Below are positions 1 through 64,000 of a stretch of DNA of 64,000 bases, piece after piece. Position numbers and translations under genes: made by a program. Location of the stretch: the NCBI GenBank assembly GCA_927407015.1, contig CAKMJT010000008.1, forward strand, positions 1 through 64,000, read 5' to 3'. How positions within the stretch are numbered: position 1 is the stretch's first letter; each line of letters starts with the position of its first letter. The notes under the pieces were generated by a model. It was not told the origin of the DNA. It saw only the letters and a list, made by a program, of their open reading frames with translations, and ran no database searches. Source of the DNA: an uncultured Proteiniphilum sp. Lineage in GTDB: Bacteria > Bacteroidota > Bacteroidia > Bacteroidales > Dysgonomonadaceae.

Positions 1-90
1 GCGATTATCATTTTCCTGTGTGTAATGATGTCCATGCTCGTTTCATACCTCCACAAAGGTCGAAAAAATAATGGATATGTGCAAATTTAA
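1..90 (+). other. Possible C-terminal end of a truncated-by-window ORF
   Basis: Frame 1 is open from the window edge to a TAA at 88-90 and encodes 29 residues. They read as a hydrophobic stretch followed by a basic tail (ending GRKNNGYVQI), which would fit the end of a membrane protein. Too little is visible to name a family, and it may be chance. From 91 to 379 I see no convincing gene; a 61-codon ORF at 71-256 has no recognisable features. Confidence 0.2.
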
Positions 91-365
91 CGATTTGAGC
101 ATCAACGGATTAAAGGCTGTTTCCAGGCATTTTGGCGAGACCTGCACCTCTTATTTCGGAGGGTCATTCCAAAATTTTTTGAAGGCCTGCAATGCCCTCC
201 AAATAGCCATCAATAAGCTGATATATAACAACTTCGATACATGGATAGCGGCATGAGGAAAAATTCAAAAAAGTTACAACAGGATGTAGACAACCCTGCG
301 ACATTCTTCATCATTGGTCAGGAAAAGGGTACCTGAGTAGTTACAAAATTAGGGTTTGGGCTTAA

Positions 366-402
366 AACACCTTTCCGCATCAATATTTGAACACCTTTCC
401 GC
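366..402. repeat. 13-bp direct repeat at the 3' end of the oxidoreductase gene
   Basis: The 13-mer AACACCTTTCCGC occurs at 366-378 and 390-402, 24 bp apart. One copy encodes the last residues of the oxidoreductase and the other lies just past its stop codon. It looks like a small tandem duplication of the gene end. Confidence 0.7.
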
Positions 403-1738
403 CAGCAACCACCTGCTTCAATTTTTCATCGAACGTGGCACGTTGCCCGGTGCGTAAAGCTGCTGTTACCATGATATCGGCGATGGAATGGCTGTAGCCT
501 GCTTCTACAGGAGCATTTGTTTTCACATTGTGATTGCGTACGCAGTCCATCCAGTTTTTCATATGGGCATTTGTCAATGGATCAGATCCGGTATCTGAGT
601 CGGTTTCAACAGTTATTTGTGGCAGTTCGAAAGTATCCAGTAAGAATGGTTTCATCCCCATAGCGGTTGCATGATTTTCTGTCAAACCACCATCACTATT
701 CACCACATTTGTATCCAAATCCAGTTTGCCGCCGTTAGAAAAATACCACTCCTTGGTACCTCCGGACGAGTTGGTTTGACGTGATGAATAGATTACCTGA
801 AATCCGTCCCCCGGTTCTTTTTCTTTTTTGTGGCCATAATCAAAGACGGCAGTCATGGTGTCAAAATTGGTTCTTCCGTCGTTCCACATGTAAATGCCCC
901 CATTTGCTACAACCGACCGAGGATATTTTAATTCCGAGAACCAGTGTACCGTATCTATCTGATGAGCGAGCCATTGCCCGGGAATGCCGGAAGAATACGG
1001 CCAGAAAAGACGGTACTCGAGATACTTGCGGGGATCCCACGCCTCGTAAGGACGATTCATCAGGAATCGTTTCCAATCGGTATCCTGTTCCCTGATTTCT
1101 TTCGTAAGTTGCGGCAGGCGCCAGCGTCCCGGCTGGTTTACGTTCCAGGTCATTTCTACGGCAATAATTTTCCCGAATTTACCCGATTTGATATAATCAT
1201 AAGCAGCCTGATAGTTTGTTCCGCTGCGGCGTTGTGAGCCTACCTGAATCACTTTATTGGTTTCTTTGGCGGCTTTCAACGCGAAATTGGCATCGTCCAT
1301 CGTTTCTGCAAACGGTTTTTCCACATACACGTCGCATCCGGCTCTTACCGCTTCGGCAGTGTGCAGCGCGTGCTGAAAATCGGCCGTACTGATAATCACA
1401 GCATCGGGCTTTTGGGACCAGAGTTCATCGCTGTTTCTGGCAGTTCTGATGCTGCCACCGGTTTGTTCTTTATACCATGCCTGTCCTTCATCCCGTCTGC
1501 GATTCCAGATATCGCAAACTGTATAAAGTTCGAAGTTCATTTCTTTTGCATATTTGAGAAAAGATTTTCCGAGCGAGCTTCTGAATCGATTGGAAAATCC
1601 CAATATACCCACTCTCACTTTATCGTTGGCGCCAATGATGCTGGCATAGCTTTTTGCCGACATATTCATCGTGCTTCCCAGCGTGATTCCGGCCACTCCG
1701 AGTGCTGATTTTTTGATAAAATTTCTTCTTGTTTCCAT
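380..1738 (-). CDS. Gfo/Idh/MocA family oxidoreductase, exported
   Basis: The product is a 452-residue NAD(P)-dependent sugar or cyclitol dehydrogenase-like protein. I chose the ATG at 1738 because it gives an N-terminus with a twin-arginine type signal (RRNFIKK at residues 4-10, then a hydrophobic stretch). An upstream in-frame start would add 38 unlikely residues. The Rossmann segment VRVGILGFSN lies at 41-50, and the family EKP motif is at 140-142, where the lysine normally binds substrate. Tat-exported members are common in Bacteroidetes glycan loci and may use a tightly bound cofactor in the periplasm. The neighbour upstream is a DUF6807 protein, a frequent companion. The substrate is unknown. 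Confidence 0.88.
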   Translation of the reverse strand: METRRNFIKKSALGVAGITLGSTMNMSAKSYASIIGANDKVRVGILGFSNRFRSSLGKSFLKYAKEMNFELYTVCDIWNRRRDEGQAWYKEQTGGSIRTARNSDELWSQKPDAVIISTADFQHALHTAEAVRAGCDVYVEKPFAETMDDANFALKAAKETNKVIQVGSQRRSGTNYQAAYDYIKSGKFGKIIAVEMTWNVNQPGRWRLPQLTKEIREQDTDWKRFLMNRPYEAWDPRKYLEYRLFWPYSSGIPGQWLAHQIDTVHWFSELKYPRSVVANGGIYMWNDGRTNFDTMTAVFDYGHKKEKEPGDGFQVIYSSRQTNSSGGTKEWYFSNGGKLDLDTNVVNSDGGLTENHATAMGMKPFLLDTFELPQITVETDSDTGSDPLTNAHMKNWMDCVRNHNVKTNAPVEAGYSHSIADIMVTAALRTGQRATFDEKLKQVVAGGKVFKY

Positions 1739-1918
1739 ATTACTAATTGTTAAATTGTTTTTTAATCGTTTCCATAGCCATTGGTATTTGTGTGTCAAAA
1801 TCCTGCCAACGGGCTTCGATAGTATGCTACCCTTATAACCTGATTTTTTCAATGCCCTCCATTTTCCATTCTCATGTGATAAAGGTCTGCAAGCAATTGG
1901 AACTTCTTCATTTTATTT

Positions 1919-2947
1919 TCAGTGATTAAAATTGTTGGCTATATTTTCTATTTGAACATCAGAAAGATCTCCTTCGATGACAATTTTATGTCTGAAAGTG
2001 ATTTTTTCTCCTTCTTTCAGCGAAATTTTCACGGAAGGAGCATCTTTATCTACCGCTTTCCCCGCCAGGTTATTCATGGCAAAAAGGCCATAACCCCGGG
2101 CATGGGACCATGCCGGATAGTTGGGGTTTTTCACGTGATCGAACATCACTACCGTAATCACTTCTCCCTCTTTTTCAGCACGCAGGGCTACCCACGGACT
2201 TCTTTTGCCCCACACATCGCCGCCGGTCAATCCTTCGGCATTGCGGTAAACGCCATTGACGCCTTCGTTATTTAAAACCGGCACTTCAGTTACATTTCCG
2301 CTGGCATCCAGAAATCTGCCGGGTTCGGTTGCCGGTTCTTCAAAAGCCCTGTCCATGCGCATACCCAGTAATCCCTCTTTGTTTTCGGTGAAAGTCACCT
2401 GCATTTGTGCGGTAAGTTCGGTAGTCCTGTCGATGGTGCGAATACCATTTTCTTCGCTGAAAACGAAAGTGGATTTTTCGTTTAAAAGCACCTCACCGTC
2501 ATTATTTACCCAATCGGAACGGGTAATCAACGTGCCGGTTTTCGGGTTGGTTTCCACAATTTCCCTGAATTTTATGGAACCGTATCGGCGTTTGTCTTCC
2601 GGTTTTATGGCAAAGGAGTTGTTCCAGAAATCCAGTCCGTTTACATCGCCAAAGTTAAACCACAAGCCCACGTGATGCGGATGATCGGTGCGTTCAAAAG
2701 GACGTGGATTAATGGGGTATCCGCGTGTAATTTCCTTGCCGGATGCTGTAACAATCGGATACAGTACCTGTTTTTCCAAATTATCCGGATAGATGTAGGA
2801 AGTGAAATATTTATGATCAATAAATACATCTACTTTTTTATGGATGTTATCTTGTTTAAAAGTAACTTGTCCGTTCATACTGGCAGCATTTATCAAAAAG
2901 CATGATAAAGCCAGAAAATAAAGAAGAAATAGTTTTAATGCTTTCAT
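1919..2947 (-). CDS. DUF6807 (PmoA-like) secreted protein
   Basis: This is a 342-residue protein with a Sec signal peptide (hydrophobic residues 6-21). I chose the start at 2947 because it puts MKALKLFLL directly before the hydrophobic core. The motif DHPHHVGLWFNFGDVNGLDF, around residues 88-107, is typical of the family annotated as PmoA-like or DUF6807, seen in polysaccharide and sugar-acid loci of Bacteroidetes and Planctomycetes. The biochemical role is not established; the histidine cluster suggests a metal or ligand site (inference). It follows the GH92 region and precedes the oxidoreductase on the same strand, so co-transcription with the latter is likely (180 bp gap). Confidence 0.8.
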   Translation of the reverse strand: MKALKLFLLYFLALSCFLINAASMNGQVTFKQDNIHKKVDVFIDHKYFTSYIYPDNLEKQVLYPIVTASGKEITRGYPINPRPFERTDHPHHVGLWFNFGDVNGLDFWNNSFAIKPEDKRRYGSIKFREIVETNPKTGTLITRSDWVNNDGEVLLNEKSTFVFSEENGIRTIDRTTELTAQMQVTFTENKEGLLGMRMDRAFEEPATEPGRFLDASGNVTEVPVLNNEGVNGVYRNAEGLTGGDVWGKRSPWVALRAEKEGEVITVVMFDHVKNPNYPAWSHARGYGLFAMNNLAGKAVDKDAPSVKISLKEGEKITFRHKIVIEGDLSDVQIENIANNFNH

Positions 2948-3093
2948 ATTTTTTAATTTAAAGTATACATTAATAGTCAATTTTTATAAGGTTGTTTATA
3001 ATAATCTGAGTTATTCTAAAGAATTTCCCGAGGCTTGCCTTAGTGTCAATTTAATTTAATTAGTTGATTACAAGCTTTCTGTCGCCTGCGGAG

Positions 3094-5262
3094 CTAGCGG
3101 GTTTGGATCAGCAGTTCTTTTCCCTGCTTTAGCAGCTCGTGGGTGATAAACCATCCTTCAATCGGTTCATTGCCGTAGCTGATCTGCTGTATCTTCTGTC
3201 CTTTTCCTTTTTTTCTGATGGTAAAGGTGGTCTTCTTATCCAGCTGGAATTTCACTTTATCGAACAGGGGAACAGAAACAATATATTCGGGATCAGCCGG
3301 TGAATAAGTGTAGAGGCCGATCGCATTGAACACGTACCAGGCCGACATTTCCCCGGCATCGTCCATCCCTGCATAGGCAAGTTTATCGGCTCCCATATCG
3401 TAGAAACGGTTCATGATGCTGTCGAGCACGCACTGCGCTTTCTCCTGTTTGCCGATAAAGTAGTAAGTATAGGGTATCGAGTGGGAAGGCTGGTTGCCGT
3501 GGCAGTAATTCCCGATGAAGCTGGTCATATTGTGCGCCTCATAGCCCCGCCAGGGTTCGGTAAAGAGGGAGTCGAGTTTTTTTTCCACTGATTCGTGGTC
3601 GGGATAGAGAGCAATCATCCCTTCCGGATCGTGGGGAGCAAAGAAAAGCGAGTTCCAGGCATTCGCTTCCCGGTACATATAGGCGAAATAGGGGTAGTAG
3701 GGGTCGAAGTCGGCAATCCAGTCGCCATTCTCGATTTTTCCCCGCCAGAAGCCGGTGGAGGGGTCGAACAGGTTTTTGTAGTTCCCGGAGCGTTTCATCA
3801 ACATCCGGTAGTTGGCGCTATCCCCCACCTCCTTCGCAATCAGTGCCGTGGCGTAATCGTCGTAGGCATATTCCACCGTCTTGGTGACGGCAGCCTTGTA
3901 CTCATCCCAGGTGGGTACGTTGAAGGTATCCTTTTCGGCAATCCAACCTCTTTCAATGTATTCATCAAGATAAGGTCGTCCTCCCTTACCCGGCACGGTA
4001 GCGTTCTTGAGCAGGAGTTTGTAGGCGCGGTTCAGGTCGAACCCTCTGATGCCGCGCAGGTAGCTGCCTGCTACGAAAACCGAGGCGTGGTCACCGTGAA
4101 AGAAGGTCGGCATGTAGCCGTTGCTCTTCTCCCCCCTGTCGATGATCGACCGGATGATGTCGGTGGTGACGTCGGGTGTGAGCATTCCGAGCAGTATCAG
4201 TTTGTTGCGGTAATCATCCCAGAAGGATGGATTGGTATAGTAGCGGAAACCTTCATTCACCATATTACCCCGTTCGTCGGTGAAATCACCGTTCACATCG
4301 CTGCGCAATGCCGGCCACAGGAATGAGCGGTAGAGGGTGGAATAAAATATACCCTTTTCCCGTTCTGTGCCGCCCGAAACCCTGATTTTTGACAGCAGCC
4401 TGTTCCATTCTTCATTGGCCTCTTCTTTCACCTCGCTGAAGTTCTTCTCTATCATCTCCTGCTCCAGGTTCATCCTTGCATTCTCAATGCTGACAAACGA
4501 GAAGCCGATTTTCAGTTCCAGTGGTTCGTTTTTGTCATTTTCCCCAAAGTGAACCACCGATACCTCATGCTGGTCATTTTTGAGCTGTTTAATATCTTCA
4601 ATCGGATAGTTGGCCACCGCATAGAAATAAATTTTACCCTCCGCATCCTGGAATCCGGTGAACACCTTATCGCCCGTTTTTTGAATGGCCCATTCCCTGA
4701 CACGATTGTTGGTACGTGTCATGTCGGCAATCAAGTGCTTCGGACTGTTGTCAGAGAAGCTGTACCGGTGATAACCGCAGCGCAGGGTGGAGGTGAGCTC
4801 CGCATTGATCCCGTATCGCTCCAGAAAAACCTGGTAATAGCCGGGTCGGGCCGACTCATTCTCATGGCTGTAGCCGGAGGCATAGTCCGATGCTGATACC
4901 TGGCCTGCTACCGGTAGCAGCGGCAAGTGCAGCAGGTTCCAGTGTCCCTTGTTGGTGTGGGCAAATCCGTAGATGACCGTGTCTTCGTACTGGTAACCGG
5001 CGCCGCTCCTGAACTGTGTCACCGGGCTCAGCTGCACCATGGCATTGGGACGCGAGGAGCCTGGGAAGACCTCCGCCCCCCAGGTGCGTTCTTTCCAGGT
5101 GCGAACATATCCCAGATCTTCCGGCTCCCACAGTGTGGCTGTCCCCATGAAAGGGTTTACATAGTCGGTGAGTTGTTTTTCGGTAGTGCCTGTGCAGCTC
5201 AGTAGAAAAATAGACAGAAGAGTAATCGGTGATATCAGATTCATCTTCAATATCATTGACAA
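3094..5262 (-). CDS. GH92 family alpha-mannosidase-type lipoprotein
   Basis: The 722-residue protein begins with a lipoprotein signal (lipobox ending LLSC, Cys23), so it is probably anchored to the outer membrane or periplasmic face. The family landmarks are in order: DYVNPFMGTA at the N-terminus, a FPGSSRPNAMVQLSP stretch, HGNQPSHSIPYTY, and DDAGEMSAW at about 634-642. The last holds the acidic residues that GH92 enzymes use as catalytic base and for Ca2+ binding. GH92 enzymes are exo-acting, calcium-dependent alpha-mannosidases. The residue before the DD pair is Met rather than the usual Asn, so linkage specificity is uncertain. Its 5' end abuts a broken toxin gene, and a near-identical 73-bp copy of part of its 5' coding region lies about 600 bp upstream. 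Confidence 0.9.
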   Translation of the reverse strand: MSMILKMNLISPITLLSIFLLSCTGTTEKQLTDYVNPFMGTATLWEPEDLGYVRTWKERTWGAEVFPGSSRPNAMVQLSPVTQFRSGAGYQYEDTVIYGFAHTNKGHWNLLHLPLLPVAGQVSASDYASGYSHENESARPGYYQVFLERYGINAELTSTLRCGYHRYSFSDNSPKHLIADMTRTNNRVREWAIQKTGDKVFTGFQDAEGKIYFYAVANYPIEDIKQLKNDQHEVSVVHFGENDKNEPLELKIGFSFVSIENARMNLEQEMIEKNFSEVKEEANEEWNRLLSKIRVSGGTEREKGIFYSTLYRSFLWPALRSDVNGDFTDERGNMVNEGFRYYTNPSFWDDYRNKLILLGMLTPDVTTDIIRSIIDRGEKSNGYMPTFFHGDHASVFVAGSYLRGIRGFDLNRAYKLLLKNATVPGKGGRPYLDEYIERGWIAEKDTFNVPTWDEYKAAVTKTVEYAYDDYATALIAKEVGDSANYRMLMKRSGNYKNLFDPSTGFWRGKIENGDWIADFDPYYPYFAYMYREANAWNSLFFAPHDPEGMIALYPDHESVEKKLDSLFTEPWRGYEAHNMTSFIGNYCHGNQPSHSIPYTYYFIGKQEKAQCVLDSIMNRFYDMGADKLAYAGMDDAGEMSAWYVFNAIGLYTYSPADPEYIVSVPLFDKVKFQLDKKTTFTIRKKGKGQKIQQISYGNEPIEGWFITHELLKQGKELLIQTR

Positions 5263-5353
5263 GTTTTAAAGCAACCTTCTTACTTTTCGTTTTATAATAA
5301 TCCCAAATTTCATTAACCCTCAAAACGGCTTTTTTAGACCAGACTACATCCAT
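5234..5353 (-). pseudogene. ParE/RelE-type toxin, truncated to its N-terminus
   Basis: From the ATG at 5353 about 40 residues read as a typical ParE/RelE toxin start (MDVVWSKKAVLRVNEIWDYY, then KVALKLVNDI). After that the frame runs into GH92 5' DNA and resemblance to a toxin is lost. A functional toxin of this family is about 95-105 residues, so roughly 60 are missing. The GH92 start codon lies inside the remnant. The antitoxin relic directly upstream overlaps it by 10 bp, as in an intact operon. Confidence 0.7.
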
Positions 5354-5588
5354 GTCTCCATCTCTTTAATAAAATCGTCATGCTTTAAACCATTACCTTT
5401 TAGTACATCTTCTGTTGCTTCCGCAACTTCTTTTTTAAGCTCTTCAATTGTCATAACCGCAGGACGGCGAGAAGGAGAGACGGATTTTTTCAAAAATGAA
5501 CGGACTTTTTAATAATATCTATATCGTCAATATCGACAATGGATTCTATTAACTTTGCCTTTTCTATATATAAAACATCTTTATCCAT
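5344..5588 (-). pseudogene. Frameshifted antitoxin partner of the ParE-like toxin
   Basis: Two short reading frames lie end to end. An ATG at 5588 encodes 32 residues (starting MDKDVLYIEKAKLIESIVDI) before a TGA. A second frame, with an ATG at 5454, encodes 36 residues (starting MTIEELKKEVAEATEDVL, ending in a Trp-Met pair) and stops at 5344, overlapping the toxin start. Together they resemble one antitoxin of about 75-80 residues, of the type paired with ParE in Bacteroidetes, broken by a 1-nt-type frameshift around 5485-5500. Alternatively the downstream 36 residues could be translated alone. Confidence 0.55.
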
Positions 5589-5710
5589 AGTTCTGAATTT
5601 TAAATTGATAATCAATACAAAGTTATTTTTTTTTATTTACGAATCAAAGAATTGGGTATAATATTCAAAAATTGTTGGGGAAACTGACAGCAAATAGTTT
5701 ATCGTACATA

Positions 5711-5839
5711 TCACACGTCTTCCGGCTCCCACAGGGTGGCTGTCCCCAGGAAAGGGTTTACATAGTCGGTGAGTTGTTTTTCGGTAGTGCAGCCAGATAA
5801 AACGAGCAACAAAAGAATAATCGGAGGGACAAGTTTCAT
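5711..5839 (-). pseudogene. Second GH92 gene reduced to its first 42 codons
   Basis: The ATG at 5839 opens a lipoprotein signal (ending LVLSGC) followed by TTEKQLTDYVNPFLGTATLW and EPEDV, then a stop. After the signal peptide it matches the intact GH92 gene, at DNA level 71 of 73 bases between 5718-5790 and 5117-5189, but the two signal peptides differ. The rest of the enzyme is absent, and the sequence below 5718 is unrelated AT-rich DNA leading to the toxin-antitoxin relic. It looks like a decayed tandem paralogue. Confidence 0.85.
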
Positions 5840-5984
5840 TTTATTGCAGAAATTATTGAACTGAATCGTAAGGAATCTGACAGTCGGATAAAAATTCCTG
5901 TTCACTGCAGGTTAAAAAGAATCAGTCTCCCTTCTTATCTGTTCTGTCAAAAATAATTACAGTTGCGAAAATAAGCAAAACAAA

Positions 5985-7238
5985 TTAATTTTTGAAATGT
6001 TTCCCGGCGAAATCCAGAAAACATGCCCAGTCGTATTCGGTTACATCATGCTTTCCGGCCCTGATATGATAGCCGATATCTCCCATAATTGGTTTATGCA
6101 GCCCCGGCATCTTATCCTGGTTAATCGTTTCCAACCCGTATAACCGGTACACCGGGCCGGCGTCATAAGCGGCCAAAAACTCACCTCTGGGATCGGCCCA
6201 CAGGTCTTCTTCTGCGCTGGCCACGTAAACCTTGCGAGGTGCAATCAGGGCGAGCAGCTGATGTTGGTCAACCGGCAGCCATTCTTCCTTGTTGTTGTAT
6301 TGATGGAAATTTTCACAGAACCAGTGAGGAAAAGCTTTGTTGATGATCTCGATGGTCTCCCCGAATTTTCTCCTGAAAAGCGCTGCGCCCCCACAACCGG
6401 AGTTATTGGATATGACAATACGGAACCGTGGGTCCTGCGCACCGGCCCAGAGTGCCGCCTTTCCCTGGCGGGAGTGTCCCATGATGGCTATTTTGTCGGT
6501 GTCGATCTCTTTCTGTGTTTCCAGGAAGTCAACGATCCGGCTGGAACCCAAGGCCCAGGCGCCGATAGCCTGCCAGTCGTCAGGAGCTGTCTTTTGGGGA
6601 TCATATCCCGGAAAAAGGGAAATCACACTGTGATCTTTCAATTCCGGCTTATCGGGGAAGATATCATGATAACACATTGTGGCAACAGCATATCCCCGGC
6701 CGATGATCATATCGTAGGGCCACCGGTTCGTCTGATTCCCTCTCTCCCAATCCGGGTGGCCCGGTTCTCTCACCAGTCGGAGGCCGGGAGAATAAAGAAT
6801 GGTTGTGTCTGTGGTAGTGCTGTGGTTTCCATTAAAATTGTATCCTACAAACACCGGCACTTTCCCTTTTGGTTTATTTGGGATATACATCAATAAGATG
6901 GCTTCCGTTTTTTTGTTTCCGTTTGAAAAGGTAAACTTCACCTGTCTGCAGGTTGCTTTACCACCCAGTGCTTCAGGGTTTTCTGTCAATAGTTCGTGAT
7001 AGACATCTATGCTTTCAGCAGGTGTGCGACCGTACACGTGGGAGGCAAACAGCTCCATCAGTTCCGGCCTTCTCTGTTTTTCCCACTCTTCTGCTGTAGT
7101 GACCATCTCCCCGTTCTGACACTTCAGCAGTTCAGGAAGAGTGTAAGCAGGTACTTTTGATTCATCGTAATTCACATTCTGTTGTGCGTATATGCTCGTG
7201 ACAGCGAGACATAGAATGAAGTAAGTCAGATTTTTCAT
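5985..7238 (-). CDS. CE15 glucuronoyl esterase
   Basis: The 417-residue alpha/beta hydrolase has a Sec signal peptide (cleavage probably after IYAQ, near residue 19). The nucleophile elbow GHSRQGK at 254-260 places Ser256 in the CE15-type motif, followed by the conserved arginine and lysine. A downstream acidic pair (SAEEDLWADP, Glu343/344) and His397 in GKHDVTEYDW complete a plausible triad. CE15 enzymes cleave the ester between 4-O-methyl-glucuronic acid on xylan and lignin alcohols. This implies that plant hemicellulose is a substrate of this region. It is 4 bp downstream of the GH-A hydrolase on the same strand, so the two are likely co-transcribed. Confidence 0.85.
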   Translation of the reverse strand: MKNLTYFILCLAVTSIYAQQNVNYDESKVPAYTLPELLKCQNGEMVTTAEEWEKQRRPELMELFASHVYGRTPAESIDVYHELLTENPEALGGKATCRQVKFTFSNGNKKTEAILLMYIPNKPKGKVPVFVGYNFNGNHSTTTDTTILYSPGLRLVREPGHPDWERGNQTNRWPYDMIIGRGYAVATMCYHDIFPDKPELKDHSVISLFPGYDPQKTAPDDWQAIGAWALGSSRIVDFLETQKEIDTDKIAIMGHSRQGKAALWAGAQDPRFRIVISNNSGCGGAALFRRKFGETIEIINKAFPHWFCENFHQYNNKEEWLPVDQHQLLALIAPRKVYVASAEEDLWADPRGEFLAAYDAGPVYRLYGLETINQDKMPGLHKPIMGDIGYHIRAGKHDVTEYDWACFLDFAGKHFKN

Positions 7239-7242
7239 ACTT

Positions 7243-8577
7243 TTAAAACTCGATAATTATCGGATGATCACTCATAACCAGTGAAACGGAACTGTTTTTT
7301 TTCAGTGTCTTGACCGCAGCGGTGCCAATGGTAGGGTCATAAATTTTTACAGCGCGGTAAGTTTTTCCCAGGTTCACGGTAATTTCGTCAGTACCACTCG
7401 CAAAGCGTTCGCCCCACAGCACCAAACAAAACGTGCCGTCGCTTTTTTGCAACAGCAAATCATGTACAGTTTCCGGCTGATTGGGAATGGCATAATTCAC
7501 CGAACCGGGTTTCTCAATTGATCTTTTATCGGCGAGGATCGTTGTCAGGTTATGGAGGTAATGGGCTGCCTGATTTGGGGTGTAGTCCAGTTTGAAAATG
7601 GCATAACTTTCATGCTCCGTTTCGTTTGCGCGCGTTCGCAGGAGATAGATGGCCGTATGGCTCCATCCCCGTTTAAACTGAGAGAGGTACAAATTCATAA
7701 ACAAACGCGCCTGCATTTCCTCGTTTACGTCTTTACCCACAGGGAATCCCGTCTCCGTAGTCACTCTTGGCAGGGTTACAAGTTCGGACTCGGAATAACC
7801 AGTAAATTTTTTATTCCAGGTTATGCCAAAGTTCTTGTATAATCCATCAACGGGGCAGTCCGGACCGGGGCTGGCGCTCAACCATGTCTGGTTGTCATGC
7901 AGGCCAGGCCATCCGGGATGGGTAATGTAGTTGTGACAATTCGCGTAATCTGCATATTTCGTACCGGCCGGCATCAGTGTCTCCGCGTCTTCCGGGATGG
8001 TCAGGAACTGCAGCCCAACATTGTCTGTCTCAGCCCCGCTTTCTGAAATGGTCCAAACGGGGTAATCCTTTAGAACAGGGTCGTTTTTAACCGCTTTGTA
8101 TAAATCCCGCTGAAGCTTTGCCACAGGCAGCCACGATAAATTCCTTCCCCCTGTTTCACCCTGGTAGGTGATTCCCCAGTTATTGGGTTCGTTGTTTCCC
8201 TCTATGGCCAGCAAGGCGCCTGCCGATGCCAATTGACGGGATTGCCGGAGCAACCTGTCTATATCTGTGCCGCCGCTAAGGAGTCCGTAAGCAATCCGGG
8301 CACCAGTCTGATTGTGAAGGGTAACCATGTCCTGAACTGAAATTCCGTCTTCAAGCCCGCACCTGATAAAACGGATACCCGTGTAATTAAGCGCATCTAT
8401 TGTACCCTTTAGAGTCTCTCCCCGTCCGGTAATGCTGGAGCAAACGCCGAGGCTGTTAAGAAAATCATTGGCAGGAAAGGCAGTTACTCCTTCTTTGGCT
8501 GATCGAGATATAACATGCTCACTCTTGCATGAAATAGCAAGCAAACAAATATACAGCAAATAAAATATTTTTCTCAT
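7243..8577 (-). CDS. Putative clan GH-A glycoside hydrolase lipoprotein
   Basis: The 444-residue protein has a lipoprotein signal (LLAISC, Cys17). A TIM-barrel pattern is suggested by GNNEPNNW (residues 127-134), where Glu130 would be the acid/base, and by TTETGFPVG with Glu275 as candidate nucleophile. The spacing of about 145 residues fits clan GH-A. A C-terminal beta-rich segment follows. I cannot assign a CAZy family with confidence; GH39- or GH79-like are possibilities. The CE15 esterase starts 4 bp after its stop, so a joint role on decorated xylan is reasonable inference. Confidence 0.65.
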   Translation of the reverse strand: MRKIFYLLYICLLAISCKSEHVISRSAKEGVTAFPANDFLNSLGVCSSITGRGETLKGTIDALNYTGIRFIRCGLEDGISVQDMVTLHNQTGARIAYGLLSGGTDIDRLLRQSRQLASAGALLAIEGNNEPNNWGITYQGETGGRNLSWLPVAKLQRDLYKAVKNDPVLKDYPVWTISESGAETDNVGLQFLTIPEDAETLMPAGTKYADYANCHNYITHPGWPGLHDNQTWLSASPGPDCPVDGLYKNFGITWNKKFTGYSESELVTLPRVTTETGFPVGKDVNEEMQARLFMNLYLSQFKRGWSHTAIYLLRTRANETEHESYAIFKLDYTPNQAAHYLHNLTTILADKRSIEKPGSVNYAIPNQPETVHDLLLQKSDGTFCLVLWGERFASGTDEITVNLGKTYRAVKIYDPTIGTAAVKTLKKNSSVSLVMSDHPIIIEF

Positions 8578-8678
8578 GTGACACTTATAAGATTTACGTT
8601 GAGTTTTGTATGTAAGCCATGGGCCAAAACCGGCGTTTTTACAAATGGGGGGCTATTTGTAAACCAAGAATACTTTTT

Positions 8679-9002
8679 TTACCCGTACCACTCCCGTTTT
8701 CTGCCCTGTAAGTTGTTCAGTGTATTGATGGTGATGTTCACATCGTTTACAATCTGGAAATCGAACATTCCTACGCAAATAAAATCAGCGCCGTTTTGGA
8801 AGGCCCACCTGAAGCCATCTTCAGGAGAAATAGCGCCGGCAGCCAGCACTTTAAATCCCATCACTGGAACTTTGGCCTGCTCAACAAAGGCAGTGGTTTT
8901 ATCCGGGAACAGACAGAAACAATTGTCGTGAAACTGGTTGTGGTCAAGGTGTTTTGTACCATCTACTTCAAACGGCACCCGGTTTTCACGCGGGTGTGCC
9001 AT
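8679..9002 (-). pseudogene. C-terminal remnant of a TIM-barrel-like protein
   Basis: Roughly the last 80-100 residues of a larger protein are visible. They include VPVMGFKVLAAGAISPEDGF and NGADFICVGMFDFQIVNDV, which resemble the closing beta-alpha units of a TIM barrel. The nominal ATG at 9002 is inside the DUF5060 remnant in another frame, so it is not a true start. The N-terminal part of this gene is missing from the window. Confidence 0.6.
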
Positions 9003-9256
9003 TCATTACTACCATCCCAGAATCCCACAATTTCGATTATTTTATCTTTGTCTTCGCCATCAATACCTTTAAAAGTAACCCTCAGCAAATCTTCCGATTT
9101 TGGGTCGGGTATTTCTGCATAAGGATTGGAATATTGTCCGTATGCAGTGAAAACAATTGGCTGTACTTCCCATTTATGAATCTGTTGACTTTTTGCATTA
9201 AATATTACTGCGGCCAGAAATACAAACAATCCGACAATTTTTACTAAATACTTCAT
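8963..9256 (-). pseudogene. DUF5060-type N-terminal domain of a lost glycoside hydrolase
   Basis: The ORF starts with a signal peptide (MKYLVKIVGLFVFLAAVIF) and continues with HKWEVQPIVFTAYGQYSNPY and GFWDGSNEWHTRV. This matches the Ig-like DUF5060 domain that normally precedes a DUF4038 catalytic domain in secreted Bacteroidetes hydrolases. After residue 90 the frame hits a stop within seven codons, just where the TIM-barrel remnant begins in another frame. Normal family members exceed 450 residues. This is the other half of a deletion junction near 8990. Confidence 0.7.
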
Positions 9257-9280
9257 TTTTATTTATTTCAAAATAATTCC

Positions 9281-9625
9281 TTATGATTCAATTACATCCA
9301 GCCAGTTTTGAATAACCTGCCGGGCCTGGTCGTCCAATTCACCCAGTTCATCAAAGGAAACAATCCCGTCGGCCACCTGCTCGGAAATAATCATCAGGTA
9401 TTTTGAACCCGACATATTATCATACCTGCGGGCCAGGTGCTTGTCGTGTGAAGTCAGTTTTTTGTAAATAGAAAGATAAGCATCCCGGTTGTCCAGCTTT
9501 CCCGATTTCCACTTTTCAATAACGGCCTCAGCCTTTTCGATTCCGTTTTGATATTCCCGCTGCAGACCTATTTCAATTATCTGGCGGGCAATTTTTTTCT
9601 GATATTTTGATAATTCGTATGGCAT
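9281..9625 (-). CDS. Uncharacterised small helical protein (cluster gene 3)
   Basis: A 114-residue, soluble, probably all-helical protein with no signal peptide (begins MPYELSKYQKKIARQIIEIG). I do not recognise a family. Its ATG overlaps the stop of the preceding gene by one base (TAATG), so translation is probably coupled. It is the last of three genes read together with the zinc-ribbon protein at 9998-10675. Confidence 0.65.
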   Translation of the reverse strand: MPYELSKYQKKIARQIIEIGLQREYQNGIEKAEAVIEKWKSGKLDNRDAYLSIYKKLTSHDKHLARRYDNMSGSKYLMIISEQVADGIVSFDELGELDDQARQVIQNWLDVIES

Positions 9626-9993
9626 TATTCTATTGATTTTGGCATAAGGTAAATATAATCAAGATGATTGGATTTGGCATGAAGAATTTTCAGATCTTTT
9701 TTATTTTTTGCCACTTTTGCGAAATGATTGATGTATCCCACTGATTTAGTGATAGCTTTGGCAAGATTTTTTTGAACAATGCCGCGTTCGCCTAAAAATA
9801 AAATCTCATCCGTAATTTTCGCTATTGTCTCCTCAAAAAGTTCGTCCTCTGCATCCTCATTTTCAACATAATGAATATTTACAAAATCGTATAGTTCTTT
9901 ATTTTTGGAAGCAAATTGAATCACCAGTTTTTGAAGTTCTTCTACCGGAATTTCCTGAATAGCTTGTTTGAATTCTTTGGATAGACGTGGCAT
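9625..9993 (-). CDS. Uncharacterised small protein (cluster gene 2)
   Basis: A 122-residue acidic protein starting MPRLSKEFKQAIQEIPVEEL, without signal peptide or membrane segment. It is predicted helical, with a central KITDEILFLGERGIVQKNLA segment. The C-terminus (HAKSNHLDYIYLMPKSIE) looks unlike the rest, so the gene may be a shortened or frameshifted version of a longer family. The start is 4 bp after the stop of the zinc-ribbon gene and its end is coupled to the next gene. Confidence 0.6.
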   Translation of the reverse strand: MPRLSKEFKQAIQEIPVEELQKLVIQFASKNKELYDFVNIHYVENEDAEDELFEETIAKITDEILFLGERGIVQKNLAKAITKSVGYINHFAKVAKNKKDLKILHAKSNHLDYIYLMPKSIE

Positions 9994-9997
9994 AAAT

Positions 9998-10675
9998 TTA
10001 TCTTATATAAGGTTCGTCCCTCACCAAATCGATTGTTCCCCCCGTGTAACCACACACTCCCATTCGGGGAGAATTCACTACCGGCATTTGGGCATAATCG
10101 TTAAAATCTTCACACTCTTCAGCATGTTTTTCAGAACAGGCTTCGCAGAAAAATGCTTCTTCTTCGTACCAACAAACGGTACAAATATTTACAGCAAGTT
10201 CTTTTTTACACATTGAACACATGATTTTCAACGGTTCGTTCCTTGAAAGCAGAATGATCTTTTCTTTCAGGTTCAGTTGATAATGTTTGTGTGCTTTTAG
10301 AAACACTCGTGTTGTAGTACCGAAATCGTAATCGTGGTTTATTTTAATCCGGGGCTGAAAAACATCTTCCACCTTGTGACTCATCGCGACTTTAAAATTT
10401 TTATGTCCGAAAGCACTCAAATGGCCGCAGCACTCAAGCCAGATATCACGCAAAAACTTGTCGATAACTTTCATTTGGGCATCTCCTTTTACCAAAAGAT
10501 GCAGAAACATTTCACCCGCTTCAACTTCTACATGTACATGATTGGAAACCGTTTTCCCGGCAGATTCCTTTTCCATTATTGTGAGGTGTTCTGCCAAATG
10601 TTTACCAATTTCTTTTTGCGGAAACATTTTCCCGCAATACAGGCATTTTCCTTCTGATTTTAATTCTTCGGTCAT
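9998..10675 (-). CDS. pRiA4b ORF-3-like protein with two zinc-binding modules
   Basis: The 225-residue protein has an N-terminal C2H2-like finger (Cys11, Cys14, His26, His30). A central domain contains FLRDIWLECCGHLSAF and YDFGTTTRVFLK, features of the plasmid pRiA4b ORF-3 / IS1096 TnpR-like fold. A C-terminal treble-clef-like cluster has Cys153, 156, 165, 168, 177, 180, His184 and Cys188. The function of this family is unknown; nucleic-acid or protein binding is inferred from the zinc modules. It heads a tight three-gene operon (4 bp and -1 bp gaps). Confidence 0.7.
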   Translation of the reverse strand: MTEELKSEGKCLYCGKMFPQKEIGKHLAEHLTIMEKESAGKTVSNHVHVEVEAGEMFLHLLVKGDAQMKVIDKFLRDIWLECCGHLSAFGHKNFKVAMSHKVEDVFQPRIKINHDYDFGTTTRVFLKAHKHYQLNLKEKIILLSRNEPLKIMCSMCKKELAVNICTVCWYEEEAFFCEACSEKHAEECEDFNDYAQMPVVNSPRMGVCGYTGGTIDLVRDEPYIR

Positions 10676-10718
10676 CTTTTAATCTTTTAATTCTATGTAG
10701 TTAAAATAGATAGCAAAG

Positions 10719-10967
10719 TTATAAAAATTTCGATTCCAGCGGATCGTTTTCCAAATCGTAAAATCGGTGCATAATTCCTGATGGCCCATTACCGGTGGCA
10801 TAACCGATTCCCAACTGCAGGGCATAAAACGTTTCTGAACTGAATTCGTTGTAAACAGCATGGGGCAGGTTGCAGGGAAAAAACATGGGAAATTTTTGTG
10901 GTGGCTCAAGACCCCGTTTACAAATAGGCCAATGCATCAGTCGTGCCTGACACGACGTTAAGAACAC
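10719..10967 (-). other. Probable gene remnant, family not recognised
   Basis: The last 50 or so residues of this frame (NLPHAVYNEF, then ALQLGIGYATGNGPSGIMHR and FYDLENDPLESKFL) read like real protein, whereas the first 30 do not. I take it as the C-terminal tail of a degraded gene. A competing frame at 10679-10909 overlaps it. Confidence 0.3.
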
Positions 10968-11300
10968 AGACCTGGGTTAATGCTTTTCATCGGACGAAAA
11001 GCCAAGCCCGCAGAAGAAAATCGCATATCCAAGGCGTTTCTCACGCCCTCCCTACGAACAGTGGGTTGTGGTATCTTTGTCCTTAAACAAACATTTATAG
11101 GGCTTTTTGTATGTTGTTTTTTTAATATGGTGGAATTTATAGAAGAAAAATACAACTTTTCACATTTAAAAGGCATCACACGACCCCGGATAATGATTAA
11201 ACATGAAAAGAATCTGCTTATTTAGGATGGGACGGAGACTTACCGTAGATAAAAATAAGAAGTGAGATTTTAAAATCGAGCAGAGCACAAAAAATAATTC
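10968..11300. other. Non-coding stretch with a promoter-like box and a 32-codon ORF
   Basis: No full gene is visible. A TATCTTTG box matching the Bacteroidetes -7 consensus lies at 11072-11079 on the plus strand, and 47 bp later an ATG at 11127 opens a 32-residue ORF (MVEFIEEKYNFSHLKGITRP, then 12 more) ending at 11225. It could be a small protein, a small RNA or decayed DNA. Confidence 0.25.
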
Positions 11301-11305
11301 ACTTT

Positions 11306-11337
11306 TTTGCGAATTTATAAAATAAATATTATATTTG
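11306..11337 (+). promoter_or_regulatory. higBA promoter (TTTG-N20-TATATTTG)
   Basis: TTTG at 11306-11309 and TATATTTG at 11330-11337 are 20 bp apart, matching the Bacteroidetes primary sigma factor consensus (TTTG near -33, TAnnTTTG near -7). The predicted transcript would start about 12 bp before the toxin ATG. Confidence 0.75.
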
Positions 11338-11355
11338 TTCCATAAATCATTTGGT

Positions 11356-11673
11356 ATGGAAGTTACGTTTGATAAGGATTATTTACGTGAGTTGTACACG
11401 AACGGCAAAACTAAGAAGAAGGGGTACCGTTTACAGCCAGGGATAATCAAGAAGTTTATTCGTATTATTGACTTAATGATTGACCAACCCGACATTGCCT
11501 CTCTTGCGAAATTTAATGCACTTCGATACGAAAAATTGAAAGGGGATAAAATGGGACTGTCATCTGTCAGAGTAAACGACCAGTATCGGATTGAATTTGA
11601 AGAGAAGACAATAGAAAATCAAACATATGCAACCATTTGCAATATTACGGATTTGTCAAACCATTATAAATAA
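11356..11673 (+). CDS. higB: HigB-type (RelE/ParE superfamily) toxin
   Basis: The 105-residue protein has the small basic RelE fold pattern: FNALRYEKLKGDKMGLSSVR, then VNDQYRIEF and a final beta strand (ICNITDLSNHYK). Members are ribosome-associated mRNA endonucleases. I chose the ATG at 11356, which fits the promoter just upstream; an earlier alternative start would lie within the -7 box. The toxin precedes its antitoxin by 6 bp, the toxin-first order typical of HigBA (also seen in GraTA). It appears intact, unlike the ParE-type relic near 5.3 kb. Confidence 0.88.
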   Translation: MEVTFDKDYLRELYTNGKTKKKGYRLQPGIIKKFIRIIDLMIDQPDIASLAKFNALRYEKLKGDKMGLSSVRVNDQYRIEFEEKTIENQTYATICNITDLSNHYK

Positions 11674-11679
11674 ACAGAT

Positions 11680-12024
11680 ATGATAACTATTCCAGGTGTC
11701 GATCCAAATATGATAGCAAACAACCTTGAGCCGTTTATTCCAACCCATCCGGGAGAAGTGGTGAAAGAAGAAATTGCGTATCGCGGTGTTTCGCAAAAGA
11801 AGTTTGCCGCTGATATGGATGTATCATATACTTTGTTGAACGAAGTGTTGAACGGCAAACGTTCTTTAAACACCGAATTGGCATTGTTAATAGAGGCAGC
11901 TTTGGGATTGGATGCCGAACCGCTTCTTAAAATGCAGGCGCGTTATAACATGATTACCACAAAACGCAATGGAAAGTTCATGCAAAAATTGAATAAAGTA
12001 CGAAAAATCAGTGCAGTATTGTAA
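11680..12024 (+). CDS. higA: HigA-type HTH antitoxin
   Basis: The 114-residue protein has an XRE-like helix-turn-helix (HPGEVVKEEIAYRGVSQKKF and MDVSYTLLNEVLNGKRSLN, about residues 24-62), followed by a short helical tail. HigA antitoxins bind HigB and repress the shared promoter. The start lies 6 bp after the higB stop, so the genes are co-transcribed. From 12025 to 12149 there is only AT-rich sequence and no further gene. Confidence 0.88.
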   Translation: MITIPGVDPNMIANNLEPFIPTHPGEVVKEEIAYRGVSQKKFAADMDVSYTLLNEVLNGKRSLNTELALLIEAALGLDAEPLLKMQARYNMITTKRNGKFMQKLNKVRKISAVL

Positions 12025-12149
12025 GGTCATAAACTACTAACCTTACTTTTTATAATTTACTTTTTCCTAACTTAGATAAGCTGGAACCAAAGAGGTAGAA
12101 CGTAAATACCACCTTACTTAGATTTCCGAAGGGGGCTGAATTTTAAAAT

Positions 12150-14192
12150 TTAAAATCTGTAACTCACCCCTCCCGATAGCCAGAAACCCGGTTGGGGAAT
12201 ATTCCCGAAATCGACATGGGTGGTGTTGAAGATGTTGTTGGCGTTGACAAACAGTTCAACATTGGGCAAAGTGTAACGGGCTTTGATATCCAGCAATGAG
12301 AAAGGGGTAAACTCCACCCTCTCTCCGGGCTGAAGGTCGACATACTGCACATAGGAACCCACCCGGTCCTGCCACCGGAAATGCCACGACAAGGATAGTT
12401 TCTTCGTCACCTGATGATGCAGCGCCGCCGTCAGCTTATGACGCAGATGATTCAATGCATAGTTGGAGATTAGGCTATCGACAGCCAGATCCTGGTGAAG
12501 ATACATATACCCGAAAGAGAGTGAGCGGAAAGGTTGGTTTGTCCCGAACCACGCTGCAAGATCCAGTAAAATGTTTGCCTCAAACCCTTTTTTATCGAGT
12601 TGGGTATGGTTCCTGGACTCCCACAATGCTTCGGGTGATGGTTTTACCCAGTCGATCATATTCCTGCCCTTCATATAGAAGGCAGCCACACTGCCTCTCA
12701 CCACGGGATGGGTGTATTTGGTGCCGACTTCAAACGCTTCGGATTGCTCTGCTTCAAGGTTGCTGTTGCCAATATGCGTTTTGGTCGTGTAGTACAGGTC
12801 GGTGAAGGTGGGCATGCGGGTAGCTTTGTTCCACGAGGCATAGATGCTGAGGTTCTCCTTTGCCCGGAACGATGCATTCAGTGCCGGATAGAAGTCGAAC
12901 TGATCAGCGATGGCCGTATTGTAATGCAACAAACCACCCAGGGAGAGTGTGAATGGGTCGTATATGAAATTATGTTCGACGAAATAACTGATGTTGGTGC
13001 GGTTATCCGATTTTGTGTATTTCCCGATGGAATCTTCCATCGGCCTGCCCAGCACATTGCTCAGGATGCCTTCGTTCCGGAACTCACCGCCGAAACCGGT
13101 GATACCCCAGGCAGAAGCATACTGCAGGTTGAGGTTCATCCCGAACACATCGCTCCGGTGATAATTATGGCCGGTGTACCATTCCGGCACATTGGGTGTG
13201 CCATCGCGGATCAGTTGAAATTCGTCGTAATGGCGGCTCCAGTAGAGGTGGGGTATCAGCCTGAGCTTACCATTCGTTTCCCCTTTTACCGACAGGAAAA
13301 GTCCCCTGGTATCATCGAACTGATCGGGATAAGCCGCTGTGTAGAAAGTATTGGCCCCGTAGGCCTTGTCGTTCAGCCCGGCCTGTATGTCGATGCGGGA
13401 TCCGTTGATGTTGAAGCGGCTCTGCCAGAGAAGGTTCGCAATGTTGTAGTCGCTGTTGCGAATATATCCGTCCGAGCGCTTATAACCCGCTGAGAGCGTG
13501 TGCAGCGCATTGTCAGTTTTATACGCCCCCCGCACATCAGCACCGAAGAGCCCGTGCATGCCTCCTTCCATTTTAGCGACAGCATTGGATACGTTCTCTT
13601 TTTTGGTGATGATATTGACCCCCCCGGCAAAGGCACTGGCACCGTAGACCAGAGAGGAGGGACCCTGCACGATCTCGATGCGCTCGATATCGGAGAGGTT
13701 GACGGGAATGTCGAAACTGTAATGTCCTGTGTGGGGGCTGGTGAGGTTCACACCGTTGAGAAGGATGGCTGTCTGATCGAATGATCCGCCACGTAGGGAG
13801 ATGTCCGCCTGTACGCCATGCGGTCCGCGTTGCAGGATATCGGCTCCTGCCACATACTGGAAAAGTTCTTCTATACTGCGAACGGGAGCCCGCTCAATTT
13901 CCTGTCTCGTGATCACGGTTACCTGCTTGGCTGCCATATTCAGCGGCAGATCCACTTTTGATGCGGTAACCACCACTTCATCCAGCTCTTGCAGTGGAAT
14001 GGTGTCGGACGATGACTGGATATGTACTCTTTCAACCGGCTCAGCCGATGCCGCATGAGCGCTCACCAGCGCGCAACCTGACAGTACACCGATGGTGACT
14101 GCCCTGTGTAGGCTGTTGAAAACGCTGTACGACTTATGGGCGAATCGTTTGAAACGAAATACCTTCATCGTGTTCAGTTGTTTTCTGTTCAT
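12150..14192 (-). CDS. BtuB-like TonB-dependent outer membrane receptor
   Basis: The 680-residue precursor starts with a long signal region (hydrophobic stretch about 30-48); a second ATG at codon 9 may be the true start. A TonB box-like DEVVVTASK is followed by the plug (VTVITRQEIERAPVRSIEEL, ADISLRGGSFDQTAILLNGV). A 22-strand-type barrel ends in an aromatic residue (VSYRF). Size and plug resemble cobalamin or small-siderophore receptors rather than the 1000-residue SusC type, because there is no N-terminal carboxypeptidase-like domain. No cobalamin riboswitch is visible upstream and no partner binding-protein genes are adjacent, so the ligand is unproven. Confidence 0.8.
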   Translation of the reverse strand: MNRKQLNTMKVFRFKRFAHKSYSVFNSLHRAVTIGVLSGCALVSAHAASAEPVERVHIQSSSDTIPLQELDEVVVTASKVDLPLNMAAKQVTVITRQEIERAPVRSIEELFQYVAGADILQRGPHGVQADISLRGGSFDQTAILLNGVNLTSPHTGHYSFDIPVNLSDIERIEIVQGPSSLVYGASAFAGGVNIITKKENVSNAVAKMEGGMHGLFGADVRGAYKTDNALHTLSAGYKRSDGYIRNSDYNIANLLWQSRFNINGSRIDIQAGLNDKAYGANTFYTAAYPDQFDDTRGLFLSVKGETNGKLRLIPHLYWSRHYDEFQLIRDGTPNVPEWYTGHNYHRSDVFGMNLNLQYASAWGITGFGGEFRNEGILSNVLGRPMEDSIGKYTKSDNRTNISYFVEHNFIYDPFTLSLGGLLHYNTAIADQFDFYPALNASFRAKENLSIYASWNKATRMPTFTDLYYTTKTHIGNSNLEAEQSEAFEVGTKYTHPVVRGSVAAFYMKGRNMIDWVKPSPEALWESRNHTQLDKKGFEANILLDLAAWFGTNQPFRSLSFGYMYLHQDLAVDSLISNYALNHLRHKLTAALHHQVTKKLSLSWHFRWQDRVGSYVQYVDLQPGERVEFTPFSLLDIKARYTLPNVELFVNANNIFNTTHVDFGNIPQPGFWLSGGVSYRF

Positions 14193-14221
14193 TATTGGAT
14201 TAATTTATTAGAAATTTGCTG

Positions 14222-14252
14222 CAAAAATAAGATAATTAATCGCAGGATGAAA
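14222..14252 (-). promoter_or_regulatory. Candidate promoter of the TonB receptor gene
   Basis: On the minus strand TATTTTTG (14222-14229) matches TAnnTTTG. TTTC at 14249-14252 lies 19 bp further upstream as a near match to the -33 TTTG. The transcript would start roughly 20-25 bp before the ATG. Confidence 0.45.
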
Positions 14253-14368
14253 ATCAAAAATACCAAAGAGTGCAATGTCTGTTTTTAACAGATCATTGAA
14301 AAATGACGGATGGGCAGAGTCTCCATTGAGGTAAACAAACACATCAGGTCCTCCATGGGCTATGCTGA

Positions 14369-14902
14369 TTAAAGTGCAAAAAAAGAAAAATGGACATTCC
14401 CGTAATTGCGGATCTCACTGAAATGGGGAAACTGTGAAAAATCATATTTTTTGGCATGTTCCAGGATAAATACTCCCTCCGGTTTTAACAGATTCTTTTC
14501 GAAAATGATTCCCGGAAGGGTATCGATCGCCGGCAGATCGTAAGGAGGATCGGCGAAGATGAAATCAAACTGTTCGCGACAGGCAGACAAAAAGGTAAAC
14601 ACGTCTGCCCTGAGAGGAAGTAGTTCAACCGCACCCAGCGTCTCTTTTGCCTTACAGATAAAACGCCAGTGAAGGTTGTTCTGCTCCACACTGACCACCC
14701 GTGGACAACCCCTGGATACCAGCTCCAGTGCGATGCTGCCGGTACCGGAGAAAAGATCGAGTGCGGCAGTCTCTTCCCAGTCGAGTCTGTTGTGCAGGAC
14801 ATTGAAAAGCCCCTCTTTCGCGAAATCTGTGGTAGGTCTCGCTTTCAGGCCGGCCGGTACCTGGATTCTCCGGGATTTGTATTTTCCGCTGATTATACGC
14901 AT
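14369..14902 (-). CDS. rsmD: 16S rRNA (guanine966-N2)-methyltransferase RsmD
   Basis: The 177-residue SAM-dependent methyltransferase has the family start MRIISGKYKSRRIQVP and KARPTTDFAKEGLFNVL. Motif I is ALDLFSGTGSIALE, and the catalytic FADPPYDLP (DPPY type) methylates an exocyclic amine. It modifies G966 of 16S rRNA in the small-subunit head. Its start overlaps the end of the DUF3822 gene by 10 bp, a conserved arrangement in Bacteroidetes that suggests translational coupling. Confidence 0.93.
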   Translation of the reverse strand: MRIISGKYKSRRIQVPAGLKARPTTDFAKEGLFNVLHNRLDWEETAALDLFSGTGSIALELVSRGCPRVVSVEQNNLHWRFICKAKETLGAVELLPLRADVFTFLSACREQFDFIFADPPYDLPAIDTLPGIIFEKNLLKPEGVFILEHAKKYDFSQFPHFSEIRNYGNVHFSFFAL

Positions 14903-15708
14903 AGGGCAGCAAGCATATCAGTAGGAAGCAATCTTCTTTGTTCACTGGTCAGGATGACTTCCGGATTCAACTCAATACTGTCGACGTGGCGAATCAGTTT
15001 CTTTAAAATATCGGTCACTGTCTTCTGTGAATCGATATCGCCCGACAGGCAGAGTCTATCAGTTGTCTGATCGAACTCCTGTTTTTCCCACACACTTGCA
15101 ATGAAATAGGTGGTGTCGTGTGGGTTTATTCCCGGAAAAGTGTTGACGGAGAGAAGATTATTTTCCGCAAAACAGGCAATAGTGGCACTCCTGTCGTGGA
15201 AATCCACGAAACAGGTCCTCTGGTTGTTCTCCGCCTGGCGGGTTTCGAACAGCTGCAACAACGGCGTAGTATGGTGGTGGAAAACCGGGTTCCACAGGTT
15301 GCGCGACAGGAAGGAATGGACCTCCTCATCGATATGAAAAACGATGTGGTACTCACCGGTGGATGAGAAATCACTGAGAAGAACGCCATCCACCTCATGA
15401 AAATTGAATCGAAACAGTTCCTTTACCCGCTTCTTGTCGTAAAAAGCGTGGGGTACAAGGGTATAGTATGGTGAGACAAGCGTTACTTTGGTCTTGTTGA
15501 ATGGTTGGCTGAAAAAGCCGAGATCGAAGATCAGCTTTTTGATATTGTCGGTGTACGATAACTTATTCCCCAGCCGTGTTGCCTGATGATGGAAAAGGGA
15601 GGGATTATCCTGACAGTGAATACAAAAAGAAAATCCATCCGGCGATAGCCGAATGGATAATTGATATTCTTCTGAATGGGCTAAGTCAATATTCTCCGGT
15701 AAAAACAT
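14893..15708 (-). CDS. DUF3822 family protein
   Basis: A 271-residue cytosolic protein (starts MFLPENIDLAHSEEYQLSIR) of a Bacteroidetes-restricted family with an actin/ASKHA-like layout suggested by FVDFHDRSATIACF and the final CLSGDI segment. No enzymatic role is established. It is the upstream gene of the rsmD pair (10-bp overlap) and lies 21 bp after the preceding gene, so the three probably form one unit. Confidence 0.8.
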   Translation of the reverse strand: MFLPENIDLAHSEEYQLSIRLSPDGFSFCIHCQDNPSLFHHQATRLGNKLSYTDNIKKLIFDLGFFSQPFNKTKVTLVSPYYTLVPHAFYDKKRVKELFRFNFHEVDGVLLSDFSSTGEYHIVFHIDEEVHSFLSRNLWNPVFHHHTTPLLQLFETRQAENNQRTCFVDFHDRSATIACFAENNLLSVNTFPGINPHDTTYFIASVWEKQEFDQTTDRLCLSGDIDSQKTVTDILKKLIRHVDSIELNPEVILTSEQRRLLPTDMLAALCV

Positions 15709-15729
15709 ATGGCTGGTTGATAGAACCCA

Positions 15730-16434
15730 TTATTCCCAGTTACCGGCGTTATTATTTGCCACCTCCAGTGATCCTACCTGCATACCGGGATATTTGTTTC
15801 CGGGACGGTCAAGCACTTCCTGGATCTTCTGATTCAACAGTTTCTTGTCGAGGTCGCCCAGATAAACAGCGTAGGGTGCCTTCGCCTCGAACACCTGGAT
15901 GGGATAACCGGATGCGGTGATCAGAGAATCTGTGCCCATTTCAAACTGAGCTCCTCTGCCAAACGGAATATATCTCAGTGAATCGATGCTGAAACGCGCA
16001 CGATTGGGATACAATACCTGCACAGCCGGTGAGAAGATGGAGTCTCTTGTTAATTGCGGAGCGTTCTTTGCATCATCCCACAAGCCGGCGGCTTTGATGG
16101 CTGCTTCATTGCCCGAACGGATGATCTGCATTGCCTTTTCTTCCGTCATCCCTGCCTCTAACTGAGCTTCCGTAAGATCGCCCGATTTGATGAGGGTGGC
16201 TATTTTACCATCTTGCACGAAATTGGTCAGCGTATCGAAACTGGCTGTATAGGATCCGGTCTGGGCGCGTAAAGCGACCTGTGCCGTGCGGATATCTACC
16301 AAACGCTGGATGACAGCCTTGTCACGTCTTTCTACTTCCGCATTGAAATCAATAGGCCCCTGGATACTTTTCCAACTGATATAAGCTAAAAGAACAATGG
16401 CTAATGCTAAAAGCACTCTCATTACAACTTTCAT
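15730..16434 (-). CDS. Conserved membrane-anchored protein, function unknown
   Basis: The 234-residue protein has one N-terminal membrane segment (VLLALAIVLLAYISW, about 7-21). A predicted periplasmic domain follows, containing a conserved helical stretch (RRDKAVIQRLVDIRTAQVAL) reminiscent of pseudopilin N-terminal helices. The rest is beta-rich (FSIDSLRYIPFGRGAQFEMG). I do not recognise a characterised family. It precedes the DUF3822-rsmD pair on the same strand. Confidence 0.7.
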   Translation of the reverse strand: MKVVMRVLLALAIVLLAYISWKSIQGPIDFNAEVERRDKAVIQRLVDIRTAQVALRAQTGSYTASFDTLTNFVQDGKIATLIKSGDLTEAQLEAGMTEEKAMQIIRSGNEAAIKAAGLWDDAKNAPQLTRDSIFSPAVQVLYPNRARFSIDSLRYIPFGRGAQFEMGTDSLITASGYPIQVFEAKAPYAVYLGDLDKKLLNQKIQEVLDRPGNKYPGMQVGSLEVANNNAGNWE

Positions 16435-16492
16435 GGACTTTTTCTTTTAAATAATTATACTGATTATGTTTTGATTTTCTGATTTTAGACTA

Positions 16493-16500
16493 CAAATTTA
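16493..16500 (-). promoter_or_regulatory. TAAATTTG box upstream of the membrane protein gene
   Basis: TAAATTTG on the minus strand matches the -7 element TAnnTTTG about 60 bp before the ATG at 16434. No clear -33 TTTG is present, so support is moderate. Confidence 0.35.
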
Positions 16501-16550
16501 GAAAAAGAATGATAATTGTGCTACTTTTACGGGAAAAATTACCAAAAAAA

Positions 16551-17978
16551 ATGATAAATAGGTTCTTTATAGAGAAAATCAGTGGTAATTTCCCATACAG
16601 CCTTACAAGCGACCAGTTGAAAGCATTGGAGAAGATCACTGCATTTCTTTTTTCGGGAATCAACGATCAGATCTTTTTGCTTACCGGTTATGCCGGAACA
16701 GGGAAATCGTCTCTGATTGGGAGTCTTGTGAGAACCATGGCTGAGTATCGGCAAAAAACTGTTTTGCTGGCACCTACGGGACGTGCCGCGAAGGTGTTTT
16801 CCGGATATGCGGCGCAACAGGCCTTTACGATTCATAAGAAAATATACCGTCAGCAGAAGTTCGCCGAGGGAACACCTCATTTTTCCCTGGTTGAAAATAT
16901 GCACAAACAAACCCTGTTTATTGTGGATGAGGCGTCGATGATCAACAACGAATCGTCCGATTTTTCGCTCTTCGGTACTGGCAGGTTGCTGGACGATCTG
17001 ATTGAATATGTATACTCCGCTGAAGGATGCAGGATGCTGCTCATCGGTGACAGCGCACAGCTGCCGCCGGTGAAACAGGAGAACAGCCCTGCACTGGATA
17101 AGGATATCCTGCGATCCTATTCACTTCAGGTGACGGAAGCCATCCTGACGGAGATCGTGCGGCAGGCCGAGAAGTCGGGGATCCTGTACAACGCCACTGC
17201 CTTGCGGAATGCCTTGCGTTTTGATGATACGGCCGATTATCCCCGGCTGAAAGTGGACGGTTTCGCTGATGTGAGACGCATTACAGGAGCAGAACTGATC
17301 GATGAAATCGGGGATGCCTACCACAGGGACGGGATGGAGGAGACGATCGTCATCTCACGCTCCAACAAACGGGTGAATGCCTATAATAACGGGATCAGAA
17401 GCAGGGTGCTTTTTCGGGAAGAGGAGATCTCCTCGGGTGATATCCTGATGATTACCAGGAACAACTATTATTGGGCGGCTGATTTTGAATATCTCGATTT
17501 CCTGGCAAATGGTGAGTTTGTGGAGGTGCAGCGGGTGAGGGGAGAGGAAGAGATGTATGGCTTCCGGTTCTGCAATGTGGTGCTGCTCCACCGTGATTAT
17601 GATATTGAATTTGAAGCCAGGATCATCCTTGATGTACTGCATACGGAGGTTCCCGGGCTCACCCGGGAGCAGAGCGAGCAGCTTTTCTCCAACGTGACGG
17701 AAGACTATGCCGATATTACCCAAAAAAGGGAGAGATATAAAAAAGTGAAAGAGAATCCTTATTTCAACGCGCTGCAGGTGAAATACGGATATGCGGTCAC
17801 CTGTCATAAGGCACAAGGCGGTGAATGGAAAAATGTTTTTCTGGACGTGGGTTACATTCAGAAATCTTACATGGGTGAAAACTTTTACCGATGGCTTTAC
17901 ACCTCCATAACCCGAAGTTCTGAAAAGTTATATCTTGTGAATTTGCCCGACGAATTTGTGGCGCATTCCAAAATATAA
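16551..17978 (+). CDS. RecD-like superfamily 1 DNA helicase
   Basis: The 475-residue ATPase is read from the ATG at 16551, preferred over an upstream start because homologous-looking sequence begins with the SLTSDQLKALEKI Q-motif region. Walker A GYAGTGKSS is at 46-54 and Walker B VDEAS near 125-129. GDSAQLPPV is motif III, and VTCHKAQGGEW with YTSITRSSEKLYLVN are motifs V and VI of the UvrD_C_2 domain. It is shorter than RecD2 and lacks the N-terminal helix-hairpin-helix region. It probably acts as a 5'-3' helicase in repair or replication restart. It is a single-gene unit divergent from the minus-strand genes at 15.7-16.4 kb. Confidence 0.85.
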   Translation: MINRFFIEKISGNFPYSLTSDQLKALEKITAFLFSGINDQIFLLTGYAGTGKSSLIGSLVRTMAEYRQKTVLLAPTGRAAKVFSGYAAQQAFTIHKKIYRQQKFAEGTPHFSLVENMHKQTLFIVDEASMINNESSDFSLFGTGRLLDDLIEYVYSAEGCRMLLIGDSAQLPPVKQENSPALDKDILRSYSLQVTEAILTEIVRQAEKSGILYNATALRNALRFDDTADYPRLKVDGFADVRRITGAELIDEIGDAYHRDGMEETIVISRSNKRVNAYNNGIRSRVLFREEEISSGDILMITRNNYYWAADFEYLDFLANGEFVEVQRVRGEEEMYGFRFCNVVLLHRDYDIEFEARIILDVLHTEVPGLTREQSEQLFSNVTEDYADITQKRERYKKVKENPYFNALQVKYGYAVTCHKAQGGEWKNVFLDVGYIQKSYMGENFYRWLYTSITRSSEKLYLVNLPDEFVAHSKI

Positions 17979-18055
17979 TTACTTTTGTGTCGTACAAGAA
18001 CCGGGGATGTCACTCATTGTGAGTCTTCAGCATAATCCCCGATCATAGAATACCG

Positions 18056-18907
18056 ATGTTGGAAAAGAGAAAAGAGACTATTGATCAGCTTTTGAACGAT
18101 CTCCGATTACTTGAAGAACGTATCAGCACCATCCGTCAGAGTGAGGCGTTGCCTTTTTCATTTTTCAGGGAATCTTTCGAAAAGACACAGGATGTATCGC
18201 GTCTGCTGCATGAGCTGGAATTGATGCAGATTGATGACATGAAGCATCAGATGGAACGTTTGGTGGTGTTCTTGTCGGAAAACGAAAATAGACTCAACGC
18301 AGCTGCCACAGCGCAAAGCAAAATGGTGGATGAGGAGACGTCCGAAATGGCTGAGGCTGCTGCTGCTGCGGATGATACATACCGACATGATGCACAGGAA
18401 CAAACTGTAGAAAATCCCGGCGAAGAACCGGTCGTTCAGTCAACGATCCCTGTGGAGACAGTCTCAACCCCCGAAGAAATACCAACAGAAACAAGGAAAA
18501 AGACGTTTGTGCCGGGTGAGGGCAACCGATACGCCGATGGGATTACCCTCCCGGAATATAAAAATCCCCGCAAGACGGAACCTGCCTGGCCTCCCGAAAA
18601 ACCGAAACCTGTTTCTATGCCGTTGAACACCGATGAAAAGCCCGTGATTCCCTCGTTGAACGATGTGATTCAGGCACCTCCGGCAATCCTCGATTTAAAG
18701 CGCAGCATCAGCCTGAATGACCGTTTTTTATTTCAAAGAGAGTTGTTTCATAACGACAGGAACGAGATGAACAATGTGATGATCAGCTTGAATGCTTTCG
18801 AAACTTTTGAGCGTGCCGAGAGTTACCTGAGAGAGACCAGGCCGTGGGACTTCGAAAATCAGACGGTGAAGGATTTTCTTCGGATCATTCAAAAAGGATT
18901 TGAATAA
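18056..18907 (+). CDS. Conserved hypothetical protein with coiled coil and acidic linker
   Basis: A 283-residue soluble protein. Residues 1-90 are helical with heptad character. About 90-200 form a low-complexity linker rich in Glu, Pro and Thr. The C-terminal 80 residues are well ordered (SISLNDRFLFQRELFHNDRN, then RPWDFENQTVKDFLRIIQKG) and look like the conserved core of a Bacteroidales family without known function. It is 15 bp upstream of rsmI and likely co-transcribed. Confidence 0.75.
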   Translation: MLEKRKETIDQLLNDLRLLEERISTIRQSEALPFSFFRESFEKTQDVSRLLHELELMQIDDMKHQMERLVVFLSENENRLNAAATAQSKMVDEETSEMAEAAAAADDTYRHDAQEQTVENPGEEPVVQSTIPVETVSTPEEIPTETRKKTFVPGEGNRYADGITLPEYKNPRKTEPAWPPEKPKPVSMPLNTDEKPVIPSLNDVIQAPPAILDLKRSISLNDRFLFQRELFHNDRNEMNNVMISLNAFETFERAESYLRETRPWDFENQTVKDFLRIIQKGFE

Positions 18908-18922
18908 ACAGCAATCTGTAAG

Positions 18923-19591
18923 ATGGGAAAACTGTATTTGGTACCCACACCGGTCGGTAATTTGGAGGATATCACGCTCAGAGCGCTCAGGATATTGAAG
19001 GAGTGCGATCTGATCCTGGCTGAGGATACCCGGACAAGCAGTTTTTTGTTGAAACATTACGGTATTGAGACAAGAATGCAGTCTCACCATAAATTTAACG
19101 AACACCAAACAACAACACATCTGGTGGAAAGGCTGAGAGCGGGTGAGACAATTGCCCTGATTTCAGATGCGGGTACGCCTGCCATCTCCGACCCCGGCTT
19201 TTTGCTGGTCAGGGAGTGTGTGCAGGCAGAGGTAGCGGTGGAGTGCCTCCCGGGAGCGACTGCTTTTGTGCCGGCACTGGTGGAATCGGGATTGCCTGAC
19301 GATCGCTTCTGCTTCGAGGGATTCCTTCCTCCGAAGAAAGGAAGACAGACACGCCTCAAACAACTGGAAGCAGAGAGCCGTACCATGATTTTTTACGAAT
19401 CGCCATACCGTGTGGTAAAAACACTCTCGCACCTGGCCGGATATTTGGGTGCCGACCGTGCAGCCTCTGTATCGAGGGAGATTTCGAAAATATATGCCGA
19501 AACAGTGAGAGGAAACCTGGGTGAGTTAGTGGCTCATTTCACCCTGCAGGAGCCAAGAGGAGAATTTGTGATCGTTGTCGCAGGACGATGA
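18923..19591 (+). CDS. rsmI: 16S rRNA (cytidine1402-2'-O)-methyltransferase RsmI
   Basis: The 222-residue tetrapyrrole-methylase-fold enzyme starts MGKLYLVPTPVGNLEDITLR and contains LAEDTRTSSFLLKHYGI, LISDAGTPAISDPGFLLVRE and FYESPYRVVKTL, all diagnostic of RsmI. It 2'-O-methylates C1402 in the ribosomal P site together with RsmH (encoded in the dcw cluster here). It lacks the extra C-terminal domain of E. coli RsmI (about 286 residues), which is normal for this phylum. Confidence 0.94.
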   Translation: MGKLYLVPTPVGNLEDITLRALRILKECDLILAEDTRTSSFLLKHYGIETRMQSHHKFNEHQTTTHLVERLRAGETIALISDAGTPAISDPGFLLVRECVQAEVAVECLPGATAFVPALVESGLPDDRFCFEGFLPPKKGRQTRLKQLEAESRTMIFYESPYRVVKTLSHLAGYLGADRAASVSREISKIYAETVRGNLGELVAHFTLQEPRGEFVIVVAGR

Positions 19592-19652
19592 ACAATAATA
19601 ACCAAACTTTTTAATCACTAGATTGTTTAACTAAAAAGAAAAAATTGATGTT

Positions 19653-20507
19653 ATGAGGAAAATAGGAATTTTATTTCTTGTCATGGGACTCATCGTTTCA
19701 TGTACCAACGTGAAAGAATCGAAAGAGTTTAAAGAGCTTCAGTCTCAACGTGATTCTCTGATGATGCTGTCTGCCGGCACTCAAACGGAAGCAGCGGAAA
19801 TGATGGCGGTGATCAGTGAAGTGGAGGAGAATTTCGCAAAAATCAGGGAAGCGGAAAAATATATTTCCACCCAGTCGGCACAAAGCGGTGAAATGAGCCA
19901 GGACACCAAGGACCGTGTTGCTGAGAACTTCAAGATGATCAACGAAATCCTCCGGCGTAACAAAGCACAATTGGATGAACTGAACAGGAAACAGAGTGGT
20001 AGCAACAAAGAGATCGTGTCGCTGAAGAACACAATCAGCCGGCTCAACAACGAGATGAAAGAGAGTACCACCCGCCTGACGGCATTGCAAAGTGAATTGG
20101 CCCTTAAGGATGAGCGGATTGCCCAACTGTCGCAGGATATGACCTCACTGGCGATCGAAGCGGAGCAACAGTCGGCTACCATACAGGAGCAGGACAGATC
20201 GCTGCATACTGCTTATTATGTTTTTGGTACGGCCAATGAACTGAAAGATCAGAAGATTCTTTCGGGTGGATTTCTGCAGCAGACACGCGTACTGCAGGAT
20301 ACATTCAACAAGGATTATTTTCTGAAGATTGATATCCGCGATGTGACGGAGATACCGTTGTATGCACCTAAGGGCAAGTTGTGGTCAACCCATCCCGAAG
20401 GTACCTATGAGTTTGTGAAGGGCAGTGACGGGAATCTGGTTTTTCATATTACCGATACACAACGTTTCTGGAGCCTGACGAAATACCTCATCATTGAGGT
20501 CAATTAA
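19653..20507 (+). CDS. Coiled-coil lipoprotein, function unknown
   Basis: The 284-residue protein has a lipobox (LIVSC, Cys17), then a long coiled coil from about 25 to 185, rich in Glu, Lys and Gln. A small C-terminal domain follows (ILSGGFLQQTRVLQDTFNKD, then HPEGTYEF and FWSLTKYLIIEVN). The coiled coil suggests a periplasmic spacer or scaffold. No known family is recognised. Confidence 0.75.
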   Translation: MRKIGILFLVMGLIVSCTNVKESKEFKELQSQRDSLMMLSAGTQTEAAEMMAVISEVEENFAKIREAEKYISTQSAQSGEMSQDTKDRVAENFKMINEILRRNKAQLDELNRKQSGSNKEIVSLKNTISRLNNEMKESTTRLTALQSELALKDERIAQLSQDMTSLAIEAEQQSATIQEQDRSLHTAYYVFGTANELKDQKILSGGFLQQTRVLQDTFNKDYFLKIDIRDVTEIPLYAPKGKLWSTHPEGTYEFVKGSDGNLVFHITDTQRFWSLTKYLIIEVN

Positions 20508-20585
20508 ACGGGAATAGCACTGGATTTTCATTGAAAATATTTGTCGCGGAGTGATGATCAGTCACTCCGTGGCTGTTTTTTGACC

Positions 20586-21278
20586 ATGGTCTACAAGAAT
20601 CTTTTGATCGATCTCGATGATACCCTCTGGGACATCCACCTCAATGGGAAGGAGTGCCTGCAGGAGATTTACCGTGATTACGGCTACAGTCAGTTTTACC
20701 GTACCTTTGAGGATTATTACCATGTATACATGCCCAACAATCATCGTCTGTGGGCACAGTACCGCCAGGGGGAGATTAAAAAGGAGGAGCTGATCGTGGA
20801 GCGCTTTCTTATACCGGTAAGGGCGTTTGGCATTGATGATCCGGCGTATGCCAAGAAACTGAGCGACGATTTTCTCGACAGGACGACCCGTAAAACGGCT
20901 TTGATTGACGGGACAATAGCGTTGCTCGAATATCTGAAGCCGAAATACCGGATGCATATTCTCTCCAACGGATTCCGGGAAGTGCAATACAAAAAGATTG
21001 AGAACTCGGGCCTGAAGCCCTATTTCGATAAGATCATCCTGTCGGAGGATGCGGGTATCAATAAACCCCATGCCGGTATGTTCACCTATGCGCTGAAAAA
21101 CACCAATTCGAGGCGCGACCAGACCGTGGTGATCGGCGACAGCTGGGATGCTGACATCGTGGGAGCCTACAACAGCCGTATAGCACAGATCTGGTTCAAT
21201 CCGAAAAACGAGCTTCCGGATGGCTTTGAACCTACCTACACGGTGCAAACGCTGGCTGGGATCAAAGCTATTCTGTGA
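20586..21278 (+). CDS. HAD-family (YjjG-type) nucleotidase/phosphatase
   Basis: The 230-residue HAD hydrolase is read from the ATG at 20586, which gives MVYKNLLIDLDDTLWDI with the nucleophile motif DLDDT at 9-13. ILSNGFREVQYKKI is motif II, INKPHAGMF supplies the motif III lysine, and VVIGDSWDADIVGA is motif IV. The helical cap and spacing fit YjjG/pyrimidine 5'-nucleotidases, which clear non-canonical nucleotides. The substrate is inferred only. It converges with arcA on the other strand. Confidence 0.85.
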   Translation: MVYKNLLIDLDDTLWDIHLNGKECLQEIYRDYGYSQFYRTFEDYYHVYMPNNHRLWAQYRQGEIKKEELIVERFLIPVRAFGIDDPAYAKKLSDDFLDRTTRKTALIDGTIALLEYLKPKYRMHILSNGFREVQYKKIENSGLKPYFDKIILSEDAGINKPHAGMFTYALKNTNSRRDQTVVIGDSWDADIVGAYNSRIAQIWFNPKNELPDGFEPTYTVQTLAGIKAIL

Positions 21279-21335
21279 CCATAAGCCTCTTCTGCCTGCA
21301 CATGCAATGACAGGCTGGTTCCTGTCCGCTTTTGT

Positions 21336-22607
21336 TTACCAGCCGGAAGGTTCTCTCCGTAAAGGCATCGTCATACATCTCGGACCACCGCCACCGCGTG
21401 GCAGCTCCGACCCTTCGAGCGTGATCACGCATCTCTTAGCTGAAGTGATGTCATACTGGTTGCTGATGACCTCGCTGGCTTTCACCACCTCGAAACCGTG
21501 CTTGTCGAGCTCTTCCAGGGTGTGCACATTTCGCGCGTAGGAGAGCACTTTTCCCGGTGCAACAGCCAGAAAATTGGCACCGCTGTGCCACTGCTCCCGT
21601 TCCTGGTCCCAGTCGTCGGCTTTTCCCCCGCAGACAACCGGCTCCAAATCAATTCCCAGTTTCCTTAACAGGCTCAGGATGCCGCTTGCAGCAGAGATCC
21701 TGGTTACCTTCCCGTTGTCAATCTGCATATGTACGGTCTGATAGGGTGAGTTGTCCATGATCAGTGGTTTATAGACCATCGCTTTGTCGGTATCGAGCAG
21801 GGTAAAGACCATATCGAGGTGAATGAACGATTCGGGAGACCCGGGCAGCTGCTGCACAATCACATGCTTCTTGCCCGATCCGCTTTTACAGAACTCCTGC
21901 ACCAACAGGTCAATACCCTGCGTACTGGTCCTTGTCCCGTTTCCGATTAGCAGGATATCATCTCTCACTACCAGCACGTCTCCTCCCTCGACCTTCACCA
22001 ATGGATTGTTTTGTGACAGATCGCTGGTATTCACTATATTGCCCTCGAAAAAGAGGCCGCTTTGAAAGATGGCATCCATGATCAATGACTCCCGCATACG
22101 TACGGTATTGGCCATTTTACAGATCAGTGCATTGTTCCCGATGATGGCTGAAGCATCCCGTGTGAAATAAAAATTGTAGAGCGGCATCAGGGTGTAATAC
22201 TCATCGCGCAGGAAGTCGGTCAGTGTGTTGATCTGGATGGGGAGTCCCTCAATCAGTATTTTCGCCAAGGTAGTAGCGGTCAGATCTGCCAGATAATCGA
22301 CATAACCGGACATCTGTTCTGTCTCACCTATTTTGTGTATCAGATGGTTTTTCAGATCCTCTCTTTCCAGAACCTGTGTCAACAGATCAGCCACCTCATA
22401 CACCCTGGAGGTTTTTTGCAATACTCCGTACAGCTGGTCATACTCTTTCCGGGCAATCGACAGGTTGAGAATATCACTGTATAAAGCCCTCTGTGCGTTG
22501 CGGGGAGTCATGTTCTCCACTTCCGCCCCGGGATAGTGTATCAGTACTGCCTCCAGTTGACCAATCTCCGACTGGACTTGCAGGGTGCATTTTTTGTTGT
22601 CAGTCAT
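21336..22607 (-). CDS. arcA: Arginine deiminase
   Basis: The 423-residue enzyme hydrolyses arginine to citrulline and ammonia. The start at 22607 (MTDNKKCTLQVQSEIGQL) fits the family better than an earlier in-frame ATG 15 codons upstream. Diagnostic segments are EVENMTPRNAQRALYSDILN, FYFTRDASAIIG, VEGGDVLVV and ELPRGGGGPRCMTMPLRR, with catalytic Cys411. No arcB or arcC neighbour is present, so it is not in a classical ADI operon. A TAATTTTG box at 22626-22633 on the minus strand is a candidate promoter element. Confidence 0.93.
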   Translation of the reverse strand: MTDNKKCTLQVQSEIGQLEAVLIHYPGAEVENMTPRNAQRALYSDILNLSIARKEYDQLYGVLQKTSRVYEVADLLTQVLEREDLKNHLIHKIGETEQMSGYVDYLADLTATTLAKILIEGLPIQINTLTDFLRDEYYTLMPLYNFYFTRDASAIIGNNALICKMANTVRMRESLIMDAIFQSGLFFEGNIVNTSDLSQNNPLVKVEGGDVLVVRDDILLIGNGTRTSTQGIDLLVQEFCKSGSGKKHVIVQQLPGSPESFIHLDMVFTLLDTDKAMVYKPLIMDNSPYQTVHMQIDNGKVTRISAASGILSLLRKLGIDLEPVVCGGKADDWDQEREQWHSGANFLAVAPGKVLSYARNVHTLEELDKHGFEVVKASEVISNQYDITSAKRCVITLEGSELPRGGGGPRCMTMPLRREPSGW

Positions 22608-22835
22608 AAATCCCTGTTTTGCAGGCAAAATTAGGAAAATTAAGATGAACATCAGCTATTTGAGCTGAAAACATACTCTTTTTTTATCTTTCGACCGAAT
22701 TCTTCCTTTTTTTTGTTATTTTTGAGAAATGAATAGGTCTGCAGGGCTGACCGGGTTGATAGTCTGCAGCTTTGTTTCATCTGATGAAGTGAAAACATCC
22801 AATTGATAAATGAGTTTAGTGAAGAGGGTTGAAGT
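22608..22835. promoter_or_regulatory. Divergent control region between arcA and the LacI-type regulator gene
   Basis: The 228-bp gap holds TAATTTTG (22626-22633, minus strand, toward arcA) and TATTTTTG (22717-22724, plus strand, toward the regulator), both fitting TAnnTTTG without good -33 boxes. No copy of the TGCAATCGATTGCA-type operator is present, so the regulator shows no sign of autoregulation through that site. Confidence 0.4.
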
Positions 22836-23849
22836 ATGGGGCAAATTACCTTGAAAGATATCGCAAAAGCGCTTAACCTGTCGCCATCCACCGTGTCACG
22901 CGCGATGCAAAACCATCCCGCCATCAGTCCGGGAACCAGAAGGATCGTGCAGGAATACGCGGAAGAACACAAATATAAACCCAACACGCTGGCCATGCAG
23001 CTGCGCACCAACCGCAACAACACCATTGGAGTGATCGTGCCCGAGATTGTGCACTATTTCTTTTCCACGGTGCTGTCCGGTATTCAGCAGGAAGCCGAGA
23101 ATGAGGGGTACAATCTGCTCTTCTGCCATTCCAATGAAGACTACGAGCGGGAGGTGAGAAGCGTGAAGACGCTGCTCGATGCGCGTGTATGTGGTATCCT
23201 GGCATCACAATCGAAAACAACCAATCATTTCCAGCATTTTCAGGAGATTATAGATAACGATGTACATCTTGTCTTTTTCGACCGCATCTGCACTGGCATC
23301 AATACCGACAAAGTGGTGATTGATGATTACGCCGGTGCCCTCCATGCTGTAGATCATCTGATTCAGACAGGGTGCAGCAGAATTGCTTTTCTCGGTTCTT
23401 CGCCTTCCATGCCCATAGCCAACAACCGGCGTATGGGCTACGAGGACGCCTTACGCAGGCATAAGCTTCCCATCGATAAAAGACTGAGCCGGATCTGTGA
23501 TACGGTAGAGCTGGCAAGAGCGGTGGTGCCGGAGATGTTGCAGCTGGATCCTGTTCCCGATGCTTTCTTCTGTATCAACGATGAGGTGGCGGCTTACGCC
23601 ATGCAGATTGCAAAATCTGCCGGATTCCGCGTTCCGGAAGATATCTCGGTATGTGGTTTCACCAACAGCTATATCACGGATGTGACCGATCCAACGCTCA
23701 CCACCGTCGATCAGCATGGATTTGAAATGGGTCAGGTGGCGGTGCGGTTGCTGATCAACAGGATCACCGGTAAAGAGACGAAACAGGGTGTGGTGAGCCG
23801 TTTAATCAAGACAGAGCTGGTTGTGAAGAACTCCACCCGATCGTTATGA
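22836..23849 (+). CDS. LacI/GalR-family transcriptional regulator
   Basis: The 337-residue protein has an N-terminal HTH (ITLKDIAKALNLSPSTVSRA, residues 4-23). A hinge helix follows (YKPNTLAMQLRTNRNNTIGV, with the Leu that intercalates at a central CpG), then a two-lobed periplasmic-binding-like sensor domain ending at SRLIKTELVV. Such proteins bind 14-20 bp palindromes with a central CG and sense sugars or sugar phosphates. Context (transporter and GH13 downstream, sus operon nearby) points to a maltose or maltooligosaccharide signal. It takes the place of the membrane sensor SusR known from Bacteroides thetaiotaomicron. Confidence 0.92.
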   Translation: MGQITLKDIAKALNLSPSTVSRAMQNHPAISPGTRRIVQEYAEEHKYKPNTLAMQLRTNRNNTIGVIVPEIVHYFFSTVLSGIQQEAENEGYNLLFCHSNEDYEREVRSVKTLLDARVCGILASQSKTTNHFQHFQEIIDNDVHLVFFDRICTGINTDKVVIDDYAGALHAVDHLIQTGCSRIAFLGSSPSMPIANNRRMGYEDALRRHKLPIDKRLSRICDTVELARAVVPEMLQLDPVPDAFFCINDEVAAYAMQIAKSAGFRVPEDISVCGFTNSYITDVTDPTLTTVDQHGFEMGQVAVRLLINRITGKETKQGVVSRLIKTELVVKNSTRSL

Positions 23850-23880
23850 AACCATCACCTGCATCCGCAGAACGGGCGTA

Positions 23881-23894
23881 TGCATACGATTGCA
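23881..23894 (+). promoter_or_regulatory. Candidate LacI-type operator upstream of the MFS transporter gene
   Basis: TGCATACGATTGCA is a 14-bp dyad with 5 of 7 matching positions per half and a central CG. It agrees at 12 of 14 positions with the perfect palindrome upstream of susC. It ends 54 bp before the TATATTTG box at 23949. Confidence 0.65.
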
Positions 23895-23948
23895 CAAATA
23901 AATAGATTTCTTTGCACCACAGGATGGTCATTGCTTCCGATAGGGTGG

Positions 23949-23956
23949 TATATTTG
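23949..23956 (+). promoter_or_regulatory. -7 box (TATATTTG) of the transporter promoter
   Basis: It matches TAnnTTTG exactly and would start transcription about 45 bp before the transporter ATG. There is no TTTG at the expected -33 position, consistent with a promoter that needs an activator. Confidence 0.6.
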
Positions 23957-24005
23957 CTCCACTTAAATAAACCTAAATCATCACAATCATAGAGAGTAAT
24001 CTGAC

Positions 24006-25538
24006 ATGAAGAAAAGACATTTATCCTTTTGGGAGATATGGAATATGAGTTTCGGATTTCTGGGTATACAGTTTGGCTTTGCCTTGCAAAATGCAAATGT
24101 CAGCCGTATTTTTGAGACCCTGGGTGCCCGCGTCGAGGACATCCCGATCCTGTGGATTGCCGCTCCCATCACAGGGCTGATCATACAACCCATCATCGGA
24201 CACCTGAGCGATAATACCTGGAACCGTTTTGGCCGTCGTCGCCCCTATTTCATGATCGGGGCTATCCTGACCACGCTGGCTCTCTTTCTCATGCCCAACT
24301 CACCATCGCTCTGGATCGCCGCCGGCATGCTCTGGATCATGGACGGCTCCATCAATATCTCCATGGAGCCTTTCAGGGCTTTTGTAGGTGACAACCTCCC
24401 CTCTGAACAGCGAACCATGGGTTTTGCCATGCAGAGTTTCTTTATCGGTACAGGAGCTGTGATTGCTTCTGCATTGCCCTATATCCTCACCAACTGGTTC
24501 GGTGTCTCCAATACGGCAGCCGAGGGACTGATCCCTCAATCGGTGAAGCTGTCGTTCTATATCGGTGCCGTCGTACTCTTCCTGTCGGTGCTCTACACCG
24601 TGCTCACCTCGAAAGAGTACTCCCCGGAAGAACTGACCGCCTTCGAGGAGGAGAAAGTGAAAACAACCGGATTGAGAGCGGTCATAAGAGTACCGGTAAG
24701 CTCGGCACAGTTTTTAAGGAATGGGGTGATATGGACCCTTGCGGGGGTTGTTGCCACGTCGCTGATTCTGCTCTCCTCTTTGGGTGACCAGAACGGTCAA
24801 CTCTATATCGTTGCGGGTTTATTACTGGTTTTCGGCCTTATTTTATTGCTCTCGGGATGGATGACAAGACATTCTTCTGTGCCAAACGGGATGGTGGGTA
24901 TCATGAACGATCTGCTGCATATGCCCAAAACGATGGGTCAGCTGGCAGTGGTTCAGTTTTTCTCCTGGCTCGCCTTCTATGCCATGTGGATCTATACCAC
25001 CCCGGCTATCACGCAGCATGTATACGGAACGACTGACTCCACCACCGAGCTCTACAACCAGGGTGCCAACTGGGTTGGTGTACTGTTCGCCGTTTATAAC
25101 GGTGTCTCTGCACTGAGTGCCTTCCTCTTGCCGGTTATTGCAAGGCAGATCGGAAGGAAAGCAACCCACGCCACTGCCCTTGCGATGGGAGGTGTGGCAT
25201 TCATCGCCCTCTTCTTTATCAAAGAACCGACCATGCTGCTCCTGCCTATGGTTGGCGTAGGCTTTGCCTGGGGCAGCATCCTCTCCATGCCCTATGCCAT
25301 CCTCACCGGTGCGTTGCCGGCCGATAAAATGGGAACCTACATGGGCATTTTCAATTTCTTTATCGTGATACCCCAGATTCTGGCTGCCAGCATACTGGGA
25401 TATATCACCAGCCACCTTTTTCACGGTCAGGTAATCCTTACGCTGGTCCTCGCCGGATGCTCTCTGATCCTGGGTGCTCTCAGTGTTTTCCAGGTGGAAG
25501 ACAAAGATGATATGTACAAACGCAGAAAAAGAAAGTGA
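24006..25538 (+). CDS. SLC45-type MFS sugar (maltose-type) transporter
   Basis: The 510-residue integral membrane protein has about 12 hydrophobic segments. It begins MKKRHLSFWEIWNMSFGFLG and carries GHLSDNTWNRFGRRRPYF at 65-82, the signature of glycoside-pentoside or SLC45-like H+/sugar symporters. Such transporters sit in Bacteroidetes alpha-glucan loci and carry maltose or maltooligosaccharides over the inner membrane after SusC import. An insertion around 205-250 forms a cytoplasmic loop between halves. It follows the LacI-type regulator and its candidate operator, and precedes a GH13 lipoprotein. Confidence 0.9.
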   Translation: MKKRHLSFWEIWNMSFGFLGIQFGFALQNANVSRIFETLGARVEDIPILWIAAPITGLIIQPIIGHLSDNTWNRFGRRRPYFMIGAILTTLALFLMPNSPSLWIAAGMLWIMDGSINISMEPFRAFVGDNLPSEQRTMGFAMQSFFIGTGAVIASALPYILTNWFGVSNTAAEGLIPQSVKLSFYIGAVVLFLSVLYTVLTSKEYSPEELTAFEEEKVKTTGLRAVIRVPVSSAQFLRNGVIWTLAGVVATSLILLSSLGDQNGQLYIVAGLLLVFGLILLLSGWMTRHSSVPNGMVGIMNDLLHMPKTMGQLAVVQFFSWLAFYAMWIYTTPAITQHVYGTTDSTTELYNQGANWVGVLFAVYNGVSALSAFLLPVIARQIGRKATHATALAMGGVAFIALFFIKEPTMLLLPMVGVGFAWGSILSMPYAILTGALPADKMGTYMGIFNFFIVIPQILAASILGYITSHLFHGQVILTLVLAGCSLILGALSVFQVEDKDDMYKRRKRK

Positions 25539-25675
25539 ATCGAAGCCACCGGTATGCAGGAGAACCCTTTGCCGCGTCACCGATGATCGAAGCGAATGAC
25601 TGTAAAAAATAAATACCGTACCGGCGGGTTATTCCGCGAAGCGGGAAAAAGAACCATTGAAACCAATTACGCATA

Positions 25676-27031
25676 ATGAAAAAGATAATTCTCTTATCCG
25701 TAACACTGTCCATACTGTTATCCTGTGGCAATCAAAAAGACAATCAACAGGAAGTCAACAGCTCCGGAAACGGGCATCCCGAATGGGTATACAATGCGGT
25801 GATCTACGAGGTGAACATCCGCCAGTACACCCCTGAAGGTACCTTCCGCGCTTTTTCCGAACAGTTGCCCCGCCTGAAGGAGCTGGGTGTCGACATCCTT
25901 TGGTTGATGCCGGTTCAGCCCATCGGGGAGAAGGATCGCAAAGGAAACCTGGGAAGCTATTATTCCATCCGCGATTACACCGGGGTGAACAGTGAGTTCG
26001 GTACGCTGGACGATTTCAGAGTGCTGGTGCAGGAAGCCCGGGAGATGGGGATGAAGGTCATTCTCGACTGGGTGGCAAACCATACTTCCCGCGACGCCGT
26101 ATGGGTGGAAGCCCATCCTGACTGGTATGTGAGAGATAGTCTGGGTAACCTTAATATTATGTACGACTGGACCGATATAGCCCAGGTGGATTACACAAAA
26201 CCGGAGATGCGGGCAGCGATGATCGAGGCAATGATGTTCTGGGTCCGGGAGGCTGATATCGATGGCTTTCGCTGCGATGTCGCCGGTGAAATACCGACTG
26301 ATTTCTGGGAAGAAGCCAAAGATTCTCTGACAGCTTTAAAATCCGGCCTCTTCCTGCTGGCAGAGGCGGAGAAACCGGAGCTGAACGAATCGGTGTTCGA
26401 TGCCTTTTATGCCTGGGATTTTCATCACAGGATGAATCTGGTGGCTCAGGGCAAGGAGAATGTCGATTCGCTCCGTCACTCACTGGACAGGATGATGGAT
26501 CGTTTCTCACCCGACGCCATACCAATGTTTTTCACCTCTAACCACGACGAGAATTCATGGAGCGGTACCGAGTTCGAGCGAATGGGAGATGCCGCCCGGT
26601 CGTTCGCCGTGCTGACCTATATGCTGCCCGGTATGCCGCTGATGTACAGTGGTCAGGAGGTGGGGCTGGATCATCGGCTGGCATTCTTCGAAAAAGATTC
26701 GATCAACTGGGACGATGATCGCGGATTCAGCGATTTCTACAGCGGTCTGAACAGGATCAAACAGACGAATAGAGCATTGTCCTCTCAGGAGAGAGAAGGA
26801 GAAATGATAGAAATAGGCAATGATCAGCCAGCACGTGTCTGGTCGTTCAGGCGGTTGAACGGGGGCAACGAGGTGGTCTGCCTCTTCAATTTCAGCAAGG
26901 ATCGGGTGAAGGTGGCTTTCACTGAAATGATACCGGGTGAGAGATACGTCTCATTTCCCGATTCAGCCGAAGTCACAGCTGTGAAGGTACTGGATCTGAA
27001 ACCCTGGGAATACAGGATCTATTATAAATAG
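25676..27031 (+). CDS. GH13 alpha-amylase-family lipoprotein (451 aa)
   Basis: The precursor has a lipobox (ILLSC, Cys17). The four GH13 regions are present: DWVANH (131-136), GFRCDVAGE with nucleophile Asp201, LLAEAEKPE with acid/base Glu230, and FFTSNHDEN with Asp291. It is compact, with a short C-terminal beta domain and no carbohydrate-binding module. It would cleave alpha-1,4-glucan or oligosaccharides on the outer membrane surface or in the periplasm. It is 137 bp after the transporter gene, and its 3' end overlaps the convergent flavodoxin gene by 10 bp. Confidence 0.92.
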   Translation: MKKIILLSVTLSILLSCGNQKDNQQEVNSSGNGHPEWVYNAVIYEVNIRQYTPEGTFRAFSEQLPRLKELGVDILWLMPVQPIGEKDRKGNLGSYYSIRDYTGVNSEFGTLDDFRVLVQEAREMGMKVILDWVANHTSRDAVWVEAHPDWYVRDSLGNLNIMYDWTDIAQVDYTKPEMRAAMIEAMMFWVREADIDGFRCDVAGEIPTDFWEEAKDSLTALKSGLFLLAEAEKPELNESVFDAFYAWDFHHRMNLVAQGKENVDSLRHSLDRMMDRFSPDAIPMFFTSNHDENSWSGTEFERMGDAARSFAVLTYMLPGMPLMYSGQEVGLDHRLAFFEKDSINWDDDRGFSDFYSGLNRIKQTNRALSSQEREGEMIEIGNDQPARVWSFRRLNGGNEVVCLFNFSKDRVKVAFTEMIPGERYVSFPDSAEVTAVKVLDLKPWEYRIYYK

Positions 27032-27525
27032 GGCTTCAATGCGTCAACCCATCGGGCGATACGCTCATCGGTCAGTTCCGGTTCCGTATCCTCATCAAGC
27101 GGCAGGCCGACGAACACGTCATTTACCAGTGCCCTGGAATATTCGAAGTCATACCCTTCGGGAGAGACTGCTCCAATGATGGTCGCCCCTTTTTTTGAGA
27201 CGATCTCATAGAGGATACCCATCGCATCCACAAAAGAGCTGGGATAGATGGAGGCATCACCCATTCCGAAGAGGGCTACTGTTTTTCCCGAGAGATCGAG
27301 CTTCTCCAGCTTGGGATAGAAATCATTCCAGTCGTCCTGCAAATCCTGCACACCCCAGGTAGATACGCCCATAATCAGCACATCGTGGGTAAGAAAAGGT
27401 CTTTCATCACCATCATAAATATCCACCAGGGTGGGAGCATAGTCGGCCAGCTGTTCAGCTATTTTCTCTGCGGCCGTTTTGGTATGTTCTGTACTCGATC
27501 CGTAAATGATTGCTATTGACTTCAT
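27022..27525 (-). CDS. fldA: Flavodoxin
   Basis: The 167-residue protein is read from the ATG at 27525 (MKSIAIIYGSSTEHTKTAAE), preferred because it begins at beta strand 1. The FMN phosphate loop is GSSTEHTKTA, with MGVSTWGVQDLQDDWNDFY and LFGMGDASIYPSSFVDAMG as the isoalloxazine loops. It is a long-chain flavodoxin and an electron carrier that replaces ferredoxin under iron limitation. TATCTTTG at 27553-27560 on the minus strand is a probable -7 box. It is functionally unrelated to the flanking glycan genes. Confidence 0.92.
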   Translation of the reverse strand: MKSIAIIYGSSTEHTKTAAEKIAEQLADYAPTLVDIYDGDERPFLTHDVLIMGVSTWGVQDLQDDWNDFYPKLEKLDLSGKTVALFGMGDASIYPSSFVDAMGILYEIVSKKGATIIGAVSPEGYDFEYSRALVNDVFVGLPLDEDTEPELTDERIARWVDALKPYL

Positions 27526-27597
27526 ATGATTTATTTTGCTGTGTTTATACCGCAAAGATAATATAAGTTTTAACACAGCCAGCAGGATGAGCTGTAA

Positions 27598-27633
27598 ATA
27601 TCAAAGGCTGCGCAACAACGCAGCCTTTGATAT
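27598..27633 (-). terminator. Perfect 15-bp hairpin downstream of the sus operon
   Basis: ATATCAAAGGCTGCG (27598-27612) and its exact complement (27619-27633) flank a 6-nt loop. It lies 27 bp after the stop of the last sus-operon gene and about 70 bp before the flavodoxin start. A short T-rich tail follows on the minus strand. It probably separates the two transcripts. Confidence 0.75.
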
Positions 27634-27660
27634 CATGTGAAGCGGTTCATTGCTAACGGG

Positions 27661-30018
27661 TCAGGGTGCAAATGTGGTATACATTTTGAAGCTGTTGGCC
27701 GGAACGGAGATGCTCATTGTTGTAGTTGACACCTCGAGCGTCTCAGACGGGTTCATATAGTTATACCATTCTCCTGTTTTGGGGAAAGTAGTGGTTGCAG
27801 TGAAATCAGCATTGGTGAAATTCCCTGTTACCACCACCTGCTTCGCGTTGCCGAACGATGAGAGGGTGATAAAGCGGCCACTGTCCCAAAATGAGGGTGT
27901 CACCTGCCAGTTGAGTGTGGCAGTGGCGTTGAACAGCTCGGGATGATCGCGTCGCAGATCAAAAAGCGCTGCATAGGTGTCATAGAGCTGTTTGCGCTCT
28001 GGAACAGTGTAATAGTCCCATTTAATTGGTTTGCGTCCTGTGCGACCGTTTTCTTCGATAGAAACATCATATCCCAGTTCACCGAACTGCCACACCATCT
28101 TCGGGCCGGGAACGGTGAAGAAGAAGGCGGCATTTGTTCCCAGTTGTGACATTCGCGCTCCCAGGTCGGTTTTTAAAATTCCGTTGCCCCATTGTATCTG
28201 CTTGTAAGCAGCCCGTTCCTCGTCGTGACTCTCCATATAACTGACTTGAATGTGCTTCGGGTAGGTAGTATTCCAATAATAGTTGCTTGAAAGGTCCGAC
28301 CCTTCCTTATAACCCATTGCAGTCTGACAATACTCGTTATTCAGCTTATGCCAGACCATCATTCCTGCATCACCCAACTCTTTTTCTTCCGATGCTTCTG
28401 CGAAATGCTCGAGGATCACCAGTGCATCCGGTTTCTCTGCTTTAATAGCGTTGTTGTAATCTTTCAGAATCGCAATGCGCGATGCGTCGTAATTACCGGC
28501 AGTTGACTCCGTTGATTGCTCTTGTGTGAATCCCTTGGTGAGATCGAACCGGAAGCCGTCGATGTTGTACTCATCCAGCAGGAACTGCAGGTTGCGTTTT
28601 ACAAAGTTACGTACCAGCTCTGATTCATGATTAAAATCGTGAAAGACGGAGTAAGGGTGGGGTGCATCTACATTAAAATAGGGGTTGTTATCGGCTGTTT
28701 TATTGGTTGCACCATTCCACCACATCTTGGCAAAGGGGTTGGCTCCGGTGGCGTGGTTATAGACCACGTCAAGAATCACCGCCATGCCTCTTTTGTGACA
28801 CTCATCGATAAACTCTTTGTACATCCGGTCGGTGCCGTAGGCTTTGTCCATGGCGAAGAAGAACGCAGGATTGTATCCCCAGCTATCGTTGCCGTCGAAC
28901 TCCTGCACAGGCATCAGCTCGATGGCATTCACGCCGAGCGACTGCAGGTAGTCCAGCTTCTCCATCTTTTCCATCGCTCCGTAGATGTCGCCACTTTCCG
29001 TGAAGTCGCGCAGCAGCAATTCATAGATCACCAGATTGTCACGCGACGGTACCTGGAAATCGGGGATTTGCCAGTTAAATGTCTCTTGCTGAATCCTGAA
29101 AACAGAAACCATCCCAATCGCTCCCTCAGGGTAGGTCATGTTCTCCGGAGGATAGGTGGCAGCAGAGATGTATTTGTCGTTTTCCGGATCCAGCACCTTG
29201 CGGGCGTAGGGGTCGGCCACACGGATGGGATCCTTGCCTGTGTTGCCCAGGTAGTACTGGAAAGCATACTCTTTCGCCGGGTCGAGACCGGTGAGGGTAA
29301 TCCACCAGCAACCAGCAGATTGGTCCCAGGTCATTTGTGAGTTGGACTCATTGCTCAATGTCCAGTTATTGAAGTCTCCTACCACATGGGCGAAATCTTT
29401 CCGCGCACCATACTTGTCCTTGTCGTACAGTACCAGTGTTACGGTGCTGTTGTCAACCATATTGATGCCATGCTGCAGTCCCGCAGGCATGGTACCTGTC
29501 TTGATGGCTCCCGGCTGGAACGGTTTGTATTTACTGTCGGTGATATTTTCAATAAAGGAGTCGTTTTCAATTCCTTTCTTAGTGCCGTCAGCACTCCGGA
29601 TCACGATGCCGATCCTGTTGACCGGTGTCTCGCCGGAACCAAACCATTGGCGGATGGATGGTGAGAGCTTGATGCTCCAGGTGGAAGGCTCATCTGCCAC
29701 CTTTGTCATTTTACATTTGGTGATGTTCTCATTCCACTCTGCCGGAACATACATCCAGGTTCCTTCGCTCACCACGCCGATATGGATATAGACATCGCCG
29801 GTGTAGTTGTACAGCGCGGAGTTTGAAGCAGCCTTGAACCAGATGGTCAGCTCCTTGTCGGCATCCACTTCTTCAGGACTCCAGGAGAGTCCCTCGCTGA
29901 TGGTGACCGGTTGTTCCGGTTTAGGTTCCGGTTTCGGTGTCACCACCGGGTCATCGCCGCAGGAGATTGCGAAGAGGAGCAGCAAGAGGTAGAGAAGGCT
30001 TTTTATGGGATCTTTCAT
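27661..30018 (-). CDS. Large GH13 lipoprotein with N-terminal binding domains (SusG-like role)
   Basis: The 785-residue precursor has a lipobox (FAISC, Cys20) and a Pro-Glu-Lys linker (25-38). A beta domain spans about 40-165, then a CBM48-like domain at about 190-290 (HVVGDFNNWT at 211-220). The catalytic barrel runs from about 325, with DVVYNH (417-422), GFRFDLTKG with Asp492, VILEHF with Glu537 and MESHDEER with Asp599. The CBM48 pairing suggests a pullulanase or branched-glucan amylase. With SusC-F on the same strand it probably fills the surface-amylase role of SusG. It is the last gene of the sus operon. Confidence 0.88.
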   Translation of the reverse strand: MKDPIKSLLYLLLLLFAISCGDDPVVTPKPEPKPEQPVTISEGLSWSPEEVDADKELTIWFKAASNSALYNYTGDVYIHIGVVSEGTWMYVPAEWNENITKCKMTKVADEPSTWSIKLSPSIRQWFGSGETPVNRIGIVIRSADGTKKGIENDSFIENITDSKYKPFQPGAIKTGTMPAGLQHGINMVDNSTVTLVLYDKDKYGARKDFAHVVGDFNNWTLSNESNSQMTWDQSAGCWWITLTGLDPAKEYAFQYYLGNTGKDPIRVADPYARKVLDPENDKYISAATYPPENMTYPEGAIGMVSVFRIQQETFNWQIPDFQVPSRDNLVIYELLLRDFTESGDIYGAMEKMEKLDYLQSLGVNAIELMPVQEFDGNDSWGYNPAFFFAMDKAYGTDRMYKEFIDECHKRGMAVILDVVYNHATGANPFAKMWWNGATNKTADNNPYFNVDAPHPYSVFHDFNHESELVRNFVKRNLQFLLDEYNIDGFRFDLTKGFTQEQSTESTAGNYDASRIAILKDYNNAIKAEKPDALVILEHFAEASEEKELGDAGMMVWHKLNNEYCQTAMGYKEGSDLSSNYYWNTTYPKHIQVSYMESHDEERAAYKQIQWGNGILKTDLGARMSQLGTNAAFFFTVPGPKMVWQFGELGYDVSIEENGRTGRKPIKWDYYTVPERKQLYDTYAALFDLRRDHPELFNATATLNWQVTPSFWDSGRFITLSSFGNAKQVVVTGNFTNADFTATTTFPKTGEWYNYMNPSETLEVSTTTMSISVPANSFKMYTTFAP

Positions 30019-30068
30019 TGTTTGGGGCTTTGTAACATTATAGAACGAATTAGGAGCAAATCAATAAC

Positions 30069-31895
30069 TTATTCCAACAGCAGCACCTCTTTGGGAGAAA
30101 GGGTCAGCGTTTCAACCAGGGTGATGGTTTTACCGGTAAGAAAATCCTTTGCACTGCTCCATCCTTGTATAGACTCTGCATAACGGTCAAGGTTTATTTC
30201 CACCTCTTTTGATGTCCCGTTCATGAATACCAGCACCTTTTTGTCACCCAGGAAGCGCTCATAGACGTAAACACCTTTCTGCAGCACATAGTGCTTCATG
30301 CCGCCGCGGGCGATCACCTCGTTGCCCTGCCGCCAGTGCAGCAGCTTGCTGAGGAAGTCGAACGCCTCGTTCTGGATTGCATCACGTCCTTCAGTCGTGA
30401 ACTGGTTTGTTTTATCACCAGGCCAGCCTCCCGGTACATCGCGACGGATGTCACCGTCGCTGCGGCTCTTGTTGCCGTGCATCAGCAATTCCGTGCCGTA
30501 GTAGATCTGCGGCGTGCCGGGCATGGTGAGCAGGAAGGTGATCGCCTGCTTCCAGCCGGAGAGCTCCTTAGGATATTCTTTCAGAAAACGGTCGGTATCG
30601 TGGTTGTCGAGGAAACGCAGCACATTGGATATGTCGGGATAGATGAAATCGTAGGTCATATGGTCGTAGATACCGTGCAATCCGCCGTTCCATTCGGTGG
30701 TCTCTTCGAAGAAAGCATTATGCGAAAGACCCATGAAGCGGAAGTCCATCACCGTCTTTAATTTAGTATTGTACGGATTCAGGGGACTGTCTTTCTGCCA
30801 GAAGGCTGTCCCAATGGGATTGTTGAGCCAAGCCTCACCAACGATATTGTATTGGGGGTATTCTTTCTCCACCGCCTCAATCCAGTCCACCATCATGTCA
30901 TAGTCGGCATAGGGATAGGTATCCTGCCGTATACCGTCCACACCGGAATATTCGATCCACCAGATACTGTTCTGGATGAGGTATTTCGCCACATGGCGGT
31001 TGCGCTGGTTCAGGTCGGGCATGGTAGGTACAAACCAGCCGTCTACCATCCTGCTCTTGTCGAATTCCGAAGCATAGGGGTCGAAATACATCTCTTTCAT
31101 ATGGGAGGTCTGCACATACTCATCCAGGTTGTTGAACCAGTCGGGTGAAGGAACATCCTTCAGCCAGGGATGATCGCTGCCGCAGTGGTTGAAGATCATG
31201 TCCATCACCACCTTCATCCCTTTGCCATGGGCGTCGCTGATCAGGTTCTTGTACTCTTCATTGCTGCCGAAGCGGGGATCCACACGGTAGTAGTCGGTGG
31301 TGGCGTAGCCATGGTAGGAGCCTCCCTCCATGTCGTTTTCCAGCACCGGGTTGAGCCATATAGCCGTCACCCCCAGGTCGAAAAGGTAGTCCAGCCTGTC
31401 GGAGATACCCTTCAGGTCACCGCCGTGGCGGGCATTGGGGTCCTCCCGGTCCACCTTGTATGGCATCTTCATGGCTATCTGGTCGTTCGACGGATCACCA
31501 TTGGCGAAACGATCGGGCATGATCAGGTAGAGCACATCGGAGGAGCCGAAGCTTTCGATCGCCAGCCGTTCAGAGTTGCGTTCCTTCAGTTCATAGGGCA
31601 GGGTGAACTTTTTCATCCCACTGGTGAGGATCAGATTGAATGTCTCAGGTGCCGCCTTGGAAAGGTCCAGGTAGATCAGCAGATAGTTGGGGCTCTGCAG
31701 GGTGACCACCTCTTTGATGGTGATGTTTTTGGATGAAACGGCGGGTGTGTAGGCAGCGATATTTTCACCGCTCACCATCAGCTGAAGTTCTGTCTCCTGC
31801 ATGCCGCTCCACCAATAAGCCGGATCGATGCTCACCTGTTGTGCCTGCAAGAGAGAAGTGATAAATATAAATGATAGGAGTATTGTTTTTTTCAT
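30069..31895 (-). CDS. susA: SusA-like GH13 neopullulanase/cyclomaltodextrinase
   Basis: The 608-residue protein has a Sec signal peptide (cleaved near LLQAQ, residue 19) without a lipobox, so it is periplasmic. An N-terminal beta domain (20-110) of cyclomaltodextrinase type precedes the barrel. Catalytic regions are DMIFNHCGSDH (232-242), GIRQDTYPY with Asp325, IVGEAW with Glu354 and FLDNHDTDR with Asp433. Length and layout closely match B. thetaiotaomicron SusA (617 residues), which degrades imported maltooligosaccharides. It is followed 50 bp later by the large GH13 gene. Confidence 0.9.
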   Translation of the reverse strand: MKKTILLSFIFITSLLQAQQVSIDPAYWWSGMQETELQLMVSGENIAAYTPAVSSKNITIKEVVTLQSPNYLLIYLDLSKAAPETFNLILTSGMKKFTLPYELKERNSERLAIESFGSSDVLYLIMPDRFANGDPSNDQIAMKMPYKVDREDPNARHGGDLKGISDRLDYLFDLGVTAIWLNPVLENDMEGGSYHGYATTDYYRVDPRFGSNEEYKNLISDAHGKGMKVVMDMIFNHCGSDHPWLKDVPSPDWFNNLDEYVQTSHMKEMYFDPYASEFDKSRMVDGWFVPTMPDLNQRNRHVAKYLIQNSIWWIEYSGVDGIRQDTYPYADYDMMVDWIEAVEKEYPQYNIVGEAWLNNPIGTAFWQKDSPLNPYNTKLKTVMDFRFMGLSHNAFFEETTEWNGGLHGIYDHMTYDFIYPDISNVLRFLDNHDTDRFLKEYPKELSGWKQAITFLLTMPGTPQIYYGTELLMHGNKSRSDGDIRRDVPGGWPGDKTNQFTTEGRDAIQNEAFDFLSKLLHWRQGNEVIARGGMKHYVLQKGVYVYERFLGDKKVLVFMNGTSKEVEINLDRYAESIQGWSSAKDFLTGKTITLVETLTLSPKEVLLLE

Positions 31896-31930
31896 CCTGA
31901 TTCGTTTTCTTTTTGTTGATTTGATTTTAT

Positions 31931-31957
31931 ACAGCTGTCAGCTCTCAGCAATCAGCT
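31931..31957. repeat. 7-bp-period repeat (TCAGC every 7 bp)
   Basis: TCAGC begins at 31938, 31945 and 31952, with a variant at 31931, so on the minus strand the unit is GCTGANN. It fills the gap between the GH53 stop and the susA-like start. The same unit recurs at 44510-44533. Confidence 0.75.
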
Positions 31958-31968
31958 TTCAACTAAAT

Positions 31969-33003
31969 TTATTCAATAAAAGCATCGAGTGCTTTGGTCG
32001 GGCGGCCGTCGTTGCCCCAGGCACTGAGTGCATAACGACTCCACGAACGGGCACCCTGCGGTTCCCAGTATAAGACACCCAACCCTTTGCCGTCGGGGAC
32101 CTCCTTCACTTTCCGGATCACCGCACGAAGCATCTCATAGGTGTTCTGTGGCTTGCTGTCTTCACCACCCACTTCCACTACCATCACCTCTTTGTTGTAA
32201 CGGCTGGCCATATCGTTCAGGTTGAAGCCCAGGTCGTCGATGATCTCACTGTAGTCTGGTTTGTCTTCCAGCCAGTAGGGGTAGAACGACATACCGATGA
32301 TATCATATTTAGCTCCCTGTTTCTCCGCATTGTCAAACCACCAGCGAAAACGTTCATTGTTGTTGCCCTGATCCACATGCAGGATCACCTTGCTGGCGGG
32401 ACTGACCTCCTTGATGGCATCGTAGCCACTGTTGATCAGTTGAACGAGCTGAGGCCAGTTGTCGGTATGTCCTTCCGGATGAATCATGCCGGAAGGAATC
32501 TCATTACCCACCTGCACCCATTCGGGTGTTACTCCGGCCTCTTTCAAAGCAGTCATCACACTTTTGGTGTAATCATACAACGCCTCTTTGAGTTGTTCGA
32601 AGGAAAGGCCTTCCCACTCTTTGGGCTTATGCTGCTTGCCCGGGTCGGCCCAGCTGTCGCTGTAATGCAGGTTGATCATCACCTGCATGCCCCATTCCTT
32701 TGCCCGTTTGGCCATGGCAACCGTCTCGCCGGTGCTGCAGTGTCCGCTGAAGGGGTCATCGGATGGGTTCACCCAGGTACGCAGGCGGATGGCATTGATG
32801 CCGTGATCTTTCAGGATCTTGAAACAATCTTCTGCTTCCCCCCGGTCGTTGTAAAAGGTATATCCGCTTTGTTCCATCTGTGGCAGCCAGCTGATGTCGG
32901 CTCCCCGCACAAAGGAGGTGTCACTGCTCTCCGTCTCCGTCGTGTGCTGACAGGAGAGAAGAAGAAACAGCAGTGACAGACAGAAATAAACGGTTCTTTG
33001 CAT
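31969..33003 (-). CDS. GH53 endo-beta-1,4-galactanase lipoprotein
   Basis: The 344-residue precursor is read from the ATG at 33003, which gives MQRTVYFCLSLLFLLLSC with lipobox Cys18. A start 26 codons earlier would bury the signal. The family segments are FVRGADISWLPQMEQSG, INAIRLRTWVNP, VMINLHYSDSWADPGKQ, VQVGNEI with acid/base Glu168 and VMVVEVGGE with nucleophile Glu277. GH53 enzymes cleave beta-1,4-galactan side chains of pectin. Its place between susF and susA in an alpha-glucan operon is unusual. No GH2 or GH42 beta-galactosidase is visible nearby to finish galactan breakdown. Confidence 0.9.
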   Translation of the reverse strand: MQRTVYFCLSLLFLLLSCQHTTETESSDTSFVRGADISWLPQMEQSGYTFYNDRGEAEDCFKILKDHGINAIRLRTWVNPSDDPFSGHCSTGETVAMAKRAKEWGMQVMINLHYSDSWADPGKQHKPKEWEGLSFEQLKEALYDYTKSVMTALKEAGVTPEWVQVGNEIPSGMIHPEGHTDNWPQLVQLINSGYDAIKEVSPASKVILHVDQGNNNERFRWWFDNAEKQGAKYDIIGMSFYPYWLEDKPDYSEIIDDLGFNLNDMASRYNKEVMVVEVGGEDSKPQNTYEMLRAVIRKVKEVPDGKGLGVLYWEPQGARSWSRYALSAWGNDGRPTKALDAFIE

Positions 33004-33071
33004 ACAATGATTTTTTGTGTGACTTGTCATGATCCATTTTTCCGATGGATCGCATGCCGGTTTATACAGAT

Positions 33072-33103
33072 GGAAAAGCACGGCACTGGTGCCGCGCTTT
33101 TCC
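33072..33103 (-). promoter_or_regulatory. Intercistronic hairpin between susF and the GH53 gene
   Basis: Arms 33072-33086 and 33089-33103 pair over 15 positions with one mismatch. It starts 11 bp after the susF stop. A second dyad (GATCCAT 33031-33037 with ATGGATC 33045-33051) follows. These may lower readthrough into the enzyme genes or mark a processing site. Confidence 0.6.
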
Positions 33104-33114
33104 GATGAGATGCT

Positions 33115-34539
33115 CTATTGTTTTGTCATTGTGGCTTTAAACTGACTGGAGTCAGACAGATCGAGGGTGATCAGGTAAGTGCCTGCCTCTGCCACGGAAA
33201 TATTATCCCCGCCATAGCCAAGGTTGTTCATGGCACCACCCAGGTTGATATCCCAACCGTTGTTGGCCCGGAACTTGAAGCTGCCACTTCCCAGTGAGGC
33301 GGTAACACTCCAGAGTCCGGTAACCGGATCATAGGTCATTGGTGTGGAGGTATCCCAGCCACCGGCTGTGGCATCACCAATCAATCCCCATTCGGTTTTC
33401 ACCATCGTATAGACAGGACTTCCCGAGAGATCCACGTTTATTTTGTACATGCCTGCTTCGTCTACCTTCAGGTTGCCTCCTGCAGTGGAGAGAGTACCGC
33501 CTCCGCCGTCACCGTAGTTGGTGCCACTCCAGCTGGGTTCTGTTGTGAATTTGAACTCAGTTCCTGCCGCTCCGAAGTATACATACCCGTCATACTTGAA
33601 GTCGAAATTGCGGTTGTAGAGTGTGGGTGCCGTAGCGGGATCCCATCCCTGATGACCACCGGGCACATAGAGTGTCAGGTTCATCTCGCCGATCAACTCG
33701 ATGGTGTAGGTGTATTCCATCATGTTGAGGGTGATTTTCACCCATCCCAGTTCAGTCACGCGCATGGCCTGCGCTCCTTCCAGGATGATATCTCCTTCCA
33801 GGGCGGTATTGCCATCCACCGGATTGCCCAGTACGCCATCCCACGAGGCTGCATCCTTACTCGATTTGGGCACAATCTTGAAGTATCCCGTCACATTATT
33901 GACCAGGATGGTGAAGATGGGGTCTTCATAGACATCCTTGCCGCTGTGGCTGAACTGGTAAGCTGCCAGATCATTGATATTCCATCCGTTGATATCGCCA
34001 ATCAGGTAGTACTCCGTCTCAATCACCGGCCCTACAGGTGTCACGGTGACCGGTCCCAGTACAATGGGTGTGGGTATCTGTGTCGAAGATGTTCCGTCAA
34101 CGATATAATAGGTAGCACGCAGATAAATGGTGCGGGCGTTGGGTGCTTTCCCGTAGAGGCTTTTAACCGCTTCATTCAGGTCGGCAGCAGTCACGGTTGC
34201 TGTATTCTGATCACTGGTAGCAGGGAGTGCCACTGCTGTGGTAAAATCCTGTGTCGCTGATGCCTCTACCATGAATTTCACGGCGGCACCTTCGGCCAGT
34301 GCCGGTGTGGCAGTAGTCTTGATCGCTTCCAGTGGTGTTTCTGCTTCGAGCTTTTCTTCCGTCAAAACAACAGGAGTGCTGAGCCCCGATCCCAGGGCAA
34401 AGGTAAATCCGGTAACCGTTTGTGCGGCCTCCTGCTCATACGCTTGTGGCGGAGCGGCTACATGGTCGTACACATCCTCACATGCATTCATCAGGATGAA
34501 AGCAAGCAGTGTGGCAAATAGGTATGTTATTTTTTTCAT
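33115..34539 (-). CDS. susF: SusF-like surface starch-binding lipoprotein
   Basis: The 474-residue lipoprotein (MNAC lipobox, Cys20) has an N-terminal Ig-like SusE domain (about 25-170) and then three tandem beta modules. They begin near YYLIGDINGWNINDL, LTLYVPGGHQGWDPAT and WGLIGDATAGGWDTST, each with the conserved aromatic used to stack on maltooligosaccharide. The last module ends at the C-terminus (FKATMTKQ). SusF-type proteins are not enzymes; they hold starch at the cell surface. It lies between susE and GH53 and is flanked by hairpins on both sides. Confidence 0.87.
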   Translation of the reverse strand: MKKITYLFATLLAFILMNACEDVYDHVAAPPQAYEQEAAQTVTGFTFALGSGLSTPVVLTEEKLEAETPLEAIKTTATPALAEGAAVKFMVEASATQDFTTAVALPATSDQNTATVTAADLNEAVKSLYGKAPNARTIYLRATYYIVDGTSSTQIPTPIVLGPVTVTPVGPVIETEYYLIGDINGWNINDLAAYQFSHSGKDVYEDPIFTILVNNVTGYFKIVPKSSKDAASWDGVLGNPVDGNTALEGDIILEGAQAMRVTELGWVKITLNMMEYTYTIELIGEMNLTLYVPGGHQGWDPATAPTLYNRNFDFKYDGYVYFGAAGTEFKFTTEPSWSGTNYGDGGGGTLSTAGGNLKVDEAGMYKINVDLSGSPVYTMVKTEWGLIGDATAGGWDTSTPMTYDPVTGLWSVTASLGSGSFKFRANNGWDINLGGAMNNLGYGGDNISVAEAGTYLITLDLSDSSQFKATMTKQ

Positions 34540-34557
34540 GTTGTGTAATATTTTAAT

Positions 34558-34589
34558 GGAAAACCTCTCTCCTCTGAAAGAGGTTTTCC
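34558..34589 (-). promoter_or_regulatory. Intercistronic hairpin between susE and susF
   Basis: An 11-bp perfect stem (GGAAAACCTCT at 34558-34568 with its complement at 34579-34589) closes a 10-nt loop, 12 bp after the susE stop and 18 bp before the susF start. It resembles a weak terminator or RNA-stability element. Confidence 0.6.
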
Positions 34590-34601
34590 GGTTCTGCCTG
34601 T

Positions 34602-35744
34602 TTATTCAATCTTGCCTGTCCTTGCGGTAAAGTTTATATAAAGACGCTGGCCTGCATTGCCGGTTACACGCTCCTGGTCATCACCTGCGCCGCGGGGAAT
34701 GAAGACACCGTTGAATACCAGGAATTCGGTATGCCACCACTCCTGTCCCGGCAGCTTAATGCTGGCGCGCACTTCACCTGTGTTCGTGAAAGCAGGGGAG
34801 ACAAAGGAAGCATCAGCTCCCAGAGAGAGGGCCGGCACTGTAAAACGATACTTTTCATCCGTAGTATCCCAGTTGCCTCCGGCCGTTTGTCCCTGCAGCT
34901 GCACATTTGGCGGATAGAAATCGACCGCATAGTCATAGTCACGTCCATTGATGGTGGTTGTCACCACAGCAATGTACCATCCCGGATTCCCGATGCCGAA
35001 ATTACCGCCTGCGTCGGTGACGCCCGCCAGTGTGGCTGACTCTGCGCCGAGGGTTGCCTGGCCAAAGCCAAACTCGTTTCCGTCCCACGCCTTGGCGGTG
35101 TTGAATTTGATTTGTGCATTATCGCCGTCACCGGTCTTTCCCAGGTACTGCATCGCCCAGAATTTGCCGGGGGTACCCCATACGGGAATCATTTCAGTAG
35201 CTCCGTCCCAGCTCCAGTTACCGGCCACATTGCCTATAAGATACATGTTCTCCGGCATCACCATCGGATCGAGTGCAAAGTAACCTTTCACCTGCGGGAG
35301 GGTGATCACATTGGAATAAACCTGTCCCACATTCTTTTCGTTCAGTTTGGAGGAGAGGCGAACATAGAGCGGGTGCGGATCAGCAGGGTATGCACTCTCG
35401 TCGGTGATACCATGCATGCCGACCAGTGCCAGTGCCAGATCGGCAGCGTTGATCGCGAATTTCGCCGTGGTATAGCTGCCGGGCAGTGTCACATAATCCG
35501 CAAAATCGTTCGTGAGAGATACCTCTACACTGTAGATGGCTACCGCGGTAAAGCCATAATCGGGTTGTGACGTGGTGAACTCAATGGTTTCCGTGTTCTT
35601 CAGGTCGTAAATACCTGAGGCATATTTCGGCACGTTGAGCACGAAGCTCTCCGGCTGCTGCAGCACAACGTTTTCATCCTCCTGGCACGACCAGCATAGT
35701 CCGAGAAAGGCCAGCAGTACTATGATATTATATGTTTTCTTCAT
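34602..35744 (-). CDS. susE: SusE-like outer membrane starch-binding lipoprotein
   Basis: The 380-residue precursor is read from the ATG at 35744 (MKKTYNIIVLLAFLGLCWSC, lipobox Cys20). Residues about 25-165 form the SusE Ig-like domain (NTETIEFTTSQPDYGFTAVA). Two carbohydrate-binding beta modules follow, with MYLIGNVAGNWSWDGATEMI as the first binding strand and AGGNWDTTDEKYRF in the second. It ends LYINFTARTGKIE. It is one module shorter than the SusF-like protein. The order susC-D-E-F is conserved with B. thetaiotaomicron. Confidence 0.87.
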   Translation of the reverse strand: MKKTYNIIVLLAFLGLCWSCQEDENVVLQQPESFVLNVPKYASGIYDLKNTETIEFTTSQPDYGFTAVAIYSVEVSLTNDFADYVTLPGSYTTAKFAINAADLALALVGMHGITDESAYPADPHPLYVRLSSKLNEKNVGQVYSNVITLPQVKGYFALDPMVMPENMYLIGNVAGNWSWDGATEMIPVWGTPGKFWAMQYLGKTGDGDNAQIKFNTAKAWDGNEFGFGQATLGAESATLAGVTDAGGNFGIGNPGWYIAVVTTTINGRDYDYAVDFYPPNVQLQGQTAGGNWDTTDEKYRFTVPALSLGADASFVSPAFTNTGEVRASIKLPGQEWWHTEFLVFNGVFIPRGAGDDQERVTGNAGQRLYINFTARTGKIE

Positions 35745-35778
35745 CGTTTCTTCTTTTAGAAATTCATTGTATAACAAA

Positions 35779-37404
35779 TCAATAACCGGTGTTTTGTACC
35801 AGGTTTATGTTGGCTCCCAGGTCGTCTGCCGGTATAGGGAATACATTGAGATAGCTCTCCACGGCTCGTCCTTCAGGTACATTTCCTTTCCAGGGCCAGA
35901 GATAGGAGGATCCGGCAAGCTTGCCGAAACGAACCAGGTCGGTACGACGTTGTGCCTCATAGAAGAATTCACGTCCTCTCTCATCCAGGATATAGTCCAG
36001 CGTAAGCTCTCCCGCTGTAATGGCAGCAGCATTGTCATCGCTGTAAGAGCGTTTGCGCAGGTTATTCACCAGCTGCAGTGCTGTTGCTGCATCACCGCCT
36101 GTACCACCGCGCAACACCGCTTCGGCATAATTGAGATAGATCTCACCCAGACGGAAAAGTGGGAAATCGGTGAAGGCAATATTGCTGGGGGGGAGTGTGC
36201 CGTCGCTGTTACGGTTGTAATATTTCACCACAGGAATACCGTTGTTGGTAAAGAGGGATGGATCCACGATCTCCACGTTTTCGGTATAATCGAGACGCAG
36301 CATGGAGAAGCGGCTGTCGGCTTCATGCTGATACTCGCGTTCAAAGGTTCTCAGCAGGGCGCTGGTGGCGCGGTTACCCTGCCATGCTCCCACAGCATTC
36401 ACCTCAGCCTGCAAATCGGAAGGTTCCGTCGAACTGAGCAGGAAGGTCATCCCTCCCCAGGTCTGTGTATCTTCACCTTCATAGCGGATAGGGAAAATGA
36501 TCTCTGCAGATTTGTGGTTGTCCGCCTTGAATACATTGGCATAGACCGGATCAAGCAGGTAATTCACAGCCATCACCTTCTTACTGTAGGTAATGCTTTC
36601 AGTATATTTTTTTACACCTATATAGGTCTCAGCATTCAGGTAGAGACGGGAGAGCAGCGCCCAGTTGGCCGCTTTGTGTGCGCGTCCGTAGTTGGTTGTA
36701 TTGTAACCCACAAACGGGTCGAGCATATCTGGTTCGCAGGCAATCAGCTCTTTTTCGATGTAGTCGAACAGGTCGGCAGCCATGATCTGAGGGGGAAGTG
36801 TGCTTCCCACTGGGCTCTCTTCGTTGACGAAAGGTACGTTCCTGAACATATCGAGCAGATAGTAGTAAGCCAGCGCACGTTGAAAACGGGCTTCAGCCCT
36901 GTAGCTGACAATCTCGGCCTGATCGGCCGCGCTTACCCCTCTGCTGTTTAACACCTCTTCCGTCGTCTCTCTCAAAAAAGCGTTGGCCAGGTTAATCTGG
37001 TAGTAGAGACGATAGTAGAAACCCTTGATAAATACATTACTTGCTGACCAGGTGTTGTAGTTCAGGTCGGGAATACCCACATCGTTCCAGGCGCAGTGTG
37101 CCTCATCGGTGGGCAGTTGCTGCAGGTTCCACAGTCCTCGCAGGAAGGATGCCTGGCTACCGCCATCCACACCCGCCACGTCGGGGTCGCCATCACCGCC
37201 GCTGTTGCCGCTGATGGCCAGTCCTGCATAAATCTTAGCCAGCAGTTCCTGGTAAGGCCCAATTTCACTTCCGAATACTACATCCGATACCAGCTCTTCC
37301 TTGTCGAGCGGTATGGTGTTCAGATCGTCCACACAGGATGAGACACCTCCGGTCATCAGGCTGAGCAGTACGAACAATAGAATAGTATATTTAGCTGTTT
37401 TCAT
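35779..37404 (-). CDS. susD: SusD-like starch-binding outer membrane lipoprotein
   Basis: The 541-residue precursor is read from the ATG at 37404 (MKTAKYTILLFVLLSLMTGG, lipobox VSSC). SusD/RagB landmarks are VDDLNTIPLDKEE near the N-terminus, AEARFQRALAYYYLLDMFRN (TPR helix), FPLFRLGEIYLNYAEAVLRG, and DERGREFFYEAQRRTDLVRF close to the end. SusD forms the lid on the SusC barrel and binds the helical starch chain. It is encoded directly after susC with a gap of about 100 bp. Confidence 0.95.
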   Translation of the reverse strand: MKTAKYTILLFVLLSLMTGGVSSCVDDLNTIPLDKEELVSDVVFGSEIGPYQELLAKIYAGLAISGNSGGDGDPDVAGVDGGSQASFLRGLWNLQQLPTDEAHCAWNDVGIPDLNYNTWSASNVFIKGFYYRLYYQINLANAFLRETTEEVLNSRGVSAADQAEIVSYRAEARFQRALAYYYLLDMFRNVPFVNEESPVGSTLPPQIMAADLFDYIEKELIACEPDMLDPFVGYNTTNYGRAHKAANWALLSRLYLNAETYIGVKKYTESITYSKKVMAVNYLLDPVYANVFKADNHKSAEIIFPIRYEGEDTQTWGGMTFLLSSTEPSDLQAEVNAVGAWQGNRATSALLRTFEREYQHEADSRFSMLRLDYTENVEIVDPSLFTNNGIPVVKYYNRNSDGTLPPSNIAFTDFPLFRLGEIYLNYAEAVLRGGTGGDAATALQLVNNLRKRSYSDDNAAAITAGELTLDYILDERGREFFYEAQRRTDLVRFGKLAGSSYLWPWKGNVPEGRAVESYLNVFPIPADDLGANINLVQNTGY

Positions 37405-37510
37405 ACGAAAATATTTTATTTTTTTCATTAAGGTGATGAAACGTGGACTGAGTGTCGAAACCTACTTGCTTCATTTTACATTCATGCCCGTTTCACCGAT
37501 CTTTCAGGAA

Positions 37511-40500
37511 TTAAAAATTTAAATTAAGTCCCAGAATGAATACACGTGGGTGCGGATAGATGTTATTGTCTATACCGTTATTGGTAAATTCAGGGTCGAG
37601 GCCGTCATATTTCGTGATAACAAAAGGATTTTGTACCGTGAAATGGATCCTGCCGGATTGCGGGTTGTTCAGCAGATGGGTAAAGTTGTAACCCAATGAG
37701 ATGTTATCCATCTTCAGGAAGGACGCATTCTGGATGTAATGGCTCGATTGATACTGCACTGCTTCGAAATTGGTGAAGGTGGCACTGTTTACCCTGTTCT
37801 TCAGCCACCCGGAGGGGTCGAAAGTGGTGTTTTTCGATTGTCGGTTCGACTGGATATTGTTATAGGCATAGTTGCCTATGTTGCCGCGTAAGGAGAAGTT
37901 GAAATCCCAGTTCCTGTAGGATAGCTGAGAGGACAATCCCATGTAAACGTCCGGAGCCGCATTTTTATAGACGATCAGGTCATTCTCATTGATGGCACCA
38001 TCGGCGTTCTGGTCGACATATACGCCTTCAACCGGCCTGCCTTCCTCGTTGTAAACCTGCTCGTACACATAAAATGAACCGGCCGGATAATTGACTGCAT
38101 GGATGGCAATGTTATTGCCCGTGCCACCATCGATGCCACCAAAACGTACCCCTACATAGTTGGGATCATCGTTGATGGTCAGTTTGGTGATTCTGTTCTG
38201 GTTATACGTCACATTGTAGCTCAGGTTCCAGTTCCAGTCCCTGCTGACTACCGGACGTCCCGTGATGGTGAACTCAACTCCTTTGTTCTCCAGCTCACCC
38301 ACGTTGGTGAGCAACTGGTTGCTGAAGTTGGTTCCCGCAGCGATACCAACGGTATTCAGCAAGTCTGTGGTCTTGCGATAGTAAACATCAAAGGCACCAC
38401 TGATGCGGTTGTTCAGGAAACCGTAGTCGAGACCGGCGTTATAGGTGGCTGTCTCCTCCCATTTCAGGTTCTCGTCATACGCCAGCGGGCGAATGAGTGA
38501 AATCATCTGATCGCCAAAGAAATAGTTGGCTCCTGCCTGGCTGTAACTGTATCGTCCCATCCAGGGGTAATCACCGCTGCCCAGGTTCTGTTGTCCTGTC
38601 ACACCGTAACCTAAGCGCAGTTTCAGGTCGGACATCACCCCGCCGGCATCAGCCATGAATGGCTCGTTGATAATTTTCCAGGCGAAAGCAGCCGACGGAA
38701 AAAGACCCCATTTGTTGTCGGGACTGAATCGGGATGAGCCGTCGTTTCTCAATGTGAGTGTCAGTAAGTAACGGTCCAGAAGTGCGTAGTTCAAACGGCC
38801 AAAGAAGGAGACCACGAAGCTCTCTGTAGAGTAATCGTTGCCGTCCCTGTAGTACGCATTTCCAGTCTCGGCAGCCTTGGCGGCCGAATAGGGATAGGTG
38901 TTGTCCGATTCATTGTAGAACCGTTGCCAGGAATAACCACCCATGACATCGAAGCGATGGATGTCCAGATCCCTGGCATAATTCAGATAAAAATCGAGCA
39001 GGGTGTTGCTCTTGTACTGGCTGTAAGTGGAATTTTCGCCCCAACCCGATTTAAAACTGCCCCAGGTATAGCTCATCGGTGAGTTGTCCTCAATGATCAC
39101 ATCCCCCTCACTTTTGGAAATATCATATCCTACGTTGAGGTTGGCTCTCAGTTCTTCCAGGAACGGCATCCTGTAATCAAGTTGTATGTTGCCAATACTG
39201 CGCATAACTTCTGAGTTGTCATGTTTTTGCATCAGAATGGCGAGCGGATTGGACAGTGCAATGTCGATGGGTGTTCCGTCAGGTTTCAGTGTCATATGAT
39301 AACCATTGCCATAGGCAGAAGGTGTTGCTGCATAGACCGGCATAGTGGGGTCAAACTGGGTAGCCGAGTTGATCGCTCCCTGGTCTGCAAAACGGTTGGT
39401 GTTGTACATCCCCCTGGCGTTCAGCTGTACCCTGAGCTGATCATCAAAGAAGCTGGGAGAGAGATTCACGCTGCCGGTATACCTTTCCAGATTGGACGTT
39501 CTCAGGATACCGTTTTCATTGGTGTATCCCACAGATACACGATAGGGCAGTATCTCCGCTGCCGTGCCGGATACACTCAGGTTATGGTCTGTGCTGGCAG
39601 CTGCTCTGTAGAAGATCTTATCCTGCCAGTTGGTCTCGGTATTACCCAATGCGGTTGCCTGCTGGCTATCTTCGCCAAAGGAGCTGATCACATAGTTTCT
39701 GAACGTGGGGGCATCCATCACGTCTACTGCGCCTGTACGGGTACTTACCGAGAAGTTGCCGTTGTACGAGATTTTAGCGGCGCCGCCCGCACCTTTCTTG
39801 GTAGTGATGATAATAACACCGTTGGAAGCGCGGGACCCATAAATGGCAGTTGCCGAAGCATCTTTCAATACGGTAAAGGTCTCGATGTCGTTTGAATTGA
39901 TGGTGCTCAATGGATTGGACATCCCGCTTACACCCGTGGCGTTATCCACCGGTACACCGTCGATCACGATCAGCGGATCGTTACTGGCCGACATGGAGGA
40001 ACCACCACGAATACGGATGCTGGCAGCCGATCCCGGAGCTCCACCCGACGATACAATGCTCAGACCGGCCACTTTCCCTGCCAGCAGATCGGACGGGGAG
40101 GTTGCCAGCCCTCTGTTCAGCCTAGTGGCATCCACCGCCACGACAGAGCCTGTAGCGTCATCTTTCCGCACGCTACCATAACCAATCACCACCAGTTCTT
40201 CCAGTAACTCAGTGTCTTCTTCCATCACAATCCGGATGTTTGTTCTGTTGTTGATGGAAATAGTCTGGGGTCTGTAGCCAATGTAGCTTATCTCCAGCAC
40301 ACCGTCAGCCGGCGCCTGCAGCATGAAGTTGCCGTCATAATCGGTCACTGTCCCCGATGAGGTTCCCTGTAACAGAATGTTGGCGCCAATAATGGGTTCA
40401 CCGCCGCTGTCCGTCACCGTTCCCCGTACATTTATCGTCGTGCCTGTCTGGGCACTGACCGATAAAACCATTAGCATACCCGATAACACCGTCATCAGGA

Positions 40501-40534
40501 AAGCTTTCCTGTTTTTTTTCAAATTTAAATGCAT
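37511..40534 (-). CDS. susC: SusC-like TonB-dependent alpha-glucan transporter
   Basis: The 1007-residue precursor has a signal peptide (MTVLSGMLMVLSVSAQ), then a carboxypeptidase D regulatory-like domain (VRGTVTDSGGEPIIGANILL). A TonB-box region (ELLEELVVIGYGSVRKDDAT) and plug (SIRIRGGSSMSASNDPLIVI) follow, and the barrel ends with an aromatic residue (ILGLNLNF). It imports maltooligosaccharides through the outer membrane with SusD as lid. It is the first gene of the minus-strand operon, with a 5' leader of about 110 nt carrying a hairpin and an operator-like palindrome upstream. Confidence 0.95.
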   Translation of the reverse strand: MHLNLKKNRKAFLMTVLSGMLMVLSVSAQTGTTINVRGTVTDSGGEPIIGANILLQGTSSGTVTDYDGNFMLQAPADGVLEISYIGYRPQTISINNRTNIRIVMEEDTELLEELVVIGYGSVRKDDATGSVVAVDATRLNRGLATSPSDLLAGKVAGLSIVSSGGAPGSAASIRIRGGSSMSASNDPLIVIDGVPVDNATGVSGMSNPLSTINSNDIETFTVLKDASATAIYGSRASNGVIIITTKKGAGGAAKISYNGNFSVSTRTGAVDVMDAPTFRNYVISSFGEDSQQATALGNTETNWQDKIFYRAAASTDHNLSVSGTAAEILPYRVSVGYTNENGILRTSNLERYTGSVNLSPSFFDDQLRVQLNARGMYNTNRFADQGAINSATQFDPTMPVYAATPSAYGNGYHMTLKPDGTPIDIALSNPLAILMQKHDNSEVMRSIGNIQLDYRMPFLEELRANLNVGYDISKSEGDVIIEDNSPMSYTWGSFKSGWGENSTYSQYKSNTLLDFYLNYARDLDIHRFDVMGGYSWQRFYNESDNTYPYSAAKAAETGNAYYRDGNDYSTESFVVSFFGRLNYALLDRYLLTLTLRNDGSSRFSPDNKWGLFPSAAFAWKIINEPFMADAGGVMSDLKLRLGYGVTGQQNLGSGDYPWMGRYSYSQAGANYFFGDQMISLIRPLAYDENLKWEETATYNAGLDYGFLNNRISGAFDVYYRKTTDLLNTVGIAAGTNFSNQLLTNVGELENKGVEFTITGRPVVSRDWNWNLSYNVTYNQNRITKLTINDDPNYVGVRFGGIDGGTGNNIAIHAVNYPAGSFYVYEQVYNEEGRPVEGVYVDQNADGAINENDLIVYKNAAPDVYMGLSSQLSYRNWDFNFSLRGNIGNYAYNNIQSNRQSKNTTFDPSGWLKNRVNSATFTNFEAVQYQSSHYIQNASFLKMDNISLGYNFTHLLNNPQSGRIHFTVQNPFVITKYDGLDPEFTNNGIDNNIYPHPRVFILGLNLNF

Positions 40535-40600
40535 TTTTTGTTAACGTTATAAGATTAACTGATTAATACTCTCTTTATTCTCTATAAATGACAGAAACGG

Positions 40601-40628
40601 TACAATGAAAGGTTAATTTTTCATTGTA
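40601..40628 (-). promoter_or_regulatory. Stem-loop in the susC leader
   Basis: TACAATGAAA (40601-40610) pairs perfectly with TTTCATTGTA (40619-40628) around an 8-nt loop. On the predicted transcript it lies about 15-45 nt after the start and about 65 nt before the ATG. It may stabilise the mRNA or act as a control element. Confidence 0.5.
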
Positions 40629-40649
40629 TCATTCCCTCCGCTAATGGCA

Positions 40650-40657
40650 CAAAGTTA
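40650..40657 (-). promoter_or_regulatory. -7 box (TAACTTTG) of the susC promoter
   Basis: On the minus strand TAACTTTG matches TAnnTTTG. The predicted start is near 40644, giving a leader of about 110 nt. No TTTG lies at the -33 position; a T-run occurs further upstream instead. Confidence 0.6.
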
Positions 40658-40711
40658 AATGAACCTGGAGGGTATGGTGCTGAAAAAGGTGGTTTTAACC
40701 TCCTTCGCCTG

Positions 40712-40725
40712 TGCAATCGATTGCA
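40712..40725 (-). promoter_or_regulatory. Perfect palindromic LacI-type operator upstream of susC
   Basis: TGCAATCGATTGCA is a perfect 14-bp palindrome with central CG, the typical shape of LacI-family sites. Its promoter-side edge is exactly 54 bp from the TAACTTTG box, the same spacing as at the transporter promoter. The site is centred near -73, outside the polymerase footprint, so activation or looping fits better than simple blockage. Confidence 0.7.
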
Positions 40726-40906
40726 TTTTTGAAGTGTAAAAAATATACTATCAATTAGTTATCCGATGGTGTGCGGAAACGAATAATTGATAAATATAAT
40801 GATAAAAGTGTTAAACAGGGACAGAAAAAGCCGTTTATACCTTTCTTTTTGTTCCGGTTAGGGGATGATTGGTCTGTTTTGGGTATTGGCTTACCGGTAA
40901 GCTGTC

Positions 40907-41938
40907 TTATTTTTTTTTCTCTGCTTTACGCATTGCCAAGACTTCCTTTCTTTTGGGTCTTTTAGTGGTAATGATTCTTCTGAGCTTCATGAGAAAGCGT
41001 TTGCTGGGTTTGCTCTTCAAATAGGTTTCGATGTGGCGTGCCCGTTTTTCTTCCAGTATCTGGTCGATTCGGATGAGGATTCCCGACTCTTCTACCTGTC
41101 CGAACTCGTCGTTGATCGCGGTGCCAAAAAAACGCATGGTTGGCGACAGGTTCATATAGGCATTGATCAGTGGTGGGATGTTCCATCCCAGGGCTCTCAC
41201 TTCCCTGTTGAGAATTTTATAGTCATCCCTGAAATGCTTTCCGTGGAACAGGATTCTCATTTTTTCCTCGTCTGTACCTGTGATAAGGGGGTCGATAGGT
41301 GTGACAAGCTTATATTCGTCGGGGAAGTGCTTGTGGAGAAAATAGAGGATCATGTTGCGCGCCTCTTTATTGTAGGTGCCGTACATGGTTACTTTACCGA
41401 AGAAATAATTAATGCCGGGATCGATCACGGTGAGAGCACCCAGTCCGTCCCACAGGTTGTCGAGGGCGAAAATACCCTTTCTTCCCAGCAATGTGGACTG
41501 GTATTCCAGTGAGACAAAGGAACGGCCCAGTTCAACCGTGGTAGGCAGAAAATCGGTGATGAACTGCTGCGAGAAATGGTAAAGATGGGCTGTGGCCAGC
41601 ATCGGTTTGCCCTGCTCGTTGAACTCCACATCCGTACCATAGATGAAACGGTAGCCTCCCAGTATCTCTTCATTCTCAGGATCCCAGACAATCAGCTGCC
41701 GATAAGGCACATCCATCAGGTCATACTTGTCGATATCTGCTTCCAGTCCGGTACCACCTCCGTAATGACGAAACGCGATCTCACGCAACCGGCCCACCTC
41801 ACGCATCAGGTTGGGCGAATCATGGGCCGTGAACACATATATTTCATTGTTGGCCTTGTTGGTGATTCTTACCCGTTTCTGAACGGTGAGCTCACTTTTT
41901 ATCAAATCTTTGTTTACCGGTTCTATGATCTTTTCCAT
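40907..41938 (-). CDS. glsB: GlsB-like N-acyltransferase (glycine lipid synthesis)
   Basis: The 343-residue GNAT-fold protein has FTAHDSPNLMREVGRLREIA near the N-terminus, then QLIVWDPENEEILGGYRFIY and VELGRSFVSLEYQ. These match the OlsB-like family that includes Bacteroides GlsB. GlsB adds a 3-hydroxy fatty acid to the amino group of glycine, the first step to glycine lipids that aid stress tolerance in Bacteroides. A C-terminal basic extension (residues about 310-343) is present. It is the second gene of a pair, 25 bp after the O-acyltransferase gene. Confidence 0.8.
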   Translation of the reverse strand: MEKIIEPVNKDLIKSELTVQKRVRITNKANNEIYVFTAHDSPNLMREVGRLREIAFRHYGGGTGLEADIDKYDLMDVPYRQLIVWDPENEEILGGYRFIYGTDVEFNEQGKPMLATAHLYHFSQQFITDFLPTTVELGRSFVSLEYQSTLLGRKGIFALDNLWDGLGALTVIDPGINYFFGKVTMYGTYNKEARNMILYFLHKHFPDEYKLVTPIDPLITGTDEEKMRILFHGKHFRDDYKILNREVRALGWNIPPLINAYMNLSPTMRFFGTAINDEFGQVEESGILIRIDQILEEKRARHIETYLKSKPSKRFLMKLRRIITTKRPKRKEVLAMRKAEKKK

Positions 41939-41963
41939 ACTTTGGTTGCATTACATGTTTTTT

Positions 41964-42788
41964 TCACTTCAGTGAATACACCACCTCCTTGACATACTGT
42001 GCCCACGCTGACGATGTCTTTGAATCGTCGAAGGTTTGCCAGGGAATAGGATTGCCAAAGGTGATCGTAAAGGTTTGATGGCTGTTTTTAAACATTTCGT
42101 CCGGCAGATAAATCAGTTCTATATTGAATTTGATGCCGGCCGCCTTGCGGATATTGGCGAAATTGTAAAAGAAGTTGGAGTTTCTGCCTTCGAAATGTAC
42201 CGGAATGACATCTCTTTTGTATTCCACCGATTTGATGATGAAGCTCTTCATCCATTCCAGGTCCCTGATCTCTCCTTTTTGTTTTCGGGAACATAAGCCG
42301 GCAGGAAACGTGATGATCTGGTTGTCGGATGTATACGCTTCGTTGATCCATCGGGCCGAATCCCTGGCCTGTGCTCCGTATTTGTTGACAGGGATAAAAA
42401 TGGGCTTCAGCGGATCAATATAATAAAGGATATCGTTCACAAGGTATTTGATTTTACCATTGAACATCTTTCCGACAACAGAAGAGAGGCAGATGCCATC
42501 CAACCCCCCCAGCGGGTGATTCGACGCAAAGACATAACGGCCGGTGCGGGGAATATTTTCTTCTCCCTTCAGTTGAAGAGTCAGTCCGAACTCATTCTTC
42601 ACCAACGCGTGCATAAACTCCACCCCTTCCGCATCACGGTTTCGTTCCAGAATGCCGTTGATATCTTCCTGGTGAACAGTCCGCTTCAAATAACGGATTA
42701 AAAAACCGGGGATTTTATTGTAATATTTCGGGGTTTTGCCCTTTAAAACTTTATCAATGTCAATCCTGAATGCATTGTGTAGGCTCAT
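41964..42788 (-). CDS. glsA: GlsA-like O-acyltransferase (PlsC family)
   Basis: The 274-residue protein is read from the ATG at 42788 (MSLHNAFRIDIDKVLKGKTP). The acyltransferase block I is FASNHPLGGLDGI, where His and Asp are separated by five residues rather than the four usual in PlsC. A later FPAGLCSRKQKGEIRDLEWM block and IPVHFEGRNSNFFY follow. GlsA esterifies the hydroxyl of N-acyl-glycine. The glsA-glsB pairing on one strand supports glycine-lipid assignment for both. TACATTTG at 42817-42824 is a candidate -7 box on the minus strand. Confidence 0.78.
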   Translation of the reverse strand: MSLHNAFRIDIDKVLKGKTPKYYNKIPGFLIRYLKRTVHQEDINGILERNRDAEGVEFMHALVKNEFGLTLQLKGEENIPRTGRYVFASNHPLGGLDGICLSSVVGKMFNGKIKYLVNDILYYIDPLKPIFIPVNKYGAQARDSARWINEAYTSDNQIITFPAGLCSRKQKGEIRDLEWMKSFIIKSVEYKRDVIPVHFEGRNSNFFYNFANIRKAAGIKFNIELIYLPDEMFKNSHQTFTITFGNPIPWQTFDDSKTSSAWAQYVKEVVYSLK

Positions 42789-42980
42789 TGCATTTTCCTC
42801 AACTTCAAATTCGTCGCAAATGTACAAAAATTAGTCAAAGCAAGAGATACGATTGGAAATATTTATTCTCTCCACCAGAAAGTGGGGAAAATGACTTTTC
42901 CAGTATATTTTTTTATCATTCAGATAGTCAGTGTTATAGATTGTAGTTTCAGGCTGTTGATAACTTTTTAAAATTTTTTT

Positions 42981-43013
42981 GGGGGGAAAAGTGGGGAGAA
43001 GTGGATAATTTTG
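42981..43013 (+). promoter_or_regulatory. mraZ promoter with MraZ-box-like 10-bp repeats
   Basis: Three decamers in register, GGGGGGAAAA (42981), GTGGGGAGAA (42991) and GTGGATAATT (43001), place TGGGG-like pentamers every 10 bp. This is the spacing known for MraZ operators (TGGGN-N5 repeats). The last runs into TAATTTTG (43006-43013), a -7 box. A further TGGGG occurs at 42883. MraZ binding here would block its own promoter. Confidence 0.65.
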
Positions 43014-43060
43014 TACTTTTACAGTGTGTAAATCTCTATTGAATTGAATTTGATGTAGAA

Positions 43061-43513
43061 ATGTTACAATTTCTGGGAAATATGGAGGCAAAAGCCGATG
43101 CAAAAGGAAGAATTTTTGTGCCGGCCATTTTTCGTAAACGTCTGCAGGGCGAGGGCGAAGATTTTTTGGTGCTTCGGAAAGATATTTTTCAGGAATGTCT
43201 TGTCCTCTATCCCGGAAGTGTATGGGAGAAAGAGATAGAGACACTTCGGGGCAGATTGAACAAGTGGGACAGAGAACAGCAGCAGATTTTTCGCCAGTTC
43301 GTGCTGGATGCTGAACGGCTGGAAATGGATGCGAGCGGGCGTGTGCTAATCCCCAGACGCTACCTGCAGATGGTCTCTATCGAGGCGGATGTGCGGTTCC
43401 TCGGAGTGGATGAAACCATCGAGGTTTGGGCGAAAGAGAAGCTGGAAAAGCCGCTGGTGGATCCCGATGTGTTTTCTTCAAAATTACAGCAACTGATGGC
43501 GCAATTACCCTAG
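43061..43513 (+). CDS. mraZ: Transcriptional regulator MraZ
   Basis: The 150-residue protein has two SpoVT/AbrB-like half-domains, marked by DAKGRIFVPAIFRKRL (about 9-24) and DASGRVLIPRRYLQMV (about 89-104). MraZ forms rings and represses the dcw promoter through tandem TGGGN boxes, seen here just upstream. It is the first gene of the cluster, 44 bp before rsmH, and diverges from glsA. Confidence 0.94.
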   Translation: MLQFLGNMEAKADAKGRIFVPAIFRKRLQGEGEDFLVLRKDIFQECLVLYPGSVWEKEIETLRGRLNKWDREQQQIFRQFVLDAERLEMDASGRVLIPRRYLQMVSIEADVRFLGVDETIEVWAKEKLEKPLVDPDVFSSKLQQLMAQLP

Positions 43514-43557
43514 AAACAGGGGAAATGGCTATTGGATAATTAAATAACATCTCAGCA

Positions 43558-44481
43558 ATGGCAGTCAACAACAGGCAGACGGAAATGTATCACACTCCGG
43601 CATTACTCAGGGAAAGCGTTGGCGGATTGCATGTCATTCCCTCCGGTGTGTATGTGGATGTCACCTTTGGGGGAGGCGGCCATTCCCGGGAAATCTTAAG
43701 CCGGCTGGATGATGACGGCCGGCTGATCGCTTTTGATCAGGATGAAGACGCGGCTCAGAATGCGTTTGACGACAGGCGGTTCATCTTTGTGCGAAGCAAT
43801 TTCCGTTTCCTGAAGAATTTTTTGCGTTATTATGAGATAGAGCAGGTGGATGGTATCCTGGCCGACCTAGGTGTTTCGTCCCATCATTTCGACGATTCTG
43901 CGCGCGGTTTTTCGTTCCGCTTTGAAGGAGAGCTGGATATGCGGATGAACCGCAACGCACATCAGAAGGCTGCCGATATCCTCAATGCGTATTCAGAAGA
44001 GAAATTAGCGGACCTCTTCTTCCTGTACGGGGAGTTGAGGAATGCCCGTAAGATTGCCTCTGCCATCGTGGCGTTCAGGGAAGCAAAAAAGTTTGCGGAG
44101 ACGAAGGACCTGCTTTCAGTGTTGGAGCCGTTCGCCTTTAGAGACAGAGAGAAAAAAATTCTGGCACAGGCTTTCCAGGCACTTCGTATCGAGGTGAACG
44201 GTGAGATGGAGGCACTGAAGGAGATGCTTACCCAGGCGCTGCAGGTGTTGAAGCCGGGTGGGCGGTTGAGTGTGATCTCCTATCACTCACTGGAGGACCG
44301 GTTGGTAAAGAATTTTTTCAGGACCGGTAATTTTGAGGGAGAGCTGATCAAGGATTTTTACGGTAACGTGGAAACCCCTTTTGAACTGATCAACCGGAAA
44401 GTGATTGTACCTGCTGAAGAGGAGCAACAACTAAATCCTCGCTCCCGGAGTGCCAAACTTCGCATTGCGGAAAAAAAGTAA
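43558..44481 (+). CDS. rsmH: 16S rRNA (cytosine1402-N4)-methyltransferase RsmH
   Basis: The 307-residue protein (also called MraW) has YHTPALLRESVGGL at the start, DVTFGGGGHSREIL as the SAM site, VDGILADLGVSSHHFDDSARGFSFR and GGRLSVISYHSLEDRLVKNFF. It N4-methylates C1402 of 16S rRNA, the same base that RsmI (18923-19591) modifies on the ribose. It ends PRSRSAKLRIAEKK, typical of the family. Confidence 0.95.
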   Translation: MAVNNRQTEMYHTPALLRESVGGLHVIPSGVYVDVTFGGGGHSREILSRLDDDGRLIAFDQDEDAAQNAFDDRRFIFVRSNFRFLKNFLRYYEIEQVDGILADLGVSSHHFDDSARGFSFRFEGELDMRMNRNAHQKAADILNAYSEEKLADLFFLYGELRNARKIASAIVAFREAKKFAETKDLLSVLEPFAFRDREKKILAQAFQALRIEVNGEMEALKEMLTQALQVLKPGGRLSVISYHSLEDRLVKNFFRTGNFEGELIKDFYGNVETPFELINRKVIVPAEEEQQLNPRSRSAKLRIAEKK

Positions 44482-44509
44482 TTAATAATTAAGAAATAAG
44501 AAAAATAAA

Positions 44510-44533
44510 GCTGACCGCTGATCGCTGAAAGCT
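44510..44533. repeat. 7-bp-period repeat (GCTGANN x3) before ftsL
   Basis: GCTGACC, GCTGATC and GCTGAAA follow in perfect 7-bp register from 44510, then a partial GCT. It ends 8 bp before the ftsL start. It is the same unit as in the susA-GH53 gap. Confidence 0.75.
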
Positions 44534-44541
44534 ATAAAAAT

Positions 44542-44874
44542 ATGAAAATCAAGTTCGATAACATACGCAAATCGTTTGTCCATGTTTTTGGAGGAAGTGT
44601 TCTCACTGAGAATTTCTTCCTCCGGAACATGAGATTTCTTCTTGTGATCGTGCTGATTATGATATTGTTTATCAGTCACCGTTATGCCGTGTTGCAGCAG
44701 ATGTCGGAAATTGAACGACTCGAGCGGGTGCTGAAGGATGCGAAATATGAGTCGCTCACCATTTCATCCAGCCTCACGGAAGCGGGCAGGCAGGGAGAGA
44801 TTGAACGGCGGGTGGAGGAGGCCGGTCTGGATTTGACAGTAACGAATGAACCGGTCTATTATATTGATAAATAG
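44542..44874 (+). CDS. ftsL: FtsL-like cell division protein
   Basis: The 110-residue bitopic protein has a cytoplasmic N-terminus, one membrane segment (FLLVIVLIMILFISHRYAVL, about 33-52) and a periplasmic leucine-zipper-like coiled coil (MSEIERLERVLKDAKYESLT). Size, topology and position between rsmH and ftsI identify it as the FtsL equivalent, part of the FtsQLB complex that activates FtsWI. Sequence identity to proteobacterial FtsL is expected to be low. Confidence 0.85.
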   Translation: MKIKFDNIRKSFVHVFGGSVLTENFFLRNMRFLLVIVLIMILFISHRYAVLQQMSEIERLERVLKDAKYESLTISSSLTEAGRQGEIERRVEEAGLDLTVTNEPVYYIDK

Positions 44875-44889
44875 TCTTCTTGGAATTCA

Positions 44890-47094
44890 ATGATGATGGA
44901 AGAGCCAAACAGAAAAGACAAAAAGGGTGTTTTAGGAAGATACGGACTGATCGTGTCGGTGATGATGCTGTTTGCTGTGATGATCATCTTTTCGGCAGCT
45001 AAGATTGTGTTTACCGCTGAAGGGAAAAAATGGCGTGAGGTAGGTGAGAAGGAGACCGTCATCAGAGATCGTGTCATCCTGCCCAAAAGAGGAAATATAT
45101 ATACGTTCGATGGTAAATTGCTGGCTACCACCGAGCCTCTTTACAGCATTTATATGGATTTCTGGGCAGACGGCATCGAGAAAGATACACTGATGAAGTA
45201 TGCAGGGGACCTTTCAGTGGCGTTGGCCAAAAAATTTCCCGACAGAACCGCCTCCCAATATAAGAATGTGATCCTGAACGGTTGGAAGATGCGTGAAAAT
45301 GAGGAGCGGCAGATAAGGGAGAATGAAGCAAGAGGTATCGACAAGAAAGTCCCGATTCGTTCCCGTTATGTGAAGATATTACGCAGGGACATCTCCTATG
45401 TGGACCTCAAGGAGATTCGGTCCTATCCGTTCTGGAACCAGCGTTCCAACCGCAGCGGGCTGATAGCCGAAGAGCGGAATGCCCGCAAGAAACCTTTCGG
45501 AAACCTGGCTACCCGTACGGTGGGAAATGTGTATAAAGACCTCGATAAGGGTGGTGCCAGCGGGCTGGAGCTAAAATATGATTCACTGCTGCGGGGTGTG
45601 CCGGGTGTGAAGTTTCGACAGAAAATCCAGGGGAAATGGATGGATGTAGTGGAAAAACCCGCCGCGGAGGGTTGGGATATCGTTACCACCATCGATGCCG
45701 ATATACAGGACATCGCCGAGCGCTCCCTGCGCGATAAGCTCATTGAGACGGAAGCAGAGTCGGGAACAGCGATCATTATGGAGGTGCAAAGCGGTGAAAT
45801 TAAGGGTATCGTGAACCTCGATCGCATAGGTGAAGGAGTGTATGCCGAAGGAAATCCAAATGCTTTCTCCTACATGAATGAGCCGGGATCAACTTTTAAG
45901 ACCGTGACGGTGATGGTCGCGCTCGATGATGGAGTAGTGACGCCTACCGATTCATTTCATGTGGGTAGCGGTCTTTTTCAATACAACAAGAGATGGGTGA
46001 GAGACCATTACTGGCGTCGCGGTCAGGACCGTGGTTATCTTACGGTGGCAGAGGGTATAGCAATCTCATCCAACGTCGTGATGAGTAAAATTGCACTGAA
46101 GGGATATGAAAACAATCCCACCAAATTTGTGGAAGGAATTGACCGGATCGGATTACGAAAACAACTGAAGTGGGATGTACCGCTCAGCGGCATTGAAGGA
46201 ACCTCTTCCATACGCTTCCCGGACGATAAGACGAACTACTGGTCGAAGACCACCCTTCCCTGGATGTCTTTCGGCTATGAGTCGAAGATACCGCCCATCT
46301 ATATGCTGATGTTTTATAATGGTATAGCCAATGGCGGGAAGATGATCAAGCCCTTTATTGCCAAACAATTTATTGAAGACGGCCAAGTGGTGAAAGATGT
46401 GGTGTCGGAAGTGGTGAATCCGATGATGTGCAAGGAGACCACATTGCAGCAGATACAGGAGATGCTGGTAGGAGTGGTGAAAAAAGGTACGGCTAAGGTG
46501 GTGGCCTCTGATTATTTTTCCGTTGCGGGGAAAACGGGAACGGCCCAGATAGCTTCGGGTGGCGGTTACGGTGGCTATTATGTCTCCTTTTGCGGCTATT
46601 TCCCTGCCGATAAGCCCATGTATACCATCTTCGTGGGACTGAGAAAACCGCAGGGTGTCCCTTCGGGCGGAGGGATGGCCGGCATGGTGTTCAAAAATAT
46701 AGCGGAGCAGATCTATGTGAGGAAAGTACAACTCGCCGTGGAAGACTGCAAGGTCGATTCTACACTGCAGAAGCATCCTCCGCTGAAGAACGGTAACTGG
46801 GATTATAGCCAGACAGTGTTGGCTGCTTTGCAATTCCCTGTCGGGAACCTGGAGCAGGCAGCCGATTGGGTGAAGGTGAAGCATGACAGCATCACGTATC
46901 AGCCGCAGGCGATTGTACTAAACGGATTCCTCGTCCCCGATGTGCGGGAGATGGGAGCACGTGATGCCGTCTACCTGCTGGAGAAATCAGGGTTAAGGGT
47001 GAACCTTAGCGGCGCAGGAAAGGTGGTCTCTCAATCCTTCCCTCCCGGACAAAAACTGGTCAAAGGAACAACAATCAGCATCACATTACAATAA
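44890..47094 (+). CDS. ftsI: Division-specific penicillin-binding protein (FtsI/PBP3) with PASTA domain
   Basis: The 734-residue class B transpeptidase has an N-terminal membrane segment (LIVSVMMLFAVMIIFSAA) and a pedestal domain. The catalytic motifs are EPGSTFKTV (SxxK), ISSNVV (SxN) and VAGKTGTAQI (KTG). The final 60 residues form a PASTA domain (FLVPDVREMGARDAVYLLEK). It cross-links septal peptidoglycan together with FtsW. It starts 16 bp after ftsL, and three consecutive ATGs at 44890-44898 leave the exact start open. Confidence 0.95.
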   Translation: MMMEEPNRKDKKGVLGRYGLIVSVMMLFAVMIIFSAAKIVFTAEGKKWREVGEKETVIRDRVILPKRGNIYTFDGKLLATTEPLYSIYMDFWADGIEKDTLMKYAGDLSVALAKKFPDRTASQYKNVILNGWKMRENEERQIRENEARGIDKKVPIRSRYVKILRRDISYVDLKEIRSYPFWNQRSNRSGLIAEERNARKKPFGNLATRTVGNVYKDLDKGGASGLELKYDSLLRGVPGVKFRQKIQGKWMDVVEKPAAEGWDIVTTIDADIQDIAERSLRDKLIETEAESGTAIIMEVQSGEIKGIVNLDRIGEGVYAEGNPNAFSYMNEPGSTFKTVTVMVALDDGVVTPTDSFHVGSGLFQYNKRWVRDHYWRRGQDRGYLTVAEGIAISSNVVMSKIALKGYENNPTKFVEGIDRIGLRKQLKWDVPLSGIEGTSSIRFPDDKTNYWSKTTLPWMSFGYESKIPPIYMLMFYNGIANGGKMIKPFIAKQFIEDGQVVKDVVSEVVNPMMCKETTLQQIQEMLVGVVKKGTAKVVASDYFSVAGKTGTAQIASGGGYGGYYVSFCGYFPADKPMYTIFVGLRKPQGVPSGGGMAGMVFKNIAEQIYVRKVQLAVEDCKVDSTLQKHPPLKNGNWDYSQTVLAALQFPVGNLEQAADWVKVKHDSITYQPQAIVLNGFLVPDVREMGARDAVYLLEKSGLRVNLSGAGKVVSQSFPPGQKLVKGTTISITLQ

Positions 47095-47099
47095 CGGGT

Positions 47100-48557
47100 A
47101 TGAAACTGAGTCAATTAATTGATCAATGTAAGGTCATTGCCATCCGCGGTAACGAAGCAACAGAGGTGACATCAGTCACTTCCGATTCACGCACGGTTCA
47201 GCCGGGATCTCTGTTTATCGCTGTAGAGGGGATCTGTACCGACGGCCATTCCTATATCGGCAAAGCGATAGAAAAGGAAGCTGCCGTGGTGGTATACGAC
47301 AAGCCCATGATTGAAGAGTATTTTTCCCGCGTGACCTATGTGCAGGTTGAGGACAGTGCTGTGGCAATGGCCCTGATTGCCTCTGAATGGTACGGGAATC
47401 CCTCACAACAGCTCAGGCTGGTGGGTGTTACCGGTACAAACGGTAAGACGACCATTGCGACACTGTTATACCGGATGTTCCGTCATGTAGGATATCCTGC
47501 CGGTTTGCTTTCCACCGTGGCCAACTATGTGAACGATGAACAATATCCTACCACCCATACCACGCTCGACCCGCTCACACTCCATTCTTTTCTTCGCAGG
47601 ATGGTGGATGCCGGATGTGAATACGCCTTCATGGAGGTAAGTTCACATGCCATCCATCAGAAACGGGTATACGGACTCCATTTTGTGGGTGGCATCTTTA
47701 CCAATCTCACCCAGGATCATCTCGACTATCACAAAAACATGCTGGAATACCGAAACGTGAAAAAGGCGTTTTTCGATCATCTTCCGGCTGAGGCATTCGC
47801 CCTGACCAATATCGATGATAAGAACGGGGCGGTGATGCTGCAGAATACAAGTGCGAAGAAACTGACCTACTCCATTCAGCGGTTGGCCGATTTCAAGGCA
47901 CGCATTTTTGAGAAACATTTCGATGGAACCGATATCGAAATAAACGGGAAAGCAGTGACCGTTCAGTTTGTAGGCGTATTTAATGTGTATAACCTGTTGG
48001 CGGTGTATGGGGCGGGTACGCTGCTGGGCCTCCACCCGGATGAGGTGCTGCGTGTGCTTTCTTTGTTAACACCCGTGGCCGGTCGCTTTCAGACCATTCG
48101 TTCGCCGAAGGATTATACAGCCATCGTGGATTATGCACACACACCCGATGCGCTCACCAACGTGTTGAACGCCATTCATGAAGTACTCGAAAACAGGGGC
48201 CGTATTATTACGGTGGTGGGCTGCGGTGGTAACCGCGACAAAACAAAACGACCTCTCATGGCCCGTGAAGCGGTGGTACTCAGCGATAAGGTGGTGCTCA
48301 CCTCCGATAATCCGCGCTTTGAAGAGCCGGAGGCCATCCTTCAGGATATGATCACCGGCCTGACGGAGGAACAGAAAAATTCGGCACTCACCATCGTGGA
48401 TCGCCTTGAAGCCATTAAGACAGCATGTGCCCTCGCGCTGCCGGGAGATGTGGTGCTCATAGCCGGCAAAGGGCATGAAGATTATCAGGAAATAAAAGGG
48501 GTGAAGTATCATTTCGATGATATGGAAGAGGTGGAGAAGATATTTCTCCAAGAGTAA
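47100..48557 (+). CDS. murE: UDP-N-acetylmuramoyl-tripeptide synthetase MurE
   Basis: The 485-residue Mur ligase has VTSDSRTVQPGSLFIAVEG, the ATP loop VTGTNGKTTIATLLY, HTTLDPLTLHSFL and the substrate loop DNPRFEEP. The DNPR sequence is the family hallmark for meso-diaminopimelate, so the peptidoglycan is probably mDAP type. It ends near KGHEDYQEIKGVKYHFDD. It starts 6 bp after the ftsI stop. Confidence 0.95.
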   Translation: MKLSQLIDQCKVIAIRGNEATEVTSVTSDSRTVQPGSLFIAVEGICTDGHSYIGKAIEKEAAVVVYDKPMIEEYFSRVTYVQVEDSAVAMALIASEWYGNPSQQLRLVGVTGTNGKTTIATLLYRMFRHVGYPAGLLSTVANYVNDEQYPTTHTTLDPLTLHSFLRRMVDAGCEYAFMEVSSHAIHQKRVYGLHFVGGIFTNLTQDHLDYHKNMLEYRNVKKAFFDHLPAEAFALTNIDDKNGAVMLQNTSAKKLTYSIQRLADFKARIFEKHFDGTDIEINGKAVTVQFVGVFNVYNLLAVYGAGTLLGLHPDEVLRVLSLLTPVAGRFQTIRSPKDYTAIVDYAHTPDALTNVLNAIHEVLENRGRIITVVGCGGNRDKTKRPLMAREAVVLSDKVVLTSDNPRFEEPEAILQDMITGLTEEQKNSALTIVDRLEAIKTACALALPGDVVLIAGKGHEDYQEIKGVKYHFDDMEEVEKIFLQE

Positions 48558-48567
48558 AGAATATATT

Positions 48568-48646
48568 TGATTAGTTGATTTACTGATGTGCTGATTAGCA
48601 AATTAATTAATCAACAAATCTTCAAATCAATCAATTATCAAATCTA
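48568..48646. repeat. 8-bp-period repeat and imperfect dyad before mraY
   Basis: TGAT recurs at 48568, 48576, 48584 and 48592, exactly every 8 bp. ATCA or ATCT follows at 48610, 48618 and 48626, so the halves form an imperfect long hairpin in AT-rich DNA. It fills the gap between murE and mraY. Confidence 0.7.
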
Positions 48647-48649
48647 AGG

Positions 48650-49909
48650 ATGCTATATTATCTTTTTGAATATTTAGACAGTCTCGATTTTCCCGGAGCG
48701 GGTATGTTCCAATATGTGATGTTTCGCTCTGCCATGGCCTTCATTTTCTCTCTGCTGATAGGGATCTTTGCCGGCAGGAAAATTATTAATAAGCTTCAAA
48801 AGAAACAGATAGGCGAAACGATCCGCAATCTTGACCTGGAAGGGCAATACAGCAAGCGCGGTACTCCCACCATGGGAGGGGTCATCATTATTCTCTCCAT
48901 ATTGGTGTCTGCCTTACTTTTTGGGAAGCTGGAGAACAGTTATATGATCCTGATGCTGGTCAGTACCGTCTGGCTGGGTTTGCTCGGTTTTGCGGATGAT
49001 TACATCAAGGTGTTCAAAAAGGATAAGGAAGGATTGAAAGGAAAATTCAAAATTGTGGCACAGGTGGGACTGGGATTGATTGTAGGATTGACCATCTATT
49101 TTAGTCCAGAGATCGTGGTGCGCGAGAACACGGAGCTGCGGGTGAATAATATAATTGAGGATGTAACGTACCAGAGCGAGGATGTGAAGACCACCAGCAC
49201 CACCATACCCTTTGTGAAGAACAATAACTTCGATTACAAATGGCTCGTGAGCTGGATGGGCGATTATGCCGATGAGGCAGTATGGATTGTCTTCATCCTT
49301 GTGGTGATCCTGATTGTGACTGCCGTGTCGAACAGTGCCAACCTGACGGACGGTCTGGATGGGATGACCTCCGGCTTGTCTGCCATCATAGGGGTTGCGC
49401 TGGGCATCCTGGCCTACGTGTCGGGGCGTGTCGATTTTGCCTCCTACCTGAATATCATGCACATTCCCGGCGGTGATGAGCTGATGGTGTTTGCCTCTGC
49501 CTTCGTGGGAGCATGTGTGGGCTTTCTCTGGTACAATGCCTATCCTGCGCAGGTGTTCATGGGTGATACCGGCAGCCTGACACTGGGAGGAATCATCGGG
49601 GTTTTTGCCGTGCTGATCCATAAAGAGCTATTGCTGCCCATCCTGTGCGGCATCTTTTTTGTAGAGGCGCTCTCCGTGATCGCACAAGTCTCCTATTTTA
49701 AATACACGAAAAAGAAATATGGTGCCGGCAGGCGTATCTTTAAGATGACACCCCTGCATCATCATTACCAGAAACCAGGCGATGGCAGCATCGACGCCCT
49801 TGTCCAAAGGCCGTACGTTCCGCTGGCAGAACCCAAGATCGTGAGTCGTTTCTGGCTGGTCGGGATGATCCTGGTTGTCCTCGCACTGGCTACACTCAAG
49901 ATGAGGTAA
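48650..49909 (+). CDS. mraY: Phospho-N-acetylmuramoyl-pentapeptide transferase MraY
   Basis: The 419-residue polytopic enzyme makes lipid I from UDP-MurNAc-pentapeptide and undecaprenyl phosphate. Landmarks are [71 protein letters not shown] and [12 protein letters not shown]. It is longer than the 360-residue E. coli enzyme because of an extracytoplasmic insertion at about 150-200, as usual in Bacteroidetes. Confidence 0.95.
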
Positions 49910-49939
49910 CAACAAGGACTGATTGAAGTGACGTTGACT

Positions 49940-51280
49940 ATGAGTGATAAATTGATGGTTATTCTGGGTGGTGGCGAGAGCGGCGTAGGTTCCGCGATAC
50001 TCGCACAGAAAAAAGGATTCAGTGTGTTTCTGTCTGATAATGGCCTGTTAAAGGAGGAGCACCGGGAGACGCTGAGAGCATACAATATTGATTTTGAGGA
50101 AGGAGGACACACCGAAGTGAAGGTATTGCAGGCCGATGAGATCGTGAAAAGCCCCGGCATCCCCGACACGGCTCCGCTGATGCAGAAAGTGCGGGATAAA
50201 GGGATTCATGTTATCTCCGAAATTGAATTTGCCGGTCGCTATACCAATGCCAGGATGATTTGTATCACCGGCAGCAACGGAAAAACAACCACGACCAGCC
50301 TGATCTATCATATCCTGAAATCGGCCGGGTTGAATGTGGGATTGGGCGGAAACATCGGGAAGAGTTTTGCACGTCAGGTGGCAGAAGAGCATTTCGACTA
50401 CTATGTGCTGGAACTGAGCAGCTTTCAACTGGAAGGTGTCTATGATTTCAGGGCAGATATCGCGGTGCTGCTGAACATCACACCCGATCATCTGGATCGC
50501 TATGACCATAACCTCCAGCACTATGTGGATGCAAAAATTCGCATCATCCGCAATCAAAGAATGGAAGATGCTTTCATTTACTGGATCGACGATCCCATTG
50601 TCACCAAAGAGATCGAAAAACTGAAGCCGGTGGTAACCACCTATCCTTTTGGTAAACAAAAGAAAGCGGATGCGGTTGCTTATACGGAGAACGGGAAGAT
50701 GATTATTCATACAAAAGAACGGGAATTCAATATGGAATTGGAATTACTGGCCCTGGAGGGTATGCACAATGTATACAACTCATTGGCATCGGGGATTGTG
50801 GCTAAATTGATGGATATCAGCGATGAACAGCTGCGCACCTCACTGTCCGACTTCAGGGGCGTTCCGCACCGGCTGGAGAAGGTGGCCTCGGTACGCGGGG
50901 TGCAGTATATCAACGATTCCAAGGCTACCAACGTGAACTCCTGCTGGTACGCGCTGCAGAGTATGCGTACCCGGACGGTGCTTATTCTCGGCGGGACGGA
51001 TAAGGGAAATGATTACCGTGAAATTGAAGAGCTGGTCCTTTCCAAAGTGAAGGCATTGATTTTTCTTGGGATAGACAATCGCAAGCTTCATGCTTTTTTC
51101 GATGGGAAAGTGGATGTGATTCGGGATGCCGGTTCCATGAAAGAGGCGGTGGATACCGCCTATGAACTGGCCGAAAGGGGAGATGCCGTACTGCTTTCAC
51201 CCTGCTGTGCCAGCTTCGATCTGTTTAAGAACTACGAAGATCGGGGCGACCAGTTCAAAGAGTGCGTGAGAAAACTGTGA
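49940..51280 (+). CDS. murD: UDP-N-acetylmuramoylalanine-D-glutamate ligase MurD
   Basis: The 446-residue ligase is read from the ATG at 49940 (MSDKLMVILGGGESGVGSAI). It has the ATP loop CITGSNGKTTTTSLIYHIL, LNITPDHLDRYDH, INDSKATNVNSCWYAL and LLSPCCASFDLFKNYEDRG. It adds D-glutamate to UDP-MurNAc-L-Ala. It is 30 bp downstream of mraY and followed by a 115-bp gap with repeats. Confidence 0.95.
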   Translation: MSDKLMVILGGGESGVGSAILAQKKGFSVFLSDNGLLKEEHRETLRAYNIDFEEGGHTEVKVLQADEIVKSPGIPDTAPLMQKVRDKGIHVISEIEFAGRYTNARMICITGSNGKTTTTSLIYHILKSAGLNVGLGGNIGKSFARQVAEEHFDYYVLELSSFQLEGVYDFRADIAVLLNITPDHLDRYDHNLQHYVDAKIRIIRNQRMEDAFIYWIDDPIVTKEIEKLKPVVTTYPFGKQKKADAVAYTENGKMIIHTKEREFNMELELLALEGMHNVYNSLASGIVAKLMDISDEQLRTSLSDFRGVPHRLEKVASVRGVQYINDSKATNVNSCWYALQSMRTRTVLILGGTDKGNDYREIEELVLSKVKALIFLGIDNRKLHAFFDGKVDVIRDAGSMKEAVDTAYELAERGDAVLLSPCCASFDLFKNYEDRGDQFKECVRKL

Positions 51281-51359
51281 TGATTCGATGATTAGCAGAC
51301 AGGCAGATGTGTGGAATGGGACCGTTAATCCATCAAACAATCCATCATTCATCTGCGTA
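51279..51359. repeat. 8-bp-period repeat and imperfect dyad after murD
   Basis: Octamers GATGATTC (51279), GATGATTA (51287), GCAGACAG (51295) and GCAGATGT (51303) follow in register, beginning at the murD stop codon. A partly complementary segment (CATTCATCTGC) follows downstream before ftsW. It belongs to the same kind of element as at 48568-48646. Confidence 0.6.
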
Positions 51360-51395
51360 TTGTTTCATCAGTAAATCGTTAAATAGTGAAAAGAT

Positions 51396-52772
51396 ATGAT
51401 AGATAAAACCAAGGGAACAAATAATCCAACTGTCCCTGTGGACGATGAGACGCCCCATACCGGCTTCTCCTTTGGGGAATGGGGACGTAAAATCTTCAAG
51501 GGAGATAAGGTGATCTGGTCGGTGTTTATCATCTTGTGTGTCATCTCACTGGTGGAGATATTCAGCGCCACCAGTACCATCGTTTACAGGCAGCAGAACA
51601 TCTGGGGACCTATTCTCCGTCATGCGATGTTCATCATAGGCGGTGTGTGGGTGATTTTACTGATCCACAACATTCCTTACCGCTATTTCTCACTGTTGAT
51701 ATTTGTGCTGCTGGGCGCCATCGTCTTGCTCATATTGACCCCATTCATCGGGACCAGCGTCAACGGTGCCGACCGTTGGATTTCATTTATGGGATTCACC
51801 ATTCAGCCATCCGAAATAGCCAAACTGTCCTTGATGGGAACCATCGCCTTTCTCCTTAGCAAACAGAACGGACAAAACGAAGGGCTGCTCTTCAGGTGGA
51901 TGATTGGTCTGATGGTGGCAGTATGCGGCATCATTGCCATGGATAACCTCTCCACGGCCGTACTGCTTTTTGGCGTATGTTATCTGCTGATGTTTATCGG
52001 TAACGTGAAGTTCTCGCGTCTGCTGAAGGTGGCGGGAACAGGGTTTGCTGCCGTGCTGCTGTTTGTGCTGCTGCTGAATGTGATCCCCGAGAGCTGGACC
52101 GATGCAGGACCGCTCAGCCGTCTGGGAACATGGCAGAACCGTATATCTCATTTCGGGGCTGCCCGCGAGCTGTCGGAAGACGATTATTACGCCATTACCG
52201 ACGAGAACTACCAGGTGGTTCACGCCAAGATAGCCATAGCCAACGGAGGGGTGCTGGGTGTGTTTCCCGGGAATAGTACAGAACGCGATTTTCTTCCGCA
52301 GGCATACTCAGATTTCATCTACGCCATCATCATTGAGGAGATGGGAATGCTGGGAGGGATATTTGTCCTGCTGCTCTATGTGATCCTTTTGATCCGTGCC
52401 GGGATGATCGCCCGGAAAACCGATAAAATGTTCCCAAAATATCTCGTGCTGGGATCGGCACTGATGCTATCCGTACAGGCGTTTATCAATATGGCGGTGG
52501 CCGTGAACCTGATACCCGTCACCGGCCAGCCTTTACCCCTGGTAAGTCGCGGTGGCACCTCCACGCTGATCACCTGTATCTATTTCGGGCTTATCCTGAG
52601 TGCCGACCGTTTTGGTATCGGGCAGAAGAAAAAGGATGAGGAGCATATCGACCGGAGTGATGCTGGTCCGCATGATGAAGATGAACCCGGGAGCCATGAT
52701 TCATCCGGTGGGGTGACAAGGCAGATCAATCAGCTGGGAGACAAGGTTGAATTTGAAATCATTCAGGTGTAG
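51396..52772 (+). CDS. ftsW: Septal peptidoglycan polymerase FtsW (SEDS family)
   Basis: The 458-residue protein has about ten membrane segments and a 45-residue N-terminal cytosolic extension. SEDS signatures are INGADRWISFMGFTIQPSEI-like sequence near 125-145 (GTSVNGADRWISF), AYSDFIYAIIIEEMGMLGGI and PVTGQPLPLVSRGGTSTLIT. It polymerises glycan strands with FtsI. The hydrophilic C-terminal tail (about 405-458) is rich in Asp, Glu and His and may bind partners. Confidence 0.94.
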   Translation: MIDKTKGTNNPTVPVDDETPHTGFSFGEWGRKIFKGDKVIWSVFIILCVISLVEIFSATSTIVYRQQNIWGPILRHAMFIIGGVWVILLIHNIPYRYFSLLIFVLLGAIVLLILTPFIGTSVNGADRWISFMGFTIQPSEIAKLSLMGTIAFLLSKQNGQNEGLLFRWMIGLMVAVCGIIAMDNLSTAVLLFGVCYLLMFIGNVKFSRLLKVAGTGFAAVLLFVLLLNVIPESWTDAGPLSRLGTWQNRISHFGAARELSEDDYYAITDENYQVVHAKIAIANGGVLGVFPGNSTERDFLPQAYSDFIYAIIIEEMGMLGGIFVLLLYVILLIRAGMIARKTDKMFPKYLVLGSALMLSVQAFINMAVAVNLIPVTGQPLPLVSRGGTSTLITCIYFGLILSADRFGIGQKKKDEEHIDRSDAGPHDEDEPGSHDSSGGVTRQINQLGDKVEFEIIQV

Positions 52773-52816
52773 GAGGTCATTTATTTATTTAGCTGTATCT
52801 CAAACAGGAATTCACG

Positions 52817-53971
52817 ATGAATACCACAAAAGGTAATACTACACAAGGGCAATCCCGGGAAGCCAAACCGGTGAGAGTCATCATCAGCGGGGGCGGTACC
52901 GGAGGACATATATTCCCCGCTATAGCGATCGCCAACGCAGTCAGGGAAAGATGGCCGCAGGCCGATATCCTGTTCGTGGGGGCGGAGAACCGCATGGAGA
53001 TGGAACGTGTCCCTGCCGCCGGTTATCCGATTATAGGGCTGCCTGTGGCCGGCTTCGACCGCAGGAACCTGTTCAGGAACGTTTCTGTAGCAGTAAAACT
53101 GCTCCGAAGCATGAAGCAGGCACGCAAAATAGTAGATGATTTCAAGCCGGATATCGCTGTGGGTGTGGGAGGCTATGCCAGCGGCCCCACGTTGAAGGCC
53201 GCCTCCGCGAAAGGTGTGCCGACACTGCTGCAGGAGCAGAATTCCTATGCAGGTGTGACCAATAAAATACTGGCACAGCGGGCGACAACCATCTGTGTTG
53301 CTTACGAAGGCATGGAGAAATTCTTTCCGAAAGAGAAAATTGTACTCACCGGCAATCCCTGCCGACAGGACCTGGTGATCTACAAAGAGAACAGAGAGCA
53401 GGGGTATGCCCATTTTCAACTCGACCCCCAAAAGAAGACGATCCTCATGGTGGGCGGTAGCCTGGGCGCCCGCACACTGAATGAAAGTATCGTCGCCGCT
53501 TTTCCTGTATTGAGGGATAAGGGGGATGTGCAGGTGATCTGGCAATGCGGGAAGTATTATTACCACCAAATGCAGCAACTGTACACAGGTGGAAAGATAC
53601 CGCCGCAGGTACATCTGCTGGATTTCGTGGATCGCATGGATTATGCCTATGCTGTGGCCGATCTGGTGATCTCGCGTGCCGGTGCCGGATCGATCTCTGA
53701 GTTTTGCCTGCTGGAAAAGCCGGTGATACTGGTACCCTCTCCCAACGTAGCTGAAGATCACCAGACCAGGAATGCACAGGCACTGGTCAACAAGGATGCC
53801 GCCGTCATGGTGTCGGATGCGCTGGCGCCCACGGTGCTTTTCGATGTGGCACTGTCTCTCGTGCATAACGATGACCGGCTGAAGATCCTGAGCCGTAACA
53901 TCGCCAGACTGGCACAGCACGACTCGGCACAGCGCATCGCAGCAGAAATAGCAAAGATTGCAGGCGATTAG
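52817..53971 (+). CDS. murG: Lipid II synthase MurG
   Basis: The 384-residue GT28 glycosyltransferase has RVIISGGGTGGHIFPAIAIA at the N-terminus, VGVGGYASGPTLKAA, PTLLQEQNSYAGVTNKIL, MVGGSLGARTLNES and the donor site SRAGAGSISEFCLL. It adds GlcNAc to lipid I on the cytosolic membrane face. The first 17 residues before the glycine loop are extra and polar. Confidence 0.95.
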   Translation: MNTTKGNTTQGQSREAKPVRVIISGGGTGGHIFPAIAIANAVRERWPQADILFVGAENRMEMERVPAAGYPIIGLPVAGFDRRNLFRNVSVAVKLLRSMKQARKIVDDFKPDIAVGVGGYASGPTLKAASAKGVPTLLQEQNSYAGVTNKILAQRATTICVAYEGMEKFFPKEKIVLTGNPCRQDLVIYKENREQGYAHFQLDPQKKTILMVGGSLGARTLNESIVAAFPVLRDKGDVQVIWQCGKYYYHQMQQLYTGGKIPPQVHLLDFVDRMDYAYAVADLVISRAGAGSISEFCLLEKPVILVPSPNVAEDHQTRNAQALVNKDAAVMVSDALAPTVLFDVALSLVHNDDRLKILSRNIARLAQHDSAQRIAAEIAKIAGD

Positions 53972-54033
53972 GAATTTGCAGGAGAGTTGTTGTGCATGGG
54001 TGTGGCAATGATACATAGCATAATAATAGAAGA

Positions 54034-55413
54034 ATGAATTACAACAATATATATTTTGTGGGTATAGGAGGCATCGGCATGAGCAATCTGGTCCGTTATT
54101 TCCTATCCAGGGGAAAGAGAGTGGGAGGGTACGACCGTATGTCGACAGCCCTCACGGAACTGCTTCGGGAGGAAGGTGCCGTCATCCATTATGAAGATGA
54201 CGTACAATCTGTCCCCGAGGAGTTTAAAGTTGCAGCGCATACGCTCGTCGTCTATACACCTGCTGTCCCTGCCACGCACCGTGAACTGACCTTCTTCAGG
54301 GAGAATGGATTCACCCTGATGAAACGTTCGCAGGTGTTGGGAGAAATCACCCAGACGAGCGATGCCATCTGCGTGGCGGGAACACATGGCAAGACCACGG
54401 TCTCGAGCATGACAGCCCATCTGCTGCGTCAGTCTCATGTCGATTGCAATGCTTTTCTGGGCGGGATCCTGAAGAACTACGACAGTAACCTGCTTCTTTC
54501 CGATCACAGCAACATCACCGTTGCCGAGGCCGATGAATATGACCGGTCGTTTCACTGGCTGAGACCATGGATTGCCATCATCACCTCGGCCGACCCTGAT
54601 CACCTCGATATCTATGGCACCGAGGAAGCCTACAGGGAGAGCTTTGAATATTTCACCTCGCTCATCCGTCCGCAGGGCTGGCTTATCCTGAAAAAGGGGA
54701 CAGCGCTGACACCGCGGGTGCGTGAAACAGTAACTATCCGTAGTTATTCAACTTCGGAAGGCGATTACCATGCCGAGAATATACGGATCGGAAACGGGGA
54801 GATTCTTTTCGACTATGTTTCTCCCACAGGCAGGATCACCGATATTTCCCTGGGGGTGCCGGTGATGATTAACATCGAGAACAGCGTGGCAGCCATCGCG
54901 GCTGCTGAGTTATGCGGCGTCACGCCCGCGGAGATTCGCAACGCCATGCAAACTTTTGGCGGGGCGAGGAGAAGGTTCGATTTTCATCTCAAAACACCGG
55001 ATATTGTTTTTATCGATGATTATGCCCATCATCCGCAGGAGTTGTCTGCAGCCATTGAATCCATCAAGGCGCTTTATCCCGATAAAAAGGTGACAGCTGT
55101 TTTTCAGCCACATCTGTATACACGTACACGCGATTTTTCCGGTCAGTTTGCCCAAAGCCTGTCACTGCTGGATGATGTGATCCTGCTGGATATCTATCCC
55201 GCACGTGAAGAACCGATTGAAGGAGTGACATCGCAGCTTATTTTCGACAGGATCACCTCACGGGAGAAAAGATTGTGTACAAAAGCAACACTCACGGAGC
55301 TACTCCGTCATAAGCCTGTCGAGGTGCTGGTCACGTTTGGTGCGGGCGATATAGACCTGCTGCTGCCCGATATCGAAAATTTACTCAGAGAGAAGTATTT
55401 GCTGACTATGTAA
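54034..55413 (+). CDS. murC: UDP-N-acetylmuramate-L-alanine ligase MurC
   Basis: The 459-residue ligase has FVGIGGIGMSNLVRYFLSRG, the ATP loop VAGTHGKTTVSSMTAHLL, VAEADEYDRSFHWL, ITSADPDHLDIYGT and DDYAHHPQELSAAIES. It adds the first amino acid of the stem peptide. It is 62 bp after murG. A probable ftsQ promoter follows its stop. Confidence 0.95.
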   Translation: MNYNNIYFVGIGGIGMSNLVRYFLSRGKRVGGYDRMSTALTELLREEGAVIHYEDDVQSVPEEFKVAAHTLVVYTPAVPATHRELTFFRENGFTLMKRSQVLGEITQTSDAICVAGTHGKTTVSSMTAHLLRQSHVDCNAFLGGILKNYDSNLLLSDHSNITVAEADEYDRSFHWLRPWIAIITSADPDHLDIYGTEEAYRESFEYFTSLIRPQGWLILKKGTALTPRVRETVTIRSYSTSEGDYHAENIRIGNGEILFDYVSPTGRITDISLGVPVMINIENSVAAIAAAELCGVTPAEIRNAMQTFGGARRRFDFHLKTPDIVFIDDYAHHPQELSAAIESIKALYPDKKVTAVFQPHLYTRTRDFSGQFAQSLSLLDDVILLDIYPAREEPIEGVTSQLIFDRITSREKRLCTKATLTELLRHKPVEVLVTFGAGDIDLLLPDIENLLREKYLLTM

Positions 55414-55451
55414 TGTTATAAAAAATTACCTTCCCATTGAACATCTTGATG

Positions 55452-55459
55452 TATCTTTG
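55452..55459 (+). promoter_or_regulatory. TATCTTTG box upstream of ftsQ
   Basis: It matches TAnnTTTG and lies 27 bp before the ftsQ TTG start, in the 72-bp gap after murC. No good -33 TTTG is seen. It may be an internal promoter for ftsQ-ftsA-ftsZ. Confidence 0.5.
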
Positions 55460-55485
55460 CACCAGGTAAACAAACAGATCAGGAC

Positions 55486-56217
55486 TTGAAGAAATATCTT
55501 ATCATATTGATAGCAGTTGCGGTGATCGGCTACCTCATCTTCTCGGCGACCTATTTCAGGGATTCATCGCGCAATCAGGTGTGTGAGAGTTTCGAAGTGG
55601 TGATCAGGGACAGTGCCCGGACCCGGTTCGTACTTGCGCAGGATATTGTGAACCTGGTGAAAAGATATGGTTTGTATCCTGTGGGGAAAACGTTTGGAGA
55701 GATCAACACGCTGTCGATACGTGATACCATTCTTACCAACAGGCTGGTGGAATCGGCCGAGGTGTATACCACACCGGGCGGTTCCATTGTGGCTGCTATC
55801 CGGCAGCGGGAGCCTGTGTTACGGGTTATCTCGGATGTGAAGGGTAATTTTTATGTGGATAAAGATCGCCATGTGATGCCCGTTTCATCCAGTTTCGCGG
55901 TATACGTACCCATCGCTACCGGGGCTATTGATGAGGAATACGCCCAAAACGAACTGTTTGATTTTGCCCTGTTCCTTCACGACAACCCCGATTGGGATGC
56001 CTGGATCGAACAGATCGTGGTGCAAAAGAACCACCAGGTGGAATTGATACCGCGCGTGGGAGATTTCAGGATCATCATGGGTAACCTGGACGATTATCCG
56101 GAGAAGCTGGCCAAATTTGTACGCTTTGTCAACGAGGGTCTGGCTATTGTAGGATGGAACCGCTACGCAGAGATTAATCTGAAGTATGAGAATCAGGTGG
56201 TTTGCACCCGAAAATAG
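55486..56217 (+). CDS. ftsQ: Cell division protein FtsQ
   Basis: The 243-residue bitopic protein has one membrane segment at its N-terminus (YLIILIAVAVIGYLIFSAT) and then a POTRA-like domain and beta domain in the periplasm. Position between murC and ftsA supports the call. The only suitable start is TTG at 55486 (encodes the initial Met before KKYLIILIAV); no ATG or GTG is available before the membrane segment. FtsQ links early divisome proteins to FtsWI. Confidence 0.85.
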   Translation: MKKYLIILIAVAVIGYLIFSATYFRDSSRNQVCESFEVVIRDSARTRFVLAQDIVNLVKRYGLYPVGKTFGEINTLSIRDTILTNRLVESAEVYTTPGGSIVAAIRQREPVLRVISDVKGNFYVDKDRHVMPVSSSFAVYVPIATGAIDEEYAQNELFDFALFLHDNPDWDAWIEQIVVQKNHQVELIPRVGDFRIIMGNLDDYPEKLAKFVRFVNEGLAIVGWNRYAEINLKYENQVVCTRK

Positions 56218-56361
56218 CGTAAGCTGTACTGCAGTCTGTGGGTTAAACTCTTCCTTTGGTTCTGTTGAGACAGCAATGAAAATGATGTTAAAGGACAAAC
56301 AAAAACGGTGCAGGAGTGTTTGTTAAACAACAATATAACCAAAAGTTCATCAACCAAAAAT

Positions 56362-57738
56362 ATGATGCAATCAGGATTTCTAGCTGTAATTGATCTCGGA
56401 ACCTCCAGGATTAAGGGAATTGTCGGACGCAGGAATGAAAATAATGTCATTTCCATTCTGGCAAGCGGCTCCATTGACTCCGGCAACGCTATCCGCAGGG
56501 GGATGGTATACAACATAGAACAAGCAGGAGCCAATGTGCAAAAACTGGTGATGATGCTTGAAAATAGCATGGGGAGAAAAATAGGCAGGGTCTATGTCTC
56601 TCTGGCAGGCCAGTCGTTACATACGATGGAATTTAATGAGATGAAACAGCTCTCATCGGGGATGGTCACAGAAGAGGTAGTGAGCTTCCTGCGGCACGCC
56701 GCAGAAAAATTTCAGCCTGAACTGAAGCGCAATTACAGGGTTGCCGATGTGGAATATTATATTGACGACAAACCGGAACGTAGCCCGGTGGGAGTAACCG
56801 GTTCACAAATAGAAGCCGGTTACGAACTGGTCGTGGGCCGTCCCAATCTGCTGTCCAATATAGAAAAGAGTATTGCCGCAAAGACCGAACTGGACATTGC
56901 CGATTATATCGTCGGGCCGCTTGCCTGTGCCGCTATTGCTCTCAGCGAGGAAGAGAAGGAATTGGGATGCGCTTTTGTGGATTTCGGGGCGGGTACTACC
57001 ACACTGTCGGTATATAAGGGCGGCATCCTGCGGCGAATGGTCGTCATCCCCTTTGGCGGGAAAAATCTCACCAAAGATATCTGCGCACTCAACTTTACAG
57101 AGAATGATGCAGAGCAGCTGAAAATTAAATTCGGCAAGGCGCTGGAGAATCATGATGGCCCTCTTTTCTCCTCTCCTTTTTCATCAAAACCCGATATCGA
57201 TCTTACCGAACTCAACAAGGTAATCGGTATGCGGCTGGATGAAATCACCGCCAACATAAAGGAACAGATTGCATTGTCGGGTTATGAAGGTCAGCTGGGA
57301 GCAGGGATGATTATTACGGGCGGGGCATCGCAACTCAGGAATCTCGATCTCTATCTCACCCAGAAACTGAAGATTCCTGTGAGGAAGACATCTGCTAAAA
57401 AGACACTGGTTAACAACTCCCCCGATCTGATCAACGATCCGTCCTTTACCCAGGCATTGGGAATGTTCCTCCTGGCAAATGAGGATTGCGAACTGGTGAT
57501 GGTGGAATCCTCGGAAGAGGATCCGCAGAAGGAGGCGCGATCTGTTTCCGGAGGCTGGTTTGGCGGCAAGAAGAAGAAACCGAGGAACGACAAGAACGAG
57601 AGGAAAGAGAGGAACGAGAGGAACGAGAAGAACGAGAAGAAAGAGAAGAAGCCGAAACAGGAGAAGCAGGAAGGCGGATTCTTTTCCAAGATGGAAGATG
57701 TGTTCGGGAATATTTTTACGGAAGAAGACGATGAGTAA
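56362..57738 (+). CDS. ftsA: Cell division protein FtsA
   Basis: The 458-residue actin-like protein is read from an ATG pair at 56362/56365 (MMQSGFLAVIDLGTSRIKGI, phosphate loop 1). FVDFGAGTTTLSVYKGG is phosphate loop 2, and MIITGGASQLRNL lies in the adenosine region. After residue about 400 comes a Lys/Glu/Arg/Asn-rich linker with repeated NER/NEK triplets. The C-terminal amphipathic helix GGFFSKMEDVFGNIF anchors the protein to the membrane. It tethers FtsZ, whose gene starts 20 bp downstream. Confidence 0.95.
   Translation: MMQSGFLAVIDLGTSRIKGIVGRRNENNVISILASGSIDSGNAIRRGMVYNIEQAGANVQKLVMMLENSMGRKIGRVYVSLAGQSLHTMEFNEMKQLSSGMVTEEVVSFLRHAAEKFQPELKRNYRVADVEYYIDDKPERSPVGVTGSQIEAGYELVVGRPNLLSNIEKSIAAKTELDIADYIVGPLACAAIALSEEEKELGCAFVDFGAGTTTLSVYKGGILRRMVVIPFGGKNLTKDICALNFTENDAEQLKIKFGKALENHDGPLFSSPFSSKPDIDLTELNKVIGMRLDEITANIKEQIALSGYEGQLGAGMIITGGASQLRNLDLYLTQKLKIPVRKTSAKKTLVNNSPDLINDPSFTQALGMFLLANEDCELVMVESSEEDPQKEARSVSGGWFGGKKKKPRNDKNERKERNERNEKNEKKEKKPKQEKQEGGFFSKMEDVFGNIFTEEDDE
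57590..57665 (+). repeat. Purine-rich repeat in the ftsA linker
   Basis: The coding strand is almost pure A and G, with near-repeats of AACGAGAGG or AACGAGAAG. It encodes alternating charged residues (NERKERNERNEKNEKKEKK). It may vary in length between strains by slippage. Confidence 0.7.
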
Positions 57739-57758
57739 CAGTATAAAAATTGCATGCA

Positions 57759-59051
57759 ATGGATGACGATATATTGGATTTTCAGATAGATAACCGCACA
57801 GATGCCATCATCAAGGTAATTGGAGTTGGGGGCGGCGGAGGCAACGCCGTGAACCACATGTTTCAGGAGGGTATATACGACGTCTCCTTTGCGTTGTGCA
57901 ACACCGACAATCAGGCATTGATGGAGTCACGGGTGCCCGTGAAAGTGCAGCTGGGAGAAAATACGACGGGAGGCCTGGGTGCAGGAAACAAGCCCGAGGT
58001 GGCAGAGAGAGCCGCTGAAGAGAGTGTGGATCTGATCGAGAATCTCCTTAACGACGGCACCAAAATGGTATTCATCACCGCGGGAATGGGCGGGGGAACC
58101 GGTACCGGTGCTGCCCCCGTGGTCGCCCGTGTGGCAAAGGATATGGGTATTCTCACTGTGGGTATCGTGACCATCCCCTTCATGTTCGAGGGGCCGCGCA
58201 AGATAGTCCAGGCACTGAAAGGTGTGGAGAAAATTGCAAGGAATGTAGATGCCCTGCTGGTGATCAACAACGAACGACTGCGCGATATATACAGCGATCT
58301 GACCATGCTCAACGCTTTTGCGAGAGCCGATGATACACTGGCTACAGCAGCGAGGAGTATTGCCGAGATCATTACCCTGCACGGACATGTGAACCTTGAC
58401 TTTGCCGATGTGGAAACAACGCTGAAGGATGGCGGTGTCGCTATCATGAGCAGCGGCCTTGGGAAAGGGGAAGACCGGATCAACGATGCAATCAGGAACG
58501 CGTTGCACTCCCCGTTGCTCAACAACAACGATGTCTTCAGTGCCAGGAAGATTCTCATCAATCTCTCCTTCGGCAACGAGTTTCCGTTGATGATGGAAGA
58601 GATGAATGCACTGCACGATTTCATGTCAAAATTCAGCCGCGAGATCGAGGTGATATGGGGCGCTGCCGTGGAAGAATCGCTGGGTGAAGAGGTGAAGGTG
58701 ACACTGCTGGCTACCGGATTCTCCATCAACAGTATACCGGGTATTGAAGAACAGCGGCAGGAGAAAACAAGGGCAGAGGAGATACAGCAACAGATTGAGA
58801 AAGATGCGAAATTGACGCAGGATAAAAGAGATAAGGAGCTGATTGAGAAATATTACGGGAAGACGGGATTGAAAACGCTTACTTCCGTCAACTACCGACT
58901 GGAGCCTTTTGTACTGACCATCGACGAACTCGATGATGACAAGGTGCTGGAGACACTGGAAAAGACGCCTGTATTCAAACGTGAAGTCAATTTCAATCCC
59001 CGTGCATTCCAGACCGATGTCCACCCCCAATCCACGTCCCTCTTCGATTAA
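57759..59051 (+). CDS. ftsZ: Cell division GTPase FtsZ
   Basis: The 430-residue tubulin homologue is read from ATG 57759 (MDDDILDFQIDNRTDAIIKV), preferred over a TTG three codons earlier. GVGGGGGNAVNHMF, the tubulin signature GMGGGTGTGAAPVVARVAKD and NNERLRDIYSDLTMLNAFAR are present. It has a long C-terminal linker and tail. It polymerises into the Z ring. It is the last division gene of the cluster; an ATCACATC repeat begins at its stop codon. Confidence 0.97.
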   Translation: MDDDILDFQIDNRTDAIIKVIGVGGGGGNAVNHMFQEGIYDVSFALCNTDNQALMESRVPVKVQLGENTTGGLGAGNKPEVAERAAEESVDLIENLLNDGTKMVFITAGMGGGTGTGAAPVVARVAKDMGILTVGIVTIPFMFEGPRKIVQALKGVEKIARNVDALLVINNERLRDIYSDLTMLNAFARADDTLATAARSIAEIITLHGHVNLDFADVETTLKDGGVAIMSSGLGKGEDRINDAIRNALHSPLLNNNDVFSARKILINLSFGNEFPLMMEEMNALHDFMSKFSREIEVIWGAAVEESLGEEVKVTLLATGFSINSIPGIEEQRQEKTRAEEIQQQIEKDAKLTQDKRDKELIEKYYGKTGLKTLTSVNYRLEPFVLTIDELDDDKVLETLEKTPVFKREVNFNPRAFQTDVHPQSTSLFD

Positions 59052-59074
59052 TCACATCATCACATCATCACATC
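59051..59074. repeat. Perfect 8-bp tandem repeat (ATCACATC x3)
   Basis: Three identical ATCACATC units run from 59051, overlapping the last base of the ftsZ stop, to 59074, 5 bp before the yqeY-like start. On the other strand the unit is GATGTGAT, similar to the TGATNNNN octamers before mraY. Confidence 0.85.
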
Positions 59075-59079
59075 AAAAT

Positions 59080-59529
59080 ATGTCACTCTTAGAAACTATC
59101 ACAGAAGAAATAAAGCAAGCGATGCTGTCCAGAGAGAAAGTAAGACTGGAAGCATTGAGAGGTATTAAAAAAGAACTCCTGGAGGCGAAAACAGCGAAAG
59201 GAGCGGCCGATGAACTTTCAGACGAGACGGCAACAGCCATATTGCAGAAGATGGTCAAACAGCGTAAAGACAGCGCTGCGATCTACACCACACAGAACCG
59301 TCCCGATCTGGCAGATCCGGAGATTGAACAGATGAAGGTGATTCAGGAGTTTCTGCCGGCACAGCTCACGGAAGCAGCGCTGGAGGAAGCTGTGAGAGGT
59401 ATCATCGCGGAAACGGGAGCCACTTCTATGAAGGACATGGGTAAAGTGATGGGCCTGGCAACGAAACGGCTTGCCGGCAATGCCGAAGGACGGGCCATCT
59501 CAGAGATGGTGAAGCGGTTGCTTTCGTAG
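59080..59529 (+). CDS. yqeY: GatB/YqeY domain protein
   Basis: The 149-residue protein is read from ATG 59080 (MSLLETITEEIKQAMLSREK). The longer open frame upstream overlaps ftsZ and is not coding. The all-helical YqeY fold is shown by LRGIKKELLEAKTAKG, EQMKVIQEFLPAQLTEAALE and MGKVMGLATKRLAGNAEGRA. It resembles the tail of GatB, the tRNA-dependent amidotransferase subunit, but its own role is unknown. It ends 9 bp before the convergent gene at 59539. Confidence 0.9.
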   Translation: MSLLETITEEIKQAMLSREKVRLEALRGIKKELLEAKTAKGAADELSDETATAILQKMVKQRKDSAAIYTTQNRPDLADPEIEQMKVIQEFLPAQLTEAALEEAVRGIIAETGATSMKDMGKVMGLATKRLAGNAEGRAISEMVKRLLS

Positions 59530-59538
59530 TGATGATAC

Positions 59539-60246
59539 CTACCTGTTTCGCTCATAAGGCACATAAACCTTCTTCAGGCGTTTGTCGAGCAGATTGCTCT
59601 TGCGTGCCTTTTTCTCCAGCTTTTGCAGCTCTTTCTCCCTGTTGCTGCCCTCGTCAAAATCGTCTGTCAGCAACAAAAGGGACATTGTCTCATCGTCGAT
59701 GGTTTTTGTTCTGAAAACCACGGTTCTGTTTTCAATGATCTCGTTCTCGGCCAATCGTACCAGAAAATCCTTCCCCGGGATGTAACCGAACTCAATGGCA
59801 TTGTAGCCCATCGCGGAGACAGCGATAAAACCTATCTTCTTTGTTTCCTTCAAATAAATTTTTCCGTCACTGCCTGTCACCTTTCCCTCGATGAGTTTAT
59901 GCGCGTTATTGCGTGATTCCACTAAAACGCTTTGCACAGGGTAGTTCTGCATTCCCACCACTTTCACCACACAACTGTCTTTTCGGGAACCGTCCAAAGC
60001 TTCGAAGGAGGACCTGGAACCCGAATAATCAGTGGTTTCGATAATCAGGTAATCACCGGCCTGCTCATAGTGCCCTTCACCAACCTGAGCAACCGATAGC
60101 CCGGCAAAACCGGTGATCCGGAACGTCACCTGATTACCGGAGAAAACAATCGAATCCAAACCGTTCTTATAGGACCCTTCCCATTGTTGGGCCAAGAGTG
60201 ATGTGCCCGAGAGTAAGATGACTGCCAGCAGAAGAATTTTTTTCAT
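59539..60246 (-). CDS. Secreted protein of unknown function
   Basis: The 235-residue precursor has a Sec signal (MKKILLLAVILLSGTSLLAQ). The mature protein is beta-rich, with SVLVESRNNAHKLIEGKVTG and GFIAVSAMGYNAIEFGYIPG resembling a carboxypeptidase-like beta-sandwich segment. It ends in a basic helical tail (ELQKLEKKARKSNLLDKRLK). TATATTTG on the minus strand at 60273-60280 is a likely -7 box. No known family is recognised. Confidence 0.7.
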   Translation of the reverse strand: MKKILLLAVILLSGTSLLAQQWEGSYKNGLDSIVFSGNQVTFRITGFAGLSVAQVGEGHYEQAGDYLIIETTDYSGSRSSFEALDGSRKDSCVVKVVGMQNYPVQSVLVESRNNAHKLIEGKVTGSDGKIYLKETKKIGFIAVSAMGYNAIEFGYIPGKDFLVRLAENEIIENRTVVFRTKTIDDETMSLLLLTDDFDEGSNREKELQKLEKKARKSNLLDKRLKKVYVPYERNR

Positions 60247-60368
60247 GTGTGTTGAATAATTGTTTTTCGGAACAAATATACAACTATTTTTCTTTGAACG
60301 GGTCGCAGAGGAGAGAAAAAGCCGGTCTGTAGCATCGCCCCCAGTGGCCGGCAGGATAGGATATAAAA

Positions 60369-60398
60369 GGCTATCTCATGTTGTATGATGAGACAGCC
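60369..60398 (-). terminator. Terminator downstream of trxB
   Basis: Arms 60369-60379 and 60388-60398 pair over 11 positions with one mismatch around an 8-nt loop. On the minus strand the hairpin is followed by TTTTATAT. It lies about 48 bp after the trxB stop. Confidence 0.7.
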
Positions 60399-60445
60399 GC
60401 TGTCTGTATCAGTGACCGGTGTACCGCTGTGGCAACATCACCCGA

Positions 60446-61387
60446 TTACAATCCTTTCTCCGACAGATAACGTTCCGCATCCATGGCGGCACGGCAGCCT
60501 GTTCCGGCAGCTGTTACTGCCTGCCGGTAGATGGAGTCGGCCACGTCCCCGCAGGCGAAAACACCTTCTACATTTGTTTTTGTGTAGGGACTATCCGTTT
60601 TGATATAGCCCACTTCGTTGAGATCCACGTAATCCCTGAAGATATCGGTATTGGGTTTGTGGCCGATGGCAAGGAAGAAGCCGTCAACAGCAATATCGTA
60701 TCTTTCTTCATCGGGTTCACCCATCCTTTTTACCAGATGGACACCTTCTACACCCTTTTCTCCAAAAAGACCCACAGCGTTGTGTTCATAAAGAATCTCG
60801 ATTTTGGAGTTGTTCATCACCCTGTCCTGCATGATCTGCGATGCGCGCAGGTAAGGCTTGCGGACAATCAAATATACTTTGTCTGCCAGCCCGGACAGGT
60901 ATGATGCCTCTTCACAGGCTGTATCTCCGCCGCCTACTACGGCCACTTTCTTCCTGCGGTAGAAAAATCCGTCGCAGGTAGCACATGCCGACACTCCCTG
61001 ACCGGCATATTTGGTCTCATCCGGCAGTCCGAGATATTTGGCCGTAGCACCGGTAGAGATGATCACGGCGTCGGCTTCAATCACCTGTTCGTTGTCGATG
61101 GTCACTTTCAGGGGACGCGCGGAGAAGTCAACGGCTGTTGCCCTTCCTGAGCGGACTTCCGTGCCGAACCGTTCGGCCTGTTTCTTCATGTCCTCCATCA
61201 GCTCCGGTCCGGTGATCCCATCGGGATAACCCGGGAAATTCTCTACCTCGGTGGTGGTGGTCAACTGTCCTCCCGGCTCCATTCCTTCATAAAGAACCGG
61301 CTCCAGGTTGGCACGTGACGCGTAAATGGCAGCCGTATAACCTGCCGGTCCTGATCCAATGATCAGGCATCTTACTTTATTTCGCAT
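60446..61387 (-). CDS. trxB: Thioredoxin reductase
   Basis: The 313-residue flavoprotein is read from ATG 61387 (MRNKVRCLIIGSGPAGYTAA, FAD site); an alternative TTG lies two codons earlier. The redox motif CATC (in SACATCDGFFYRRKKVAVVG) precedes the NADPH loop GGGDTACEEASYL, and the FAD end motif is GVFACGDVADSIYRQAVTAA. It reduces thioredoxin with NADPH. It is a single-gene unit with its own promoter and terminator. Confidence 0.96.
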   Translation of the reverse strand: MRNKVRCLIIGSGPAGYTAAIYASRANLEPVLYEGMEPGGQLTTTTEVENFPGYPDGITGPELMEDMKKQAERFGTEVRSGRATAVDFSARPLKVTIDNEQVIEADAVIISTGATAKYLGLPDETKYAGQGVSACATCDGFFYRRKKVAVVGGGDTACEEASYLSGLADKVYLIVRKPYLRASQIMQDRVMNNSKIEILYEHNAVGLFGEKGVEGVHLVKRMGEPDEERYDIAVDGFFLAIGHKPNTDIFRDYVDLNEVGYIKTDSPYTKTNVEGVFACGDVADSIYRQAVTAAGTGCRAAMDAERYLSEKGL

Positions 61388-61457
61388 ATTCAATGTGATT
61401 TGTCACACCTTCTTCAGTATTCGATATTGAGAGAAGACGTATGGTTATTAATTGCCT

Positions 61458-61488
61458 CAAAGATACAACGAATCTTTGAACTGTGAAA
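61458..61488 (-). promoter_or_regulatory. trxB promoter
   Basis: On the minus strand TATCTTTG (61458-61465) is a perfect -7 box. TTTC (61485-61488), 19 bp upstream, is a one-base variant of the -33 TTTG. The transcript would begin about 60 bp before the ATG. Confidence 0.6.
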
Positions 61489-61565
61489 CCGATATTGTGT
61501 TTATCTATCCGGGGTAAATGGAAAATATGAACATCTGCCGGTGAATGATTTAGCAGGGAAAAAGG

Positions 61566-62216
61566 TTACCTGAGATCGATCATTTCGACGGAGGGATAAC
61601 TTGATTTATCGAATCGGAATACCGCATCATCAAACCGGTGATTGGCATTATAGCGGGTGATATCGATTTTGTTCTTCATCCCGTTGTTCATCGTCAGGAT
61701 CACCTGTACCAGGGTATTTGTGTTTTTGTCGATGGCTACCGAAACAGCCTTAAAATCCCTGTTGCTTGTTACCGGTACCATCTCAATCCACTGCACGTTT
61801 TTGCCATTCAGCGTTTTGAACAGCGGTGCCTTCAGCGTGTATCCGTTTTTATACATTCCCAGCAGTGCCAGCGGGCTGATAGCCGCTATTTCCTGCCCGG
61901 TGGGGTTACTTATGTTTACTTCGTTCACATCCTTCATAAACACCCATTGCGTCTCACCGTCGAACCAGATGTCCACCGACTCTGTCTCAATTTTAAATTT
62001 GTTAGCCCTGATGCTGGCAATACCCGTTTGTGACATATACTCGGTGCCGTCCGGCTCCAGGGTGACGGATTGGAACGACAGCCGGATGCCGCTGGATGCT
62101 TCATAGGCTGCGTAGGCTTTGTCCAGCATCGCTCTTGCGTTGCTGCTGTTTTGCGGGAAGATGGCCAAAGCGAAGAGCAGGGCCGTTGCAGTAAGGATAT
62201 ATTTTTTCATCATCAT
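61566..62216 (-). CDS. LolA-like periplasmic protein
   Basis: The 216-residue precursor has a signal peptide (MMMKKYILTATALLFALAIF; three ATGs in a row at 62216, 62213 and 62210). The mature part shows a LolA/LolB half-barrel pattern: ANKFKIETESVDIWFDGETQ, WVFMKDVNEVNISNPTGQEI and ALLGMYKNGY. LolA carries lipoproteins to the outer membrane, which this lipoprotein-rich organism needs. It precedes trxB and follows ftsK on the same strand, an order common in Bacteroidales. Confidence 0.85.
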   Translation of the reverse strand: MMMKKYILTATALLFALAIFPQNSSNARAMLDKAYAAYEASSGIRLSFQSVTLEPDGTEYMSQTGIASIRANKFKIETESVDIWFDGETQWVFMKDVNEVNISNPTGQEIAAISPLALLGMYKNGYTLKAPLFKTLNGKNVQWIEMVPVTSNRDFKAVSVAIDKNTNTLVQVILTMNNGMKNKIDITRYNANHRFDDAVFRFDKSSYPSVEMIDLR

Positions 62217-62365
62217 TTTTCTTTTTGGTTTCGTATACCCTATAGACCAGAAAAGAGGCAGCTGGTTTAACCTCCGGTTTGCAGATGCGGGTTACTGACT
62301 GATTTTATTTCCATCGCCGGGGAACGCCGTGATGACAACGACAGGCGACACAGGGCAGCATCCTC

Positions 62366-64000
62366 TTACCGCAGCGAATCCAGCAGCTTCTCCAGCGAGT
62401 ACTCATCGGCAATAAACACATCACGCGGTTTACTGCCTTGTGCCGCTCCCACAATACCGGCGGCTTCCAGCTGATCCATCAGCCTGCCGGCACGGTTGTA
62501 GCCTATTGAGAACTTACGCTGGATAAGGGATGTAGACCCCTGTTGATGCACCACGATGAGCCGTGCGGCCTCATCAAACAAAGCATCCTTGTCGTTGAGA
62601 TCTACCGCACCTGGCGCGGAGTCGGCATCACCTGTCACCTCTGGAAGAGGGAATGCACTGTCATATCCGTGTTGTTTACCGATATACTGTGTGATTTCCT
62701 CCACCTCCGGCGTATCCACAAAAGCACACTGAATACGGATGAGGTTGTTCCCCTGTGAGAAGAGCATATCACCCCGGCCAATCAACTGATTGGCTCCGCT
62801 CATATCAAGGATGGTCCGTGAGTCTATCTGGGAGGTGACGCGGAAGGCCATCCTGGCCGGGAAATTGGCTTTGATGGTTCCGGTAATGATGTTGGTGGTG
62901 GGGCGTTGTGTGGCTATCACCATGTGTATTCCCACGGCACGTGCCTTCTGTGCGATGCGGGCGATAGGCATCTCAATCTCTTTGCCGGCCGTCATGATCA
63001 GGTCGCCGAACTCGTCAATGACCACCACGATGTAGGGCATGTATCTGTGTCCTTTTTCCGGATTCAGCCGGCGTTTCACGAACTTCTCGTTGTACTCCTT
63101 GATAGTGCGTACATGTGCCTTCATCAGTAACTCGTAGCGGTCGTCCATCTCTTTGGTGAGCGAATTCAGTGTTTGGGTCACCTTTGTCACGTCGGTGATG
63201 ATTGCCTTCTCTTCATCGGGCAGTTTGGCGAGATAATGCTTCTCGATGGTGGAATAGATGTTGAACTCCACCATCTTGGGGTCTATCAGCACCATCTTCA
63301 TTTCCGACGGATGTTTCTTGTAGAGCAGCGAGGTGATGATGGCGTTCAGTCCCACCGATTTACCCTGTCCTGTGGCCCCAGCTACCAGCAGGTGCGGCAT
63401 CTTGGTCAGATCGAAGATAAACACTTCGTTGGTGATGGTCTTTCCCAGGGCTACAGGCAGGTCGTATTCGCACTCCTGGAACCTTTTGGAGGTGATCACC
63501 GACTGCATGGAGACAATTTGCGGGTCCTTGTTGGGCACTTCAATCCCGATAGTACCCTTTCCCGGCATCGGAGCGATGATGCGGATGCCCAATGCAGAAA
63601 GGCTGAGCGCAATATCATCTTCCAGGTTCCTGATTTTGGAGATGCGTACACCTGCCTGTGGTACAATCTCATAGAGTGTGATCGTGGGACCTACCGTAGC
63701 TTTGATGGAGGTGATCTCAATGCCGTAGTTACGCAGCGTATGAATGATTTTCTCCTTATTCTCGTTCTGTTCATTCATATCTACAGCCCTGTTGCCCGTG
63801 TCGTATACCTTTAACAGGTTCATGGTGGGGAACCTGAAGGAAGAGAGATCTTTCCTGGGATCATAATCTTCCTGCTGCTCCGGCTGAAGAAAATTGGCGT
63901 CATCCGCTGTTTTATCAAATGCCGGATGGAGACTATGGGCTACCTCATCATCTTTCGGTACGATGACTTCGAAATCATCATCAGGTACGGGTTGTTTTCT
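62366..64000 (-). CDS. ftsK: DNA translocase FtsK/SpoIIIE (5' part beyond the window)
   Basis: The frame is open from the right edge to a stop at 62366, so the N-terminal membrane domain and part of the linker lie outside. Visible are an acidic linker (PVPDDDFEVIVPKDDEVAHS), the alpha domain (ITLYEIVPQAGVRISKIRNL), Walker A HLLVAGATGQGKSVGLNAII, Walker B YIVVVIDEFGDLIM and the gamma winged helix (TSLIQRKFSIGYNRAGRLMD). It pumps chromosomal DNA during septum closure. An internal ATG at 63823 is not the real start. Confidence 0.95.
   Translation of the reverse strand, partial: RKQPVPDDDFEVIVPKDDEVAHSLHPAFDKTADDANFLQPEQQEDYDPRKDLSSFRFPTMNLLKVYDTGNRAVDMNEQNENKEKIIHTLRNYGIEITSIKATVGPTITLYEIVPQAGVRISKIRNLEDDIALSLSALGIRIIAPMPGKGTIGIEVPNKDPQIVSMQSVITSKRFQECEYDLPVALGKTITNEVFIFDLTKMPHLLVAGATGQGKSVGLNAIITSLLYKKHPSEMKMVLIDPKMVEFNIYSTIEKHYLAKLPDEEKAIITDVTKVTQTLNSLTKEMDDRYELLMKAHVRTIKEYNEKFVKRRLNPEKGHRYMPYIVVVIDEFGDLIMTAGKEIEMPIARIAQKARAVGIHMVIATQRPTTNIITGTIKANFPARMAFRVTSQIDSRTILDMSGANQLIGRGDMLFSQGNNLIRIQCAFVDTPEVEEITQYIGKQHGYDSAFPLPEVTGDADSAPGAVDLNDKDALFDEAARLIVVHQQGSTSLIQRKFSIGYNRAGRLMDQLEAAGIVGAAQGSKPRDVFIADEYSLEKLLDSLR

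Follow-up and report, generated by a model that had tools for sequence, protein, structure and literature searches.

LacI-family proteins are mostly repressors, which leave the DNA upon binding a sugar. The question raised by the present locus is whether such a protein controls a set of alpha-glucan promoters from a fixed upstream position, and whether it does so as an activator. A sequence-only reading of the window (the whole stretch of DNA that was analysed, 64,000 nucleotides in length) had pointed to two similar palindromes, each placed at the same distance before a promoter of one alpha-glucan locus, and had proposed the adjacent LacI-family protein as their binder.

Genes and operator-box pairs of the locus

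The regulator gene (22836..23849, plus strand) encodes a LacI-family protein of 337 aa, in which the helix-turn-helix domain (PF00356) and the periplasmic-binding-protein-like sensor domain both score above the curated cut-off of the domain scan. The closest solved structures by sequence are those of CcpA (E 2.6e-43), and a marginal match to a defence-protein library (E 0.0008) was also recorded. As had been noticed, the gene adjoins that of an MFS sugar transporter (24006..25538, plus strand), which is followed by a GH13 alpha-amylase-family gene (25676..27031, plus strand). The MFS and GH13 genes probably form one operon, and their order is repeated in loci L146, L195 and L206. The minus strand encodes a GH13 alpha-amylase-family protein (27661..30018), a GH13 cyclomaltodextrinase/neopullulanase-like protein (30069..31895), a GH53 family protein within the alpha-glucan gene series (31969..33081), SusE/SusF-like outer-membrane proteins (33115..35777, comprising 33115-34539 and 34602-35777), a SusD-like protein (35779..37428) and a SusC-like TonB-dependent transporter (37511..40534). 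All the assignments from the MFS transporter onward come from the domain scan.

Sequence inspection gives one candidate operator for each of the two promoters. The site of the MFS promoter, TGCATACGATTGCA (23881..23894, plus strand), ends exactly 54 bp before the TAnnTTTG box TATATTTG (23949..23956), and the site of the susC promoter, TGCAATCGATTGCA (40712..40725, minus strand), ends exactly 54 bp before the box TAACTTTG (40650..40657, minus strand), just as first read. Both are putative -7 boxes, named from the consensus. The susC-side site is a perfect palindrome, from which the MFS-side site differs at 2 of its 14 bases, also in agreement with that reading. In the window sites and in a wider sequence sample the operator is an even palindrome with a central CG, as is described for the LacI family as a norm (PMC4052901). 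There are 17 places within two mismatches of the palindrome in the whole genome, and a third pair was found outside the window, upstream of malQ (about G000:C57:72291-72366, locus L177), where CGCAAACGTTTGCA stands exactly 54 bp before TAGATTTG.

Conservation of the spacing in relatives

A search of relatives for the palindrome before TAnnTTTG boxes had been recommended together with the original claim. In our search any gap from 40 to 70 bp (31 gaps) was allowed, and the family figures refer to 150 listed matches in 101 genomes. It was found that the spacing is conserved: 139 of these 150 pairs have gaps of 53-56 bp, with 88 pairs at 54 and 43 at 55. Elsewhere in the order, 25 of the 67 listed pairs fall at 53-56, where the chance share is 4 of the 31 gaps; beyond the order no extension was seen in the phylum sample, with 2 of 25 listed pairs at these gaps. 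The backward control pattern gave no match in the family; by eye, at least 4 were counted in the order and, in the phylum sample, at least 7.

The same distance was found in two further sets. All 14 malQ loci, own genome included, have a gap of exactly 54; two of them (G007 and G059) were already among the family pairs listed and twelve are new. In the genus of G263, a genome known before this check, 29 of the best 30 of 64 loci have a gap of 54-55 toward lacI. The same palindrome has a gap of 54-56 on its other side in 15 of these best 30, while 12 of the 30 have no box 54-58 bp across the best site. The genus is probably Bacteroides, and gut Bacteroides are probably among the relatives with the fixed spacing.

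The same spacing occurs at unrelated promoters (MFS, SusC, MalQ, phosphorylase, GH13 and LacI) in a sample of 367 sequences, which is biased because many of them were fetched by the gap pattern itself. The spacers themselves have diverged, 77 of 90 being distinct at 70% identity. Around LacI orthologs, 22 of 30 loci, window included, have an MFS-side counterpart at a gap of 54-56; of the other eight, five have no site, L024 has a gap of 24, and L011 and L016 have the gap, but with a box one base off. A pair at 54-56 is present in 36 of 79 named loci. At four susC promoters the best site lies at 66-68 and a poorer one, with 6-7 of the 10 fixed bases, at 54-56. That the two palindromes and two boxes of the window are alike by mere chance could draw on the palindrome alone being unenriched in the window at up to three mismatches (4 found against 4.6 expected), but this idea is practically eliminated by the conservation across the family, at malQ and in the genus of G263, where palindrome and spacing together stand far above background.

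The LacI protein as predicted binder

A LacI ortholog (at least 50% identity) is present in 69 of the 101 family genomes. Operator sites occur in 68 of these 69 genomes and in 5 of the 32 without an ortholog (Fisher p=2e-18, calculated on genomes that are not independent). Since the sites track the orthologs, the proposal that the LacI protein binds them gains support from their co-occurrence, and we treat this protein as the predicted binder. Another protein, for example a paralogous LacI regulator, might occupy the sites instead, as five genomes, among them G007 (99% complete), carry sites without a close ortholog, and LacI paralogs at about 36% identity exist. We hold this to be very improbable: against the sites in nearly all ortholog genomes, only one (G022) of nine genomes with distant LacI matches alone has them, and in 5 of 20 paralog loci the palindrome is another one, CG-ended and at a gap of 42-43. 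For a second LacI group in the order, matched in 19 of 247 genomes, the 11 scorable palindromes showed no clear spacing.

The genes behind the pairs also agree with the alpha-glucan regulon that had been suggested. Across 40 regions picked by the analyst, 42 of 47 pairs stand before SusC, MFS, MalQ, alpha-glucan phosphorylase, GH13 or LacI genes.

Position of the operator and sign of control

If the T of TAnnTTTG is taken as -12 (PMC6847099), the operator centre lies at about -73.5 for a gap of 54, close to the -73 first estimated, and 74.5 bp before the start for a gap of 55; the start is assumed from the box in both cases. With the same assumed start, the site lies upstream of the core promoter without overlap in the 139 of 150 listed pairs with gaps of 53-56, and constrained spacing, another mark of class I activation, is found in the family, malQ and G263-genus sets. 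The fixed upstream position suggests activation, as judged from the sequences. A simple blocking repressor, against which the first reading had also spoken, was rejected: whole-genome position searches of the 101 family genomes, which covered gaps of 9-39 bp upstream of the boxes and the 0-30 bp downstream of them, gave 17 and 21 scattered rows respectively, and so few and scattered sites argue against simple blocking.

The weak -33 boxes, which had been advanced as a further argument for activation, do not serve as one. TTTG is indeed absent 17-21 bp before both window boxes, but the controls differ little: TTTG at this distance occurs in 2 of 77 operator promoters and 21 of 309 controls (p=0.28), and TTG in 6 of 77 and 53 of 309 (p=0.05). 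Since the -33 motif is moreover described as generally weak in F. johnsoniae promoters (PMC6847099), its weakness does not discriminate.

We consider it likely that the LacI-family protein is a local alpha-glucan regulator and a class-I-like activator working from about -73.5. Its dimer would bind TGCAnnCGnnTGCA, with the centre some 73.5 bp before the transcription start, and the near-fixed spacing would hold it in one orientation toward RNA polymerase. The contact would most likely be made through the alpha C-terminal domain, seated on the A/T-rich stretch that separates the operator from the -7 box. A/T positions recur each 10 bp past the operator (+7, +17 and +27), more strongly than in controls. 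Maltose or a maltodextrin may be the ligand, and a single palindrome can suffice for two promoters that diverge from it. The lacI gene is itself among the targets in some other lineages; before the lacI of the window no operator-like site was found (22451-22863).

In 26 susC-type promoters of the genus a strongly conserved block, GTTAATTA, follows the palindrome at a distance of 13-20 bp; its form in this genome is GTTAAAAC (40692..40699, minus strand). The 26 are hand-picked gap-54 rows taken as susC promoters, from which near-copies were omitted (the second copy in G066, and those in G075, G079 and G081). No dyad was found among the paired bases around the block in this set. LacI might act only together with a factor at such a block, by itself neither activating nor repressing, but the pooled profile of 82 promoters with a gap of 54 or 55 contains A/T phasing only and no block, and we give this helper role little credence.

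A better-placed alternative, still unlikely in our view, is that sugar-free LacI at about -73.5 would contact the polymerase in a fixed geometry and keep it inactive, like GalR at gal P1, until maltose releases the repressor. Sugar-triggered release is generally known as the usual behaviour of the family, and a constant spacing is compatible with polymerase contact of any kind. At gal, GalR bound to its upstream operator is described as contacting the alpha C-terminal domain, inhibiting P1 and stimulating P2 (PMC4693257). For a repressor, however, one palindrome equidistant from two divergent promoters would be an unusual design, and many unrelated promoters share the distance although blocking positions, where sites are few, were available. 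In B. fragilis, moreover, OsuR is reported to activate the starch operon in a maltose-dependent manner (Spence et al. 2006).

Activation from the fixed position might even extend further: tentatively, and with some doubt, Bacteroidales LacI regulators in general may be activators that grip the promoter at a fixed point, with palindromes usable both ways. The alpha-glucan ones would sit at about -73.5 and the CG-ended paralogs roughly one helical turn nearer to the promoter (gap 42-43, about -61.5), and the LacI type would then be a widespread, activator-based alternative to SusR at starch loci.

Significance and comparison with known systems

With the rule of operator, 54-55 bp and TAnnTTTG, target genes for alpha-glucan use can be predicted in relatives, among them the genus that is probably Bacteroides, and the rule suggests that starch loci may be activated by a LacI-type protein in place of SusR. 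If the sign of control is activation, a family known mostly for repressors would supply a conserved activator architecture with the unusual sigma factor of Bacteroidota, which would be useful for understanding responses to diet and for building inducible promoters. LacI-type starch regulators are already in print; the paper searches turned up none that describes the present operator or its fixed spacing.

The nearest known cases come from B. fragilis and B. uniformis, whose starch loci have LacI-type regulators beside MFS and GH65 genes and no SusR (PMC11633381). The kind of regulator is alike, and so are the neighbours in L150 (in G263), which has lacI-MFS-GH65 divergent from susC-susD-susE. 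In the window, lacI adjoins the MFS gene, susCD lies 12-17 kb away, and none of the ten scanned proteins belongs to GH65. What the account of these starch regulators in PMC11633381 provides is gene content, with no operator, spacing or mechanism in its passages on them. SusR of B. thetaiotaomicron likewise controls a Sus-type starch locus on alpha-glucan (PMC3878776), but is described as a membrane protein that has a different DNA-binding domain, with predicted direct repeats whose centres are 67 or 77 bp apart. The present case has one 14-bp palindrome and a regulator of the LacI type.

CRP at class I promoters is likewise described as an upstream activator, with its site at -61.5. Class I sites of CRP also lie at -72.5, and several helical positions are tolerated. 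CRP belongs to another protein family and works with another sigma factor, and almost one helical position is used here. GalR is a member of the LacI/GalR family. At E. coli gal it is likewise bound upstream and contacts polymerase (PMC4693257), with two operators and with opposite effects on two overlapping promoters, whereas here many promoters share one conserved geometry. CcpA, also of the LacI family, is reported to mediate activation as well as repression (PMC5263246), but as a global regulator of Gram-positive bacteria, in contrast to the local alpha-glucan regulon here. MalR of Firmicutes shares both the family and the sugar pathway; it is called a maltose repressor (PMC4052901), while the fixed upstream position of the present operator suggests activation.

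The operator pairs of the window

Both operators of the sequence-only reading, their boxes and the two 54-bp gaps were found exactly as it had placed them. One 14-bp site (23881-23894), matching the perfect palindrome at 12 of 14 bases, precedes a TAnnTTTG box at 23949-23956 on the forward strand, ahead of the MFS transporter gene, and the other (40712-40725) precedes a box at 40650-40657 on the reverse strand, ahead of susC. A palindrome with its box is called a pair here, and the gap is the distance between them in the direction of transcription. The gene at 22836-23849 does encode a LacI-family protein, and is followed by the MFS transporter gene and then that of a GH13 protein; the susC, susD, susE/F-like, GH53, GH13 and GH13 series lies on the opposite strand. 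The LacI protein's nearest named relatives belong to Proteiniphilum and related MAGs, followed by Fermentimonas, Petrimonas and Seramator, which makes Proteiniphilum or a close relative the probable source of the window. No operator-like site was found ahead of lacI itself in the window (22451-22863 scanned). At 3 mismatches the palindrome alone occurs 4 times in the window against 4.6 expected, and the window's own genome has 17 places at up to 2 mismatches. The palindrome without its spacing is unremarkable in the window; the pair of site plus spacing is what is remarkable.

Conservation of the spacing

A total of 101 genomes from the source organism's family were scanned for TGCAnnCGnnTGCA followed, after a gap of 40-70 bp, by TAnnTTTG. 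Among the 150 pairs listed, the total being a few higher, the gap is 54 in 88, 55 in 43, 56 in 6 and 53 in 2, and the remaining 11 are scattered, so that the palindrome and its spacing are conserved in relatives at gaps of 53-56 in 139 of the 150. A backward control pattern had no match in these genomes. The same genomes gave 17 scattered rows at gaps of 9-39 and 21, also scattered, for sites 0-30 bp downstream of the box. In the order minus the family, 25 of the 67 pairs listed have gaps of 53-56 (binomial p=4e-7), while outside the order 2 of 25 do (p=0.85). Since the backward control matched at least 4 times in the order and at least 7 times in the phylum sample, the background there is partly chance.

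LacI orthologs (at least 50% identity) are present in 69 of the 101 family genomes. Of these 69 genomes 68 have sites at gaps of 53-56, versus 5 of the 32 others (Fisher p=2e-18, which overstates independence because the genomes are related). A repeat search of the five exceptions (G007, G022, G048, G066, G096) revealed no close ortholog; two of them, G066 and G096, are split into hundreds of contigs, and G048 reaches 78% completeness. In G007, 99% complete, malQ retains a site at 54 bp (L175, L327), which may be a relic or a candidate site of another protein.

The malQ promoter was also considered by itself. A GH77 gene is present in 14 of the 18 genomes asked, and all 14 have, exactly 54 bp ahead of a box, a site with 9 or 10 of the 10 fixed bases; the window's own genome, with malQ on another contig, is among them. 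Twelve of the 14 are new, G007 and G059 having been in the family scan.

Loci around the LacI gene

On the MFS side, the site lies 54-56 bp ahead of a box in 22 of 30 LacI-ortholog loci, window included. No site was found on that side in five (L018, L026, L032, L033, L034), and in L011 and L016 the gap is 54 to TATATTTA, one base off the box. The MFS promoter of L024 (G083) has a gap of 24 and the closely similar site of L025 (G084) one of 54, a difference of 30 bp, near three helical turns. A protein search gave 79 named loci, distant Clostridia-type matches included; a pair at 54-56 is found in 36 of them, and 37 of the 41 pairs at gaps of 40-70 fall at 54-56. In four loci (L244, L261, L264, L165) the best site is 66-68 bp ahead of the susC box, and it overlaps a second, poorer one (6-7 of the 10 fixed bases matched) that is 12 bp closer to the box, at 54-56; as support for the spacing these nearer sites are suggestive only.

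A further genus is that of G263, a genome found earlier by the pattern and thus known before this check. It is probably Bacteroides, because its lacI-MFS-GH65 layout is that reported for B. fragilis and B. uniformis (PMC11633381). LacI orthologs occur in 64 of its 119 genomes. Among the best 30 of these 64 loci, a site lies 54-55 bp ahead of a box toward lacI in 29; 15 loci have a further box 54-56 bp away from that palindrome in the opposite direction, L346 and L359 have a separate site on this other side (gap 55), and 12 have no box 54-58 bp from the best site there.

Target genes

Forty regions were picked by hand around listed sites, giving 47 pairs at gaps of 53-56. In 42 of them the gene that follows is related to SusC (15), MalQ (11), GH13 (6), alpha-glucan phosphorylase (5), LacI (3) or MFS (2). 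Pfam identified MalQ as a GH77 4-alpha-glucanotransferase with CBM20 (three representatives) and confirmed the phosphorylase in one representative. The other five pairs precede a GH28 gene (L151), crcB and purC (L154), an unclassified 193-aa frame (L155) and no gene that was found (L141). In L154 (G161) crcB and purC flank a single palindrome whose gap is 55 bp in either direction; an enolase gene lies beyond crcB and a pyruvate kinase gene beyond purC.

A GH53 gene (endo-beta-1,4-galactanase family, 31969-33081) lies within the alpha-glucan series of the window, an unexpected member of a starch regulon. A GH53-like frame follows a similar operator at gaps of 55-58 in four loci of G263's genus (L344, L348, L351, L357).

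Position and spacer

For Flavobacterium johnsoniae, position -12 is assigned to the T of TAnnTTTG, with 4-5 nt from box to start at probable promoters (PMC6847099). By this numbering a 54-bp gap centres the palindrome at -73.5, in agreement with the location near -73 proposed earlier. Over 77 non-redundant sites the A/T fraction after the operator is 0.94 at +7, 0.97 at +17 and 0.87 at +27, and the spacer power at a 10-bp period is 4.86, where 2000 shuffles reach at most 0.79. The period is weaker in 309 control boxes (1.5 at 10, 2.0 at 10.5). Ordinary promoters are described with A/T motifs at -18 and -28 (PMC6847099). The phasing is compatible with alpha C-terminal domain contacts or with bending, and proves neither. 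A GTTAATTA block, which may be a second factor's site, is conserved at a distance of 13-20 bp beyond the palindrome among 26 susC-type promoters picked by hand from the window's genus (40692-40699 at the window's susC promoter), and is not seen in the pooled promoter profile.

Sign of control and known systems

We prefer activation by the LacI-family protein over repression, because unrelated promoters have one fixed upstream distance, single palindromes serve two directions (L150, L152, L153) and blocking positions hold few sites. By analogy, an upstream-bound LacI protein could instead inhibit by contact, as is described for GalR (PMC4693257).

CG-ended palindromes lie 42-43 bp ahead of a box in 5 of 20 loci of paralogous LacI genes (L296, L297, L301, L302, L304), with a sodium:solute symporter gene downstream of the pair in four of the five. 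In this small sample 6 of 13 box distances are 42-43, and a wider paralog search gave no clear further cases. Near other LacI-family genes, in L306, L308 and L310, CG-ended palindromes occur in twos, 31 bp apart.

For B. thetaiotaomicron, the LacI regulators given in PMC3878776 concern uronic acids. A literature search, poor in subscription papers, returned nothing that we recognised on the present operator or spacing. The B. fragilis starch operon, according to a 2006 report, is said to be controlled by OsuR, a maltose-dependent activator.
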